From positions 3,855,001 to 3,919,000 of the forward strand of contig JAWHQI010000165.1 of assembly GCA_033032865.1 (NCBI GenBank): 64,000 bases of DNA, read 5' to 3'. Below are positions 1-64,000 of this stretch, piece after piece. The first letter of the stretch is position 1. Each line of letters begins with the position of its first letter. The translations under genes were made by a program, and so were the position numbers. The stretch is from Dactylorhiza incarnata (Eukaryota; Streptophyta; Magnoliopsida; Asparagales; Orchidaceae). Under the pieces are notes generated by a model. The model ran no database searches and was not told where the DNA came from. It worked only from the letters and a program-made list of their open reading frames with translations.

Positions 1-1249
1 ACTGAAGCTATGACCGATCAAATTCCAGATGTGGCCCCGCCACAGACCATGGCATACTATGCCAGGCCGAATTTGGAAGATCCCGGATAGAGTATTACAC
101 GCCCAACAATGGATAATAATAATTTTGAAATAAAATCTAGCATCATTCAAATGGTACAACAGTCAGTCCAATTTGACGATTTACCGGATGAGGACCCGAA
201 TTTACATCTTTCTAGTTTTTTGGAAATATGTGATACCTTTAAAATTAGTGGCGTTACTGACGACGCTATTCATTTATGCTTATTTCCATTTTCACTGTGG
301 ACAAAGGCCAAGGCGTGGTTAAGTTCTCTCCCAAGAGGATCCATAACCATGTGGGCACAATTGACGAAAAATTTCTCACAAAATATTTTCCCCCATCTAA
401 AACTGCTACACTACGCAAAGATATCACCTCCTTCATTCAATTCGATTCTGAGTCTCTCTACGAGACTTCAGAGCGTTTTAACGATTTCTTGCATAGGTGT
501 CCTCGTCACGCGCTTCAGTACTAGCCGCAGGTCCAGACGTTTTATAATGGTTTGAATTTCTCAACGCGACAGATGATCGATGCAGCCGCCGGGGGAAGGT
601 TAAACAACAAAACCCCGAAGGCCGCTCAAGCTCTGTTCGAAGAAATGGCCATGAACGCCTATCAATGGAATGCGCCTAGATCACACCCTACTAAACCAAC
701 TGGGATATATGAAGTGGATGCCACTTCTCACTTAGCCTCTCAAGTCGAAAGGTTAAGTAAGCAAGTGGAAGAGATGACTGCTTCCTCCTCCACTCCCGGT
801 TGGCTTAATAATAATACTAATTTTGTCGAAGAAACTGTAGATTACCTAGGTAACCCAGTTAGGCCCCCTTCAACCCTAATAATAATCCGCATAGTAATAA
901 TTATAATCCGGGTTGGAGGAACAACCCAAATTTTTCTTGGAGCAATCCTAATAATGCTCAGAGGCCCCCAATTGTGAATCCGCAAGGATTTCCGAACGGA
1001 TTCCAACCTCCACCTCCAAAACCTTCTCCTCTCGAAGATATTTTTGCTATATACGTCGCGTCCACCGAGTCAAATATCCGGAATATTACTGGATCGATTA
1101 AAAACTTGGAAAATCAGGTTGGACAACTAGCCAAGATGGTCTCCGAGCGGCCATATGGAGCTCTACCAGGGAACACGGAGCCGAACCCCCGAGAAACTGC
1201 CAATGCCATAAATATTCGCAGTGACAAGGAGGTAACCTCCCCAAAATAG
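1..1249 (+). pseudogene. gag: Retrotransposon Gag, Athila type, broken
   Basis: Gag builds the virus-like particle of the element. The reading frame enters from outside the window and has an in-frame TAG at 88-90. From 109 the Athila Gag core is clear: an EDPNLHLSSFLEICDTFK-like block, then VTDDAIHLCLFPFSL and KAKAWLSSLP. The frame shifts near 375-390: the downstream core (TKYFPPSKTATLRKDI, residues of the 276-524 frame) lies in another frame, and a third frame resumes at 552 (RQMIDAAAGG and LFEEMAMNAYQWN). The C-terminal region (974-1249) is rich in proline and asparagine and holds a predicted helix, NLENQVGQLAKMVSERPYG. I find no intact CCHC knuckle. Assignment rests on family recognition; the breaks are seen directly. 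Confidence 0.85.
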
Positions 1250-1476
1250 GTCGAGCCTAAGGTACATGTTTCGACACTGACACCTACACCCTCTCCTTCG
1301 ATAGATAAATCACCGAGTCTTCCGATTGTGCCGAACGTTTCTTGCTCGCCTCTTCCTTATCCTTCACAATTATATAATGAGCGGAAGGATGAGCAATATA
1401 GAAAATTCTTATAAATTTTTAAACATATTATAATAAACGTTCCCTTCTGCGAGGCACTCTCCCAAATGCAAAAAAT

Positions 1477-2028
1477 ATGCGAAATATCTTAAAGAGTTAC
1501 TTTCTGACAAAAAGAAACTCGACGATGTTTCACGCATTTCCCTTAACGCGGACTGCTCGGCTGTTCCTTAACAAATTGCTGCCAAAATTGAAAGACCCAG
1601 GACAGTTCTCCATCCTGTGCCTCTTCGGCAATATGTTATTGAAGTATGCTCTAGCATACTTGGGCGACATCATCAATTTGATGCCTTTTTCTCTTTTTAA
1701 ACAGCTCGACTTGGGCGTCCCAAGCCCGATAAAGATGAGTATCCAGCTTATGGATAACTCGGTAAAGTACCCAATAGGGGTAGTAGAGGATGTTTTGGTC
1801 CAGGTAGACAAGTTTATCTTCCCGGTAGATTTCGTCATCTTGGACATTGAGGAGGACGATGAGGTACCTATCATCCTCGGTCGCCCCTTCCTCGCCACCT
1901 CCTGTGCGCTAATTGATGTCAGTAATGGTCTACTCCTCCTCTGGGTCGGAGACAATGAAGTTACTCTGCACGTTAATCCGTCACTACATCACTCCCTATC
2001 AATCGATGATCCCGGTTCTTTAGTTTAG
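1477..2028 (+). pseudogene. pro: Retropepsin-like protease domain, Athila type, active-site Asp lost
   Basis: This region matches the Athila protease fold: INLMPFSLFKQLDLG after the active-site loop, then VLVQVDKFIFPVDFVILD and the flap/psi-loop block VPIILGRPFLATSCALIDV. In the family, the catalytic aspartate lies four residues before the INLMP block, in a D-L-G-A/S loop. Here the loop reads A-Y-L-G-D, so tyrosine occupies the aspartate position and the enzyme should be inactive. Upstream (1250-1476) the frame is interrupted. The ORF ends at 2028 and is not followed by an RT, unlike a full Athila element. The domain call is secure from the ILGRPFLAT and INLMP blocks. Confidence 0.8.
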
Positions 2029-3413
2029 TCAAGCTACGCGACTGTAAACCAAGCGCTTGTGGGAGGCACCCCATATTTATCTAATATTTTATGGTGTTTT
2101 GTTCTTGTATAGATTTTTGCAGGGTTCCTTACGGCCTTGCTAGCTTTAATTCAAGGAAGCCTTTTTGCTCCCTCTTTCCTTTTGTCCATACTGCACTTTT
2201 ATTTTCTCTTCTTCATACTTACATTACAACATTGGGGACAATGTTGAGTTGTAAGTATGGGGGTGTTTTACCGTTTTTTATTTAAACAAACAAAAATTTT
2301 CAAAAAATATTTTATTTCAAAATTACCAAGACTTAGAAAATCCAAAAAACCAAAAGAAAATTAGAGTTTCCCCTATTTTATTCTGCATTTCATTTTGTTT
2401 ACCTTTGTCAAGATAAATTTAAAAAAAGGTCCAAAAAAAATTTAGAGTTTCCCCTGTTTTATTTTGCATTTCATTTTGTTTACCTTTGTAAATATAAACT
2501 TAAAGAAAACTCCCAAAAAATTTCAAAAATGCAAAAATCCAAAAAAGTAATGAAACAAAACTACCAAAAAAAAATTTTCAACAATTCAAAAATCCAAAAA
2601 AATAATAAAACCCTACTTTACTTTTATTCTTAAAAGCATTTAATTTCGAGAATATCTGTTTGTGGCTTTTCATAATCGCTAGTTTTACTATTTATTTGTT
2701 TATCTAAGATCGATATATTTAAACATTTGGGGTTAAGTTTTAAAGAATATCTTGTGTTTTTAATTTAAATAGAGGCTTTATTTTCAAGCACTACTTCCAC
2801 TAATTAAATATAGAGGCATGTGTATTATGTTGGCAAAACAACTTTAGACTGCAATTATCCCTACTTTATGTCTTTAGGAATCTAGGAATATTCAAATTAC
2901 TAAGGTTGCTCTCAAACCTTTTTTTATTATTCTAGAATTTCTCTTGAAAAACCCTTGTATACATCAATTTAGCATGGCAAATAAAAAATTAAAAGAAGAA
3001 AAAGATCTTATGTCAATGGGAATAAGAATTCTTCCGTAAACATAGGCACCCAATAAATACTTTAAATGATCTTATGTCAATGGGAATAAGATTTTGTTCC
3101 GTAAACATAAGCATTGGGTTAATAAAAACAAATGAATTAGTTTTTCCTCGTAAACCACGGGGGCACCAAAAAAGGCTAAAACGAAGGGGTGAAAGAATAA
3201 AAACCATCACCCCTAATTCAAAAAACTCTTCTTCTTTTATTGCCAAGGCTTTTTACCCATTTTCCCTTAGCCAATTTATTGTTTCTAGTTTTAATTCAAA
3301 AAATCATTTGAGAGCATAATTAGTAACTTATATTTTTCTTTCACGTTTCTTTAAACAAAAAATCTGATAATTTCGATCTAATCTCGTTTACTAGTGATTG
3401 CAATTTTCCTTGC
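2029..3413 (+). other. AT-rich non-coding 3' internal region of the Athila remnant
   Basis: No gene is visible. Just after the protease stop, TGGGAGGCACCCCA at 2060-2073 forms a short inverted repeat; a similar motif often follows the last ORF of Athila-lineage elements. A purine-rich tract, AAGTATGGGGGTG (2253-2265), resembles the PPT of the other elements but lies about 1.15 kb before the LTR start. The rest is A-rich sequence with two near-repeats around 2340-2500. Near 3000-3130 a phrase beginning TCTTATGTCAATGGGAATAA occurs twice, about 60 bp apart. The bases immediately before 3414 are not purine-rich, which makes the LTR start less certain. Confidence 0.55.
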
Positions 3414-3632
3414 TGATGAGTGGTAAAATATATGTATTTTTAGTATAGTTATTAGTATAGTTTTAATTAATATTGTGAATTTTTCTATGTAAATTAATGA
3501 ATAAATTGCTTCTTTTCATTATTTTCTTACTAACTTAGTTTTAATTTTGTTTTTGCAGATTTTGACATTTTTTATCAAGTCACGCCCGTGACAAAGGGAG
3601 TGTAATTTTAAAACGCCAACTTTTCAGCTGTC

Positions 3633-4823
3633 TGTAAAATTTTCTGGACCTTGTGAGAGCAAGCAGGAATAACAACTAGAGATACAAGCCAAACAACCAG
3701 AGACAATCTTAGGCGAACAAAACGATCTTTATTGATAGCAATACTTCAATTACAGGGCAAGACATGCTCGACGAGACATGATTTCGTCAGCACAAAACTT
3801 CAAAGAGAAAGAACAGAAACTGAAGATAACTGAGACCGCACGGTCTCTTGCCGAACTCAGCAGCTCGCCAGACCGCTGCTGCCAGACCGCAACCGTTCCC
3901 GATCTCGAAACTCCACCAAACCGCTGCACCAGACCGCTCCTTTGCCGATCTCCTGATTCCCGAACTCCAGCACCACAACTCCAAGCCGCAGACCGCCCGA
4001 ACACTTTCAGAGGAAGAGGTGATCGCTGCCGCCCACACTATCCGCAGAAGCTGCACAAGGAAGAATTCAATCAGAGACCGCTCGGTCAGATAAACACAGA
4101 CCGCAGGAACTAGGCAAACTCGGCTTACACTTGGTGTGTTCTTCTTGTTGCAACAGTGGCTCCCTATTTATAGGCGTGAGACCTGATCCAGTCACCACCC
4201 TATGAGATAGAGTCACCACCCATCAGATCGCGCGACCTTACCGGTCAACCCGCGCGATCACTGCAACCCTCCTGCTTCATTTTGGTGAGCGCCGACTTCA
4301 CTCCAGACCGCGGGAGATCGCTACTCCCTTGGTCTGAACACGACTCCACACGGAGATCGCCAGACCGCCTAGAAGTCACCCACCACCTGTGTTCGCCTGA
4401 GACCGCAAACACAGCCAGCTCGCCCTCCTGGTCTCCTCCTGAGACCGCGAACTGAGACCGCGCGACTAAGAATGACTTAGTCCGCGAACTCCTTCAGAAC
4501 CCTCTGGAAAGCCACCAGACCGGATTCAAGAGCCAACCCGTGCGGCCACGCCTTGAAGAGAACAACTTATCGCGCGGTCAGAGACAGACCGCGAGACTCT
4601 GAGGATGATCAGCCGTCATGCGGTCACAGCCAGACCGCACGATCTCCTCCTCCAGCAGCCCTTGGACCAGACCAGCGGTCAACCCTGGAAGCCGCAGCTG
4701 ACCAATAGAACAGATCGCCATTGTCAGACCGCCAGACCGTGCGGTCACGCCAGACCGCCCGGTCTCTTCCCAGACCGCCCAGGTCCAAAAGCCTCCTCCA
4801 CTTCCACTTCAATAATTTTAACA
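3633..4823 (-). repeat. 3' LTR of the copia element
   Basis: 1191 bp, ending TG/CA at both sides (plus-strand start TGTAAAATTTTC, end TTTTAACA). It differs from its partner by a 14-bp indel near 4540 (present at about 9900 in the other LTR) and a handful of substitutions. The minus-strand TATA box is at 4164-4173 (CTATTTATAG on the plus strand). The LTR is full of CAGACCGC and GCGGTCTG words, some as 6-2-6 inverted repeats such as AGACCG-CC-CGGTCT at 4752-4765. Confidence 0.95.
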
Positions 4824-7800
4824 CTCCCCCTTGAAGTGGGAAGTGGAAACTAGCCCAAGTAGCTCCCTTAGCCGTGTGAACGGCCCCTTTGCCAGCGCCT
4901 TTGTGAAGATGTCTGCGACATTGTCCGCACTCCGCACATGCTCGACCGAAAGAGATCCCTCCAGCACTTTCTCCCGTATGAAGTGATGCTCGATCTCAAT
5001 ATGCTTGGTCCTCGCGTGACAAACTGGATTGGTTACCAGTTTGAGAGCACTCTCTTTGTCACCGCGTAGCAGAGTCGGCTCCCGAACCTCTTTGTGGACG
5101 TCTCCTACCAACCTCCTAAGCCAGATGGCTTCCTGAGCTGCCAAGGCCGAAGCCTTGTATTCCGCTTCCGTGGTAGAGACTGACACGGAATCCTGCTTCT
5201 TGCTGCACCATGATATAGCCGTAGGGCCCGCCATGAAGACGAATCCAGATGTCGACTTTCGATCATCCGAATCTCCCCCGTAATCGGCATCCATGTATCC
5301 ATGCACCTCGAAGCCCGCATCCTTCCTGTATAGGAGACCCATGTCCGAGGTCGCCTTGACATACTTCAGAATGTTCTTGGCCGCTAGCAGATGAGGTACC
5401 CGTGGCTCCGCCATAAACCGACTCACCCTGCCCACTGCATATGTAATGTCCGGCCTCGTGATCGTCAGGTAGATTAAGCTCCTAACCAGAGCTCGGAACA
5501 CCAACGGATCTTGCATGATCCTTCCCTCATCCTTCCGAAGCTTCATAGCCTTCTCCAGAGGTGTGGAAGTGCACTTCCCTTCCTTCATGCCGAACCGCTC
5601 CATGATCCGCTCCGCATATCCGGCTTGGGTCACCAGCACTCCACCTTCCTTCCTCTGCACCTCAAGTCCAAGGAAATGGTGAAGCTCACCTAAGTCCTTC
5701 ATCTCGAACCTGATGGCCAGCTCGGCCCGAAGCTGTGCTATCTCCTCCTTCGAGTTCCCCGTTACGATCATATCGTCAACGTATAGCAGCACGATGACCT
5801 GAAGCTCCCCGCTCTTCTTGACGAACAAGCTCGAGTCTGAGTCTGAAGCAACAAATCCACAGAATAGGAGATATTCTGCGATCTTCCCGTACCACGCCCT
5901 CGGCGCTTGCTTCAACCCATACAGGGCCTTCTTCAGCTTGCAGACATGCTCCGGAAAATCTTCAGACACAAAACCTGGTGGCTGGACCATGAAGATGTCC
6001 TTGTCAATCTCGCCGTACAAGAAAGCATTCTTGACGTCGAGCTGCCAAATCTCCCATCCACTGAACGCCGCCAAGGCAATGATGAACCGAACTGAAGTCA
6101 TTTTTGCCACCGGACTGAATGTCTCATCATAGTCTTCACCGTATTGCTGCGAGAACCCCCGAGCTACAAGACGAGCCTTGTAACGCTCGATACTGCCGTC
6201 AGCTTTCTTCTTCAGCTTGTAGACCCACTTGCATGTCACAGGAGCGATGCCCTTAGGCTTGGGCACAAGAGACCAGGTCTCATTCTTCTCGAGAGCTGCC
6301 ATCTCTTCTTGCATCGCAACATCCCACTCCTTCACGCCTTGGGCCTTCTCAAAGCTCGACGGCTCCCTCTCATCCAAGGGAACAGCAAAGAAACATGAGA
6401 CAAAGCTCACTGCGTTTCCTCCTGTATAGCGATCAGGGGCAATGATAGATCGCTTCGATCTCCTCAGCTCCTTCCCCTGAACCGCTTCATCTCCAGCTGC
6501 TTCTTCCCTAGCTCCCCTTCCAGACGTGCTAGGAGCATTGCTCCCCCTGCTCCCAGAACCAGAAGCCCCCGTCTCGGAACTAGAAGGAGATGGACCACCT
6601 GGTGACACAGGTAGCTCCACTTGAAGATTTTCCACAGCTTTCTCTGGCAACTCCACCCTGCTCTCTGGTAACTCCACATCAGAAGACCCCTTGTAAGATG
6701 TCACCTCATCGAACACGACGTCGCGAGATACAACAAATCTCCGCGTCTCTGGGTCCATGCACTTCCACCCTTTCTTCCGCTCATCGTATCCCACGAAGAC
6801 TAGCTTCCTTGCTTTCGCATCTAGCTTCGTCCGAAGAGCATCTGGAACATGCACGTAGCAGGTGGAACCAAACACCCTAAGGTGTGGCACACTTGGCTTC
6901 TCCTTGAACATCATCTCATGTGGAGTTAGCATGTTGATGGGGCTTAGAGGCATCCTGTTGATGACGTAGGCAGCACAAGACATTCCCTCCGCCCAGAAGG
7001 ACTTTGGGATACTTTTGGCATGCAGCCAACACTTGCAGGTCTCCGTCAGATGACGGATCTTCCGTTCTGCAACTCCGTTCTGTTGTGGAGTATGAGCACA
7101 AGTGAGCTCTCTCCGGATGCCCGCCTTCCTGCAAAAAGTAGAGAACTCACTGGAGGTGAACTCCCCTCCGTTGTCAGTCCTCAGCTTCTTCACCCGCAGT
7201 CCCAGCCGACCTTCCACGAGCTCCTTGAACTCCACAAACTTGGCAAACGCCTCCGCCTTCTCCTTCAGGAAATATACCCAGACATATCTGGTGTAATCAT
7301 CGATCAACACCAGCATATACCTGCTGCCTCCGAGGCTTGGGGTAACAGTAGGTCCCATCAAGTCACCGTGGATGCACTCCAACGGCACACTACTCCTTGT
7401 CTGCGACTTGTCAAACGGTAGTCGATGTGACTTGCCGAACTGACATCCAGCGCAAACATGACCTTCTCCGTAGGAAGATAGACTTGGCAGGCCCTTGACC
7501 AGACCTCTCACGGCCATAGCTTTCAGCTTGTCCATCCCTACATGCCCCAACCTCTCATGCCATATCACGGCACCATCATTCGTCTTCATCTTGTCAACGT
7601 AGGAACTTGTCGACAAAACGAACAAGTCCTTCGCCCTTCTCCCGACATGGACGACCTCGGCCTTCACGGCCTCTACATTTCGCAGAAATTTCACTTCTGT
7701 CGGGCCGAACAGAACGTGATACCCAGCGTCAACAGCGTTGGTCACGGAGAAGAGGTTTTTCTTCATTCCGGGCACATGATAGACACTCTTCAAGGTAAGT

Positions 7801-8899
7801 GGCCCTCTATCACTGCCCAAAGAAACAACCCCCACCTTCTCAACTGTATGCACAGTATTATCTGCAGTAATAATAGCATTGTTACCTGTGTACGGCTCTG
7901 CTGAAGAAAGCTTCGACTCGTCCCCGGTGAGGTGATGACCACACCCCGAGTCCACGATCCAGTCCTCCTGATAGTTGATAGGAGCCGAGGCTCCAATAGA
8001 AGCCGAGAAGGCTCCTCCCCATCCTCCATCAAAGTGCCTGGCTGGTGCTTCCTCCTTCTCAGCAGCATGCCCTGGCTGAGTATTCAGCCTGCAGTCCTTC
8101 CTAAAGTGCCCAACCTTTCCGCACTTGAAGCATTTGAGACCTTCCTTTTTCTTCTTCCCGTCAGCCTTGGGAGCATACCCCCTTTCATGCTGCCCAGAAG
8201 TTGAAGGCCCATGGCCTTCCGTGGTCTTCTTCTTCTTCTCCCACTTCTTCTTCCCTGAGAAGAGAACCTCGCCATCTCCCCCAGTCACTGACACCCCCGC
8301 CATCTGCCTTGCCAGACTTTCCTGCGACGCTAGCAGATTCTCCAGCTCTAGCAGAGACGGCTGATTTGCCCATCCCTGTACCGACGTCACAAAGGCCACA
8401 TATTCCTTCCGCAAGCCGCGGATGATGTGCCTCTTCAGCTTCGCCTCAGAAATTGGCTCATCAGGATCCAGTGCTGATATCTCAGCGCAGAGATTCTTCA
8501 TCTTCAAAAAGAAGTTCGAGATAGAGAGATCACCTTGAGCTGACCTCGCCAACTCATTCTCTAAGAATTGTAGTCTTGCTATATTCTTTTTGTTAAACAG
8601 CCCATCCAGGGCTCTCCAGATCTCAGCAGCTGATCCACACCCCAAGATGTGATCAAAGAGATCAGGTGAAATGGCACGCTTCAAGGTGAACTCGGCCTTG
8701 GCGTTGGTCTTCCTCCATGCCCTCACGGCCGGTCCATTATCACCTCCTTCTACTTCCTTCACCTCTTCCGTTTCATCTCCTCCTACCACCTCCCAGAGGT
8801 CCTCACCAGAAGATAGCTCTGCATACACGACTTCCACTTCTTGAAGTTAGTCGATGTAAGCATCTCAATACCAAGACCTCTTGCAAAACCACCTTCCAT
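4818..8899 (-). CDS. gag-pol: Copia Gag-Pol polyprotein (one early frameshift)
   Basis: One 1339-residue open frame (8837 to 4818) holds, in order: Gag core (UBN2-like, FDHILGCGSAAEIW through FVTSVQGWANQPS); CCHC knuckle C-F-K-C-GKVG-H-FRKD-C (residues about 236-249); protease with DSG at about 296; integrase with an HHCC finger (WHERLGH, CAGCQFGK) and catalytic blocks HGDLMGP, RTDNGGEF and QQNGVAERK; RT with YVDD near residue 1010; and RNase H with DADYGGD and STTEAEY. The frame has no ATG at its upstream end. A plausible start, ATG at 8899, lies in another frame and encodes the expected N-terminal FKKW motif. The two frames meet near 8805-8812, so a one-base deletion there breaks Gag. The stop codon TAA (4820-4818) lies inside the 3' LTR, whose first six bases are TGTTAA. 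Otherwise length and motifs fit an autonomous copia element. Confidence 0.93.
4824..4832 (-). other. Polypurine tract of the copia element
   Basis: Minus-strand reading AAGGGGGAG directly abuts the 3' LTR, the position required for plus-strand priming. The tract also encodes the last residues of the polyprotein (K-G-E). Confidence 0.85.
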
Positions 8900-8976
8900 T
8901 GCTCTTCCTCTGGTCCCTTCTTCACAAAGGCGATGGCTACTCTAAGTTATTCACTGCTCTTTCAACTCCAACCTCC

Positions 8977-8987
8977 CTCTGATACCA
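8977..8987 (-). other. Primer binding site, initiator tRNA-Met
   Basis: The minus strand reads TGGTATCAGAG immediately after the 5' LTR, the standard copia primer site complementary to the 3' end of initiator tRNA-Met. Confidence 0.92.
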
Positions 8988-10192
8988 TGTGAAATTTTCC
9001 GGACCTTGTGAGAGCAAGCAGGAATAACAACTAGAGATACAAGCCAAACAACCAGAGACAATCTTAGGCGAACAAAACGATCTTTATTGATAGCAATACT
9101 TCAATTACAGGGCAAGACATGCTCGACGAGACATGATTTCGTCAGCACAAAACTTCAAAGAGAAAGAACAGAAACTGAAGATAACTGAGACCGCACGGTC
9201 TCTTGCCGAACTCAGCAGCTCGCCAGACCGCTGCTGCCAGACCGCAACCGTTCCCGATCTCGAAACTCCACCAAACCGCTGCACCAGACCGCTCCTTTGC
9301 CGATCTCCTGATTCCCGAACTCCAGCACCACAACTCCAAGCCGCAGACCGCCCGAACACTTTCAGAGGAAGAGGTGATCGCTGCCGCCCACACTATCCGC
9401 AGAAGCTGCACAAGGAAGAATTCAATCAGAGACCGCTCGGTCAGATAAACACAGACCGCAGGAACTAGGCAAACTCGGCTTACACTTGGTGTGTTCTTCT
9501 TGTTGCAACAGTGGCTCCCTATTTATAGGCGTGAGACCTGATCCAGTCACCACCCTATGAGATAGAGTCACCACCCATCAGATCGCGCGACCTTACCGGT
9601 CAACCCGCGCGATCACTGCAACCCTCCTGCTTCATTTTGGTGAGCGCCGACTTCACTCCAGACCGCGGGAGATCGCTACTCCCTTGGTCTGAACACGACT
9701 CCACACGGAGATCGCCAGACCGCCTAGAAGTCACCCACCACCTGTGTTCGCCTGAGACCGCAAACACAGCCAGCTCGCCCTCCTGGTCTCCTCCTGAGAC
9801 CGCGAACTGAGACCGCGCGACTAAGAATGACTTAGTCCGCGAACTCCTTCAGAACCCTCTGGAAAGCCACCAGACCGGATTCAAGAGCCAACCCGTGCGG
9901 TCACGCCAGACCGGCACGTCCTTGAAGAGAACAACTTATCGCGCGGTCAGAGACAGACCGCGAGACTCTGAGGATGATCAGCCGTCATGCGGTCACAGCC
10001 AGACCGCACGATCTCCTCCTCCAGCAGCCCTTGGACCAGACCAGCGGTCAACCCTGGAAGCCGCAGCTGACCAATAGAACAGATCGCCATTGTCAGACCG
10101 CCAGACTGTGCGGTCACGCCAGACCGCCCGGTCCCTTCCCAGACCGCCCAGGTCCAAAAGCCTCCTCCACTTCCACTTCAATAATTTTAACA
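8988..10192 (-). repeat. 5' LTR of the copia element
   Basis: 1205 bp, partner of 3633-4823, with TATA at 9519-9528 (minus strand). The extra 14 bp relative to the partner lies near 9900, within a GCGGTCACGCCAGACCGG stretch built from the LTR's own short motif. The gain or loss is therefore probably slippage between motif copies. Confidence 0.95.
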
Positions 10193-10224
10193 CTGTCGGC
10201 CAAATCCAGACCAAATTCTGACGA

Positions 10225-10625
10225 ATCGACCAAGTCACGCCCGTGACATTACGGGTCATGCCTGTGAACTGCTCGTCTCAACGGATAATTGTGCCGTCCC
10301 AGCGTCTCGATGGATTTTCACCAAGTCACGCCCGTGATCCAGCAAAGTCACGCCCGTGTACCACCAGCGCGTCACGCCCTAAAGTCGCGCCCATGTTGCT
10401 GACGTCTGCCGCCCAATGTCATGCCCCAGGGTCACGCCCGCGACCACGAGTCACGCCTGTGATAATCCAAACCACGCCCATGTACAGCCTTATTATGATC
10501 GCGGATCCTTCAAGAAGGCAGCCGTTAAGCCGGATCAAATGTTACGCCCCATGGGCACGCCCGTGACCAGAAGATATGCCTGTGACCCAGGGGCATGTAA
10601 AAATAAAATTTTGGCTATAAATAGA
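10225..10625 (+). promoter_or_regulatory. Array of GTCACGCCCGTGAC motifs plus TATA box in LTR A
   Basis: Upstream of the TATA box CTATAAATAG (10616-10625) lie about ten exact or one-off copies of GTCACGCCCGTGAC (for example 10234-10247). The motif is a perfect inverted repeat: 6-base arms GTCACG and CGTGAC around CC. Spacing is irregular (roughly 15-60 bp), as expected of protein-binding sites rather than a satellite. One copy also lies upstream at about 3580, before the copia insertion. LTR B has the same array at 12700-13100 with CTATAAACA at 13126-13134. Confidence 0.7.
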
Positions 10626-12542
10626 GGGGCTCGGCTGAAGGAATTTTCATCCAAATTTTTAGTGTTTGTAAGTGTTTTTGAGTTCTTTTAAGTGAATGTG
10701 AGCTTTTATTTATGCAATTAAGTTTAAGTTCGATTGTAATTTCGCCTTCCTAGTCTACTTGTAATGCTTGTTTTAGAAATAAAATATCATTTTTCTCATT
10801 TGGATCATCTTCTTTTTCAATTTATGTTAGTGTGTGTGTATGAGAATAGTTTATTGCTTTCATAACTTATGTTTATTACTTTCATAACTTAGGTTTACTG
10901 CTTTCATAATTTAGGTTAAAAGCTTTCATAAAAATAGTTTATTGCTTTTCTTTCAACGCTTTATTTATCGTTTTCATTTAAACGCTTTCGTTCGTTTTTC
11001 CTTTTTCCTTTTTTTAACATAGCTTAATTTTCAGTCTTTATATAATTTTTATATACCACCCCCATCTCAAGTAAAAGGCTAAGAATTTTTTAGCGCTTGT
11101 TTAAGACAGTTGGGACGGATATTATTTCTGCACTTTTATAAGTATTTCATTTCTATACCACCCCCGTTCTGGATAAGAGGCTAAGAACTTTTTAGCGCTT
11201 GTTTAAGACGGATACTATTTCAGCTTTTGTATAAGTCTTTTATTTCTTTCTTTCACGCTTATATCCTCTTAAATTATTAACATTCTTTTGTTATAACTTA
11301 TGCCATATCTCCATTCCAATGAGTGGCTAATTTCCTTTAGCAGACGATGTCGAAGAGCATTGGGACAAATAAATAGTTTTCTAAAAAATAAAACATCTCT
11401 TTCTAAAAATAATTAAACGAGCTTAAGGTTTACCCAAGAATAACGTTGAGTGGAGCCACATAATCGATGTGTGCTTTTCATTTTCATTTTCATACACTAG
11501 TTAGCCGAGAGGCTCGTGCGTACGGACTGATCGCTCACGGGTAAAGAGAAGTGCGCTCTACCCTCGAGAGAGGATGAGGTATGTCTCCCGAATTGGAAGT
11601 AAAAACCCAATAGCGGGGTTCACAACATAAAGCGAGTATTAAGGAGATTCGATTAAAGAACAATAGTTCGGTCGAATATTCATAATCTCAGGTGTGCGTA
11701 TCCTCGAGAGAGGAGCATTCAATTATGGAACCTCCACGGCCAAGCCATTTTAATGTTTTGAAATGTCATCACTTTTATTTCTAAAGAAGACTAATTTTGT
11801 CTCAAGGTAATTCGACATCGGGAGCTATTTATTATCACCATTTAGAACTCTAGTTATATGCTTATTATCGTTTGCTTTTAAAAACCCACACTAAAAACTT
11901 ATTCCGATAAAATAATAGTTCGATCCTCAAAGTAGCTATAATCAACACGATCCGTGGAAATATACGACCCCGATATTTTCTAAAACAAAATATCCTGTAT
12001 TACTCACGATAAGGTATACATGCCTTTATCAAATGATTAGTTCGGATTAAAATTTAAACAAAAGCTTTTCAAACCAATTTAGTGCAAAACTCTCCTTTTC
12101 TATTTTAAAAATCAATTGAATTCGGCATTGCAGTCGGAGCGTAATCGTCAATACTTCGAAAGAAGAAAAAGACCGTTACTTCTATCTTTCGATAGGATAA
12201 CGGTTAGTTTCTTAAAGTAGGATTATTTGCAAAACTCTTCGAAAACACCCGCCTAATTCTAATCTCGTCATATAAAGGTTGCGCAAACCATTAAAAAGAA
12301 AAATCCGAGCTAAATCATCACTTGTTATTTGGTTAATTAAGAAGTCTTTTGGCTAAGACATTTCTTTCCACTTAAATCATTTGCATAATTTAGGACTTAA
12401 GTCTTATTACTCCAAATTTTTATTTCTTAAGTCTCTTATGATTAAAATAAAACGATAGCTAAAAATTAGAACTTATGTTAATCCCGTATAAATCTCTCTT
12501 ACTTTTGCTCTGAAATAGTAAAAGCTTAAGTATGGCAGTATT

Positions 12543-14856
12543 TGATGAGTAATAAAATATATGTATTTTTAGTATAGTTATTAGTATAGTTTTAATTAAT
12601 ATTGTGAATTTTCTATGTAAATTAATGAATAAATTGCTTCTTTTCATTATTTCCTTAATAACTTGGTTTTATTTTTGTTTTTGCAGATTTTGGCAATTTT
12701 TTGTCAAGTCACGCCCCTGAGTCACGCCCGTGACCACAAGTCACGCCTGTGACCACAAGTCACGCCCGTGACCAAGGCGTGTAATTTTAAAATGCCAACT
12801 TTCCAGCTCTCGGCCAAACCCAGGCCAAATTTTGACGGATCGAGCAAGTCACGCCCGTGCTCAGCAAGTCACGCCCGTGACACGCCAGCGCATCACGCCC
12901 TAAAGCCACGACCCATGCTGCTGACATCTGCCGCCCATAGTCACGCCCGTGACATTCCATGTCATGCCCGTGACAATCTAAGCCACGCCCGTGTGCAGCC
13001 TTATTTTGATGGCAGATCCTTCGAGAAGGCGGCCATTACAGCTAAGCAAATGTCACGCCCTAAGGTCACGCCCGTGACCACAAGTCACGCCCGTGACCCA
13101 GGGGCGTGTAAAAATAAATTTTTGCCTATAAACAGAGGGGCTCGACTGAAGGAATTTTCATCCAGAATTTCATGTGTTAGCTAGTCTCTGGACTAGCTTA
13201 GGACTTGCATTTAAGTTATTTTCTGCATTTTTAGGTAGCCACATTTGCTTTCATAGTCTAGTTGTAATGTTCATTTTAGCAATAAAATAGTTCGTTTCTT
13301 ATTTCAAAATATTCTTATATACTATTATAATGTTTACAAGTAGCTTGTGAGTGATGTTTTCCAAACCCTATTTTGGGTTCTGAGTGTGTAACACTCTTTT
13401 TAGTTTTAATTTTTAGTCTTTCTTTAACGGTTATATACCACCCCCATCTCGAATGAGAGGCTAAGTACTTTTTAGCGCCTGTTTAAGACGGTTGGGACGG
13501 ATATTATTTCTGCACTTTTATAAGTATTTCATTTTTATACCACCCCCGTCCTGGATGAGAGGCTAAGTTCTTGTTAGCGCTTGTTTAAGACGGTTGGGAT
13601 GGATATTATTTCAGCTTTTATATAAATCTTTTATTTCTTTCTTTCACGCTTATATCCGCTTATAATATTAACATGTATTTTCTAATTATTAATGTCGTCT
13701 CCATTCCGATGAGTGGCTAATTTCCTTTAGCACATGATGTCGAAGATCATTGGGACAAATAAATAGTTTTCTAAAACAATAAAACATCTCTTTCTAAAAT
13801 AATTAATGAGCTTAAGGTTTACACGGGAATAACGTTGAGTGGAGCCATTCCGATGAGTGGCTAATTTCCTTTAGCATACGATGTCGAAGAGCATTGGGAC
13901 AAATAAATAGTTTTCTAAAAAAATAAAACATCTCTTTCTAAAATAATTTACGAGCTTAGGGTTTACCCAGGAATAACGTTGAGTGGAGCCACATAATCGA
14001 TGTGTGGTTTTCATTTCCATTTCCATAGACTAGTTAGCCGAGATGCTCGTGCGTACGGACTGATCGCTCACGGGTAAAGATAAGTGCGCTCTACCCTTAA
14101 GAGAGGATGAGGTAAGTCTCCCTAATTGGAAGTAAAAAAACCCAATAGCTGGGTTCACAACATAAAGCGAGTATTAAGGACATTCAATTAAAGAACGAGA
14201 GTTCGGTCGAATATTCATAATCTCAGGTGGGCGTACCCTTGAGAGAGGAGCGTTCATAATATGGAACCTCCACGGCCAAGCCATTTTAATGTTTTGAAAA
14301 GTCATCTCATTAATTTCTAAAAAAGACTATTTTCGTCTCAAGGTAATTCGACATCAGGCGGGCGCTATTTATTATCATCGTTTAGAACTATAGTTATACG
14401 CTTATTATCGTCGCTTTTAAAAACCCACACTAAAAACTTGTTCCGATAAAATAATAGTTCGTTCCTCAAAGTAGCTATAATCAACACGATCCGCGGAAGT
14501 ATACGACCCCGATATTTTCTAAAACAAAATATCATGTATTACTCATGATAAGGTATACTTGCCTTTATCAAATGATTAGTTTGTATTAAAATTTAAACAA
14601 AAGCTTTTCAAACCAATTTAGTGCAAAACTCTCCTTTTCAATTTTAAAAAATCAATAGAGTTCGGCGTTGTAGTCGGGGTATAAACGTCAATACTTTGAA
14701 AGAAGAAAAAGACCGTTAATTCTATCTTTCGATAGGATAACGGTTAGTTTCTCAAAGTAGGAGTACTTGCGGAACTCTTCAAAAACACCTGCCTAATTCT
14801 AATCTCGTCATATAAGGGTTGCCCAAACCATAAAAAGAAGACAATCCGAATGCAAA
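12543..14856 (+). repeat. LTR B, second Athila-type LTR, 3'-truncated
   Basis: Head-to-tail with LTR A and alignable along its length: same TGATGAGT start, same GTCACGCCCGTGAC array (12700-13100), TATA at 13126-13134, and the 102-bp duplicated TATACCACCCCC block (13434, 13536). The match stops near 14856, where Tat LTR sequence begins; LTR A continues about 210 bp further. LTR B could be a solo LTR, or the 5' LTR of an element lost to the truncation. Confidence 0.75.
13701..13990 (+). repeat. 144-bp tandem duplication inside LTR B
   Basis: CCATTCCGATGAGTGGCTAA starts at 13701 and again at 13845, with closely matching following sequence (ACATGATGTCGAAG / ATACGATGTCGAAG). LTR A has only one copy (about 11313). 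The duplication therefore arose in LTR B or its parent after the two LTRs separated. Confidence 0.8.
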
Positions 14857-15429
14857 TCATCAGGTCCCAAGGTCCTCAAGGGTCGAGTGGCAAGATGTGG
14901 GTCTGAGAGTCTTCGAGCGAGTGTAGCCCCACTCGTGCGACACCAGCATGGTAACAAGGTGGAAGTATCAGTAGCAGGGCGAGTGAGGGGGAACTCCACT
15001 CGCCGAGAAAGCTGGGTACCTGGCGAGTGGTGCCCTCACAGACCACTCGCCCGGTGGAATCCGGTGGGCGAGAAGCCTGGCGAGTGGTGCCTTCACGAAC
15101 CACTCGCCTCGAAGGATTTAAGGGGGAAATTACCTAGATACCCTTCGTGGGCTGTCAATAGCCCTTCAGAACAGCGAAGTTAGGTTATTAGCAGACCAAT
15201 TTGTGGTGCGATTAGTAAAACCAAAAGGCAGATTCATGCTATTTGCAGTCCGAACTAGAGAATCTATAAATAGACCCTTAAGGGCACTTTGGAGGAGATC
15301 TGATCTTTTTGAGCGCTCTCCTCCAGGATAGTTCTTGGTTGGCTGCTAGTGCCATCCAAGGTTCCCGACTGAGCATTATTTTTGGAGGGGAAGCTCTCTA
15401 AGATCTTTCGGGTTTGTGGCGGGACCTCC
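14857..15429 (+). repeat. Tat LTR fragment with TATA box (5' piece)
   Basis: Carries two perfect inverted repeats with arms GGCGAGTGGT / ACCACTCGCC (15022-15051 and 15079-15108) upstream of TATAAATAG (15264-15272). After the TATA box it aligns with the LTR of the minus-strand Tat segment (AGGGCAC.TTTGGAGAGGA, GGCGGGACCTCC). It stops at the M1 insertion and resumes at 37148. Confidence 0.75.
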
Positions 15430-17164
15430 TGATGTGCAAATCTCGCACACCGCTATAGGCGGTAGCTAAACTGTGGCACGAAACCGCAGTGTACCGATCG
15501 TTCAAGTAATATAAAATGTGGGAGTGAATCCCCAAGTATCGAATCTCGAAGGAACACAGTAAGGTGGAGATTACTTTTGAGGAAGGACTTGAGATCGAAG
15601 TACTTTAGGTCGAATGGATTACGGAAGGCTTGGATTGGATGGTGGAAAATAAAAGAAACGAACTAAACTACTCCTATGCAATGCCGCTATGCAATGCTTC
15701 GCCAGGCGGGATGGAAAACTATGTAGGCTATGAACGCACTACTTCACAAGGGCGGATGGATGAGTAGGCAAGCGGAATCGAACTGTGCAGGCCTTGAGCG
15801 CGCTGCTTCGTTAGGCGAATGGATTACACGGGCCACTATGCCATGCTTCACTAGGCGGATGGAGGAGTAAGCTTGCAGATGGAGTGGGTCACACCGGTGG
15901 AATGAGGGTCGCAAGCACCTTGTCACAAAGCTCACACCTAGCAATTGCTAGTGTAGCAAACCCAAATCGCTCACACCATAATCACCACAAGAGCTCACCT
16001 CATTCACTCATACATAAATAATATCATTGCTTAACAATGAAATAAAGGTCAAATCAAGTGTAGAGTACAAACATCATCATAAAATAGAAGATCACACTGC
16101 AAGCAACAATAACCTAAGAAGAGAAAAATGCAAGAGATACGACCGAATACGGAGGCTTGCTGTAGATTCTCGGTAGGAATCATCGGGTTGTCAATCCGCA
16201 TCCTAGCTAAGTCCCAGCTATTGTCTGGGGTAGAGGAGGGCTGTCACTTCCTCCCAATGGACCTGTCTTCTCCGGTAAACTACAATCCGGCCACGTCCGA
16301 TGCGAAGAACTCTTTGCTTGGCGATGAAGATGAGGGTGAAATCCTCTCCTTGAATTACTTGGATGATGGAGGCGGCCGAGAGGATGCTCCAGCTTTAGAT
16401 TTGCAAGGAAATGGTGGCCGGAGCTCCTCTTTAAGGTGGTCGGAGATGGAGCGGCGAAAAAGGGCGAAACTGGAGCTCTTGGGCGCGGGAAAGAAGATCC
16501 ATCAAGATTATGGTGGAAATATGTGCTTTTATAGAAAACAATCAGAAATTTGGTCACACACGGTCGAACGCATGACCGTGCGTGAACCGTGTGATATTAA
16601 ACAAGCATAAATTCCAGGAAGACGAAGCAGGCGTGCCCGTGCATTTTACTCACGCACGGTCGAAGCCGAATGTGCGTAAAAACGCACGGGCAAATTCAGA
16701 AACCTCGAAATCCGGCAAACAATAGGAGGTCGTGCATTTTGTTCGCGCACGGTTGAGGCCAACCGTGCGTGAAGAAAACGCACGAGCGGGGCAGATCACC
16801 ATATTGACCAACCGATCATTTCGCCCGACCGCAGCTGACCATGCGTCAAGTAAAACGCACGACCGTGCGATTCATACAGGATGAATTCTGGCACTATGGA
16901 TGATCTGCCCACTTGCATAACAAAACACAACGCTGGGAACACACCTCCAGCACAATCATAAATGCATAAAAAGAAAGGGGAGCACATTGTGCTTGCCCCC
17001 AACGACAAAGCATGCAATTGCACACAAAAACAGGCTTAAATGTGCACTTCATGTGAGAATTGTGACCAAGTGAAACATAAGCAATTAAGGACTAAAAGTG
17101 AAGTGCATGTGTGTGAAAACAAGCCCAGATGAGTCCAAAAACCCTATATAATTTGGACTCATCA
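15430..17164 (-). repeat. 3' LTR of M1
   Basis: Starts TGATGTGCAAATCTCGCAC on the plus strand and ends GGACTCATCA, so the element-sense LTR begins TGATGAGTCC. The minus-strand TATA (TATAAAAGC) lies near 16523-16533. Further upstream in the minus sense (16555-16870) are repeated ACGGTC/GACCGT and CGCACG words, including the inverted repeat CACGGTC / GACCGTG at 16559-16580. Confidence 0.9.
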
Positions 17165-17179
17165 CACCCCCAGACTTAC
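17165..17179 (-). other. Polypurine tract of M1, also the P1 insertion site
   Basis: The minus strand reads GTAAGTCTGGGGGTG directly beside M1's 3' LTR. The outer five bases, CTTAC on the plus strand (17175-17179), are the P1 target duplication. Confidence 0.85.
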
Positions 17180-18728
17180 TGATGAGTCCTGATTATATAC
17201 ACCTTCATGGACTCATCCGGGCCATTATTTAGTCAATATCACGCACTTTAGCCTTATTATAGTTTATAATTGATAACCCATGCTAGGTGCACATTTTGGC
17301 CCACTTTGGTGTGTTTTCGTGTTTATTTCCTTTCATAGTACTCATATGTTGTTAAGTGCCACTTTCGGTGGCTAGATCTGTGTTTGTGCTGGAATAGGAG
17401 GCGTGCAAGTGTTTCCGGTGCAATTCTGCACAGGAACACTGCGCACGATCACTTGTTCTAGTGCGCACGACCACTGGTCGTGCGCCACTGATCGTGCGCA
17501 CTTAGCCCCTTTTTACGAGTTCTGTCTGGTGCAGTGCGCACGCCCATCAACTCCAGTGCGCACGACCACCGGTCGTGCGCCACTGTCCGTGCGCACTTAA
17601 TAGTAATTTTATGAGTTCTGTCTCACCTATTGCGCACGACCACCGACGCTAGTGCGCACGATCAACGGTCGTGCGCCACTGGTCGTGCGAGCATTTTATT
17701 TTATAATTTCATCTCTTGCAGGTTCTGTCCAGGCAGTGCGCACGATCGCAGGATTCCAGTGCGCACGACCACTGGTCGTGCGCCAATGATCGTGCGCAGT
17801 GTTTAATCCAGCGCCTATTTATTGACCTGTTCGCGAATTAGGTCGGGATCACGCAACTCTGCTCCGTTCAGTCCGCCGTTTTCGCCGTTTTCAGGGGATT
17901 TTCACCCCCTAGGCCTCCTCCATCATCCAAAGGCTTAAAGGAAGGGTTCCTACACTCACTTTGACCGCTAAGGAAGAGGTTCTCCGCAATAGACGTGGCC
18001 GGATTGTAAATCGCTGGAGAAGACGGGTCCATTGGGAGGTGTGACAGCCCTCTTCTACCCCGGACGCAGTTGGGACCGAGCTAGGACGCGGATTGACAAC
18101 CCGGTGCTTCCTACCGTAAATCTACAACGAGACTCCAGATTCGGTCGTATCTCTTGCCTTTTTCCTCTATTTTTGTGGTTATGTGTGATGTATTCTCTTT
18201 ATCTTGATGATGAACACTATGAATCATGCCTAATGTTGCTTATTTCATGTTTATGAAATTATTTTGTTCATTTGTGTCATTGAGGTGCGCTTTATTTCAT
18301 TTTCCATCCCACCGCCACGATCGGTGCCGCACTAGCAATTGCTAGTGGCGTGCTTGACGAAGAGGTGCTCGCGACCCTCACTCCGCTTGCCTTCTCGTCC
18401 ATCCGCTCTTTTGACGCAGCGCGCTCAAGGCCTGCCTAGTCTCCATCTCACCAAGCGAAGCATTGCATAGCAGCACTGCATAGGAGTAGTGGTAATATTT
18501 ATTTTAAGTATTCACAAACCCCCAAAGCCCTTTCATTCGCATTCCGCCTTTCGCAGGACTTCAATCTCAAGTCTTTCCTCGATAATAAACTCCACCTTAC
18601 TGTGTTCCTTGAGAGATTCGATACTCGGGGATTACTCCTCGTTTTATATTACTTGAACGATCGGTACACTGCCGTTTCGTGCCGCAGTCGAGCTACCGCC
18701 TATAGCGGTGTGTGAGATTTGCGCATCA
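17180..18728 (+). repeat. 5' LTR of P1
   Basis: TGATGAGTCC...GCGCATCA. Between 17400 and 17805 it has an array of CGCACGA/TCGTGCG words, including a 23-base palindrome at 17463-17485 (arms GCGCACGACCA / TGGTCGTGCGC). A weak TATA-like CTATTTATT is at 17815-17823. Short ORFs in it are repeated exactly in the other LTR and are not genes. Confidence 0.95.
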
Positions 18729-18734
18729 AGTTTT

Positions 18735-18752
18735 TGGCGCCGTTGCCGGGGA
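18735..18752 (+). other. Primer binding site, tRNA-Asp type (P1)
   Basis: TGGCGCCGTTGCCGGGGA, six bases after the 5' LTR; it complements the 3' end of plant tRNA-Asp and is the usual Athila-lineage primer site. M1 and P2 carry the same 18 bases at the same spacing. Confidence 0.9.
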
Positions 18753-18939
18753 ACACAGTCGTGTGAGTTTTCTGGAGAGGGAGAATCTGAGAGAGAAGCC
18801 CTTTTCATTTGTAAATTGCATCTTTTATTTTTATTTCTGTCTTTTTATTCCTTTTTCTTGATTTTATCAGGTTGCTTTAGTAATTTTTGTTAGGAGAAGT
18901 ATTTTGCACATTTTGTTTGAAGCGTTTTATCTTCACATT

Positions 18940-20136
18940 ATGTGGGCACAATTCAATTTCCGTTGCCGTTGGTGTGGAGCTACCTCCCACTCTAGTGATG
19001 AATGCCCTACGGAGAATAGTAGGCATAATTCTTCTCGCCCAGCATATGGAGCACCGACTTCGTCTGGTACCTCTTATGGTGCGCGTAAGTCTTATGGCTA
19101 CTCTGCTGAGCCTTTACCGTCGTACTTCTTTTCGGCTCCAGCCCCCGCTGTGCCAAAGAAGCCCGCTAGGCAGTGCCAGTTTTGTCGGAGCACAGATCAT
19201 GCCCTGAAGGATTGTGCTGCTTTTCGTCGCCAATTGGATGAGGATGACGAGCCGGATATCCGGATCGTCCCAACTCCTAACTCTTGCGGCACACCTTCAA
19301 CATCCGGTTTTGTGTCTTTGCCACCTTCACATCTTGAAGGGTATGGCGTTGACACAGTCACCAGATGTGTGGCTGATTTGGGCACCGACATGGCTGAATC
19401 TATTCTCCCAGTGCATCCACCACTTCTTGTGGAACCGATTCTTCCCGCTGTTGTGCATTCTACGCTCGTCTCCGACGACATTGTCGATGAGGTGTCACAA
19501 GAGGAGGCGGTTGATCTTAGTGTTGTGCCTATTCCTATGGAGGAGGAAAACCTTCTAGGTGAAGAGGAGTTTTCCTCAACACCGGTGGAGGAAGTCCAAA
19601 TCCTAAGCCTGGCCACCGTTGATCCCGCCGACTCTTGTAGCATTGATGACAATGCTAACATTATTTTACTTCCCCAACCTGATGGGAGTGAGACCGGGAC
19701 CACTCCCTCGATTTCTGATTATTTATGTTCTTCGCCTTGTTTATTTCTTGATCCCCCTTCTTCATCCGAGCCTGTGCAGGTTGAGTCTTCGCAGGTATCC
19801 CAGGAGGACTTGGAGCTTTTTGCTCAAGTCAATGATGAGAGCATCCTCTCATGTGAGGAGGTTTATTCCCCCTCCGTAGAGGAAGCTCCACTCATTGCCT
19901 TCTCCCCCTGCTGCCTCCCTGTTGACGACACCTTGCTAGGCAAGGATGTGTTTTGTGAGATGAGTGAGGACCAGGCCTCCTCCTTTTCTTACATTCTCTA
20001 CCCTCTACCTGTGAGGAGCAGGTATCTATATTTAGGTAGAGGGGTGGTTGTTCTATCACCGTATCGGTACCCGCTACCGACACGGATATTAGGCCAGTTA
20101 CCTGTCCACTTCTCCTTCCATAGGCCCATTAGTTAG
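18940..20136 (+). CDS. P1 protein: two N-terminal CCHC zinc knuckles and a long acidic tail
   Basis: 398 residues from the ATG at 18940, chosen because the M1 homologue begins at the matching methionine (MWAQFNF / MYSAFNI). Two knuckles of form C-x2-C-x4-H-x4-C are seen: C9-C12-H17-C22 and C79-C82-H87-C92, joined by a Ser/Tyr/Gly/Pro-rich linker. The rest is strongly acidic. GSETGTTPSISDYLC (from residue 249) is the core shared with M1, P2 and M2. A C-terminal block, LLGKDVFCEM then SSFSYILYPLP and YLGRGV (about 332-368), is shared with M1. CCHC knuckles in Gag bind element RNA, so an RNA-binding or packaging role is inferred. There is no capsid, protease or polymerase motif. I do not recognise the full-length protein. 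It is the only long ORF in the element and is intact. Confidence 0.85.
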   Translation: MWAQFNFRCRWCGATSHSSDECPTENSRHNSSRPAYGAPTSSGTSYGARKSYGYSAEPLPSYFFSAPAPAVPKKPARQCQFCRSTDHALKDCAAFRRQLDEDDEPDIRIVPTPNSCGTPSTSGFVSLPPSHLEGYGVDTVTRCVADLGTDMAESILPVHPPLLVEPILPAVVHSTLVSDDIVDEVSQEEAVDLSVVPIPMEEENLLGEEEFSSTPVEEVQILSLATVDPADSCSIDDNANIILLPQPDGSETGTTPSISDYLCSSPCLFLDPPSSSEPVQVESSQVSQEDLELFAQVNDESILSCEEVYSPSVEEAPLIAFSPCCLPVDDTLLGKDVFCEMSEDQASSFSYILYPLPVRSRYLYLGRGVVVLSPYRYPLPTRILGQLPVHFSFHRPIS

Positions 20137-21870
20137 AACCTTCATGTTTTTAAATAAGTCGTGCTGGGATGACAATAACCCCAGTAGTTATCTTACTTTT
20201 CATGCATTTTATTTTAATCCATCCTGTTTAGTTAGCTGTAGTTTATTGTAGTTTATCTTTTTCTGTTTCTTTTGTTTTTGCGGAGCTGACCCCTGCAGGT
20301 ATCTTCTTCTGGATGGCGGATGCTGCATCTTAGTCTAGGTTTAAACGCCAATCTTCTGGCATGCTCACTTGCTGAGCATTGGGTACTCTCTTCCCTTAGC
20401 CCTATTTTGATTTTCTTGTCATATGTTATGCAGATTGTTTAGCTTAAGTCTGGGGGAGAGTAGTTTTGTTTACCCGCTCACGTGCACTATTGCACTGCAT
20501 ACTAGAAGATTTCATTTAAAATATTTTGTTTATTTTTATTGCACACCACAGCACCCACTTTAGCGCGCGCTTAGCCGTTGGCACGTCGTGAGTTGAATTT
20601 GTCTTTTTGTGTGATTTGGAAAATCATTGTGCTGGCTTAGGATTATGAGGCAGAGTAAAATGTTGACTCCTGTAGTGCTCCTAGTCGAGTGCTCATGTCT
20701 CGTTTAGAAATTCGTGTAGATTCAATTTCTTTTTATGCTTTTAGCTTATATTTTTCTATTAGCGTAAATATTGTTTACTTTACTCAAAATTTGGTGAATC
20801 CGGTGTGAATCAAACGGTAGCATAGGAATGTGTGTAGACGTTCGTTAGTCTCGTATTGCCCGAGTCGGGAGGATGGATTATCTTTCTCGGTGGCTAGAAC
20901 TTGCCCCAAGCGATTCTTGAAGCATGGGTATATGGTTAGTCAATTGCGTGAATGTGATATAGGCCATCATTTTGGCCCGATTGAGCCTTTGTGCCCACTC
21001 CTATCACTTTATCCTCATTAGCCCAGTTGTGCCTACCCTTTCTTTGATTCAGCCCCACTTTTTATTTCACCAAAGCCCAAAAGCCAATCCTAGTCGCACA
21101 CCCAAATCTGAGCTTTAGCTGTTTATTATTTTCATGTGTTGGGTTGTTGATGTGGTGATATGTTTGTGAAGATGTGGATGTGTCTTATTGTTTATTTGCT
21201 GAAAATGATAAGATAAGAAAAGAAAAAAAAATGAGAAAAAGAAAAGAAGTTAAAAAGAAATGAAAGAGAAAGAGTGTTTAATTGAAAATCTTTATGTAAA
21301 GATTTATGTTTGGGAGTAGGCGGTGCACACACCCATGTAGTCAAATCCAAGTCTGGGGGTGTGGTGTACCCGCGTATTTGTGTGGTGAATGAGGAGAATT
21401 TCTGCACTAGCTCATTTGGGTTTAGTATTTGAGCCATCGTCTTTATCATTGTATTCCTCACCTAAACCCAAGCCCCATTTAAAACCTAAAGTCCTATTGA
21501 TTCACGCATTTGAGTCAAACCAGTGCCGTGGAGAGAGTGCGAACGGGCAAGCTTATGGCCACCGACATTGATGGATTTCAATGGAGTTGTCTCGAGCCCC
21601 GATCTTTGGCAATGCTCGCCTTAGCGTTCAGTCTACTTTCTTTCTATGTACAACCTTATGATTCACCGTGATTCACTTTTTGAGTAAACTTAATATATAA
21701 ATACGCTCCTAGAAAATTTTAAACTAATATGTATAATTAGAAATTTTATCTACTGTATTTCTACGCACATGAGCATGCGACTTCGCATGGTACTCCGCTT
21801 GATAATTTCTATTCCAACTTATGTTTTTCTTGTCCGCGTAAGAGATGGTTTGCTCGGGACGCGCAAACAG
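20137..21870 (+). other. Conserved non-coding 3' internal region of P1
   Basis: No gene. Blocks recur in M1, P2 and M2: a stem CTGGG-ATGACAATAA-CCCCAG (about 20167-20189); a perfect hairpin ATGCTCA-CTTGC-TGAGCAT (20361-20379) followed by GGGTACTCTC; an internal purine tract AAGTCTGGGGGAGAG (20446-20460), about 1.4 kb before the true PPT; the phrase TGTTGACTCC.GTAGTGCTC (about 20660); and a long block around 20855-20980 with CGAGTCGGGAGGA and TCTTTCTCGGTGGCTA. A further block with GGAGAGAGTGCGAA lies near 21530. Sequence conservation without an open frame suggests RNA-level function. Confidence 0.7.
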
Positions 21871-21885
21871 TTAAGTCTGGGGGTG
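21871..21885 (+). other. Polypurine tract of P1
   Basis: TTAAGTCTGGGGGTG, directly before the 3' LTR. Confidence 0.88.
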
Positions 21886-23434
21886 TGATGAGTCCTGATT
21901 ATATACACCTTCATGGACTCATCCGGGCCATTATTTAGTCAATATCACGCACTTTAGCATTATTATAGTTTATAATTGATAACCCATGCTAGGTGCACAT
22001 TTTGGCCCACTTTGGTGTGTTTTCGTGTTTATTTCCTTTCATAGTACTCATATGTTGTTAAGTGCCACTTTCGGTGGCTAGATCTGTGTTTGTGCTGGAA
22101 TAGGAGGCGTGCAAGTGTTTCCGGTGCAATTCTGCACAGGAACACTGCGCACGATCACTTGTTCTAGTGCGCACGACCACTGGTCGTGCGCCACTGATCG
22201 TGCGCACTTAGCCCCTTTTTACGAGTTCTGTCTGGTGCAGTGCGCACGCCCATCAACTCCAGTGCGCACGACCACCGGTCGTGCGCCACTGTCCGTGCGC
22301 ACTTAATAGTAATTTTATGAGTTCTGTCTCACCTATTGCGCACGACCACCGACGCTAGTGCGCACGATCAACGGTCGTGCGCCACTGGTCGTGCGAGCAT
22401 TTTATTTTATAATTTCATCTCTTGCAGGTTCTGTCCAGGCAGTGCGCACGATCGCAGGATTCCAGTGCGCACGACCACTGGTCGTGCGCCAATGATCGTG
22501 CGCAGTGTTTAATCCAGCGCCTATTTATTGACCTGTTCGCGAATTAGGTCAGGATCACGCAACTCTGCTCCGTTCAGTCCGCCGTTTTCGCCGTTTTCAG
22601 GGGATTTTCACCCCCTAGGCCTCCTCCATCATCCAAAGGCTTAAAGGAAGGGTTCCTACACTCACTTTGACCGCTAAGGAAGAGGTTCTCCGCAATAGAC
22701 GTGGCCGGATTGTAAATCGCTGGAGAAGACGGGTCCATTGGGAGGTGTGACAGCCCTCTTCTACCCCGGACGCAGTTGGGACCGAGCTAGGACGCGGATT
22801 GACAACCCGGTGCTTCCTACCGTAAATCTACAACGAGACTCCAGATTCGGTCGTATCTCTTGCCTTTTTCCTCTATTTTTGTGGTTATGTGTGATGTATT
22901 CTCTTTATCTTGATGATGAACACTATGAATCATGCCTAATGTTGCTTATTTCATGTTTATGAAATTATTTTGTTCATTTGTGTCATTGAGGTGCGCTTTA
23001 TTTCATTTTCCATCCCACCGCCACGATCGGTGCCGCACTAGCAATTGCTAGTGGCGTGCTTGACGAAGAGGTGCTCGCGACCCTCACTCCGCTTGCCTTC
23101 TCGTCCATCCGCTCTTTTGACGCAGCGCGCTCAAGGCCTGCCTAGTCTCCATCTCACCAAGCGAAGCATTGCATAGCAGCACTGCATAGGAGTAGTGGTA
23201 ATATTTATTTTAAGTATTCACAAACCCCCAAAGCCCTTTCATTCGCATTCCGCCTTTCGCAGGACTTCAATCTCAAGTCTTTCCTCGATAATAAACTCCA
23301 CCTTACTGTGTTCCTTGAGAGATTCGATACTCGGGGATTACTCCTCGTTTTATATTACTTGAACGATCGGTACACTGCCGTTTCGTGCCGCAGTCGAGCT
23401 ACCGCCTATAGCGGTGTGTGAGATTTGCGCATCA
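21886..23434 (+). repeat. 3' LTR of P1
   Basis: 1549 bp, same length as 17180-18728 and nearly identical to it. Followed by the target duplication CTTAC and then M1 internal sequence. Confidence 0.95.
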
Positions 23435-23439
23435 CTTAC

Positions 23440-24547
23440 CTGTTTGCGCGTCCCAAGCAAACTATCTCTCATGTGGAGTAGAAAAATCATAAGCTGGCAA
23501 AGTAATTGAATATGTGAAGTACAATGTGAAGTCTCTTACACGCGCGCGTTGAAATTTTAGTAGAAAAACCTTTTAAACATGTGAAATAAATTAGAATTTT
23601 CTAAATTGCGTTTCTACTTATTATTTCTACTCATAATTTGAATCGTGGTGAATCCTTCAATCACACGTAGGGTGAAAGTAGCTCGATCACTAAGTGGAAT
23701 ATTGCCAGAGATCGAGGATCGGGAAAAACTCCAAAGAAATCCATCAATGACGATGCCATAAGCTTGCTCGTTCACACTCTCTCCACGACACTAGTTACGC
23801 TCAGAGTGCGAATCAATAGGACTTTTAGGCTATGATTTAAGCTTAGGCTACGGTGCGGTAAATAATGATAAATGTGGAGGCTTAGCACACCTAACCCAAA
23901 TGAGCTCGCAATAAAAACACTATCCCGGCAGTAATAAAAAAAATGTGTACACCACACCCCCAGACTTAAACATGAAACTATGGGGTGTGTACACCACCTA
24001 TTCCCAAATACACTGCTTTACACATTTTTTTTACTTTCATTTTTTATCACATTTTGTTTTCTTTTCTCTTTTTTTTTAAATTATAACTTTGCACATATAA
24101 TAACAAACACAGCTATATTTTTAATAACGCATTGCCACCACAACCACAAATATACACAGCTTCAACACCCAACTTTTAAATGCACAAATTGCTTGAGCTC
24201 AGAATTTGGTGTGCGATTAGGATAGTCATTTTGGCTTTGGTGAATTGAAGGTGGAGCTGAATCAAATGGTAGGGATTAGGCACAAAAGGGCTAAGCAAGG
24301 ATAGAGCATTTAGGAACGGTGCAAAGGCCCAACCGGGTCAAAGAATGGCCTATATCACACTTGCACAAATGAAATAACCTATACCCATGCTTCGAGAGTC
24401 GCTAGGGGCAAGTTCTTAGCCACCGAGAAAGAACATCCTTCCAACCGACTCGAGCAATATGAGTCTAGCGATCGTTTACATACATCCTATGCTACCGTTT
24501 GATTCACACCGGGTTCACCATTTGAGTAGAGTAAAAAACATTTACAC
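23440..24547 (-). other. M1 conserved non-coding region (part next to its 3' LTR)
   Basis: No gene. In minus orientation it matches the P1 region 20770-21870 and is close to M2 41840-42950. It includes GTTTGCTTGGGACGCGCAA near 23445-23465 and the TCTTTCTCGGTGGCTAAGAA block (about 24415-24440). The TRIM-like array interrupts it at 24548; the flanks rejoin as TTTACAC|TAATAG, matching the uninterrupted P1 sequence at about 20757-20770. Confidence 0.75.
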
Positions 24548-25506
24548 TGAAAGTTGAGTTTTAGTTCTCATTCTTATTATTAAAAGTCTTATTTAACTTT
24601 GTTTCAAATTAAGTGATATATATAAATATATATATGAGTGTTGATTGAGAAAGTAAAAAACAAGCACATAACCAGATGACACAAGATATATAGTAGTTCC
24701 CCAAAACCTGGGTACATATACTCTTCTACCCACTGGTAGGAATCCACTAGGAGGTTGTTGATAAGGTGCCCTCTCACCAAGGTGATTTTGATAAGGTGTC
24801 CACACACCAAGGTGATTTTGATAAGTTGTCCACACACCAATGGGAGTTTTGATCAGGTGCCCAATTCACCTATAAGCTTTTGATAAGGTGCTTATAAACC
24901 AAGCTGCAGGTTTTTGCTAAGGTGCCCTGTCACTGGGAGTAAACTTTTGAAGGGAGTTTTAACCCTTTACAAGATGGGGAGGAGAAAGGGAAAAGATATA
25001 TTGTTCTTCTCTTTTAGCTGAGAAGACACTTGATAATCCAGATTGGATGTTGAGTTGGATCTTGATGAAGATGGTGAAGAGAGCTCCCCCTGTCTGATTT
25101 AGTTGTGGAGACTCCTTAGTTCTGAATCCTCTATTTCAAATGTATGGAGTGGATCACCTCTCATTGTTCTCTGTCGACCTTCACCTTATTTATAGCTCCG
25201 TGTATTAAGATAACACATAGTAATCGACGTACGTCGATTACAATTCGACGTAAGCGTCGAATTCATCCTGGCTGGACGTCGAGAGGAGAATAAGGAAGGT
25301 GTGTCGACAAGAAGTCAGAGCTACGTCGATATAGGATACGTCGAATTCTTATTAAAGTTACTTCGACTAATTCTGAAAGAAACGTCGACAACACTTCGAC
25401 ATTGCGTCGAATACAATTCGACGCATATTTACTTAACCTTGATATTTCTTTCTTAGAATTCATATTCAACTCATTTTGGGGGTTAAGACAAATCATTTTC
25501 CCAACA
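24548..25506 (-). repeat. TRIM-like LTR1
   Basis: 959 bp, TGAAAGTTGAG...TTTTCCCAACA on the plus strand (element sense begins TGTTGGGAAAA). The minus-strand TATA is TTATTTATAG at 25186-25195. Upstream of it in the element sense lie CGTCGA/TCGACG words, including a perfect 22-base palindrome at 25220-25241 (arms GTAATCGACGT / ACGTCGATTAC). Confidence 0.9.
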
Positions 25507-25661
25507 ATCTCCCCCTATTTGTCTTAACCCAGATGACACAAGATATATTAGGAAATCAGAAAAATAATTTTCAGAGAATAAGGGGAGAATAGAGAACTAA
25601 GTGATCTTTGTGATTTCAGGTGTTAGCCTGTGTGAAAAATCAACCTCCCTCTGATACCAAT
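25507..25661 (-). other. TRIM-like internal domain 1 (PPT and PBS)
   Basis: Minus-strand PPT AGGGGGAGAT abuts LTR1 and PBS TGGTATCAGAG (25649-25659) lies two bases from LTR2. Nothing else recognisable lies between. Confidence 0.88.
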
Positions 25662-26588
25662 TGAAAGTTGAGTTTTAGTTCTCATTCTTATTATTAAAAG
25701 TCTTATTTAACTTTGTTTCAAATTAAGTGATATATATAAATATATATATGAGTGCTGATTGAGAAAGTAAAAAACAAGCACATAACCACATGACACAAGA
25801 TATATAGTAGTTCCCCAAAACCTGGGGACATCTACTCTTCTACCCACTGGTAGGAATCCACTAGGACGTTGTTGATAAGGTGCCCTCTCACCAAGGTGAT
25901 TTTGATAAGGTGTCCACACACCAAGGGGATTTTGATAAGGTGTCCACACACCAATGGGAGTTTTGATCAGGTGCCCAATTCACCTATAAGCTTTTGATAA
26001 GGTGCTTATAAACCAAGCTGCAGGTTTTTGCTAAGGTGCCCTGTCACCGGGAGTAAACTTTTGAAGGGAGTTTTAACCCTTTACAAGATGGGAAGGAGAA
26101 AGGGAAAAGATATATTGTTCTTCTCTTTTAGCTGAGAAGACACTTGAAAATCCAGATTGGATGTTGAGTTGGATCTTGATGAAGATGGTGAAGAGAGCTC
26201 CCCCTGTCTGATTTAGTTGTGTAGACTCCTTGGTTCTGAATCCTCTATTTCAAATGTATGGAGTGGATCACCTCTCATTGTTCTCTGTCGACCTTCTCCT
26301 TATTTATAGCTCTGTGTATTAAGATAACACATAGTAATCGACGTACGTCGATTACAATTCGACGTAAGCGTCGAATTCATCCTGGCTGGACGTCGAGAGG
26401 AGAATAAGGAAGGTGCGCTGACTAAGGTGCGTCGACAAGAAGTCAGAGCTACGTCGACATAGGATACGTCAAATTCTTATTAAAGTTACTTCGACTAATT
26501 CTGAAAGAAACGTCGACAACACTTCGACGATGCGTCGAATACTATTCGATGCATTTTTACTTAACCTTGACAAATCATTTTTCCAACA
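25662..26588 (-). repeat. TRIM-like LTR2
   Basis: 927 bp. Shorter than LTR1 and LTR3, mainly because it lacks about 45 bp between CTTGA and CAAATC near 26570, a segment that contains TTCTTAGAATTCATATTC in the other two LTRs. It also has scattered substitutions. Confidence 0.9.
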
Positions 26589-26743
26589 ATCTCCCCATAT
26601 TTGTCTTAACCCAGATGACACAAGATATATTAGGAAATCAGAAAAATCATTTTCAGAGAATAAGGGGAGAATAGAGAACTAAGTGATCTTTGTGATTTCA
26701 GGTGTTAGCCTGTATGAAAAATCAACCTCGCTCTGATACCAAT
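26589..26743 (-). other. TRIM-like internal domain 2 (PPT and PBS)
   Basis: 155 bp, same length and nearly the same sequence as internal domain 1. PBS is at 26731-26741. The PPT is slightly altered (ATCTCCCCAT on the plus strand). Confidence 0.88.
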
Positions 26744-27714
26744 TGAAAGTTGAGTTTTAGTTCTCATTCTTATTGTTAAAAGTCTTATTTAACTTTGTTT
26801 CAAATTAAGTGATATATATAAATATATATGAGTGCTGATTGAGAAAGTAAAAAACAAGCACATAACCAGATGACACAAGATATATAGTAGTTCCCCAAAA
26901 CCTGGGTACATCTACTCTTCTACCCACTGGTAGGAATCCACTAGGAGGTTGTAGATAAGGTGCCCTCTCACCAAAGTGATTTTGATAAGGTGTCCACACA
27001 CCAAGGTGATTTTGATAAGGTGTCCACACACCAATGGGAATTTTGATCAGGTGCCCAATTCACCTATAAGCTTTTGATAAGGTGCTTATAAACCAAGCTG
27101 CAGGTTTTTGCTAAGGTGCCCTGTCACCGGGAGTAAACTTTTGAAGGGAGTTTTAACCCTTTACAAGATGGGAAGGATAAAGGGAAAAGATATATTGTTC
27201 TTCTCTTTTAGCTGAGAAGACACTTGAAAATCCAGATTGGATGTTGAGTTGGATCTTGATGAAGATGGTGAAGAGAGCTCCCCCTGTCTGATTTAGTTGT
27301 GGAGACTCCTTGGTTCTGAATCCTCTATTTCAAATGTATGGAGTGGATCACCTCTCATTGTTCTCTATCGACCTTCTCCTTATTTATAGCTCTGTGTATT
27401 AAGATAACACATAGTAATTGACGTACGTCGATTACAATTCGACGTAAGCGTCGAATTCATCCTGGCTGGACGTTGAGAGGAGAATAAGGAAGGTGCGTCG
27501 ACTAAGGTGCGTCGACAAGAAGTCAGAGCTACATTGACATAGGATACGTCGAATTCTTATTAAAGTTACTTCGACTAATTCTGAAAGAAACGTCGACAAC
27601 ACTTCGACGTTGCGTCGAATACTATTCGACGCATATTTACTTAACCTTGATATTTCTTTCTTAGAATTCATATTCAACTCATTTTGGGGGTTAAGACAAA
27701 TCATTTTCCCAACA
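26744..27714 (-). repeat. TRIM-like LTR3
   Basis: 971 bp, with both termini intact and followed by the target duplication TACAC. Confidence 0.9.
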
Positions 27715-27719
27715 TACAC

Positions 27720-28405
27720 TAATAGAAAAATATAAAACATAAGTATAAAAAGAAGTCTAATCTACACAAATTCCTATGCAGCCGAGCACTCGACTAGGAG
27801 CACTACTGGAGTCAACATTTTACTCCGCTACATAGTCCTAAGCCAGCACCTAGACTTTCCAAAATATGCAGAAGAATTAAATTCAACTCAGAGCACGCAT
27901 ACAGATGAGTACGCACTCAAGTGGGTGATGTGGTGTGCGGTAATGATGAGCAATTCTAAATAAATGAGATAGAGTTACTTCTAGTATGCAATGCAACATG
28001 TGCGTGCACAGTGGGTAACGAGAAGCAGCTCTCCCCAGACATACTCTAAACAATCCAACACAAGATATAACCATGAAATTCAAAATGAAGTCTAGGGAAA
28101 GAGAGTACCCAATGCTCAGTAGTGGGCATACCAGAAGATTGGCGTGTAAACCAAGAAAAAGCTGCAACATCCACCATCTAGAAGAAGGACCTGCAGGGGT
28201 GAGCTCCGCAAAAACAAAAGAAAATGTTCATACTAAAATGAAATATCACTAACTAAACTAAACTAGATAAAATAAAAAATGCCAGAAAAGATAAGATAAC
28301 TACTGGGATTATTGTCATCCCAGCACGACTTATTCAAACCTGAAAATATCTAGCTAATGGGAGTATGGAAGGTGAAGTGGACAGGCAACTGGCCTAATAT
28401 CCGTG
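27720..28405 (-). other. M1 conserved non-coding region (part next to its ORF)
   Basis: No gene. In minus orientation it holds the internal purine-tract equivalent (TATGTCTGGGGAGAG, about 28030-28046), a diverged hairpin (AATGCTCAGTAGTGGGCAT on the plus strand, near 28108-28132) and the stem CTGGGAT-GACAATA-ATCCCAG (about 28296-28322, minus sense). The order and spacing match P1. Confidence 0.7.
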
Positions 28406-29665
28406 TCAGTAGTGGGTACCGATACGGAGATAGAACGTCACCCCTCTACCTAAATAATAATACATGCTTCTCATAGGTAGAGGGTAGAGAATGTAAGAAA
28501 AGGAGGAGGAGTACTCCTCACAAATCTCACCAAAAACATCCTTGCCCAGCAAGCTGTCGTCTTCAGGGAGGCGACATGAGGATATGGCAATGAATGAGGT
28601 TTCCACAATGGAGGAGGAATCAACCTCCTCACATAAGAGGATGCTCTCATCATTGACGTGGGCAATATGCACCAAGTCCTCCTGAGGTACCTGTGAAGAC
28701 ACAACCCACACAGGCTCAGATGAAGAAGAGGGGTCAAGGAATAAAGAGGAAGAATAACATAAATAAAAATCAATCGGGGGAGTGATCCCGGTCTCACTCC
28801 CAGCAGGATCCAAGCATAGATCATTGTCGGTATCATATGAGTCATAGTGAGGGGAGTCCGAAAGCTCAAGGTCCTCGGTGTTGAGTTGGAGCTCCTCATC
28901 CAATAAGGAGGTGCAAACTTCTTCATTAGAATAGGTTTCCTCCTCATCCCACCTCGCTGCGTCATCATGTTCCAAGGAATCACACTCCCCATCGGAGAGA
29001 ATAATGTCCTCGTCCCACTTTGGCGCATCCTCAGGCTTCAAATGAAATTCCTGCCTAACATCTTCAACCAACTCACAAAAAATAGGTGTAGAGAGTTCTT
29101 GCAAAGAAAGCGGAGGAACAAGGGTAATAACATCATCAGAGAAAATGTGCACAGGTTCCTCCGGGGGTAAATCCAAAAGGAGTGATGAATGCGCCGGGAG
29201 AGAAGTCTCCACCATGTTGTCACACCGATCAGCAGAAAGTCTGATGGGGATATCCGCAGCAGTCCCCCATAGACAAGGTAGTACTGCGAATATATCATCA
29301 GAATCAGAATGAGCACCCAAAGGAGAGGTGGATGGAATGATATGAACATCATTTTCATCCTCCTCCTCCATCTGGCGCTGAAACTCTACGCAATCTTTCA
29401 ATGCGTCCTCGGTGCTACGACAACACAAACACCATTTTCCATTACTCCACGGTCCAAATGGGGCCGGAGAGGAATATGAAAATGGTAAATGTGGTGAAGA
29501 AGACTGACCATAAGACTTAGGTATGGTGTATGAAGTACCGTAAGAGGACAGTGCTCCATACACCGAGCCTCGAGAATTATGCTCACCATCTCCAGTGGGG
29601 CATTTATCACTAGAATGATTATGATTTCCACACCATCTACAACTGATATTGAAAGCAGAATACAT
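28406..29665 (-). CDS. M1 protein: zinc-knuckle acidic protein, homologue of the P1 protein
   Basis: 419 residues from a true ATG (29665), uninterrupted. The first knuckle is intact (C9-C12-H17-C22). The second keeps its cysteines (C79, C82, C92) but has Asp at position 87 instead of His, so zinc binding there is doubtful. Linker spacing is identical to P1. The middle is acidic, with two related blocks, WDEDIILSDGECDSLEHD and WDEEETYSNEEVCTS. The core GSETGITPPIDFYLC starts at residue 289. The C-terminal LLGKDVFGEI / SSFSYILYPLP / YLGRGV block matches P1. An open frame in an element hit by three later insertions suggests either recent age or former selection on the protein. Function is unknown; RNA binding is inferred from the knuckle. 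Confidence 0.83.
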   Translation of the reverse strand: MYSAFNISCRWCGNHNHSSDKCPTGDGEHNSRGSVYGALSSYGTSYTIPKSYGQSSSPHLPFSYSSPAPFGPWSNGKWCLCCRSTEDALKDCVEFQRQMEEEDENDVHIIPSTSPLGAHSDSDDIFAVLPCLWGTAADIPIRLSADRCDNMVETSLPAHSSLLLDLPPEEPVHIFSDDVITLVPPLSLQELSTPIFCELVEDVRQEFHLKPEDAPKWDEDIILSDGECDSLEHDDAARWDEEETYSNEEVCTSLLDEELQLNTEDLELSDSPHYDSYDTDNDLCLDPAGSETGITPPIDFYLCYSSSLFLDPSSSSEPVWVVSSQVPQEDLVHIAHVNDESILLCEEVDSSSIVETSFIAISSCRLPEDDSLLGKDVFGEICEEYSSSFSYILYPLPMRSMYYYLGRGVTFYLRIGTHY

Positions 29666-29897
29666 GGTGTAGAAGGGGAGAATTCACCGACAGATAAAAT
29701 TTCCTTGCAAAAATTAACTACACGCAAGAAATAAAAAAAATGAATGCCTTCTTTTGATAAATCACAAAATAGATAAGGAATATAAAAAATTTAAAACTAC
29801 AAATTCTAAGAAGTAAAACAAAGAAGAAAATGGTATAAATAAATGGAAAAGGGCTTCTATCTCTCGACTTCCTTTCCAGAAACTCACAAGACTATGT

Positions 29898-29915
29898 TCC
29901 CCGGCAACGGCGCCA
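29898..29915 (-). other. Primer binding site, tRNA-Asp type (M1)
   Basis: The minus strand reads TGGCGCCGTTGCCGGGGA, six bases from the 5' LTR, as in P1. Confidence 0.9.
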
Positions 29916-30714
29916 AAAACTTGATGCGCAAATCTCGCACACCACTATAGGCGGTAGCTAGACTGCGGCAAGAAACGGCAGTGTACCGATCGTTCAAGTA
30001 ATATAAAATGTGGGAGTGAATCCCCAAGTATCGAATCTCAAAGGAACACAGTAAGGTGGAGATTACTTTTCAGGAAGGACTTGAGATCGAAGTCCTTTAG
30101 GTCGGATGGATTGCAGAAGGCTTGGATTGGATGGTGGAAAATAAAAGAAACGAAATAAACTACTCCTATGCAATGCCGCTATGCAATGCTTCGCCAGGCG
30201 GGATGGAAAACTACGTAGGCCTTGAGTGCACTACTTCGCAAGGGCAGATGGACGAGTAGGCAAGCGGAATCGAACTGTGCAGGCCTTGAGCGCGCTGCTT
30301 CGTTAGGCAAATGGATTACACGGGATGCAATGCCACGCTTCACTAGGAGGATGGATGAGTAAGCTTGCGGATGGAGTGGGTCACACCGGCGGAATGAGGG
30401 TCCCAAGCACCTCGTCACAAAGCTCACACCTAGCAATTGCTAGTGTAGCAAACCCAAATCGCTCACACCATAATCACCACAAGAGCTCACCTCAAGCACT
30501 CATACACAAATAATATCTTTGCTTAACAATGAAATAAAGGTCAAATCAAGTGCAGAGTACAAACATCATCATAAAATAGAAGATTACACCGCAAGCAACA
30601 ATAACCTAAGAAGAGAAAAATGCAAGAGATACGACCGAATCCGGAGGCTTGTTGTAGATTCTCGGTAGGAATCTTCGGGTTGTCAATCCGCATCCTAGCT
30701 CGGTCCCAGCTATT

Positions 30715-32103
30715 TGATGAGTCCAGTTTATATACTAATTTTCGGGCTCATCTGGGTTGTTTTTCGTTCCCTTGCACTTCATTTACTGCTCATTTAGGGT
30801 TATATTGATAGCAGCTCATATTCTCAACTATAGTGCATTCCTTACCCTCTTCATGGCATGATTTCGTTATATTACTTTATGTCTATTCTGTGGATTATGT
30901 GGTGTGCACGGATCAGTGGTCTAGTTTGTTTTCATGCTGGTACAAGGGTCGTGTGAACGCTCGGAATGGATTGGGGGCGAATTTTGGCCTAAAAAGCCAC
31001 TGATCGTGCGTTTTCCTTAGCGCACGATCAGGCGCACGGCCACTGGTCGTGCGTTAATTCCCCTTAACTGACCGAGCAGTTCGCACGATCATAGGACCTC
31101 TTTGCGCACGACCACTGGTCGTGCGCCACTGACCGTGCGTTAATTCCCTGTCTTCTCTTCTGTTGCAGGTTGACTGCGCACGATCACAAGCATTCCTTTG
31201 CGCACGACCACAGGTCGTGCGCTTCTGATCGTGCGCAGTGTTTATTCTGCTCCGTATTTAAAGCTCGGCTCCGCGATTTTAGGGATTCGAGCGAGTGTTG
31301 GGGCACGATTAGGCCGCCGTCTTGGGCGATTTTCATCCCATCTTCATCCCCCTCCATTCCAATCATCCGGGAGACTCCTCCGGCGATCAAGAGTTGTTTC
31401 TCTACCATCGGGGAGCCCTTCCGGCCGTCAGCAAAGCTTTCCTAGCGAGTGTTCTTCAAGTTGTTGCGGAGAAAGTGGAGATCAACGGAGAAAGTGACAG
31501 ATCTCCGGCACCGGAAGCACCCTTCGACCGAGATCGGAAGCGGATTGACAACCCGCTATTCCGTCCGTGACCGACGGTTCTCCTTCTTGAGTGGTTTTCT
31601 CTTAACTTATCTTGTTATAACTAGTTGAATATTTATGTAATGAACTTGAATGATTTGTTTGTCTATGAATGAATTATTTGGTGTTTACATAATCTCCTTT
31701 GTATTGCTTTGTGTTGCGTTCGCTTACACTCACTCCACTCCATGCACTCCCGTCCATTCACATTTGCGTTGGGTTAGCCACGGCTATGGAGATGTGCGAA
31801 GAGGTGTGTGCGACCCTCAATCGTCACAGTTACTTTCCGTCCACATGCCTTCCGAAGCACGGCATCGCGGCCGTTGCATCCATCCTGCCTTGCGAAGCGG
31901 AGTTTTGACCCGCATCTCATTTCTGTGTAGTAATTTAGGAAACCAAAATCAAAGCCCTTACTTTTCTTTTAATTTACTCTTGTAATTATTCGCTCAGTCC
32001 GAATAGTCAAACTAACCACGCGCATTCCTTGAGAGACGATATTCGGGGACGTACTCCCAACTCTATTACTTGTGCGACCGGTGCACTTGCCGAGCACGCA
32101 TCA
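30715..32103 (+). repeat. 5' LTR of P2
   Basis: TGATGAGTCC...GCACGCATCA. The array of CGCACGA/TCGTGCG words (31005-31235) includes the same 23-base palindrome as P1 (31104-31126). A TATA-like GTATTTAAAG is at 31254-31263. Confidence 0.92.
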
Positions 32104-32109
32104 AGTTTT

Positions 32110-32127
32110 TGGCGCCGTTGCCGGGGA
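32110..32127 (+). other. Primer binding site, tRNA-Asp type (P2)
   Basis: TGGCGCCGTTGCCGGGGA, six bases after the 5' LTR. Confidence 0.9.
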
Positions 32128-32228
32128 ATGCAGGCGTAGTTTGATTTTGGCGTTTGAGTTAATAGTTACAGGAGTTGTTGTTTTTTTGTTTATTTCTATT
32201 ATTTTCGGGTTGTGTGAATGCATGAGCG

Positions 32229-32999
32229 ATGTCATATTCTTTATTGCCTCTGCCACAACATGATGAGGATACAGCCTATTTGGAGGAGAAATTCTTCAAA
32301 TTTGCTCAAATTATAATTCAAGGCCTTGAAACGCGGCAAGAGTATATTCATAGATTGACTATGCAGGTTGAAACTTTGGTGTCTCTTTCCTCGGCCGTGT
32401 TGAAAGAACCTCCTCATGATGTGATAGTGGTACAATCAGAACCTACAGGGAGTGAAACCGGGATCACTCCCTCGACTAATGATTTTTTATGTTCTTCATC
32501 TACTTTGTTTATTGACCCTCTTTCATTGGTTATAACTCAACAAGAAGAGTTAGCGTTGGTCATCCAGGTGGAATTTGATCATCTCTCACGGGAGGATGTC
32601 ACTTGTGACACTTCTTCCTCCTGCTTTGCTCCTACGGATGTTGAGTCTACTCTCGCTCCATCTCTTCCTGTTATTTCTAACATCGTTTCATTTATGCCCC
32701 CGCAGAATTTGGAAGTTGCTGACCCATTTTTGGGCAGTCGGATGATGCATTCCTGGCAGGATACGCATGTCGCAGTGGCAGGCGATATTGCTCTATCCAC
32801 TCCAGTGTCACCGCATGTGCTTCCCCTAAAGGACTGGCTGCAAGGGGGAAAGCGATTTTTCTTTGAAGAAATACTCTTGGAAGAGAGAAAGAGAGCAAGA
32901 AAGGAGGAGACTTGGGGATGGAGGCTAAAACTCTTACTTCGTTGCCATCAGTTGTGGGTCTCCGGACCTTTTTCTTCTATTTGCAGTTACTATTTTTAA
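32229..32999 (+). CDS. P2 protein: GSETG-core protein without zinc knuckles
   Basis: 256 residues, intact, starting MSYSLLPLPQ about 100 bp after the primer site. The N-terminal 60 residues are probably helical (YLEEKFFKFAQII, TRQEYIHRLTMQVETLVSLS) and replace the knuckle region of P1/M1. The shared core GSETGITPSTNDFLCSS starts at residue 74. The C-terminal half differs from P1/M1 but matches M2: DPFLG, LPLKDWLQGGKR (about 198-209), a basic EERKRARKEE stretch, WGWR, and a hydrophobic end with a W-V-x-GP-x-SxI motif. I do not recognise the protein. The hydrophobic terminus could be membrane-associated, but this is only a possibility. It is the sole long ORF of the element. Confidence 0.8.
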   Translation: MSYSLLPLPQHDEDTAYLEEKFFKFAQIIIQGLETRQEYIHRLTMQVETLVSLSSAVLKEPPHDVIVVQSEPTGSETGITPSTNDFLCSSSTLFIDPLSLVITQQEELALVIQVEFDHLSREDVTCDTSSSCFAPTDVESTLAPSLPVISNIVSFMPPQNLEVADPFLGSRMMHSWQDTHVAVAGDIALSTPVSPHVLPLKDWLQGGKRFFFEEILLEERKRARKEETWGWRLKLLLRCHQLWVSGPFSSICSYYF

Positions 33000-34796
33000 T
33001 CAACGTATAGTTGATTTCTCCATTTGGTTGTGTAATAATACTGCATAGACTTGGATGATCTCCTCTCTTTAATTTTGCGTGAACAATTCTATAATCTGCT
33101 AATACAGGTATTTGGTCCACCTTAAGGACGGTAAACAAAAGGGCTCTTGGGAGACAACCCATTGGGGACCGCTTGGTTCCGCTCCTTTGTTCTTCTTTAT
33201 TTTCCTTATTATATTTTTGTTGTGCCTGGGTACTCTTTAATCGCAGGTCCGTATTTCTTGGAGCAAGGCGGAACAACCGCATTCGGGACAAAACGCCAAT
33301 TCTTCCGGTATGCTCACTTCTGAGCATGGGGTACACTCTCCCTTTTCTCCTTAGTTAAATGTTTAAAGAATCATATTTTAGATCATGCTTTCATGTAAGT
33401 CTGGGGGAGAGTGAGAACCATGCACGTGCACGCACGCACGCATTCCGGTAGTGTTATTATTTTAGCTTTCAGTTTATTTCAGTTTATCAATTTTTAAGTG
33501 GCACGCACACGCTACACCCACTATGCACGCACTTACTTGCGAGTGCTACCGTGCCAAGTTTCCTTTTGGAATGGAGCCGGGAAGTCAATTGTGTTAGCTA
33601 GGAATTGTGGTTTGGAGTACGATGTTGACTCCAGTAGTGCTCTAATCGAATACTCATGTTTTGCATAGAATTTTGTGTAGAAGTTATTTCTATTTTCATG
33701 CGTTGTAGCTTTATTCTTATTTAATTTAGTAATTAGAGTTTTACTTTACTCAAAGCATGAACCTGTATCGATCTACCGGTAGTGTAGGTGAGTTGGTATC
33801 GAACGCTAGATTCGTATTTCTCGAGTCGGGAGAAAGTGCTATCTTTCTCGGTGGCTAAGAACTCGCCCCTAGCGATTCTCGAAACATAGGCACCGGGTAG
33901 TTCTAACGCATTAGCATGATGTAGGCCATTCTTTGGACCGTTTGAGCTTTGAGCCAAAACCAGAAATTCACCCTTGCTAACCAATTTTGTGCCTATCCCA
34001 CCTTTTCTATTTAGCTCCACCGCTCTCGCTTAAGCCAAGTTTACCAAACCTGTATGCGCACGTGTTTCGAGCTTTATAGTATAACTGATTATTGTGCTGT
34101 GCTGTTATGTATGGGTACATATTTGGATTGCTTAAGTTGAAAAAAAAGGAGAGAAGAAAAGAAAAAAAAAGTATTTGTGAGCTGAAAAGTGAAAAGATTA
34201 GTGTTTCAAAAAGAAAAGAATCTGAGCTCTATATTCTAATTCAGAAATTCTGAATTGTTTGATAGGATTTACTTTATATTGGGTGTTGGCGATGAACACA
34301 TCAGCTTTATTTGTTGTCGGGGTTTACAAATTGTATTGCTCAATTGTGTTAGGTGCGCTAGCCTCCGAGTTTATCATTGTATATCCTACCGCAACCTAAG
34401 CCACATATTTACCCGAAAGCCCTATTGACTTGTGTGTAGTTTTACCTAATGTTGTGGAGAGAGTGCGAAAGTGCGAGCTTATGGCTCCCGACACCGATGG
34501 ATTTCGGTGGAGTTAGTTCCGTATCCCGTATCTTTCGAAATACTCGTCTGAGCGCATTCCTACATTCTCCCTACACGTGACTGGCAGATCACACTTGGTT
34601 CAGCTTTTGAGTAAACTAATCTCTTATTTACTATTTTAGATATTTGTAAATTACTTTGCATAGTAGAAATATTTTTTACGAGAGTTTTATGAACATGATT
34701 ATTTGATTTCGCATATTACTCCTAGCCACAATCACCTTTCTAACCCTTATTTTTTCCCGTCCGCCGAGAGTAGTTTGCTCGGGACGCGCAAACAGG
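33000..34796 (+). other. Conserved non-coding 3' internal region of P2
   Basis: No gene. It contains TTGGGAGACAACCCA (about 33147-33161), the hairpin ATGCTCA-CTTC-TGAGCAT (33310-33327), an internal purine tract TAAGTCTGGGGGAGAG (33396-33411), the TGTTGACTCCAGTAGTGCTC phrase (about 33624), and the CGAGTCGGGAGAAAGTGCTA / TCTTTCTCGGTGGCTAAGAA block (about 33823-33870). Order and spacing are as in P1. Confidence 0.7.
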
Positions 34797-34810
34797 TAAG
34801 TCTGGGGGTG
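34797..34810 (+). other. Polypurine tract of P2
   Basis: TAAGTCTGGGGGTG, directly before the 3' LTR. Confidence 0.88.
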
Positions 34811-36194
34811 TGATGAGTCCAGTTTATATACTGATTTTCGGGCTCATCTGGGTTGTTTTTCGTTCCTTTGCACTTCATTTACTACTCATTTAGGCTTATA
34901 TTGATAGCAGCTCATATTCTCAACTATAGTGCATTCCTTACCCTCTTCGTGGCGTGATTTCGTTATATTACTTTATGTCTATTCTGTGGATTATTTGGTG
35001 TGCACGGATCAATGGTCTAGTTTGTTTTCATGCAGGTACAAGGGTCGTGTGAACGCTCGGAATGGATTGGGGGCGAATTTTGGCCTAAAAAGCCACTGAT
35101 CGTGCGTTTTCCTTAGCGCACGATCAGGCGCACGGCCACTGGTCGTGCGTTAATTCCCCTTAACTGATCGAGCAGTTCGCACGATCATAGGACCTCTTTG
35201 CGCACGACCACTGGTCGTGCGCCACTGACCATGCGATAATTCCCTATCTTCTCTTCTGCTGCAGGTTGACTGCGCACGATCACAAGCATTCCTTTGCGCA
35301 CGACCACTAGTCGGGCGCCTCTAATCGTGCGCAGTGTTTATTCTGCTCCGTATTTAAAGCTCGGCTCCGCGATTTTAGGGATTCCAGCGAGTGTTGGGGC
35401 GCGATTAGGCCGCCGTCTTGGGCGATTTTCATCCCACCTTCATCCCCCTCCATTCCAATCATCCGGGAGACTCCTCCGGCGATCAAGAGTTGTTTCTCTA
35501 CCATCGGGGAGCCCTTCCGGCCGTCAGCAAAGCTTTCCTAGCGAGTTTTCTTCAAGTTGTTGCAGAGAAAGTGGAGATCACCGGAGAAAGTGACAGATCT
35601 CCGGCACCGGAAGCACCCTTCGACCGAGATCGGAAGCGGATTGACAACCCGCTATTTCGGCCGTGACCGACGGTTCTCCTTCTTGAGTGGTTTTCTCTTA
35701 ACTTATCTTGTTATAACTAGTTGAATATTTATGAACTTGAATGATTTGTTTGTCTATGAATGAATTATTTGGTGTTTACATAATCTCCTTTGTATTGCTT
35801 CGTGTTGCGTTCGCTTACACTCACTCCACTCCATGCACTCCCGTCCATTCACATTTGCGTTGGGTTAGCCACGGCTACGGAGATGTGCGAAGAGGTGTGT
35901 GCGACCCTCAATCGTCACAGTTACTTTCCGTCCACGCGCCTTCCGAAGCACGGCATCGCGGCCGTTGCATCCATTCCGCCTTGCGAAGCGGAGTTTTGAC
36001 CCACATCTCATTTATGTGTAGTAATTTAGGAAACCAAAATCAAAGCCCTTACTTTTCTTTTAATTTACTCTTGTAATTATTCGCTCAATCCGAAGAGTCA
36101 AACTAACCACGCGCATTCATTGAGAGACGATATTCGGGGACGTACTCCCAACTTTATTACTTGTGCGACCGATGCACTTGCCGAGCACGCATCA
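34811..36194 (+). repeat. 3' LTR of P2
   Basis: 1384 bp, partner of 30715-32103. Its copy of the 3' array has point changes that weaken some palindromes (for example GACCACTAGTCGGGCGCC near 35302). Confidence 0.92.
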
Positions 36195-37147
36195 CTATCG
36201 TCCAGGGTAGAGGAGGGATGTCACTTCCTCCCAATGGACCCGTCTTCTCCGGTAAACTACAATCTGGCCACGTCCGATGCGAAGAACTCTTTGCTTGGCG
36301 ATGAAGATGAGGGTGGAATCCTCTCCTTGAAGCACTTGGATGATGGAGGCGGCCGAGAGGATGCTCCGGCTTTAGATTTGCAAGGAAATGGTGGCCGGAG
36401 CTCCTCTTTAAGTTGGGCGGCGATGGAGCGGCGAAAAAGGGCGAAACTGGAGCTCTTGGGCGCTGGAAAGAAGATCCATCCCGATTAGGGCGGAAATCTG
36501 CGCTTTTATAGAAAACAATCAGAAATTTGGTCACGCACGGTCGAACGCACGACCGTGCGTGAACCGTGCGATATTAAACAAGCATAAAGGCCAGGAAGAC
36601 GAAGCAGGCGTGCCCATGCATTTTACTCACGCTCGACCGAAGCCGACCGTGCATAAAAATGCACGGGCAAATTCAAAAACCTTAAAATCCGGAAAACTAT
36701 AGGAGGTCGTGCATTTTGTTCGCGCACGGTTGAGGCCAACCGTGCATGAAGAAAACACACGATCGGGGCAGATCACCATATTGACCAGACGATCATTTCG
36801 CATGACCGTAGCAGACCATGCGTCAAGTAAAACACACGACCGTGTGATTCATACAGGATGAATTCTGGGCACTATGGATGATCTGCCCACTTGCATAACA
36901 AAACAGAACGCTGGGAACACACCTCCAGCACAATCATAAACGCATAAAAAGAATGGGGAGCACATTGTGCTTGCCCCCAACAACAAAGCGTGCAATTGCA
37001 CACAAAACAGGCTTAAATGTGCACTTCATGTGAGAACTGTGATCAATTGAAATATAAGCAATTAAGGACTAAAAGTGAAGTGCATGTGCGTGAAAACAAG
37101 CCCAGATGAGTCCGAAAAACCCTATATAAATTGGACTCATTACCTCC

Positions 37148-37294
37148 TCGCTACAGCCTTGGGTCTGTTCCTAGTTCTTCATCCACAGTCAAGAGTATAA
37201 GTGAGGTGTAAGTAGGCGCAAGCTACACCCCCCAATGGGTCCAAACTTAAGAGACCGGTCGCCTGTTTCAACATTTTTGGTGTGGTGAGCGTGG
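37148..37294 (+). repeat. End of the old Tat 5' LTR and its primer-site region
   Basis: Continues the LTR broken by M1 and ends TGTTTCAACA at 37273, matching the LTR end of the minus-strand Tat segment (44590, 57035). It is followed by TTGGTGTGGTGAGCGTGGA (from about 37279), corresponding to TTGGTGCGGTGAGCGTGGA in the other copy. This is the primer site; I cannot name the tRNA with confidence. Confidence 0.7.
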
Positions 37295-37331
37295 ACCTTA
37301 GACTGTGCAAGAAAATCTCAAGCTGAGCTCC

Positions 37332-38660
37332 ATGGCTGAAGATGGAGGAGATGGATTCGGCCAGGGCCACTCACAGCCACCCCGTGAAAGAGGTGACAAT
37401 GGAAATGTTTGTAGGCCTCAGGCGAGAGATCCTGCGGACCTTTCAGCTGGCTTTTGCCATGAGGAATGAGTGCGAGACACTCGCAATTCTGGTGGTCCCG
37501 CCATAGCAGATAGGCGAGGATTCTCCTGGCCAGCGGCCCGGGAAGGAGGTGCGGCGAAGGTGAATGCGTGAGATCTCCCAGGGCGGCAGCTATTCAGTAG
37601 CCCGGCGAGTGCGGAGGTCTGCGAGCTGACTCCGCGTGAGAGGACCACTTGCCGAGCTGGGGAGGGTAGCCCCTTTTGCGAGTTGAGACTCTCGGCACCG
37701 GTTCAAGAGGGGTTCAGAGGGCCAGAGATGTCTTACTATACTGACAAGGATGACCCGGTCCTGCACCTGCAATGGTTTGAGGACATGGTCTCGATCCTTT
37801 CAATGTCGGATACCATCCAATGTCGAATCTTTGCCACCACTCTGGAATAGAAGGCGAGGGACTGGTTCTACCAGCTCTCCGTGGGTTCTAATTACGCGTT
37901 CGAGGATCTGCGTCATAGCTTCCAACTGCGCTTCTCGACATCAAAAAAAAGGAAGGACGCGTAGGCGCTCTTCAAAATCAAGCAAGGACTAGGGGAGTTG
38001 CTGGCCCATTACGTGGATAGGTACTAGGAAGAGGTCCTGCTTGTCCAGGAGGTGCCAGGGTTCACCCTCCAGCTGGCCTTCATAGTAGGGCTGCGGGAGG
38101 GGTTTTTTCAAAATGAACCTGAAGCGAAAGGCCCATCTAACCTTCGAGGAATTGATGGAGCGGGCGGCGGAAGAGATTGAAGGGGAGGCCACCAACCCAG
38201 AGTTTGCGAAGAAGTTGGCGAGGCTGAGCGAGCTAGAGGTGAGGCAGCAGGAGGGAAGAAGAAGAGATGAGCCCAGTGGTCAGGGGTTTCAGGGGCAACA
38301 GCGGGATTGGGTGACCCAGGAGCCCAATAATTGGCTGGCTTGGAGACCCCAGGAGGGACCATCACGAGGTCAGGAAAGAGGTTACCAGGGAAGGGGGAAG
38401 GGAGGGTCAATATCCGGGATGGAGGCAAGGTCCCAGACCCCCTGACCTCCCTCAGGAGCAAACCATGGCAGTAGGCCGAGGAAAAGGAGGATGAGGAAGA
38501 GGAGGAAGAGGGGGCAGGGTGGCGTTGCCCTATTGTGACTTCCACTAGGAGGAAACGCCACGCGACGGCAACCTACCCGGAGTTTCTGGAGATGAGGGCA
38601 AGAGGACAGCAACAGTAGTGACCAGTAAGGATAGAATAAGTGCTACCCAGAGAGGAGGAA
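37332..38660 (+). pseudogene. gag: Tat Gag, old copy, broken
   Basis: The start ATG at 37332 is inferred from position after the primer site. The Gag core is recognisable in pieces: PVLHLQWFEDMVSIL (about 37755), then KARDWFYQLSVGS, then FEDLRHSFQLRFS, EEVLLVQEVPGFTLQLAF and the LMERAAEE helix (38150 region). In-frame stops occur at 37848 (TAG), near 37961 and 38027, and further on. A proline/glycine-rich tail ends with remains of the YC-x2-H zinc finger near 38530. It aligns throughout with Gag of the minus-strand Tat segment. Dead copy. Confidence 0.82.
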
Positions 38661-40231
38661 GTTAGGTGTGAAGACAGGGCAGATGTGGGAGCCAGGGGGG
38701 ATCAGAGTGATCCATGGCGGGGTGGGGATAGAGGCAACTCCTAAGAGGAGCTTCCAAGCAATGTTCTGGAGGGGCGTCGTGTCGACCTCCCAAGCCCCAC
38801 CCCTTCGGAGAAGCTCACCTTCTCATCGGAGGACATGCTAGACTATGAAGACCGGTTCTGTGACGCCTTGGTGATCCAGACGGCAATCGAGAACTTCACG
38901 GTCTCCCGGATCTTGGTCGACAATGGGAGCTCCATGAATCTAATCTTCAAGAAGGCTTTCGACGCGATGGAAGTAGAGGTGATGAGAGTGCAAGCCTCAG
39001 ATAGATAATTGTTTGGGTTCTTAGGGGAGAGGAAGGAGGTCGAGGGTGGAGTCGGCCTTCAGGTGATATTGGGAGGGGTCCCAAGGAACTGCCAGTTCGT
39101 CATCGTCGACGCTCCGAGCAGCTATAATGCGATTTTTGGACGCCTTCTAATCATCACCTTCTGATGCATTCCCTCATCCTTCCACCAGTGCTTGAAGTTC
39201 CACTGTGGAGGAGTCTAGGTCCAAATCCGGCGGGATGCAAAGGTGGCGAGGCAGTGCTACGTGACTGCCATCAACACCATCTCCTAGATGGCAGAGGCTG
39301 AGAAGGTAGACATGGAGATGAGGAGGCTGGAGGGGCCAAGAGAGGAGAGGAAGGCAGAGGAAGAAGGAGAGGATGGCATCTGAGAAAGGGAAACGGAGGT
39401 CGCGCAGAAGGAGCATGTCAAGCCCATGGAGGAGGAGGCTGCGGTAGAAGAGTAGACCCTAGTAGAGGGAAGGGAGGCAAGGGGCAGAGGGGAAGAGCCG
39501 TCCTGGCTTGAGGTGGCGGAAGAAGTAGTCGAGATGGAGGTCACCACCCAGGAAGGGAAAGTAGAGAAGGTGCGGGTCAACGGGGGCCTTGGCTGAGAGG
39601 ACAATAGGAAAATGATGGAGTGCATCCAAGGGAGCGTAGACATATTCCCATAGAGCGCGGCCGACATGCCGAGCATCGACGCGGACGTAGCCTGCCACCG
39701 ACACAACCTCGAGCCAGGAACCCGCCCCATCCGACAGAAGAGGAGGGCCATTGCCGACAAGCTGGAGGAGCCAATCTGAGAGGAAGTGGAGAAGCTCCTC
39801 AAAGCAGATTTTGTCTCGGACATCCAGTATCGAGACTGGGTCTCCAAAGTCATCATGGTAAAGAAAGGCAATGGCTGCTGGAGAATGTGTATTGATTTTT
39901 CACTTTTAAACAAAGCCTGCCCTAAGGATTGTTATCTTTTGCCTCAGATCGACGCGCTGGTTGACTCAGCCGTCGGTTTTTCTGTAATGAGTTTTTTAGA
40001 TGCTTTTTCAGGTTATCATCAGATCAGTATGCACCCGCCAGATGTCAAGGACGTCTCCTTCATCACGAGCGAGGGTGCCACGCTATAAGATGATGTCGTT
40101 TGGGCTAAAAAAATGCAGGGGCGATGTACTAAAGGATGATGGACCGAGTATTCCGGGAACAAAGGGGAAGGAACTTGGAGGTATACGTGGATGACCTCAT
40201 GGTGAAAAGCAAGGATGTGAGCTCCCACCTC
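38661..40231 (+). pseudogene. pol: Tat protease and N-terminal reverse transcriptase, old copy, broken
   Basis: The protease is visible around 38870-39150: VIQTAIENFTVSRILVDNGS with the D-N-G-S-S active-site loop retained, then a FGR-LI block. After an acidic spacer with several stops, RT resumes at 39786: VEKLLKADFVSDIQ, WRMCIDFSLLNKACPKDCY and MSFLDAFSGYHQI. The catalytic YVDDLMVKS is at about 40182-40208 after a small frame disruption near 40080-40130. M2 interrupts it at 40232; the next residues continue in frame at 58848. Confidence 0.85.
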
Positions 40232-41839
40232 TGATGGCGCAAATCTCACACACCGCTATAGGCGGTAGCTCGACTGCGACACGAAACGACAGTGTACAGA
40301 TCATTCAAGTAATATAAAATGGGAATGAATCCCCAAGTATCGATCTCAAAGGAACACAGTAAGGTGGAGTTTATTATCGAGGAAGGACTTGAGATTGAAG
40401 TCCTTTCGAGCGGATGTATGCGGAAATGGGGGTTTTGGATTGTGGAAAATAAAGAGAAAACAACTACAACTACTCCTATGCAATGCCGCTATGCAAAGCT
40501 TCGCTCGGCGGGATGGAAGACTAAGTAGGCCTTGAACGCTCTACTTCGTAAGGGCGGATGGACGAGTAGGCAAACAGATCGAACTATGCAGGCCTTGAGC
40601 GCGCTGCTTCGTTAGGCGGGATGGAATACACGGGCCGCTATGCCATGCTTCGGTAGGCGGATGGGCGAGTAGGCTAACGGAGTGAGGGTAGTAAGCACCT
40701 CTTCGACAAGCACGCCACTAGCAATTGCTAGTGCGGCGACGAACGTGATGGCGGGATGGAGGATGGAGTGGGGCGCACCTCAAGCAACTCAAACAACAAA
40801 CATTTCACATAGACATGAAATATATAGAAATACAAACTAGTTTAAGTGCAATTTCATCTTAATACATAGATCTAACTACATACACATCAATAAGAGAAGA
40901 ATAAGGCAAGAAATCGACCGAATCCGAAGTCTCGTTGTAGATTCACGGTTGGACTCGCCGGGTTGTCAATCCGCGTCCAAGCTCAGTCCGCAACTACGTC
41001 CGGGGTAGAGAAAGCTGTCACTACTCTCCAATGAGCCCGTCTTCTTCGTGTCACGATCCGGTAGAGGTTGCAAACTTCCTCTTGCTTGATGGTGATGGCA
41101 GCTAGGTCTTCCCTTAGAGTGCTAGGATGAAGGAGTAGGCCGAGAGGAAGCTCCAGCTCAAGATTGGCGTGAAGAACAAGCCCGGAGCACCTCCAGATGG
41201 TGGGCGGCGATGGAGGGGCGAAGTGGGCGATCTGGAGCAAGAAACGGCGCTGAAATAGACCTAAAATGCGGGTTAGGGCGGAAGAATTCGTGAAAACGCG
41301 TATTTATAGAAAGCAGAATTTTGAACGGGCACGATCAGTGGCGCACGACCAGTGACCGTGCGTGAAGGAATGCCAGTGATAGTGCGCGAAGAACCTGTAG
41401 CATAATCCCGGAGTGCAGAATTAGCGCACGATCAGTGGCGCACGACCAGTGGTCGTGCACACTATTGTCAATGGTCGTGCGATAAGCCAAACAGAATTCA
41501 TAAAATGGGCGTTAAGTGTGCACGATCAATGGCGCACGACCAGTGGTCGTGCGCGATAGAGCCAGTGATCGTGCGCAGTATTCCTGTACAGATTTGTGCC
41601 GGGAACACCTGCACGACTCCTGTTCCAGCATACAACACCAGTCTAGCCACTGAAGGTGGCACTTAACGCTGCATGAAAACTAGTAACGAAGATGAACAAG
41701 AAATAACATCAAAACGGGCCTAGAAGTGCACTTAGCATGGAGTATTAAATCGGAATGAAAACATGTCTAAACTGAAGTGCAAAGACTAGAAAATCGGCCC
41801 AGATGAGTCCAAAAATGTGTATATAATTGGGACTCATCA
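40232..41839 (-). repeat. 3' LTR of M2
   Basis: 1608 bp. TATA on the minus strand is at 41301-41309. The array of CGCACGA/TCGTGCG words (41330-41600) includes a 23-base palindrome at 41532-41554 (arms GCGCACGACCA / TGGTCGTGCGC). Confidence 0.92.
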
Positions 41840-43661
41840 CACCCCCAGACTTACCTGTTTGCTCGTCTCGAGCAAACCATCTCCCATGTGAAGTAGAAAA
41901 ATCATAAGCTGGCAAAGTAATTGAATATGCGAAGTACAATGCGAAGTCGCTTACACGTGCGCGTTGAAATTTCAGTAGAAAAACCTTTTAAACATGCGAA
42001 ATAGATTAGAATTTTCTAGATTGCGTTTCTACTTATTATTGCTACTCATAATTTGAATCGTGGTGAATCCTTCAATCACGCGTAGGGTGAAAGTAGCTCG
42101 ATCACTAAGTGGAATATTGCCAGAGATCGAGGATAGGGACAAACTCCAAAGAAATCCATCAATGACGATGGCCATAAGCTTGCCCGTTCACACTCTCTCC
42201 ACGGCACTAGTTACGTTCAGAGTGCGAATCAATAGGACATTTAGGTTATGATTTAGGCATAGGCTACGGTGCGGTAGACAATGATAACGTGGGGGCTTAG
42301 CACACCTAACCCAAATGAGCTCGCAATACAACACTATCCAGCAATAATGAAAAATGTGTATACCACACCCCCAGACTTAAACATGAAACTATGGGGTGTG
42401 TACACCACCTACTCCCAAATACATTGCTTTACACCTTTTTTTTCATTTCTTTTCACATTTTTTTTCTTTTTTTTTTGTAAAATTATAACTTTGCACATAT
42501 AATAACAAACACAGCTATATTTTCAATAACGCATTCCCACCACAACCACAAATATACACAGCCTCAACACCCAACCTTTAAATGCACAAATTGCTTGAGC
42601 TCAGAATTTGGTGTGCGATTAGGATAGTCATTTTGGCTTTGGTGAATTGAAGGTGGAGCTGAATCAAATGGTAGGGATTAGGCACAAAGGGGCTAAGCAA
42701 GGATAGAGCGTTTAGGAATGGTGCAAAGGCTCAACCGGGTCAAAGAATGGCCTATATCACACTCGCACAAATGAAATAACCTATACCCATGCTTCGAGAG
42801 TATCTAGGGGCAAGTTCTTAGCCACCGAGAAAGAATATCCTTCCTCCCGACTCGAGCAATACATCACTAGCGATCGTCTACACACGCACCTACACTATCG
42901 TCGGATTCAACTGGATTCACGAAATACGAGTAGAATAAACAGTATTCACACAATTGGAAAATTATAAAACTAAATGCATGAGAAAAAACTAATTCTACAA
43001 GAATTTCAACACGAGACGCGAGCACTCGACTAGGAGCACTGCTAGAGTCAACATGTTACTCTGCCACTCAATCCTATGCCAGCATCATGATCTTTCAATC
43101 ACACAGAAAAAATAATATTTACCCGAGACGCATAGACAAATAAGCGTGTGCTCAAGTGTGTGTTGTGATGTGCTGTGAAGATGAACAATACAAAATAAAT
43201 GAGATCAATATACTTCTAGTATGCAAATGATATGTGCACGTGCAGTGGGTACAAAAAATAGCTCTCCCCCAGACTTAAACTAAACAATCCAACACAATAT
43301 GTAACTATGGAAATCGAAAATAGAGCTAGGGGAAGAGAGTACCCAATGCTCAGCAAGTGAGCATACAAGAAGATTGGCATGTACTAAAGAATCCACTCCC
43401 ATATCCGCCAAACGAGAAAATTGTCGCGCACCTGCAGGAAAAAAAAGACTCCACGCAAAAATATATATGTAAAACTAAACTATTAGCATGTTAGAGAAAA
43501 CTAAAAGCACAAAAACTTGGGTTGTCTCCCAGCAGCGCTTTTGTTTACCGTCCTTAAGCTGGACTTAATACCTGTATTATGCAGTTATATAGGATTGTCT
43601 AATTATAAAAGGCAACAGTTAATAAAGTCTACTAATTATTAATACACAACCAGCAGAGAAA
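41840..43661 (-). other. M2 polypurine tract and conserved non-coding region
   Basis: The minus-strand PPT TAAGTCTGGGGGTG abuts the LTR. No gene follows. The M1 blocks recur almost unchanged: GTAGGGTGAAAGTAGCTCGA near 42083, the GGTGGCTAAGAACTTGCCCC block (minus sense, about 42810-42835), and the TGTTGACTC phrase near 43050. The internal purine tract is at 43261-43275 (AGTCTGGGGGAGAGC, minus sense). A perfect hairpin, ATGCTCA-GCAAG-TGAGCAT, lies at 43346-43364 and a GGGAGACAACCCAA motif near 43520. Confidence 0.72.
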
Positions 43662-44340
43662 TCAACTATATGTTGATTTAAAGTGATAACTAGAAATGAA
43701 AGAAATGGGTCCGAAGACCCAGCAGTAGGGGTAGAAAGACAGATTTATCCTCCATCCCCAAATCTCTTTCTTTTTCGCCTTCTTCTTCTCTTCCGACATT
43801 AGATCAGGATATGAATATCTTTTGCCTCCCTGCAGCCAATCCTTCAAGGGAAACACCATCACAGCACTGTATTTCCCCTGCAAGTATTGGTTTTAAACAT
43901 TACCCAAAAATGGGTCAACATACTCAAAATCCTGCATAGATGGAATAGAACCAGCATTAAAAATATCAGGAAGAGGAGATAGAGGTGGATCAGCAGTGGA
44001 GGGTATTTCAGGTTCAGCTTCCCAAAGATTTACCACTGCTGAGTCCCCCTGCACGTGTTCAAGTAAAGAAGGATGATCAGGAAACAAAATAGAAGAAAGA
44101 CATAAATAATCTGTAATTATAGGAGTCATCCCGGTTTCACTCCCAGCAGGATCCAAGGATAGATCGCTATCATCATCGTAAGTATCATGGCGAGGGGAAC
44201 CTAAGAACTCAAGGGCCTCGGTGGTGAGTTGGACCTCCTCGTCCCATGAGGAAGTGCAAACCTCCTCATCAGAAGGAGTATCCTCCTCAACCAACCTTGG
44301 AGCATCCTCCGAGTCCGAAGCATCACCCTGATCCTTTTGA
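43662..44340 (-). pseudogene. M2 GSETG protein, N-terminus lost, one internal stop; chimeric relative to M1 and P2
   Basis: Read leftward from 44340. The first part resembles the M1 protein: EEVCTSSWDEEVQLTTEALE, the SPRHDTYDDDSDLSLD block and core GSETGMTPIITDYLC. The second part resembles P2, not M1: DPFLG, FPLKDWLQGGKR, a basic EEKKKAKKKE stretch, WGWR, and the hydrophobic W-V-F-GP-IS-FIS end. A TAA at 43895-43893 interrupts the same frame once. The upstream half, where P1/M1 carry zinc knuckles, is gone because Tat gag sequence begins at 44341. No matching methionine start remains. Confidence 0.8.
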
Positions 44341-44565
44341 GTTCTCGCCAGCCCCAGATGGAGGAGCCATCTGAGGGGCCGGGGTCGCGAAACCACCCAT
44401 CGCCGAGGCGATGGCGCTTTGAAAAGCCCCAATCATGTCCCTTTTGAGCTCGGTCAGCATATCCATCGTCACCGGCGTTCCCGCGGGTGGCGAGCCTCCG
44501 AACCCCGCATCTCGCTCGTCCTCGCCCGCCATGCTTTTTCCTAGGGACTTTCTTGAACTAGTCAC
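44341..44565 (-). pseudogene. gag: Tat Gag N-terminal fragment beyond the 3' LTR
   Basis: 75 residues nearly identical to the start of the full gag at 57010 (begins MTSSRKSLGKSMAGEDERDA; one Ala/Thr difference in GGFATPAP). Cut off at 44341, where M2 sequence starts. It belongs to a second, truncated unit of a tandem element. Confidence 0.88.
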
Positions 44566-44589
44566 TCTCCACGCTCACCGCACCAAGAA

Positions 44590-45343
44590 TGTTGAAACCA
44601 GAATCTGGTTTCTAGTGGAGTCCGGGGCCCCCAATGGGTTGGGGGGCGACTAGTGCTTACTTGTCCTGTGGAGAAGGTATGACGGGGTTTCAGAACTCAA
44701 CGCGGATCCTTAAACTCAGCAGGGAGGTCCCACCACACACCCGGAAGATCTTTTAGATTGTTTCCCCTCCAGAGCCAAAGCTGAGGCCCGGGCACCTTGG
44801 AGAGCTCTAGGGAGTCTCGACAAGGATGATCAGAGGAGAGAGAAGCCTCAAAACCGGAAAAAATCCTCTCCAAAGGTGCCCTTTGGGTCTTATTTATAGT
44901 TCTTCTAAACTGGTCTGCGAATAGTGGAAACCCGCCTTCTAGTTTTACTAAACGCACCCCAACCTGGCCTGCTAACAGCCAAACTCCGCTGTTCGGAGCG
45001 GCTATCTGCAGACCCCCAGGGGCAAAAGAGTAATTCTAACTTCCAGTCCCCTGGAAGAAGGGTCTGCGAGATCGGCTTGTTTCCCGACCTCGCTAAAAGA
45101 CATGCGAGAATCCCTGCCGCCTCTGCGACTTCATGGGTCTCGCGGGACCTGCGGAACGCGGCTTTCCCGCGGGTAGAGCGAGACACTTCCCGCCGAATAC
45201 TTTGGCGAGACTAGTGTTTACCCACTGATCTCGCCTTATTCTAGTTGCCGAGACCTTCTAGAAGGTGATCTCGCCTATGCCATTTGGAAAACTGTTCTGC
45301 GAGCTCTATGGGAGGAGCCAGACGAACCCCGGGTTGTACACAA
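44590..45343 (-). repeat. Tat 3' LTR (part shared with the right-hand copy)
   Basis: The plus-strand low end TGTTGAAACC is at 44590. The region matches 57035-57790 at about 99 percent by eye (for example CACCCC contexts near 44945, GGGG/GGTG near 45022). The minus-strand TATA is TTATTTATAG at 44890-44899. The LTR's other end lies beyond 45343 and cannot be placed, because the second copy is truncated there and I find no clear CAACA terminus. Confidence 0.72.
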
Positions 45344-45400
45344 TCCCCGCTCTTTGCGAGCTCAACTTGAGCTCGCAAAGAATCGTCCAACCCCGGGGTG
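45326..45400. repeat. Nested palindrome at the Tat LTR / antisense promoter boundary
   Basis: The inner perfect inverted repeat 45352-45380 has 14-base arms CTTTGCGAGCTCAA / TTGAGCTCGCAAAG around one C. Outer arms CCCCGGGTTG (from about 45327) and CAACCCCGGGG (about 45388-45398) enclose it. It lies 55-130 bp upstream of the antisense TATA box. The homologous right-hand copy is broken inside this structure. Confidence 0.8.
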
Positions 45401-45454
45401 TTCTCTTGGCGACAGCTGTCTTGTCAAGAATCTTTTGTGGGTCCCACAGTTTGG

Positions 45455-45465
45455 CTATATATACC
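45455..45465 (+). promoter_or_regulatory. TATA box of antisense gene 1
   Basis: CTATATATACC on the plus strand, about 70 bp before the first ATG and followed by a pyrimidine-rich leader (TTTCTTTCTCCTCCTC). Position and composition fit a plant core promoter facing against the Tat element. Confidence 0.6.
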
Positions 45466-45533
45466 GCCCGAGCTAAAGAGTTTTTATTTTTCTTTCTCCT
45501 CCTCATCTTTCTTTTTACTGTAGCTATCCTCCG

Positions 45534-46645
45534 ATGCCTCTCTCCAAGGAAATGGAAGCTCGCCTGAAGTCCTCCAAGGCACGCGAGGTGGAGATGATGA
45601 TGAAGCCACCTGCGTGGATGAATCGCGCGTCTCCCTCTCCTGTGCCGAAGCTGAAAAAAGCAAAGGCTGCTCTCCAACTGGGAGCTGATACTGTCGACCT
45701 TGAGTCTTCCCCTGGCGACAAATCTGCCAAAAAGGTTGGGATTACCCTTCACGCGAGAGCACTTGACTGTTACTTCTAAACTTTGCTTCTGCAGGTAATC
45801 AAGACCGATAAGGATATTGGCGGGCCCTCAAACGAACCGCTCGCTACCCCTCGGGAGGATGCGAATACAACTGGCGAGAACCTTCGTGGTACACTACATG
45901 ATCTCGCCCATATTGTTGGAATTGTATATTCTGATAACTTCTTTTCCCCTGCTTTTCCATTTGTAGCCTCGCCTCCTGCGAGCCTGGGGGAATAGGGTCA
46001 GCAGACCCCTTCTCCCCAACAACAAGACGCGATCATCCCGGCACCGACCTGTAGACTTCTCGCTCATGAAGGCTCAGGCGGCTCGCCCCCGCCGGACGTT
46101 CCTCTTGCAGATGCAGCGAGATATCCCCTTGGAAAGGGAAAAACTCATCGGCCCTACTACGGCACTTCTTTCGATTCCCCACCCGGTTCTTCTCGCCATC
46201 CAAGAGGTAGACCTTCTCGCCTTTCCGCTTTTTACTCTAACTTATCCTTCATAACCTCGAGTACGACCTTTCTTTGTTAGACGGCGAGATTCAGCTTACC
46301 GACTCCGAATTCGGGGACGACGAAGCGTCCCCTTTTCCCGAGCGGGTGGAAGATTTCTTGGGCGATGCGCGAGTACCCGAGGTGATGAGACGGCGGACTG
46401 CGGAACTATTCCAAAAGCAAAACCAGATGTTGCAGGACCTCAACATCTAGGCGAGAGTGGATAGGCAGGCTGCGGAGGAAAGACACGCGTCCCTGATGGA
46501 CGAATGCGACAAACTCCGCGCGGCGATACCCCACGACCCTGATGAATGTGAGGCCTCTCAGGAGACGCTCATAGCGAGGATCAGGGATCACGCCCAATTG
46601 ATCGACCGCGACGCCCGCGCTGCTGCTGATTTCCACAATTCCTGA
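45534..46645 (+). pseudogene. Antisense gene 1: intron-containing accessory gene of unknown function
   Basis: A tentative model with GT-AG introns: exon 1 45534-45734 (67 codons from ATG, basic, begins MPLSKEMEARLKSSKAREVE), intron to 45794, exon 2 45795-about 45914, intron to 45966, exon 3 45967-46206 (open in the same phase, 80 codons), intron to 46280, exon 4 from 46281. Exons 1-3 join in phase. The exon-4 frame that stays open (DGEIQLTDSEFGDDEASPFPE, then a coiled-coil-like RTAELFQKQNQMLQDLNI) is in a different phase and has a TAG at 46448-46450 before continuing to 46645. I do not recognise the product. It could be the first part of an additional ORF typical of Tat elements. Coding direction is supported by open exons, splice sites and the TATA box; the exact structure is uncertain. 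Confidence 0.5.
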
Positions 46646-47047
46646 AGGCCACCGAGAAGAGGACCGCGAGGCGGCGGTAGGTGGCAATGGCTGCCTTATT
46701 GATCTCGCGATCCTGCTTTTCTATTTATGGGATATTTGGTTCTATTTTCGTTCTGAACAATCTCACTAGACCCCGGCCTATATTAGTTCTCGCTTGCTAA
46801 GAACAACGGACAATACCTTAACTATGTTATTGTTCGCAGCTTTATACTACTGCCTTCCCTTTATCTTGTTTTCGCATGCCTGTGATGTTCTCGCTCGCGA
46901 GTCATTTTGTTTTAACTAACGCTGCGGCTCAATTTCGCTCGCCAGTTATAGGCGAAATGATTTTCATCTTCCTGGGTCGCAGTGATGTGACGTTTTGACT
47001 AATTGTGTCTCCGACGCTTGGGCTCCTTCCTGCCCCTTTTTATTTTC
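46646..47047 (+). other. Spacer between the two antisense genes
   Basis: No open frame. T-rich, with CTCGC-type words common to the Tat LTR. Probably the 3' end of gene 1 and the upstream region of gene 2. Confidence 0.5.
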
Positions 47048-47057
47048 CTATAAATAG
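47048..47057 (+). promoter_or_regulatory. TATA box of antisense gene 2
   Basis: CTATAAATAG on the plus strand, 119 bp before the ATG at 47176, followed by a pyrimidine-rich leader. Confidence 0.65.
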
Positions 47058-47175
47058 TTTCACATTAATGTCATTCAACTACCGCTTTCCACTACCCCTT
47101 CATCTTCCCTAGTTGCAGAGCTCTCGCCAGCTTCATTCTCGCATTCTCCTACGCTTATTCTCGCAGGTACTCGAG

Positions 47176-49133
47176 ATGGTCAAAGCCACGAAAGAGCTCC
47201 CTGAGGGAGAAGGCCGGTCGAAATGCGCATGGGCCTTCTGCGAGCATGATTTCTTCCACTGCAATATGAGCGAGGACGAATACTTGACCTCCCTCGCCGA
47301 TTATGTCCCTCCTGAGTTCGCCGCCCGCCGACCCGGGGAGGACGAGGTGATCAACACTCTCAGGGCCGACGAGATCGCCATCCCCATCACGCACTTCGCG
47401 GTGGGCTTGCGGCTTCCCCTCTGGCCCGAGATTCGCCAGGTTTACTCCCTCTCTTGCTTCACCTTCCTCGCGAGATTGATCTCGCTCGCCTCAATCCTCT
47501 CTATTTGTGGTTTTTCAGGTGCTCCGTCACTATGGCGTTGTTCTCGCCCAGCTCACCCCTAACGCCATGGTGGTGATCGTGGCCTTTGCCTGCTTCCTGC
47601 GCGAGGAGCGAATTGAATTCAGTCTTCCGGTTTTCCGGAAACTGTTCTCGTTTCGTGCCTACTCCGAGGGTACTGTCTATTTCGTGGGGTCGGGATGTAA
47701 GGTCGTCGAGACCGTCAACAAGGCCCACTTCTGGGCCCAGAAGTTCCTCCTGGTAAAGGGGAATTTTGGCAACATCCCGATCTCGCCCATCCAGTATAAC
47801 GACACCGTCTACCGTCCTCCACCTCTTGGCGGCCACGATGCCGACCTCTTCCAATTCTTCCAGAAGAAGAACTTCGAGGTGGTCCATCTCCGCCGCAACG
47901 TCGACAAACTTTCACCGGTTCTTCCCGGGGAAGGTAATGATCTCGCCCCCTTTTTTGCTTTAATTCTGATTTCCGCCATTCTTTCTAACACAACTCTTAA
48001 CAGGTGAGCGAGACATCCCCCTCCACCCTCCTTATGCGAGCAACATTAAACCCTCCGCCGATCTTGCTCTCGCAACAATGGGAGAGGCGGCCTGCCGAGA
48101 AGGTACCCCCCCCCCCCCCCCCCCAACTGCTATCACCTCTAAGAAGAGGTCGGGGGCTTCAGGCAGCCAGCCTTCCCGCCAGCCTACTTCAAAGAGGTCC
48201 AAGACAAGCGAGAGCCTGCGCGCCTCCGTGAAGGGAAAGCATCCGGCCGAGCCCTCGGGTCCTGGGATCGGTGATTCCTCACTCCTCGAGGATCTGGAGG
48301 TCGAGCAAGCCGAGGCCATCGCTAGGACCTCGGCACCGCCAATTCCGTCGAATCATCTGCATTTCGGCCTTGGCTGCGAGCCCGAGATGAAACCGGCGAG
48401 CGCCTGGTGCGCTGGAGAGAAGAGGCCAACCGGATCGACGTCACCTCCCTCCTTCCCACTTGGGTAGAGGAGGGCGTAGCGACCTCCCACGCCTTCAACT
48501 TTTCTTTCGTCATGTACGGCCGCGAGGACGCCGCGGCCTATAAGGAAGCAACCGCAAGGGGCCTCGCCTATGAAAGCGCGAGGTCCCCATTGCGGGCGAT
48601 GGAGCTCGCCCATATGGCGGGCAGGAAATGTCTGGAGCTGGAGCGTGAATGCGCGGGACTTGCCGAGTCCCTCAGGGTTTCCGAGGCGAAGGTCGACGAG
48701 CTAAAGGAAAAGTTGGCCACCGCCGAGACCGGAGTGGTGAGTCGTTCATTCTATAATGTTTTCCCTAACTTCCTAACTTCTTCTCATACTAATTTTGCCT
48801 ACAGGATGCCGAGATGGCTAGGCTCTCGGATGCTCGGGTCCTGAGCTTGGAGGGCAAGGTCGCCGCGTTGAAGGCACTCAACTGCGAGCTTGCTCGCGCT
48901 GCCGTTCCCCCTTCTCCCCGTCGCCTAAGAGAAGAGAGGCGAGACCGCAACGAGGCCTTCGCGTAGAGTCGACGAACGCGGCCCGCTTCGTCTTCCAGGC
49001 CATGAAAGGAGCGGAACTACTGATTGCCGAGGCCGAGAGCGTGACAGTTGAGGACATCGTCCCGGAGCTCTTCAGGCCGCTCCCGCCGGTGAAGGATGGC
49101 GACTACGACGAGGAGCCTTTCGGCGAGGCCTAG
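47176..49133 (+). CDS. Antisense gene 2: putative gypsy-type accessory protein (Transposase_28-like), four exons
   Basis: Exons 47176-47439, 47519-47933, 48004-48736 and 48805-49133 are joined by GT-AG introns of about 70-80 bp, and the phases agree at every junction. The first two exons encode the plant 'putative gypsy type transposon' domain (PF04195-like): ITHFAVGLRLPLWPEIRQVL, then HYGVVLAQLTPNAMVVIVAF, then FRKLFSFRAYSEGTVYF and NKAHFWAQKFLLVKGN. Exon 3 has a proline run from a 19-C tract, a basic Ser-rich stretch and the start of a coiled coil. Exon 4 ends EDIVPELFRPLPPVKDGDYD. Two single-base disruptions (48300-48400 and near 48964) and a TAG at 48964 interrupt it, so this copy is probably inactive. 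Such antisense additional ORFs between pol and the 3' LTR are known in Tat elements; their function is unknown. The codon pattern is GC-rich and clearly coding. Confidence 0.7.
48106..48124 (+). repeat. 19-base C homopolymer in antisense gene 2
   Basis: An uninterrupted C tract encoding six prolines inside exon 3. The length is prone to replication slippage and sequencing error, so the local reading frame should be treated with care. Confidence 0.8.
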
Positions 49134-49587
49134 AAGGCGATCTTTACTTTGTTGTTTTTTGTCGTGAATTTTTGGGGCTGGCGAGATCGCCGCCCGATGT
49201 AATTAAACTCTTCTTTTGAATGGAAATTTTGTGCATGGCTTCCCTTTTGGCGGTCTGCGTTTTTTCTTCTGCTTTCATTTTCACTCCTAGTTAACTTATG
49301 TATCGAGAACCCTGCTCATTTTACGTGTGCCGAGGACTTTTCTTCTCGACTGGCGAGAATTTCCCCAAGCTTCTGGCTATACTTCTTGGTGAGAAAAAAT
49401 CCGTCCTTATTTTCTTCGCGTGCCGAGGACCCCCCCGCCCCTTCTGTGTTAGAACGAGGAGTTGCCCTCACTTTTGAAGTGCCTTAGACCAAACACGTTT
49501 TTCCTGTTATTCGTGCCGAGGACCCCATTCTCGCCCCGCGAGAAGTCGACCTTGTTTTTAAAGGTCCTTAGGGACCCATAAGAGTCC
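49134..49587. other. 3' flank of gene 2 with a diverged ~93-bp repeat
   Basis: No gene. A likely polyadenylation region follows the stop (GATGTAATTAAACTC near 49196). GTGCCGAGGAC occurs at about 49327, 49420 and 49514, spaced 93-94 bp. These look like degenerate units of an older repeat next to the 96-bp array. Confidence 0.5.
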
Positions 49588-51305
49588 GTTACTTCGCCAG
49601 CCTCTCCGCGAGATCCACCGGCCCCACCAGCTAGCGAGAGCATGGCAGCGGGATCGTCCGGGGCAATCCAGCACTAAGTGTTCGTTACTTCGCCAGCCTC
49701 TCCGCGAGATCAACCGGCCCCACCAGCTAGCGAGAGCCTGGCAGCGGGATCGTTCGGGGCAATCCAGCACTAAGAGTTCGTTACTTCGCCAGCCTCTCCA
49801 CGAGATCAACCGGCCCCACCAGCTAGCGAGAGCCTGGCAGCGGGATCGTCCAGGGCAATCCAGCACTAAGAGTTTGTTACTTCGCCAGCCTCTCTGCGAG
49901 ATCAACCGGCCCCACCAGCTAGCGAGAGCCTGGCAGCGGGATCGTCCGTGGCAATCCAGCACTAAGAGTCTGTTACTTCGCCAGCCTCTCCGCGAGATCA
50001 ACCGGCCCCACCAGCTAGCGAGAGCATGGCAGCGGGATCGTCCGGGGCAATCCAGCACTAAGAGTCTGTTACTTTGCCAGCCTCTCCGCGAGACCAACCG
50101 GCCCCACCAGCTAGCGAGAGCCTGGCAGCGGGATCGTCCGGGGCAATCCAGCACTAAGAGTTCGTTACTTCGCCAGCCTCTCCGCGAGATCAACCGGCCC
50201 CACCAGCTAGCGAGAGCCTGGCAGCGGGATCGTCCGGGGCAATCCACCACTAAGAGTCCGTTACTTCGCCAGCCTCTCCGCGAGATCAACCGGCCCCACC
50301 AGCTAGCGAGAGCCTGGCAGCGGGATCGTCCGGGGCAATCCAGCACTAAGAGTTCGTTACTTCGCCAGCCTCTCCGCGATATCAACCGGCCCCACCAGCT
50401 AGCGAGAGCCTGGCAGCGGGATCGTCCGGGGCAATCCAGCACTAAGAGTCCGTTACTTCGCCAGCCTCTCCGCGATATCAACCGGCCCCACCAGCTAGCG
50501 AGAGCCTGGCAGCGGGATCGTCCGGGGCAATCCAGCACTAAGAGTCCGTTACTTCGCCAGCCTCTCCGCGAGACCAACCGGCCCCACCAGCTAGCGAGAG
50601 CCTGGCAGCGGGATCGTCCGGGGCAATCCAGCACTAAGAGTTCGTTACTTCGCCAGCCTCTCCGCGAGATCAACCGAACCCACCAGCTAGCGAGAGCCTG
50701 GCAGCGGGATCGTCCGGGGCAATCCAGCACTAAGAGTCTGTTACTTCGCCAGCCTCTCCGCGAGATCAACCAGCCCCACCAGCTAGTGAGAGCCTGACAG
50801 CGGGATCGTCCGGGGCAATCCAGCACTAAGAGTTCGTTACTTCGCGAGCCTCTCCGCGAGATCAACCGGCCCCACCAGCTAGCGAGAGCCTGGCAGCGGG
50901 ATCGTCCGGGACAATCCAGCACTAAGAGTTCGTTACTTCGCCAGCCTCTCCGCGAGATCAACCGGCCCCACCAGCTAGCGAGAGCCTGGCAGCGGGATCG
51001 TCCGGGGCAATCCAGCACTAAGAGTTCGTTACTTCGCCAGCCTCTCCGCGAGATCAACCGGCCCCACCAGCTAGCGAGAGCCTGGCAGCGGGATCGTCCG
51101 GGGCAATCCAGCACTAAGAGTTCGTTACTTCGCCAGCCTCTCCGCGAGATCAACCGGCCCCACCAGCTAGCGAGAGCCTGGCAGCGGGATCGTCCGGGGC
51201 AATCCAGCACTAAGAGTCCGTTACTTCGCCAGCCTCTCCGCGAGATCAACCGACCCCACCAGCTAGCGAGAGCCTGGCAGCGGGATCGTCCGGGGCAATC
51301 CAGCA
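49588..51305 (-). repeat. Tandem array, 18 x 96 bp, in the Tat 3' region
   Basis: Unit starts GTTACTTCGCCAGCCTCTCC (plus strand) at 49588, 49684, 49780 and so on, every 96 bp to 51305, about 17.9 units with only scattered substitutions. 96 is a multiple of three, so stop-free frames run through it on both strands (590 codons minus, 307 codons plus). It lies just 3' of integrase in the element sense. Arrays at this site are known in Tat/Retand elements and can seed satellites. Confidence 0.95.
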
Positions 51306-51390
51306 TTGTTACTCGTTTCTTGGAACTCATAATTAGTATAAAAACGACTCATGAAAGGTGATATGCAAAGATCATTATATTATAATAATC

Positions 51391-52577
51391 TTATGGATAG
51401 AAACTCTTCAAGTCATCCCCACTTCTGGCTCGGCCGAGGGGTACCCCCTCCACATCCTGGAGCTGGTACCCTCCCGATCTTAGCACTTCACTTACAATAT
51501 ACGGACCTTCCCAGTTGGGGTTGAGCTTGCCAACCGCGGCTCCCCTTCCGGCTGCATCAACCTTTTTTAGTACCAAATCCCCCTTCTGGAAGTGTTTTAC
51601 TCGTATATATTTGTCGAAGTACTTGGCCATCCGCCTTTTTTCACTTCCTCCTGCCTAAGGGTAGCCAGGTCTCGGAGTTCCTCCACTAGGTCCAAAGACA
51701 ACCTTTGGCCCTCTTCGTTGTCCGCTCTCTATTCGTCACCTCCATCTCCTGCGGTGACCACCCGAGGTGACTTGACTTCAAACTCAACCGGGAGGACGGC
51801 CTCGGATCCGTGGGATAGTTTGAATGGGGTCTCTCTGGTGGCCGTGTTCGGGGTGGTCCACAGAGCCCAGAGGACCGAGGGTAGTTGCTCCACCCAACTC
51901 CCTCTGAGGTTTTCGATCTTCTTCTTGAGGAGGTTCACTATAATTTTGTTCGCCGCCTCTACTTGCCCGTTACTCCTTGGGTGGTGGACCGACGCGAACC
52001 TGAGATCTATGCCGAGCTGAGTACAGAAGCTGACGAACTCGTCACTCGCGAACTGCGGCCCGTTATCCGTGACAATGGCTAGAGGAAGCCCGTGCCTGCA
52101 GATAATCTCACCCCAAATGAAGTTTTTTACCACTTGGGAGGTTACCTTGGCCAGTGCCTTCGCCTCGATCCACTTGGAAAAGTAGTCGACCATCACTAGC
52201 AAGAACCTCCTTTGACCGCTTGCCTGGGGGAAAGGTCCTACCAGATCTAGCCCCCAGATTGCGAATGGTCAAGGGGCCGTGATCGTTCTTAGCATCTGGG
52301 CAGGGAGGAGTTGGAGAGGGGCGTAGAGTTGGCACTTGGAACACTTCCTGGAGAACTCGGCCGCATCCTTGCTGAAGGTGGGCCAGAAGTAGCCTTGCCT
52401 TAACACTCTTCCTTCCAGGGTTCTGCTTCCCGAGTGGCTGCCACACTCTCCTGAGTGAATCTCCTCCAGGACCCTCGGGGCTTCGTCCTCCGAGACGCAA
52501 CGGGCCAGGAGCCCCGAGAGAGTCTTTCTATACAGCATCCCTGCATGCAAGGAGTAGTAAGCCGATTTATACCTGAG
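51391..52577 (-). pseudogene. int: Tat integrase, three in-frame stops
   Basis: Continues the Pol frame beyond the stop at 52580-52578. The zinc-binding HHCC region (IHSGECGSH, then KCSKCQ) is at about 52460-52330. The catalytic triad D-D-E is present: GLDLVGP, VTDNGPQFASDEF and SNGQVEAANK. The C-terminal chromodomain-free tail includes YIRVKHFQKGDLVLKK, LNPNWEGPYIV and SGDDLKSFYP. Stops: TGA at 52580, TGA near 52270 (just before IWGLDL), and TAG near 51728 (after GGDE). The two TGAs are consistent with mutated tryptophan codons, since the other Tat copy has Trp at the 52270 position. Integrase would insert the cDNA; this copy cannot make a full-length enzyme. Confidence 0.9.
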
Positions 52578-55571
52578 TCATCGCTTGTCGACTTCACCTT
52601 CGGGGAACTTCCCGGAGGTTAGGAAAGTGACGAAGGGATCCATCCATGACGCTCGCTGATCCACTTCCATCAGCTCTCCCTCTTCAATGGAAGGTCGGAA
52701 GAGTTCCGACACGGTTCCCCCAATCTGAGGGCCAAACTTGGCCAGGAGATCTGCCTGGGTACTTTCTTCTCTGGGGATATGTTTGATCGAGAAAGTTCGG
52801 AACTCTCCCACCACCCCCTTGACCTTTTCCAAGTACCGCTGGAGGGTTGGTTCCTTGACCTTGAACTCTCCCTTGACTTGGCAAGCAATGACCATGGAGT
52901 CCATCGAGACCTCTACGTCTTGCACCCCTAGCTCCCGAGCCAAACGGAGGTCTGCTATCACTGCTTCGTATTCTGCCTGGTTGTTGGTGAGGGGAAAATG
53001 GAAGTGGATGGCTTGCTCTATCCTGGTCCCTTGGGGACTGACCAGGACCACTCCTCCTCCAAAAGAGTGTCTTCCGGACGCTCCATCTACTAACATTTTC
53101 CAAGGCATCGGATGGGGTAGCTCTGATTCTTCCACCTCAGTAACGTAGTCAGCCAGGAAATCCGCCACCGCCTGAGCCTTTATGGATACCCTTGGTACAT
53201 AAGAGACATTGAATTCACTCAGCTCCACCGACCACTTAGCCAACCTCCCCGAGTGTTCTACTCCCTCCATGATATTGCGGAGGGGGTGGTCGGTCACCAC
53301 TTTTATGGAGTGCGCCTGGAAGTAGGGTCGGAGTTTCCGGGCCGACACCACCAGAGCGAAGGCCAGCTTCTCTAAAATGGGATATCTAAGTTCGGCCTTC
53401 CTCAGCACCCTACTCACGTAGTAGATCGGTAGCTGTTTCTTCCCTTCTTCTCGGACCAGCACGGAACTCACAGCCTCCAACCCTACCCCCAGATACAGAG
53501 ATAGGTCCTCCCCAGGTCTTGGCCCCTGCAGTAGCGGAGCCCTGGTCAGTTGTTCTTTCAATGCTTGAAAAGCCTTCTCGCACTCGGAGGTCCATTCGAA
53601 TTTTTGATTACCCCGTAGCACCTTGAAGAAAGAAGAGCACCTCTCCCCTGCCTTGGAGAGAAATCTACTTAGCCCAGCCAGCTTTCCCGTCAAGCGTTGG
53701 ATCTCTTTAGCGTTTCTTGGGGGTGCCAATTCTAGAATTGCCTTAACCTTGTCTGGGTTGGGCTCCACCCCCGCCGGGGTGAGCATGTGACCCAGGAATT
53801 TTCCCCGACTGGCTCCGAAGACACACTTCGAGGGATTGAGCCTCATCTTGAACTTCCGTAGGGTTCCGAAAGTCTCCTCGAGGTCTCGGAGGTGGGACTC
53901 AAGACCTCGGCTCTTGACCATGAGGTCATCGACATAGACCTCCAGGTTTCTCCCCTTTTGCTCACGGAAGACCCGGTCCATCATCCTTTGGTATGTGGCC
54001 CCTGCATTCTTGAGCCCGAAGGGCATCATCTTGTAACAATAGCATCCATCCCTCGTGATGAAGGAGACATCCTTGATGTCAGGGGGATGCATGCGGATCT
54101 GGTGATAACCTGAAAAAGCATCTAAGAAAGACATCATGTGAAAACCGACGGCTGAGTCAACCAGCGCGTCGATTCTAGGCAGGGGGTAACAATCCTTCGG
54201 GCATGATTTATTAAGCAAAGAGAAATCGATACACATTCGCCATTTACCTCCACCTTTCTTTACCATGACGACGTTGGAGACCCAGCCTGGGTACTGGATC
54301 TCCTTTACAAAACCTGCTTTCAAAAGCTTTTCCACTTCCTCGCGGATGGGCCCCTCCAGCTTGTCTGCTGTGGGCCTCTTCTTCTGGCGGTTGGGGCGGG
54401 CGCCGGGCTCAAGGTTGAGGCGGTGGCAAGCCACATCCGCGTCTATCCCGGGCATCTCTGCGACACTCCAGGCAAAGACGTCCACGTTCTTCTGGACGCA
54501 AGCGAGGATCTCCGTCCTCTCCTTTGGGTTGAGCTCTCCGCTGACCCGGATCTTCTCTATCACTCCTAGTCGAGTGGTGACCTCCAGCTCAATGACCTCG
54601 TCCACGGCCTCCAATCGCGACTGTTCCCCCCAAGGTCTCTCCTCCTCTCCTCCGTCGGCGAGCTCTAGGGCTCTTCCTTCTTCCTCCTCCATCTCCATCA
54701 CCTCCTCTGTCACCTTTTCTTTGGCCTTCCCTTCCTCCTTTCCTCCCTCTTCCCTTCTCTCCACCTGGGGTCCCTCAGCACCCCCTTCCTGGGTACGAAT
54801 TTCTTCCCCCTCCTCCCCCTCTTCTTCCTCTTCCTTCTCCCCTCCTGCCTCGGTTGCCTCATACATCCTCTTCTCCCACTCCTCTGCTTCTCCCATCCAG
54901 GAGATGGTGTTGACAGCCGTCATATAGCACTGTCTTGCCATCTTGGGGTCTCCACGAACTCGGACTTGGATTCCACCTGTGTTGAACTTTAGGCACTGGT
55001 GCAGGGTGGAAGGTACGCATCGAAATGCACTAATAAGGGGCCGACCGAAAATGGCGCTATAGCTGCTCGGGGCGTCTACAATCACGAACCGGCAGTTTCG
55101 CGACTGCCCCCCGAGGGTCACATGGAGTCCTACTCCTTCCTCCACCTCCTTTCTTTCCCCCGAAAAACCAAACAGGGGGCCACCCGAGGCTAGCACCCTT
55201 CGGGCCTCTACCTTCATCTCATCGAACGCCTTCTTGAAGATGACGTTGACTGAACTCCCATTGTCTACCAAGATTCGCGAGACGGTGAAGTTCTCAATGG
55301 CAGTTTGGATAACCAGTGCATCGTAGAACAGATCTTCATGACCGGGCATATCTTTCTGGGAGAAGGTGATCCTCTCCACCGGGGGCGGGGCTTGGGATGT
55401 CGAGGCTACGCTCCGACGGTACATGACATGGAGGCTCGCCTTCCGGGTTGCCTCGATCCCCACTCCCCCATGGATCACCCCGATCCCTCCTCGAGCTCCT
55501 ACATCCACCCGGTCCTCGCACCTCTCTTCATCGTCTCCCTGGGCTAGACTTCTTCGATCCTCACCGGGCAC
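52578..55571 (-). CDS. pol: Tat Pol: protease, reverse transcriptase, RNase H and second RNase H
   Basis: 997 codons without interruption, beginning at a GTG, so expression would need read-through or frameshifting from Gag; the frame overlaps the 3' end of gag (55544-55571) in a different phase. Protease loop LVDNGSS (D103). A glutamate-rich spacer (about 240-335). RT from about 375: KWRMCIDFSLLNKSCPKDCY, FLDAFSGYHQI, MPFGLKNAGATYQRMM, catalytic YVDD at 546-549 and KFLGH. The first RNase H (about 690-800) looks degenerate (SLYLGVGLEAVSSVLV). The second RNase H has D829, E867, D891 and D941 (MLVDGASG, NNQAEYEAVIADL, MDSMVIACQVKGEF, ESTQADLLAKF), which marks the Tat lineage. The open frame suggests this copy is much younger than the plus-strand Tat. 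Confidence 0.93.
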   Translation of the reverse strand: MPGEDRRSLAQGDDEERCEDRVDVGARGGIGVIHGGVGIEATRKASLHVMYRRSVASTSQAPPPVERITFSQKDMPGHEDLFYDALVIQTAIENFTVSRILVDNGSSVNVIFKKAFDEMKVEARRVLASGGPLFGFSGERKEVEEGVGLHVTLGGQSRNCRFVIVDAPSSYSAIFGRPLISAFRCVPSTLHQCLKFNTGGIQVRVRGDPKMARQCYMTAVNTISWMGEAEEWEKRMYEATEAGGEKEEEEEGEEGEEIRTQEGGAEGPQVERREEGGKEEGKAKEKVTEEVMEMEEEEGRALELADGGEEERPWGEQSRLEAVDEVIELEVTTRLGVIEKIRVSGELNPKERTEILACVQKNVDVFAWSVAEMPGIDADVACHRLNLEPGARPNRQKKRPTADKLEGPIREEVEKLLKAGFVKEIQYPGWVSNVVMVKKGGGKWRMCIDFSLLNKSCPKDCYPLPRIDALVDSAVGFHMMSFLDAFSGYHQIRMHPPDIKDVSFITRDGCYCYKMMPFGLKNAGATYQRMMDRVFREQKGRNLEVYVDDLMVKSRGLESHLRDLEETFGTLRKFKMRLNPSKCVFGASRGKFLGHMLTPAGVEPNPDKVKAILELAPPRNAKEIQRLTGKLAGLSRFLSKAGERCSSFFKVLRGNQKFEWTSECEKAFQALKEQLTRAPLLQGPRPGEDLSLYLGVGLEAVSSVLVREEGKKQLPIYYVSRVLRKAELRYPILEKLAFALVVSARKLRPYFQAHSIKVVTDHPLRNIMEGVEHSGRLAKWSVELSEFNVSYVPRVSIKAQAVADFLADYVTEVEESELPHPMPWKMLVDGASGRHSFGGGVVLVSPQGTRIEQAIHFHFPLTNNQAEYEAVIADLRLARELGVQDVEVSMDSMVIACQVKGEFKVKEPTLQRYLEKVKGVVGEFRTFSIKHIPREESTQADLLAKFGPQIGGTVSELFRPSIEEGELMEVDQRASWMDPFVTFLTSGKFPEGEVDKR

Positions 55572-57010
55572 TGCTGTGGCTGCAGTGCTGGGCCCCTTGC
55601 TTCCCTCACCTCCAGAAATTCCGAACAGGTGGCTGTCGCGTGACTTTCCTCCTGGTGGAAATCGCAGTATGGCAACGTCGCCACCCTCCCCTCGCCTCCT
55701 GCTCCTCTATTCCTCCTCCTGGGACCAGCTCCCCCGGCTCCCGCTCCCCTTCCTCTTCCTGCTCTTCCTCTCCCGATCTCCATTGCTTGTTGAGGCGGGG
55801 GAGGAGGCGGCCTCGGGCCTTGCCTCCACCCCAGCTGATGGGGTCTTCCCTGTCCTCCCTGGAAGTTACCTCCCCCGTGGTGGAACCCCCTCCCCGGGCC
55901 CTGTGCCCCACCACCTTGCTGCCTCCACCCCAACTCCGGGGCCCTGACTTCCTCCCTTCTCCTTCCTTCCGGTTGCCTATTCTCCGGCTCGCTTAGCCGT
56001 GCCAACCTCTTTGTGAACTCGGGGTTTGCTGCCTCCCCGTCCACCTCCTCCGCCGCTCTTTCCATCAATTCCTCGTAGGATAGAGGGGCCCTCCTCTTGA
56101 GGTCCATCTTGAAGAATCCCTCTCGTAGCCCCACCGTGAAGGCCAGCTGGAGAGTATGCCCGGGCACCTCTTGAATGAGGAGGACCTCCTCCCTGAACCG
56201 CTCCAGATACTGAGCTAGGGACTCCCCCTGCTTTTGCTTGATACTGAAAAGGGACTCGGGGTCCTTCTTCCTCTTCTTCAAGGTAGAGAAACGTAGTAGG
56301 AACCCCCTACGCAAGTCTTCGAAGGCATAGATTGATCCCGAGGGTAACTGGTAAAATTAATCCCTTGCCTTCTCCTTCAGGGTGGTGGCGAAGAGTCGGC
56401 ACTTGAAGGCGTCCGACTTAGGTCTAATCGAGACCATATCTTCAAACCACTGTAAGTGGGGAATGGGATCGCTGTTGCCAATGTACAACGTCATGTTCGG
56501 CTCCCTGAATCCCTCGGGGAGTGGTGCCGAGAGCACCAACTCACAGAAAGGGCTCCCCCCACTCACCCTCTGAACTGGTTCCACTCTTCCTGCGAGACCT
56601 CCTGCCGACGTCTCCCCTGTTGTCCTCGGATTTGCCGAGTACACCGTCGGCGGGATCCCTTCTGCCGAGATCACCCTGACCGGGACCTCGCCCGCCCCCG
56701 CTGGGCTGGGGAAGAGTTCTCGACCAGCGAGATCTCGGCCTACTTCCTGGGCCGTCGTCTCTTTTCCCGCTCGATGTCCTGGGGCGTTCTCGCCAGCCCC
56801 AGATGGAGGAGCCATCTGAGGGGCCGGGGTCGTGAAACCACCCATCGCCGAGGCGATGGCGCTTTGAAAAGCCCCAATCATGTCCCTTTTGAGCTCGGTC
56901 AGCATATCCATCGTCACCGGCGTTCCCGCGGGTGGCGAGCCTCCGAACCCCGCATCTCGCTCGTCCTCGCCCGCCATGCTTTTTCCTAGGGACTTTCTTG
57001 AACTAGTCAC
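55544..57010 (-). pseudogene. gag: Tat Gag with one in-frame stop
   Basis: Starts ATG at 57010 (MTSSRKSLGKSMAGEDERDA). The core begins IPHLQWFEDMVSIRPKSDAF and FATTLKEKARD, is cut by TAA near 56356 where the other copy has Trp, and resumes FYQLPSGSIYAFEDLRRGF, FREEVLLIQEVPGHTLQLAF and LMERAAEEVDGEA. The C-terminal third is Gly/Arg/Pro-rich (RGFHHGGGNFQGGQGR), then a zinc finger of form C-x2-H-x4-H-x4-C (YCDFHQEESHATATC). The stop at 55546-55544 lies in a different frame from pol. Gag forms the particle and binds element RNA. Confidence 0.88.
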
Positions 57011-57034
57011 TCTCCACGCTCACCGCACCAAGAA
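57011..57034 (-). other. Tat primer-site region
   Basis: The minus strand after the LTR end reads TTCTTGGTGCGGTGAGCGTG, shared with 44566-44589 and, with changes, 37274-37294. This is the PBS position; the tRNA is not identified. Confidence 0.6.
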
Positions 57035-57787
57035 TGTTGAAACCAGAATCTGGTTTCTAGTGGAGTCCGGGGCCCCCAATGGGTTGGGGGGCGACTAGTG
57101 CTTACTTGTCCTGTGGAGAAGGTATGACGGGGTTTCAGAACTCAACGCGGATCCTTAAACTCAGCAGGGAGGTCCCACCACACACCCGGAAGATCTTTTA
57201 GATTGTTTCCCCTCCAGAGCCAAAGCTGAGGCCCGGGCACCTTGGAGAGCTCTAGGGAGTCTCGACAAGGATGATCAGAGGAGAGAGAAGCCTCAAAACC
57301 GGAAAAAAAATCCTCTCCAAAGGTGCCCTTTGGGTCTTATTTATAGTTCTTCTAAACTGGTCTGCGAATAGTGGAAACCCGCCTTCTAGTTTTACTAAGC
57401 ACACCCCAACCTGGTCTGCTAACAGCCAAACTCCGCTGTTCGGAGCGGCTATCTGCAGACCCCCAGGTGCAAAAGAGTAATTCTAACTTCCAGTCCCCTG
57501 GAAGAAGGGTCTGCGAGATCGGCTTGTTTCCCGACCTCGCTAAAAGACATGCGAGAATCCCTGCCGCCTCTGCGACTTCATGGGTCTCGCGGGACCTGCA
57601 GAACGCGGCTTTCCCGCGGGTAGAGCGAGACACTTCCCGCCGAATACTTTGGCGAGACTAGTGTTCACCCACTGATCTCGCCTTATTCTAGTTGCCGAGA
57701 CCTTCTAGAAGGTGATCTCGCCTATGCCATTTGGAAAACTGTTCTGCGAGCTCTATGGGAGGAGCCAGACGAACCCGGGGTTGTACA
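57035..57787 (-). repeat. Tat 5' LTR, truncated
   Basis: Matches 44590-45343. TATA is at 57337-57346 (minus strand). It stops within GGTTGTACACAA, where it joins the M2 LTR; the bases CAA are common to both parents at the junction. Confidence 0.85.
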
Positions 57788-58842
57788 CAACTCAAACAAC
57801 AAACATTTCACATAGACATGAAATATATAGAAATACAAACTAGTTTAAGTGCAATTTCATCTTAATAAATAGATCTAACTACATACACATCAATAAGAGA
57901 AGAATAAGGCAAGAAATCGACCGAATCCGAAGTCTCGTTGTAGATTCACGGTTGGACTCGCTGGGTTGTCAATCCGCGTCCAAGCTCGGTCCGCAACTAC
58001 GTCCGGGGTAGAGAAAGCTGTCACTACTGTCCAATAAGCCCGTCTTCTTCGTGTCACGATCCGGTAGAGGTTGCAAACTTCCTCTTGCTTGATGGTGATG
58101 GCGGCTAGGTCTTCCCTTAGATTGCTAGGATGAAGGAGGAGGCCGAGAGGAAGCTCCGGCTCAAGATTGGCGTGAAGAACAAGCCCGGAGCACCTCCAGA
58201 TGGTGGGCGGCGATGGAGGGGCGAAGTGGGCGATCTGGAGCAAGAAACGGCGCTGAAATAGACCTAAAATGCGGGTTAGGGCGGAAGAATTCGTGAAAAC
58301 GCGTATTTATAGAAAGCAGAATTTTGAACGGGCACGATCAGTGGCGCACGACCAGTGACCGTGCATGAAGGAATGCCAGTGATAGTGCGCGAAGAACCTG
58401 TAGCATAATCCCGGAGTGCAGAATTAGCGCACGATCAGTGGCGCACGACCAGTGGTCGTGCGCACTATTGTCAATGGTCGTGCGATAAGCCAAACAGAAC
58501 TCATAAAATGGGCGTTAAGTGTGCACGATCAATGGCGCACGACCAGTGGTCGTGCGCGATAGAGCCAGTGATCGTGCGCAGTGTTCCTGTACAGATTTTT
58601 ACCGGGAACACCTGCACGACTCCTGTTCCAGCATACAACACCAGTCTAGCCACTGAAGGTGGCACTTAACGCTGCATGAAAACTAGTAACGAAGATGAAC
58701 AAGAAATAACATCAAAACGGGCCTAGAAGTGCACTTAGCATGGAGTATTAAATAGGAATGAAAACATGTCTAAAGTGAAGTGCAAAGACTAGAAAATCGG
58801 CCCAGATGAGTCCAAAAATGTATATATAATTGGGACTCATCA
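57788..58842 (-). repeat. 5' LTR of M2, truncated
   Basis: Equivalent to 40787-41839 of the left LTR and very similar to it. TATA and the CGCACGA/TCGTGCG array are retained. The part of the LTR that should adjoin the primer site is missing. Confidence 0.9.
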
Positions 58843-58847
58843 ACCTC

Positions 58848-61335
58848 CAAGACCTGGAAGAGACCTTCGCCACCCTGCGCAGGTTCAAGATGAGGTTGAA
58901 CCCTTCAAAATGTCTCTTCGGAGCTGGCAAGGGGAAGTTTCTGGGTCACCTCCTTACCCCTGCGTGGGTATAGCCTAACCTAGAAAAGGTGAAAGCTATA
59001 ATGGAATTGGGATCACCCCAGAATGCTAAGGAAGTCCAGCGCCTGACTGGAAAGCTCGCAAGGTTGAGTAGGTTTCTCTCCCGGGAAGGAGAGAAATGCT
59101 CCCCCTTTTTCAAAGTGTTGCGAGGCAATCAAAAGTTCAAATGGACGAAGGTGTGTGTGGAGGCCTTCCAGGCCCTTAAGAATCAACTCACTAGGGCTCC
59201 GCTTCTCTAGGGTCCTAAGGAGGGAGAGGACCTATCCTTGTACCTCAGAGTTGGGGCTGAAGTCGTGAGCTCTGTCTTGGTCCGAGAAGAGGGTAAGAAG
59301 CAGCTGCTCGTCTACTACATGAGAAGGGTTCTGAAGAAGGCGAAGCTTTGATACCCGATTTTAGAAAAGATGGCCTTCGCTCTGGTTATCTTGGCTAGGA
59401 AGCTCAGACCGTACTTCCAAGCTCATTCGATCCAAGTAGTGATCGATCACCCCCTTCGCAAAATCTTTGAGGGGGTAGAGCACTCAGGGAGGCTCGCAAG
59501 GTAGTCAGTGGAGCTGAGCGAGTTTGACATCGCGTTTGTCTCTCGGCTTTCGATGAAGGCTCGGGTTGTGGCAGTTTTCATGGTGGACTATATAGTTGAG
59601 ATGGAAGAGGAGCAAGCCCTTAGGCACATCCCCTGGAAGTTGCTGGTTGACGGGGCCTCAGGAAGGAACTCTCTAGGTGGGGGAGTGGTATTGGAAAGCC
59701 CTAATGGAGTGAAAATTGAGCAAGCACTAGTCATGCATTTTCCCATCACCAACAACCAAGCGGAGTACGAAGCAGTGATCGTATGCTTGTGTCTTGCCCA
59801 GGAGTTGGTGGTTCATGATGTGGAGGGCCTCACAGATTCAATGGTAATAGCTTCACAAGTCAAGGGCGAGTTTGAGGCAAGAGAGCCCACACTCATGAGG
59901 TATCTAGCCAAAGTGAGGGGTCTCATCGGAACGTTAAAGACTTTCTCCATCAAGCATATACCAAGGGAAGAGAGTACCCCAGCGGATCGATTGGCCAAGT
60001 TCGGTCCTCGGGCCGGGGTAACCTTGGCAGACCAATTCTGCACGTCGATTGAGGAAGGGGAACTCATGGATATAGAGTAGCGACCCTCGTGGAAGGACCC
60101 CTTCATGACCTTCCTAACAACAGGCAAGTTTCCAGAAGAGGTTCCAGACCAAAGCCGCTTCAGGTACAAGTTCGCCTACTATGTGCTTCATGAGGGGGAC
60201 TTGAATCGGAAGTCTCTCTCGGGACTCTTGGCATGATGCATTTCTGAGGAGGAAGTCCCGAGGAGGAGGTTCACTCCGGCGAATATGGAAGTCATTCGGG
60301 GAGTAGGACGTTGGAGGTGAGGATAGTGAGGCAGGGGTACTTCTGGCTGACCCTGAGCAAGGACAAAGTGGAGTTCTCCAAGAAATGCCAGAAATGCCAG
60401 CTGTTCACCCCACTTCAACTTTTGCCGGCTCAGAGGCTAAGGAGCATCACGACGTTATGGAACTTTTCCATATGGGGGATGGATCTGGTAGGACCTTTCC
60501 CCCAGGCGAGTGGGCAAAGAAGGTTTCTCTTGGTCGTGATCGACTACTTCTCTAAGTGGTTGGAGGTTAAGGCTTTGGCCAGGGTCACCTCCCAGGTAAT
60601 CCACAACTTCGTATGGGGGGAGATCATCTGCCGACATGGTCTCCCACAAGCTATAGTCACAGATAGTGGCCTGCAATTCGCTAGTGAAGAGTTCATCAGA
60701 TTCTACTGTCAGTTGGGGATAGACCTCAGGTTCGTATCCATCCATCACCCCAGGAGAAACGGGCAGGTGGAGGCGGCGAACAAGATCATTGTGAACCTGC
60801 TCAAAAAGAAGGTAGAAAACTTAAAGGGGAATTGGGTGGAGCAACTCCCTTCGGTCCCGTGGGCCCTAAGGACTACGCCCAACATCGCCACTTGTGAGAT
60901 CCCCTTCAAGCTCTCTCATGGCTGTGAGGTCATTATTCCCATGGAGTTTGAAGTCAAGACACCGCGGGTAAGGGCCGCCGAAGGGGGTGATGAATAATGG
61001 AGAGCAGGGAAAGAGGAGGAGCTGCAGATCTCCATGGATCTGATCGAGGAGGTCCGATATCTTGCGGCCATCCGTCAAGAGGAAGTTAAGCGACGGATGG
61101 CCAAGTACTTTGACAAGCACGTCAGGATAAAACAATTCGAGAAGGGGACCTCGTGTTAAAAAAGGTCGACGCGGACGGATGGTCTGCCGTGGTAGGAAAG
61201 CTCAATCCCAATTGGGAGCGCCCTTATGTCGTGGAAGAAGTCTTAAAGTCAGGGGGATACCGCCTCCAGAATGTGGAAGGCGAGTCCATCGGCCACACGT
61301 GGAGTGGTTATGACTTGAAGCGCTTTTATCCTTAA
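58848..61335 (+). pseudogene. pol: Tat Pol, second part, old copy: RT end, RNase H domains and integrase
   Basis: Resumes in phase after M2 (DLEETFATLRRFKMRLNPSK). RT connection and degenerate RNase H, then the second RNase H from about 59640 (LLVDGASGRNSLGGG, NNQAEYEAVI, LTDSMVIASQVKGEF, ESTPADRLAKF). The integrase DDE blocks are near 60480 (GMDLVGPFPQ), 60660 (VTDSGLQFASEEF) and 60760 (RRNGQVEAANK). The tail is SGYDLKRFYP, ending at 61335. The HHCC region (60230-60330) is damaged. In-frame stops include 58974 (TAG), 59209 (TAG), 59349 (TGA), 59503 (TAG), 60078 (TAG), 60234 (TGA) and 60995 (TAA), and there is a frameshift near 61140. All domains match the minus-strand copy. Confidence 0.88.
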
Positions 61336-61418
61336 GTTCGCATGATGAAAATACTTAATTCTTCAAACTTCATTCCCCTTATATCTGTGTATAATAGCAT
61401 GCGAGGTGATGATGGAAA

Positions 61419-61787
61419 GTTTCAAAGGTTGGCCCCGAGCAGACCCACTGACCAGGCTCTCATCTAGCTGGCAGGGTTGTAGGCTCACTCGGTGGCAAGT
61501 TCGAAAGTTTCAAAGGTTGGCCCCGAGCAGACCCGCTGACCAGGCTCTCATCTAGCTAGTAAGGTCGTAGGCTCATTCGGTGGCAAGTTCAAAAGTTTCA
61601 AAGGTTGGCCCCGAGCAGACCCACTGACCAGGCTCTTATCAAGATGGAAGGGTCGTAGGCTCACTCGGTGGTAGGTTCAGAAGTTTCAAAGGTTGGCCCC
61701 GAGTAGACCTGCTGACCAGGTTCTCATCTAGCAGGTAGGGTCGTAGGCTCACACGGTGGCAGGTTTGAAAGTTTCAAAGGTTGGCCC
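61419..61787 (+). repeat. Tandem array, ~4.2 x 88 bp, in the 3' region of the old Tat element
   Basis: Units begin GTTTCAAAGGTTGGCCC at 61419, 61507, 61595, 61683 and 61771, exactly 88 bp apart; the fifth is cut after 17 bp by the LTR at 61788. It shares CCAGGCTCTC-xx-CTAGCTGG with the 96-bp unit of the other Tat copy and lies at the same position after integrase. Confidence 0.9.
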
Positions 61788-62940
61788 TGTTAAATTTTTG
61801 AAGTGGAAGTGGAATGGTGTTGGGCGGTCTATAGATTGGATACCGCAGAGACCGCGCGGTCTGCGCTGGTGCTCTGTCCAGTTTTGTCTCAGGCGATCTG
61901 TTCTGGACGGTCTGATCTGGGAGACCGCTAATTGTCTGGGTGGATTGCGCGGGTTGTTCTGGCAATTTGATCAAGTCGGCCAGATGTTTAAGTAGGTCTG
62001 CCTTCTTGCAGTGACCGGGCGGTCTGACATGTTGTTCTAGTCGGACTGGGTTACTGAAGAAGTTCTTTTCTTATGCAATAAGACCAGGCGGTCTGTTTTG
62101 ATGACCGCGGTAACCGGGCGGTTTGTGTATAACTGTATGGTTCAATAAGGGAGCTGTTAGCCTTGCTGAGCTCGGGCGGTCTGTCTTATGAGACCGCTGG
62201 CAATCTGATGGGCGGTTATTGTATCCCAGTTTGTGCGGTGACGACATCCGTCTGCTCACCAATAAATAGGGGTGCAGGGCCCGTCATTCATAATGAAGAA
62301 CTGTAAGAACCAAAGTTGGTTTGAATGTGCCGATCTCATTCTGAGGTTGCGCGGTTTGAGTTTTGCCTGACCGGTTTGTGTGTTCGCAGGTTAGCGGCTT
62401 ACAGTTTGCGGTCAGCATTCTCCCCTCTTCCAGCTTTGAATAAACCAGTCCAGCAGCGATCTGTCTGGGCGGACTGTGTTTAGGTGTTCTTGGACTGTGC
62501 AGCAGACTCAGTTGATCAGGCAGTCTTAAGTGGCCAGGCGGTCTTGAGTTGCGGTCTGTAGCTGGAAGCAGTTTCTTCTTCAAGTATTTTCAGCAGTTGA
62601 ATAAGCAATAGGTCGGGTGGTCTGTGGTTGCGGTCTGACAGGTGCGACTTGTGCTCTGTTCGCGCGGTCTCATGGGTTATCCGTCTGGCTTGTCTGTTCG
62701 CGCAGTCTGGCGATCTCAAGTTGTCAAGTCGCCAGCAGCTTGTTGTCTTTTGTGTTTGTGCTTCTCTCCTCCGTGATTCTTATGAATTATATCTCGCCAT
62801 GTATACCTCGAATTGTAAAGAGATAGTTAATACCATAGCACTATTCGGTCTTCCCATTGTCATTCTGTTGTTATACTTGTGGAAAGTTTTGTGAAGTGTT
62901 CCGCATTTTACTTCATCTCCGGACCTCAAGTTTTTTAACA
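61788..62940 (+). repeat. LTR of a copia element related to 3633-10192, opposite orientation
   Basis: 1153 bp, TGTTAAATTTTTGAAGTGG...GTTTTTTAACA, matching the element-sense start and end of the 3633-10192 LTRs. It has the same GACCGC/GCGGTC words, including AGACCG-CG-CGGTCT at 61849-61862. A TATA-like AATAAATAGG is at 62261-62270. It is followed by primer-site bases TGGTATC, so this was a 5' LTR, not a solo LTR. Inserted in the fifth 88-bp unit of the Tat array. Confidence 0.85.
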
Positions 62941-62947
62941 TGGTATC
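62941..62947 (+). other. First seven bases of a tRNA-iMet primer site
   Basis: TGGTATC, then the sequence changes to a new LTR start (TGTTGGG), so the rest of the primer site and the element was displaced by insertion. Confidence 0.7.
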
Positions 62948-64000
62948 TGTTGGGTTTTCTATACCCCTCGAAAGGGATGACATATCAAATATGCGCAGCG
63001 GAAATAACAAGAACAACCCAAAAGAAGCTAACGAATCTTGCGGTTTTTCATGATTCAAGAGAATAAGCAAATCGAAATACAAGGTACCTTTGCGGGATTG
63101 AGTCAACACTCAACCAAGGTGCTCCAAAGAGAAATCCGAAATCTGCCTTTGAGTCCTTCAAGAATCGAAATGGATCAATCCCTCTATAGAAGTCCACACA
63201 AGTAAAGGAGAACCCTAGCTTCTTGTCGTACAAGAACTAGGTCAGAGAAGGATGCTCCCAATGTCCCCACGGACTGCTAGATCCGATCCAGGAGAGGCGG
63301 CGACCGACGGCAACTAGCGGCGGCGGAAGACGATCGACGGATGGGAAGAACGAGATGACCTCGCGTGGAACTGTTCCGGTCGGCCGTTCACGTCAAAATC
63401 GCGAAAAGAAAAGATCCTATGTAAACCTAGAATTGCAAGCCCTTTATACTAAAACGCTTAAATCAGGCTATCCGCAGACCAGAATGTTTCTGTCCAAATT
63501 TATATTCGCCGAATTCGACTAATCACTATGACCGAATTCGACTCAGATTCGGCGAAACCATTTCGACAAATTCGTCTTTATGCTATAGACGATTCGACTA
63601 TATAAATTCGGTTATATCATTTCGTCGAAACCATTTCGTCGAACTGATATATTTCGGCTAAACCCTTTAGTCGAATTCGGTTAATCACATTAGCCGAATA
63701 GATATAGCCGAATTCCATTAGTCGAATCAACATAATTCGGTTAAACCCTCTAGCCGAATTTGACACAGTTCGGTTAAACCCTTTACCCGAATTTGTCTAG
63801 CATAAATCCATTCGTTTAAACCCTTTAAATGATTTCCCGTTGAGACATTCTCAAGTTAATGCCAAGCAGTCACAGGATTGGTCCTCCACTCATATCCAAT
63901 ATGAGTAAGGCCAACACAATCCTTTCTCCAATTTCTCCTAACGCTTTTATGTGCGACCCTATAGGCTCATATTGCGTTGGCAGCAAGACTAACTGTTGAT
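62948..64000 (-). repeat. Copia-like LTR, minus orientation, runs off the window
   Basis: Begins TGTTGGGTTTTCTATACCCC on the plus strand. CATATCAAATATGCGCAGCG (about 62980) and TGCGCAGCGGAAATAAC are typical, in reverse, of the 3' part of plant copia LTRs. A minus-strand TATA (GTATAAAG) is near 63442-63449. Upstream of it in that sense, 63500-63830 is filled with GAATTCGG, TTCGACTAA and GGTTAAACCCTTTAG words. No ORF. The far end is outside the window. Confidence 0.6.

Follow-up and report, generated by a model that had tools for sequence, protein, structure and literature searches.

The window, a stretch of 64,000 nucleotides from contig JAWHQI010000165.1 of Dactylorhiza incarnata, contains four LTR elements, P1, P2, M1 and M2, which encode an acidic protein with the motif GSETG in the position of gag-pol (Table 1). 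Each element has an LTR pair and a target-site duplication (TSD), although the 5' LTR of M2 is truncated. The TSDs match at five of five bases in P1, M1 and M2 and at four of five in P2 (CTATT/CTATC). The LTR start TGATGAGTCC occurs at seven sites where 0.15 are expected; the eighth is missing because the 5' LTR of M1 reads TAATGAGTCC. The tRNA-Asp primer site lies 6 bases past the LTR in P1, P2 and M1 (18/18 in each) and is lost in M2, and the purine tract is identical in all four elements. These LTRs, TSDs and primer sites confirm the Athila-type ends, the tRNA-Asp site of P1, P2 and M1 and the common purine tract described in an earlier sequence-only reading. In the LTRs of P1, P2 and M2 a GC-rich motif precedes a TATA-like box.

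Table 1. Positions of the elements and their features in the window
Feature	Positions	Strand	Remarks
Element P1, 6255 bp	17180..23434	+	LTRs 17180-18728 / 21886-23434
P1 TSD CTTAC	17175-17179 and 23435-23439		5/5
P1 primer binding site, tRNA-Asp	18735..18752	+	18/18
P1 GSETG protein, 398 aa	18940..20136	+	first ATG past LTR; 211-nt ATG-free leader
P1 two CX2CX4HX4C knuckles	18964-19005, 19174-19215	+
P1 GSETG core	19684..19698	+
P1 purine tract	21873..21885	+	AAGTCTGGGGGTG; adjoins 3' LTR
Element P2, 5480 bp	30715..36194	+	LTRs 30715-32103 / 34811-36194
P2 primer binding site, tRNA-Asp	32110..32127	+	18/18
P2 GSETG protein, 256 aa	32229..32999	+	tail B with basic stretch; without knuckle
Element M1	15430..37140	-	split by P1 and P2; TSD GGAGG
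M1 LTRs	5': 37140-36195 + 30714-29922; 3': 17164-15430	-
M1 primer binding site, tRNA-Asp	29898..29915	-	18/18
M1 GSETG protein, 419 aa	28406..29665	-	first ATG past LTR; 256-nt leader
Element M2	40232..58842	-	3' LTR 41839-40232; TSD GAGGT
M2 5' LTR	from 58842, cut off ~57788	-
M2 GSETG protein remnant	43680..44339	-	one in-frame stop
Tat-type element nested in M2	about 44341-57790

M1 carries P1 in its purine tract and P2 in its 5' LTR, and it reaches left to 15430, beyond the left limit of 17180 that had been given to the family. Divergence between the two LTRs amounts to 2 of 1549 bases in P1, 40 of 1384 in P2, 105 of 1737 compared bases in M1 and 18 of 1055 compared bases in M2. P1 is a very young copy, as had been proposed. 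The placing of M2 in the family is borne out by its GSETG motif, LTRs and TSD, but the element is interrupted by a Tat-type element, carries an in-frame stop and has lost the end of its 5' LTR, its primer site and the N-terminus of its protein. The four elements are diverged mosaics of shared and unshared modules.

The GSETG protein

The open reading frames of P1, M1 and P2 (256 to 419 aa, pI 4.1-4.8) agree with the claim of a single acidic protein in the place of gag-pol, and between the GSETG gene of P1 and its 3' LTR there is no sense stop-free stretch of at least 75 aa. Among 1000 shuffles no sense frame was longer than 187 aa for P1 or 208 aa for P2, so the observed frames exceed chance. 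Leaders as free of ATG as those of P1 and M1 were obtained in 270 and 196 of 20000 shuffles, respectively, and three other ATGs lie between the LTR and the start codon of P2. In the four pairs of GSETG proteins tested, the alignment scored far above shuffles. The GSETG protein is not a chance ORF.

The core had been written as GSETG-x-TP-x3-D-x-LC; GSETG itself is found in all four elements, whereas M1 has Phe instead of Asp, and P0001 reads ESDTG at this position. Two CCHC knuckles had been assigned to both P1 and M1. P1 has both (shuffling residues 1-110 never gave two in 20000 trials), but M1 has one intact knuckle and a second in which Asp replaces His. The frame of M1 is open, as are those of P1 and P2, but its C-terminal end is read in a different frame from that of P1. 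The acidic part of the M2 remnant resembles M1 and its tail B resembles P2. The middle of the P1 protein carries a net negative charge and its last block a net positive one.

Pfam searches of the sense stop-free stretches of at least 75 aa in the four internal regions, minus two straddling the LTR border, detected no Gag, reverse transcriptase, integrase or other enzyme domain. PF03732 (Retrotrans_gag) and PF03078 (Athila ORF-1) had no match at E<=1 in P1, M1, P2, P0001 or the M2 remnant, while a broken Athila gag in the same window matched PF03732 at 3.5e-4. Scattered Pfam traces that missed the cut-off (E 0.05-0.9) and a PDB match at E 1.3 were rejected as noise. No function for the GSETG protein emerged from Pfam, from solved structures or from the protein database. 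The sole protein relative found, a hypothetical one, comes from the orchid Platanthera guangdongensis, and a search of the protein database at E<=10 returned nothing homologous to the P2 protein. Structure prediction of P1 with AlphaFold2 stayed at low confidence (mean pLDDT 34.7, 3 sequences). Text searches of the literature returned no description of the GSETG protein, although a text search cannot detect a sequence family.

These searches bear on an alternative, a strong reduction of Gag: capsid and pol would have been lost, and the remaining nucleocapsid end of an Athila Gag, joined to a fast-evolving spacer, would serve RNA binding alone. The protein sits in the gag position, and the knuckle spacing of P1, CX2CX4HX4C, matches that described in an Athila relative's Gag (available part of PMC1142308). 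The portion of PMC2410132 at hand likewise describes many Arabidopsis Athila families that retain gag without pol under purifying selection. The absence of a Gag family match at E<=1 argues against a reduced Gag, as does the comparison with two Athila gag pieces of the window (303-902 and 902-1264), in which 33 to 472 of 500 shuffles did as well in 13 of 14 tests, an unremarkable result. In the remaining and best test, the M2 remnant against one piece, 4 of 500 shuffles did as well; the similarity was unconvincing, and derivation of the protein from this Athila gag was set aside. A likeness of the P2 N-terminus to a Gag coiled-coil, seen by eye, is not claimed because 41 of 500 P2 shuffles score as well. 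We regard a reduced Gag as unlikely. The earlier statement that the protein is not a deleted Gag is upheld for the capsid, which is undetectable (no match at E<=1), and is too strong for the knuckles, which may derive from Gag since an Athila relative has this spacing in its Gag.

Selection on parts of the protein

Each selection test is based on one sequence pair only. In the knuckle domain of P1 and M1, the three codon positions differ at 36, 35 and 60 of 110 sites (Fisher 1.3e-4), pN/pS is 0.41 with 0 of 1000 column shuffles equally low, and dN/dS in the two other frames is 1.21 and 1.00. Codon positions and column shuffles were preferred here because saturated synonymous sites leave 462 of 1000 bootstrap replicates undefined; the bootstrap interval of dN/dS omitted undefined replicates. 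The knuckle domain of P1 and M1 is under purifying selection. Tail B of P2 and M2, compared over 36 codons chosen where the two proteins align, has a pN/pS of 0.31 (5 of 1000 shuffles equally low) and a dN/dS of 0.15 with a bootstrap that omits undefined replicates, while codon positions alone are not significant (14/36 vs 17/72, Fisher 0.12). Tail B thus gives a weaker signal of purifying selection.

The GSETG-tail A part of P1 and M1 shows no constraint (pN/pS 0.81, 496 of 1000 shuffles equally low), so no selection is demonstrated for the GSETG core. The dN/dS check suggested in the sequence-only reading has thus come out in favour of constraint for the knuckle domain, more weakly for tail B, and not for the GSETG-tail A part. 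A first dN/dS table gave 0.76 for P1-P2 and 0.75 for P2-M2 with intervals that include 1; it is not relied upon because choosing blocks by amino-acid identity biases the values downwards.

A second alternative is a host-acting protein, for example a nuclear acidic transcription or anti-silencing factor for the element's own LTR. The long acidic middle is poor in basic residues (26 acidic and 1 basic in residues 111-248 of P1), and accessory ORFs are known in plant LTR elements (PMC7264820, available text), including one of an orchid LTR element with m6A demethylase activity (PMC9289625, available text). The clearest selection, however, falls on the knuckles, whose motif is of a nucleic-acid-binding type, and not on the acidic part, where the three codon positions differ equally (0.51/0.49/0.51), which makes a host-acting role quite improbable.

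A third alternative holds that the frame is a spacer without present function, a relic in an element for which cis signals suffice. Tail A is neutral between P1 and M1, M1 and M2 are broken, and, according to the part of PMC8704663 that was available, transposition occurs in an Arabidopsis LTR element that lacks intact ORFs. Against a spacer stand the selection on the knuckles and, more weakly, on tail B, the ATG-free leaders, the relative in another plant record, and indels that keep the frame. Four of the five gaps in the P1-M1 coding alignment are multiples of three (21, 33, 39 and 27 bases, the fifth being the 1-base frameshift of M1), compared with 3 of 12 after the stop. We consider a functionless spacer very improbable.

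Proposed mechanism and related elements

The preferred reading, to which we give a probability of about 45%, is that the four mosaic LTR elements with Athila-type signals probably depend on a complete Athila-type relative for copying in trans, the acidic protein being a putative nucleocapsid-like adaptor. Transcription would begin in the LTR, and translation of the GSETG protein at the first AUG in P1 and M1. Binding of the element RNA would fall to the knuckles in P1 and M1 and to the basic stretch of the tail in P2 and M2. The acidic middle would contact the Gag of the partner, whose reverse transcriptase would use tRNA-Asp as its primer and whose integrase would act on the shared LTR ends. 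Mobilisation in trans with tRNA-Asp and conserved LTR starts has a precedent in wheat (PMC9744471, available part). A more specific proposal, which we hold to be rather doubtful, is that a capsid-less adaptor built from exchangeable modules (zinc knuckles in front, an acidic hub between, a basic tail at the back) lets a parasitic RNA board the particles of a partner, the modules being traded like LTRs. P2, which lacks a knuckle and has upstream ATGs, speaks against an adaptor, as do the unconstrained GSETG-tail A part and the low-confidence AlphaFold2 model. The GSETG protein bears on why non-autonomous elements retain proteins that are neither enzyme nor capsid, and its recurrence in diverged elements, the selection in an identifiable part and the young P1 copy make a direct test possible.

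Papers on related elements are cited here for the parts of their text that were available. tRNA-Asp is used, among others, by non-chromovirus lineages (PMC6317226), so the site found a few bases past the LTR in P1, P2 and M1 is by itself no proof of Athila. Athila ORF-1 (PF03078) has been reported for 16% of Athila elements (PMC6317226). Because PF03732 and PF03078 are unmatched at E<=1, the elements are filed as having Athila-type signals and not as complete Athila. Non-autonomous Athila of Arabidopsis are alike in being pol-less, with intact ORFs under purifying selection and recombination between distant families, but their ORFs are Gag or Env, whereas neither Gag nor Athila ORF-1 is detectable here (PMC2410132).

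A close description concerns wheat RLG_Sabrina_NA, whose likely autonomous partner is RLG_Wilma (PMC9744471). These elements likewise have a tRNA-Asp primer site, a terminal CA, a GC-rich LTR motif before a TATA-like box, and LTR starts conserved across diverged families (the first nine bases in RLG_Sabrina_NA and RLG_Wilma, ten here). In them Gag-Pro is swapped for unrelated sequences encoding short proteins, which shows that unknown short proteins can replace Gag. The same combination of replaced Gag-Pro with an LTR start and primer site common to diverged elements was found here, within the four elements of the window. Elements that replace Gag-Pro by unrelated short proteins are therefore already known, and the earlier impression that there was no described counterpart does not stand, as the wheat elements do likewise with other proteins. 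RLG_Sabrina_NA differs in having unique segments whose short proteins vary between variants, capsid-like folds being seen in two of these proteins; the elements here are set apart, by description, through one protein family across diverged elements, knuckles (P1, M1), varying tails and selection. What is new is one modular protein without detectable capsid that is common to diverged elements.

RLG_Quinta and RLG_Cereba of wheat centromeres also pair a one-ORF non-autonomous element with a partner that has primer site and LTR ends in common, and their lineages recombine. They are centromere-specific, unlike the present elements, with a CR domain in the partner integrase and an ORF that combines a clear GAG with a domain of unknown function (PMC11302176). 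TR-GAG elements have LTRs, a single ORF in the gag position and presumed mobilisation in trans (PMC8704663, PMC6022998). That class is defined by two LTRs with only GAG, or GAG plus protease, and the GAG domain is undetectable here. P1 (6255 bp) and P2 (5480 bp) fall under the LARD rule of an LTR element of at least 2000 bases with no known domain (PMC6022998), a rule that, in the available text, does not foresee protein-coding elements such as these two.

Ends, ages and mosaic structure of the four elements

Four LTR elements, P1, P2, M1 and M2, were delimited by comparing the window with itself and examining the junctions. The LTRs start with TGATGAGTCC, which is present at seven sites in the window (0.15 expected), except for the M1 5' LTR, which starts with TAATGAGTCC. 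The tRNA-Asp primer site is complete (18/18) in each of P1, P2 and M1 at six bases past the LTR, and AAGTCTGGGGGTG precedes the 3' LTR in all four elements. The Athila-type ends, primer site and common purine tract described in the sequence-only reading were recovered, and the elements carry the signals required for copying by an Athila-type machine. One report (PMC1142308) describes a tRNA-Asp primer site in soybean Diaspora, an Athila relative, starting 5 bp past the LTR compared with six bases here.

All four elements have moved in the past. The LTR pairs differ at 40 of 1384 bases in P2, 105 of 1737 compared bases in M1 and 18 of 1055 in M2. P1 moved recently, as had been proposed from the sequence, with LTRs that differ at 2 of 1549 bases and a perfect target duplication. 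It lies inserted in the M1 purine tract. The core of the shared tract, AAGTCTGGGGG, recurs once or twice in the 3' region of each element, and these extra copies could be additional primers for the plus strand or remnants of former LTR junctions.

Coordinates of the elements and other features in the window
Feature	Position	Strand	Remarks
P1	17180-23434	+	LTRs 1549 bp; 5-bp target duplication, perfect
P2	30715-36194	+	in M1 5' LTR; target duplication matching at 4/5 bases
M1	15430-37140	-	5-bp duplication perfect at outer ends
M2	40232-58842	-	5-bp duplication perfect at outer ends
P1/M1 junction	17164-17180		P1 10-15 bases from M1 LTR; its target duplication within M1 purine tract
GC-rich repeats, TGCGCACGA and complement	17440-17799		P1 LTR; also in P2 and M2 LTRs
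Extra AAGTCTGGGGG copies	20446, 21349 (P1); 33397 (P2); 43276, 42378 (M2); 23967 (M1)		
Direct copies (three) of ~1.1 kb	24548-27714		M1 3' region; about 96-97% alike, each with a 30-bp tandem repeat
Copia element	3633-10194		LTRs 98.5% alike; open 1227-aa ORF on minus strand (RVT_2, integrase)
96-bp tandem array	49483-51414		in Tat-type element nested in M2; 18 in-register copies of a 300-base reference listed; 590-aa repetitive ORF on minus strand

In the 3' internal region, M1 and M2 are 91% identical across 1112 bases, and no match of at least 60 bases was found between their LTR starts (first 600-690 bases). The first 415 LTR bases of P1 are common to M2 (77%) and not to M1. P2 has its first 70 LTR bases in common with M1 and M2, and its GC-rich LTR repeat and two short near-end LTR stretches in common with P1 and M2. 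The M2 protein resembles M1 in its acidic part and P2 in its tail. These mosaics fit a pattern of template switching, which may be how they arose. In the LTRs of three of the four elements (P1, P2, M2), a TATA-like sequence follows the GC-rich TGCGCACGA repeat, which the M1 LTR lacks. The repeats are of a similar type to the GC-rich motif in wheat Wilma, Sabrina and WHAM LTRs.

The GSETG protein and its relatives

The only long sense ORF of P1, M1 and P2 encodes the GSETG protein of 398, 419 and 256 aa (pI 4.3, 4.1 and 4.8, respectively), in agreement with the single acidic protein of about 250-420 residues predicted earlier. Shuffling the internal region 1000 times gave sense ORFs of at most 187 aa (P1) and 208 aa (P2). 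In P1 and M1, no ATG lies between the LTR and the GSETG start, a distance of 211 and 256 bases, respectively; leader shuffles were free of ATG in 270/20000 (P1) and 196/20000 (M1) cases. In P2, three ATGs lie upstream of the GSETG start. Two CCHC knuckles had been assigned to both P1 and M1; P1 has two of the form CX2CX4HX4C, but M1 has one and a second without the His. M1 also deviates from the core given at that time, GSETG-x-TP-x3-D-x-LC. No CX2CX4HX4C knuckle is present in the P2 protein. Tail A occurs in P1, M1 and an orchid protein, P0001, and tail B, with the stretch PLKDWLQGGKR followed by a basic part, in P2 and M2.

Pfam scans (E<=1) of the GSETG ORFs and other sense stretches of at least 75 aa gave below-cut-off traces only, including a zinc knuckle in P1 (E 0.76), and no enzymes were found in the four elements. 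The same kind of scan matched the broken Athila gag of the window to PF03732 at 3.5e-4, also below the Pfam cut-off; the method is therefore able to detect Gag. In these scans the protein has no detectable capsid, as had been proposed.

When P1 was searched against 5.8 billion proteins, a single one of 7981 candidates reached E<=1, the hypothetical Platanthera guangdongensis protein P0001 (E 2.8e-33, 49% identity across half of the query), which lacks the N-terminal knuckles. Judged by this hit alone, the host would be an orchid or another monocot. The P2 search of this database gave no relatives among 593 candidates, and a five-sequence profile matched only P0001, itself a profile member. Missing relatives say little because the search requires five-residue words in common and the database's share of plant transposon proteins is uncertain.

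Selection on separate parts of the protein

The knuckle module is clearly under purifying selection between P1 and M1. Over 110 gap-free codons, differences at the three codon positions are 36/35/60 (Fisher 1.3e-4), and pN/pS is 0.41 with synonymous sites saturated, a value equally low in 0/1000 column shuffles. Out-of-frame dN/dS values are 1.21 and 1.00. The CDS gaps, in P1, are of 21, 33, 39 and 27 bases, with one single-base gap near the end of the M1 CDS; past the stop, 3 of 12 gaps are multiples of three. In the acidic middle, divergence is the same at all three codon positions (0.51/0.49/0.51). From GSETG onward, pN/pS is 0.81 (equally low in 496/1000 shuffles) with few synonymous differences (dS 0.24), and the non-coding region past this part has likewise diverged little (67-84% identity per segment compared). 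The namesake core thus gives no selection signal in the sole testable pair. Tail B shows a weaker sign of purifying selection between P2 and M2, with pN/pS of 0.31 (equally low in 5/1000 shuffles) over 36 gap-free codons chosen from where the proteins align; taken alone, the differences by codon position (8/9/14) do not reach significance. The suggested dN/dS check thus supports selection on the knuckles and, less firmly, tail B, but not from GSETG onward.

Propagation and known systems

The elements encode one protein, part of it selected. We suggest that the elements would be copied in trans, with their RNA bound by the knuckles or the basic tail and the acidic middle contacting the Gag of a putative partner. 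Wheat RLG_Sabrina_NA has its Gag-Pro region swapped for wholly different sequences encoding short proteins (PMC9744471), and Arabidopsis pol-less Athila families, which recombine, retain Gag or Env ORFs under purifying selection (PMC2410132). This kind of element is therefore already known. The sequence-only reading knew no description of the protein family, and P0001 is the one relative found in the database. Within the scope of our searches, the novelty lies in the GSETG family, its build of knuckles plus acidic part with no capsid detected, its occurrence in elements that have diverged, and selection acting on a separate module.
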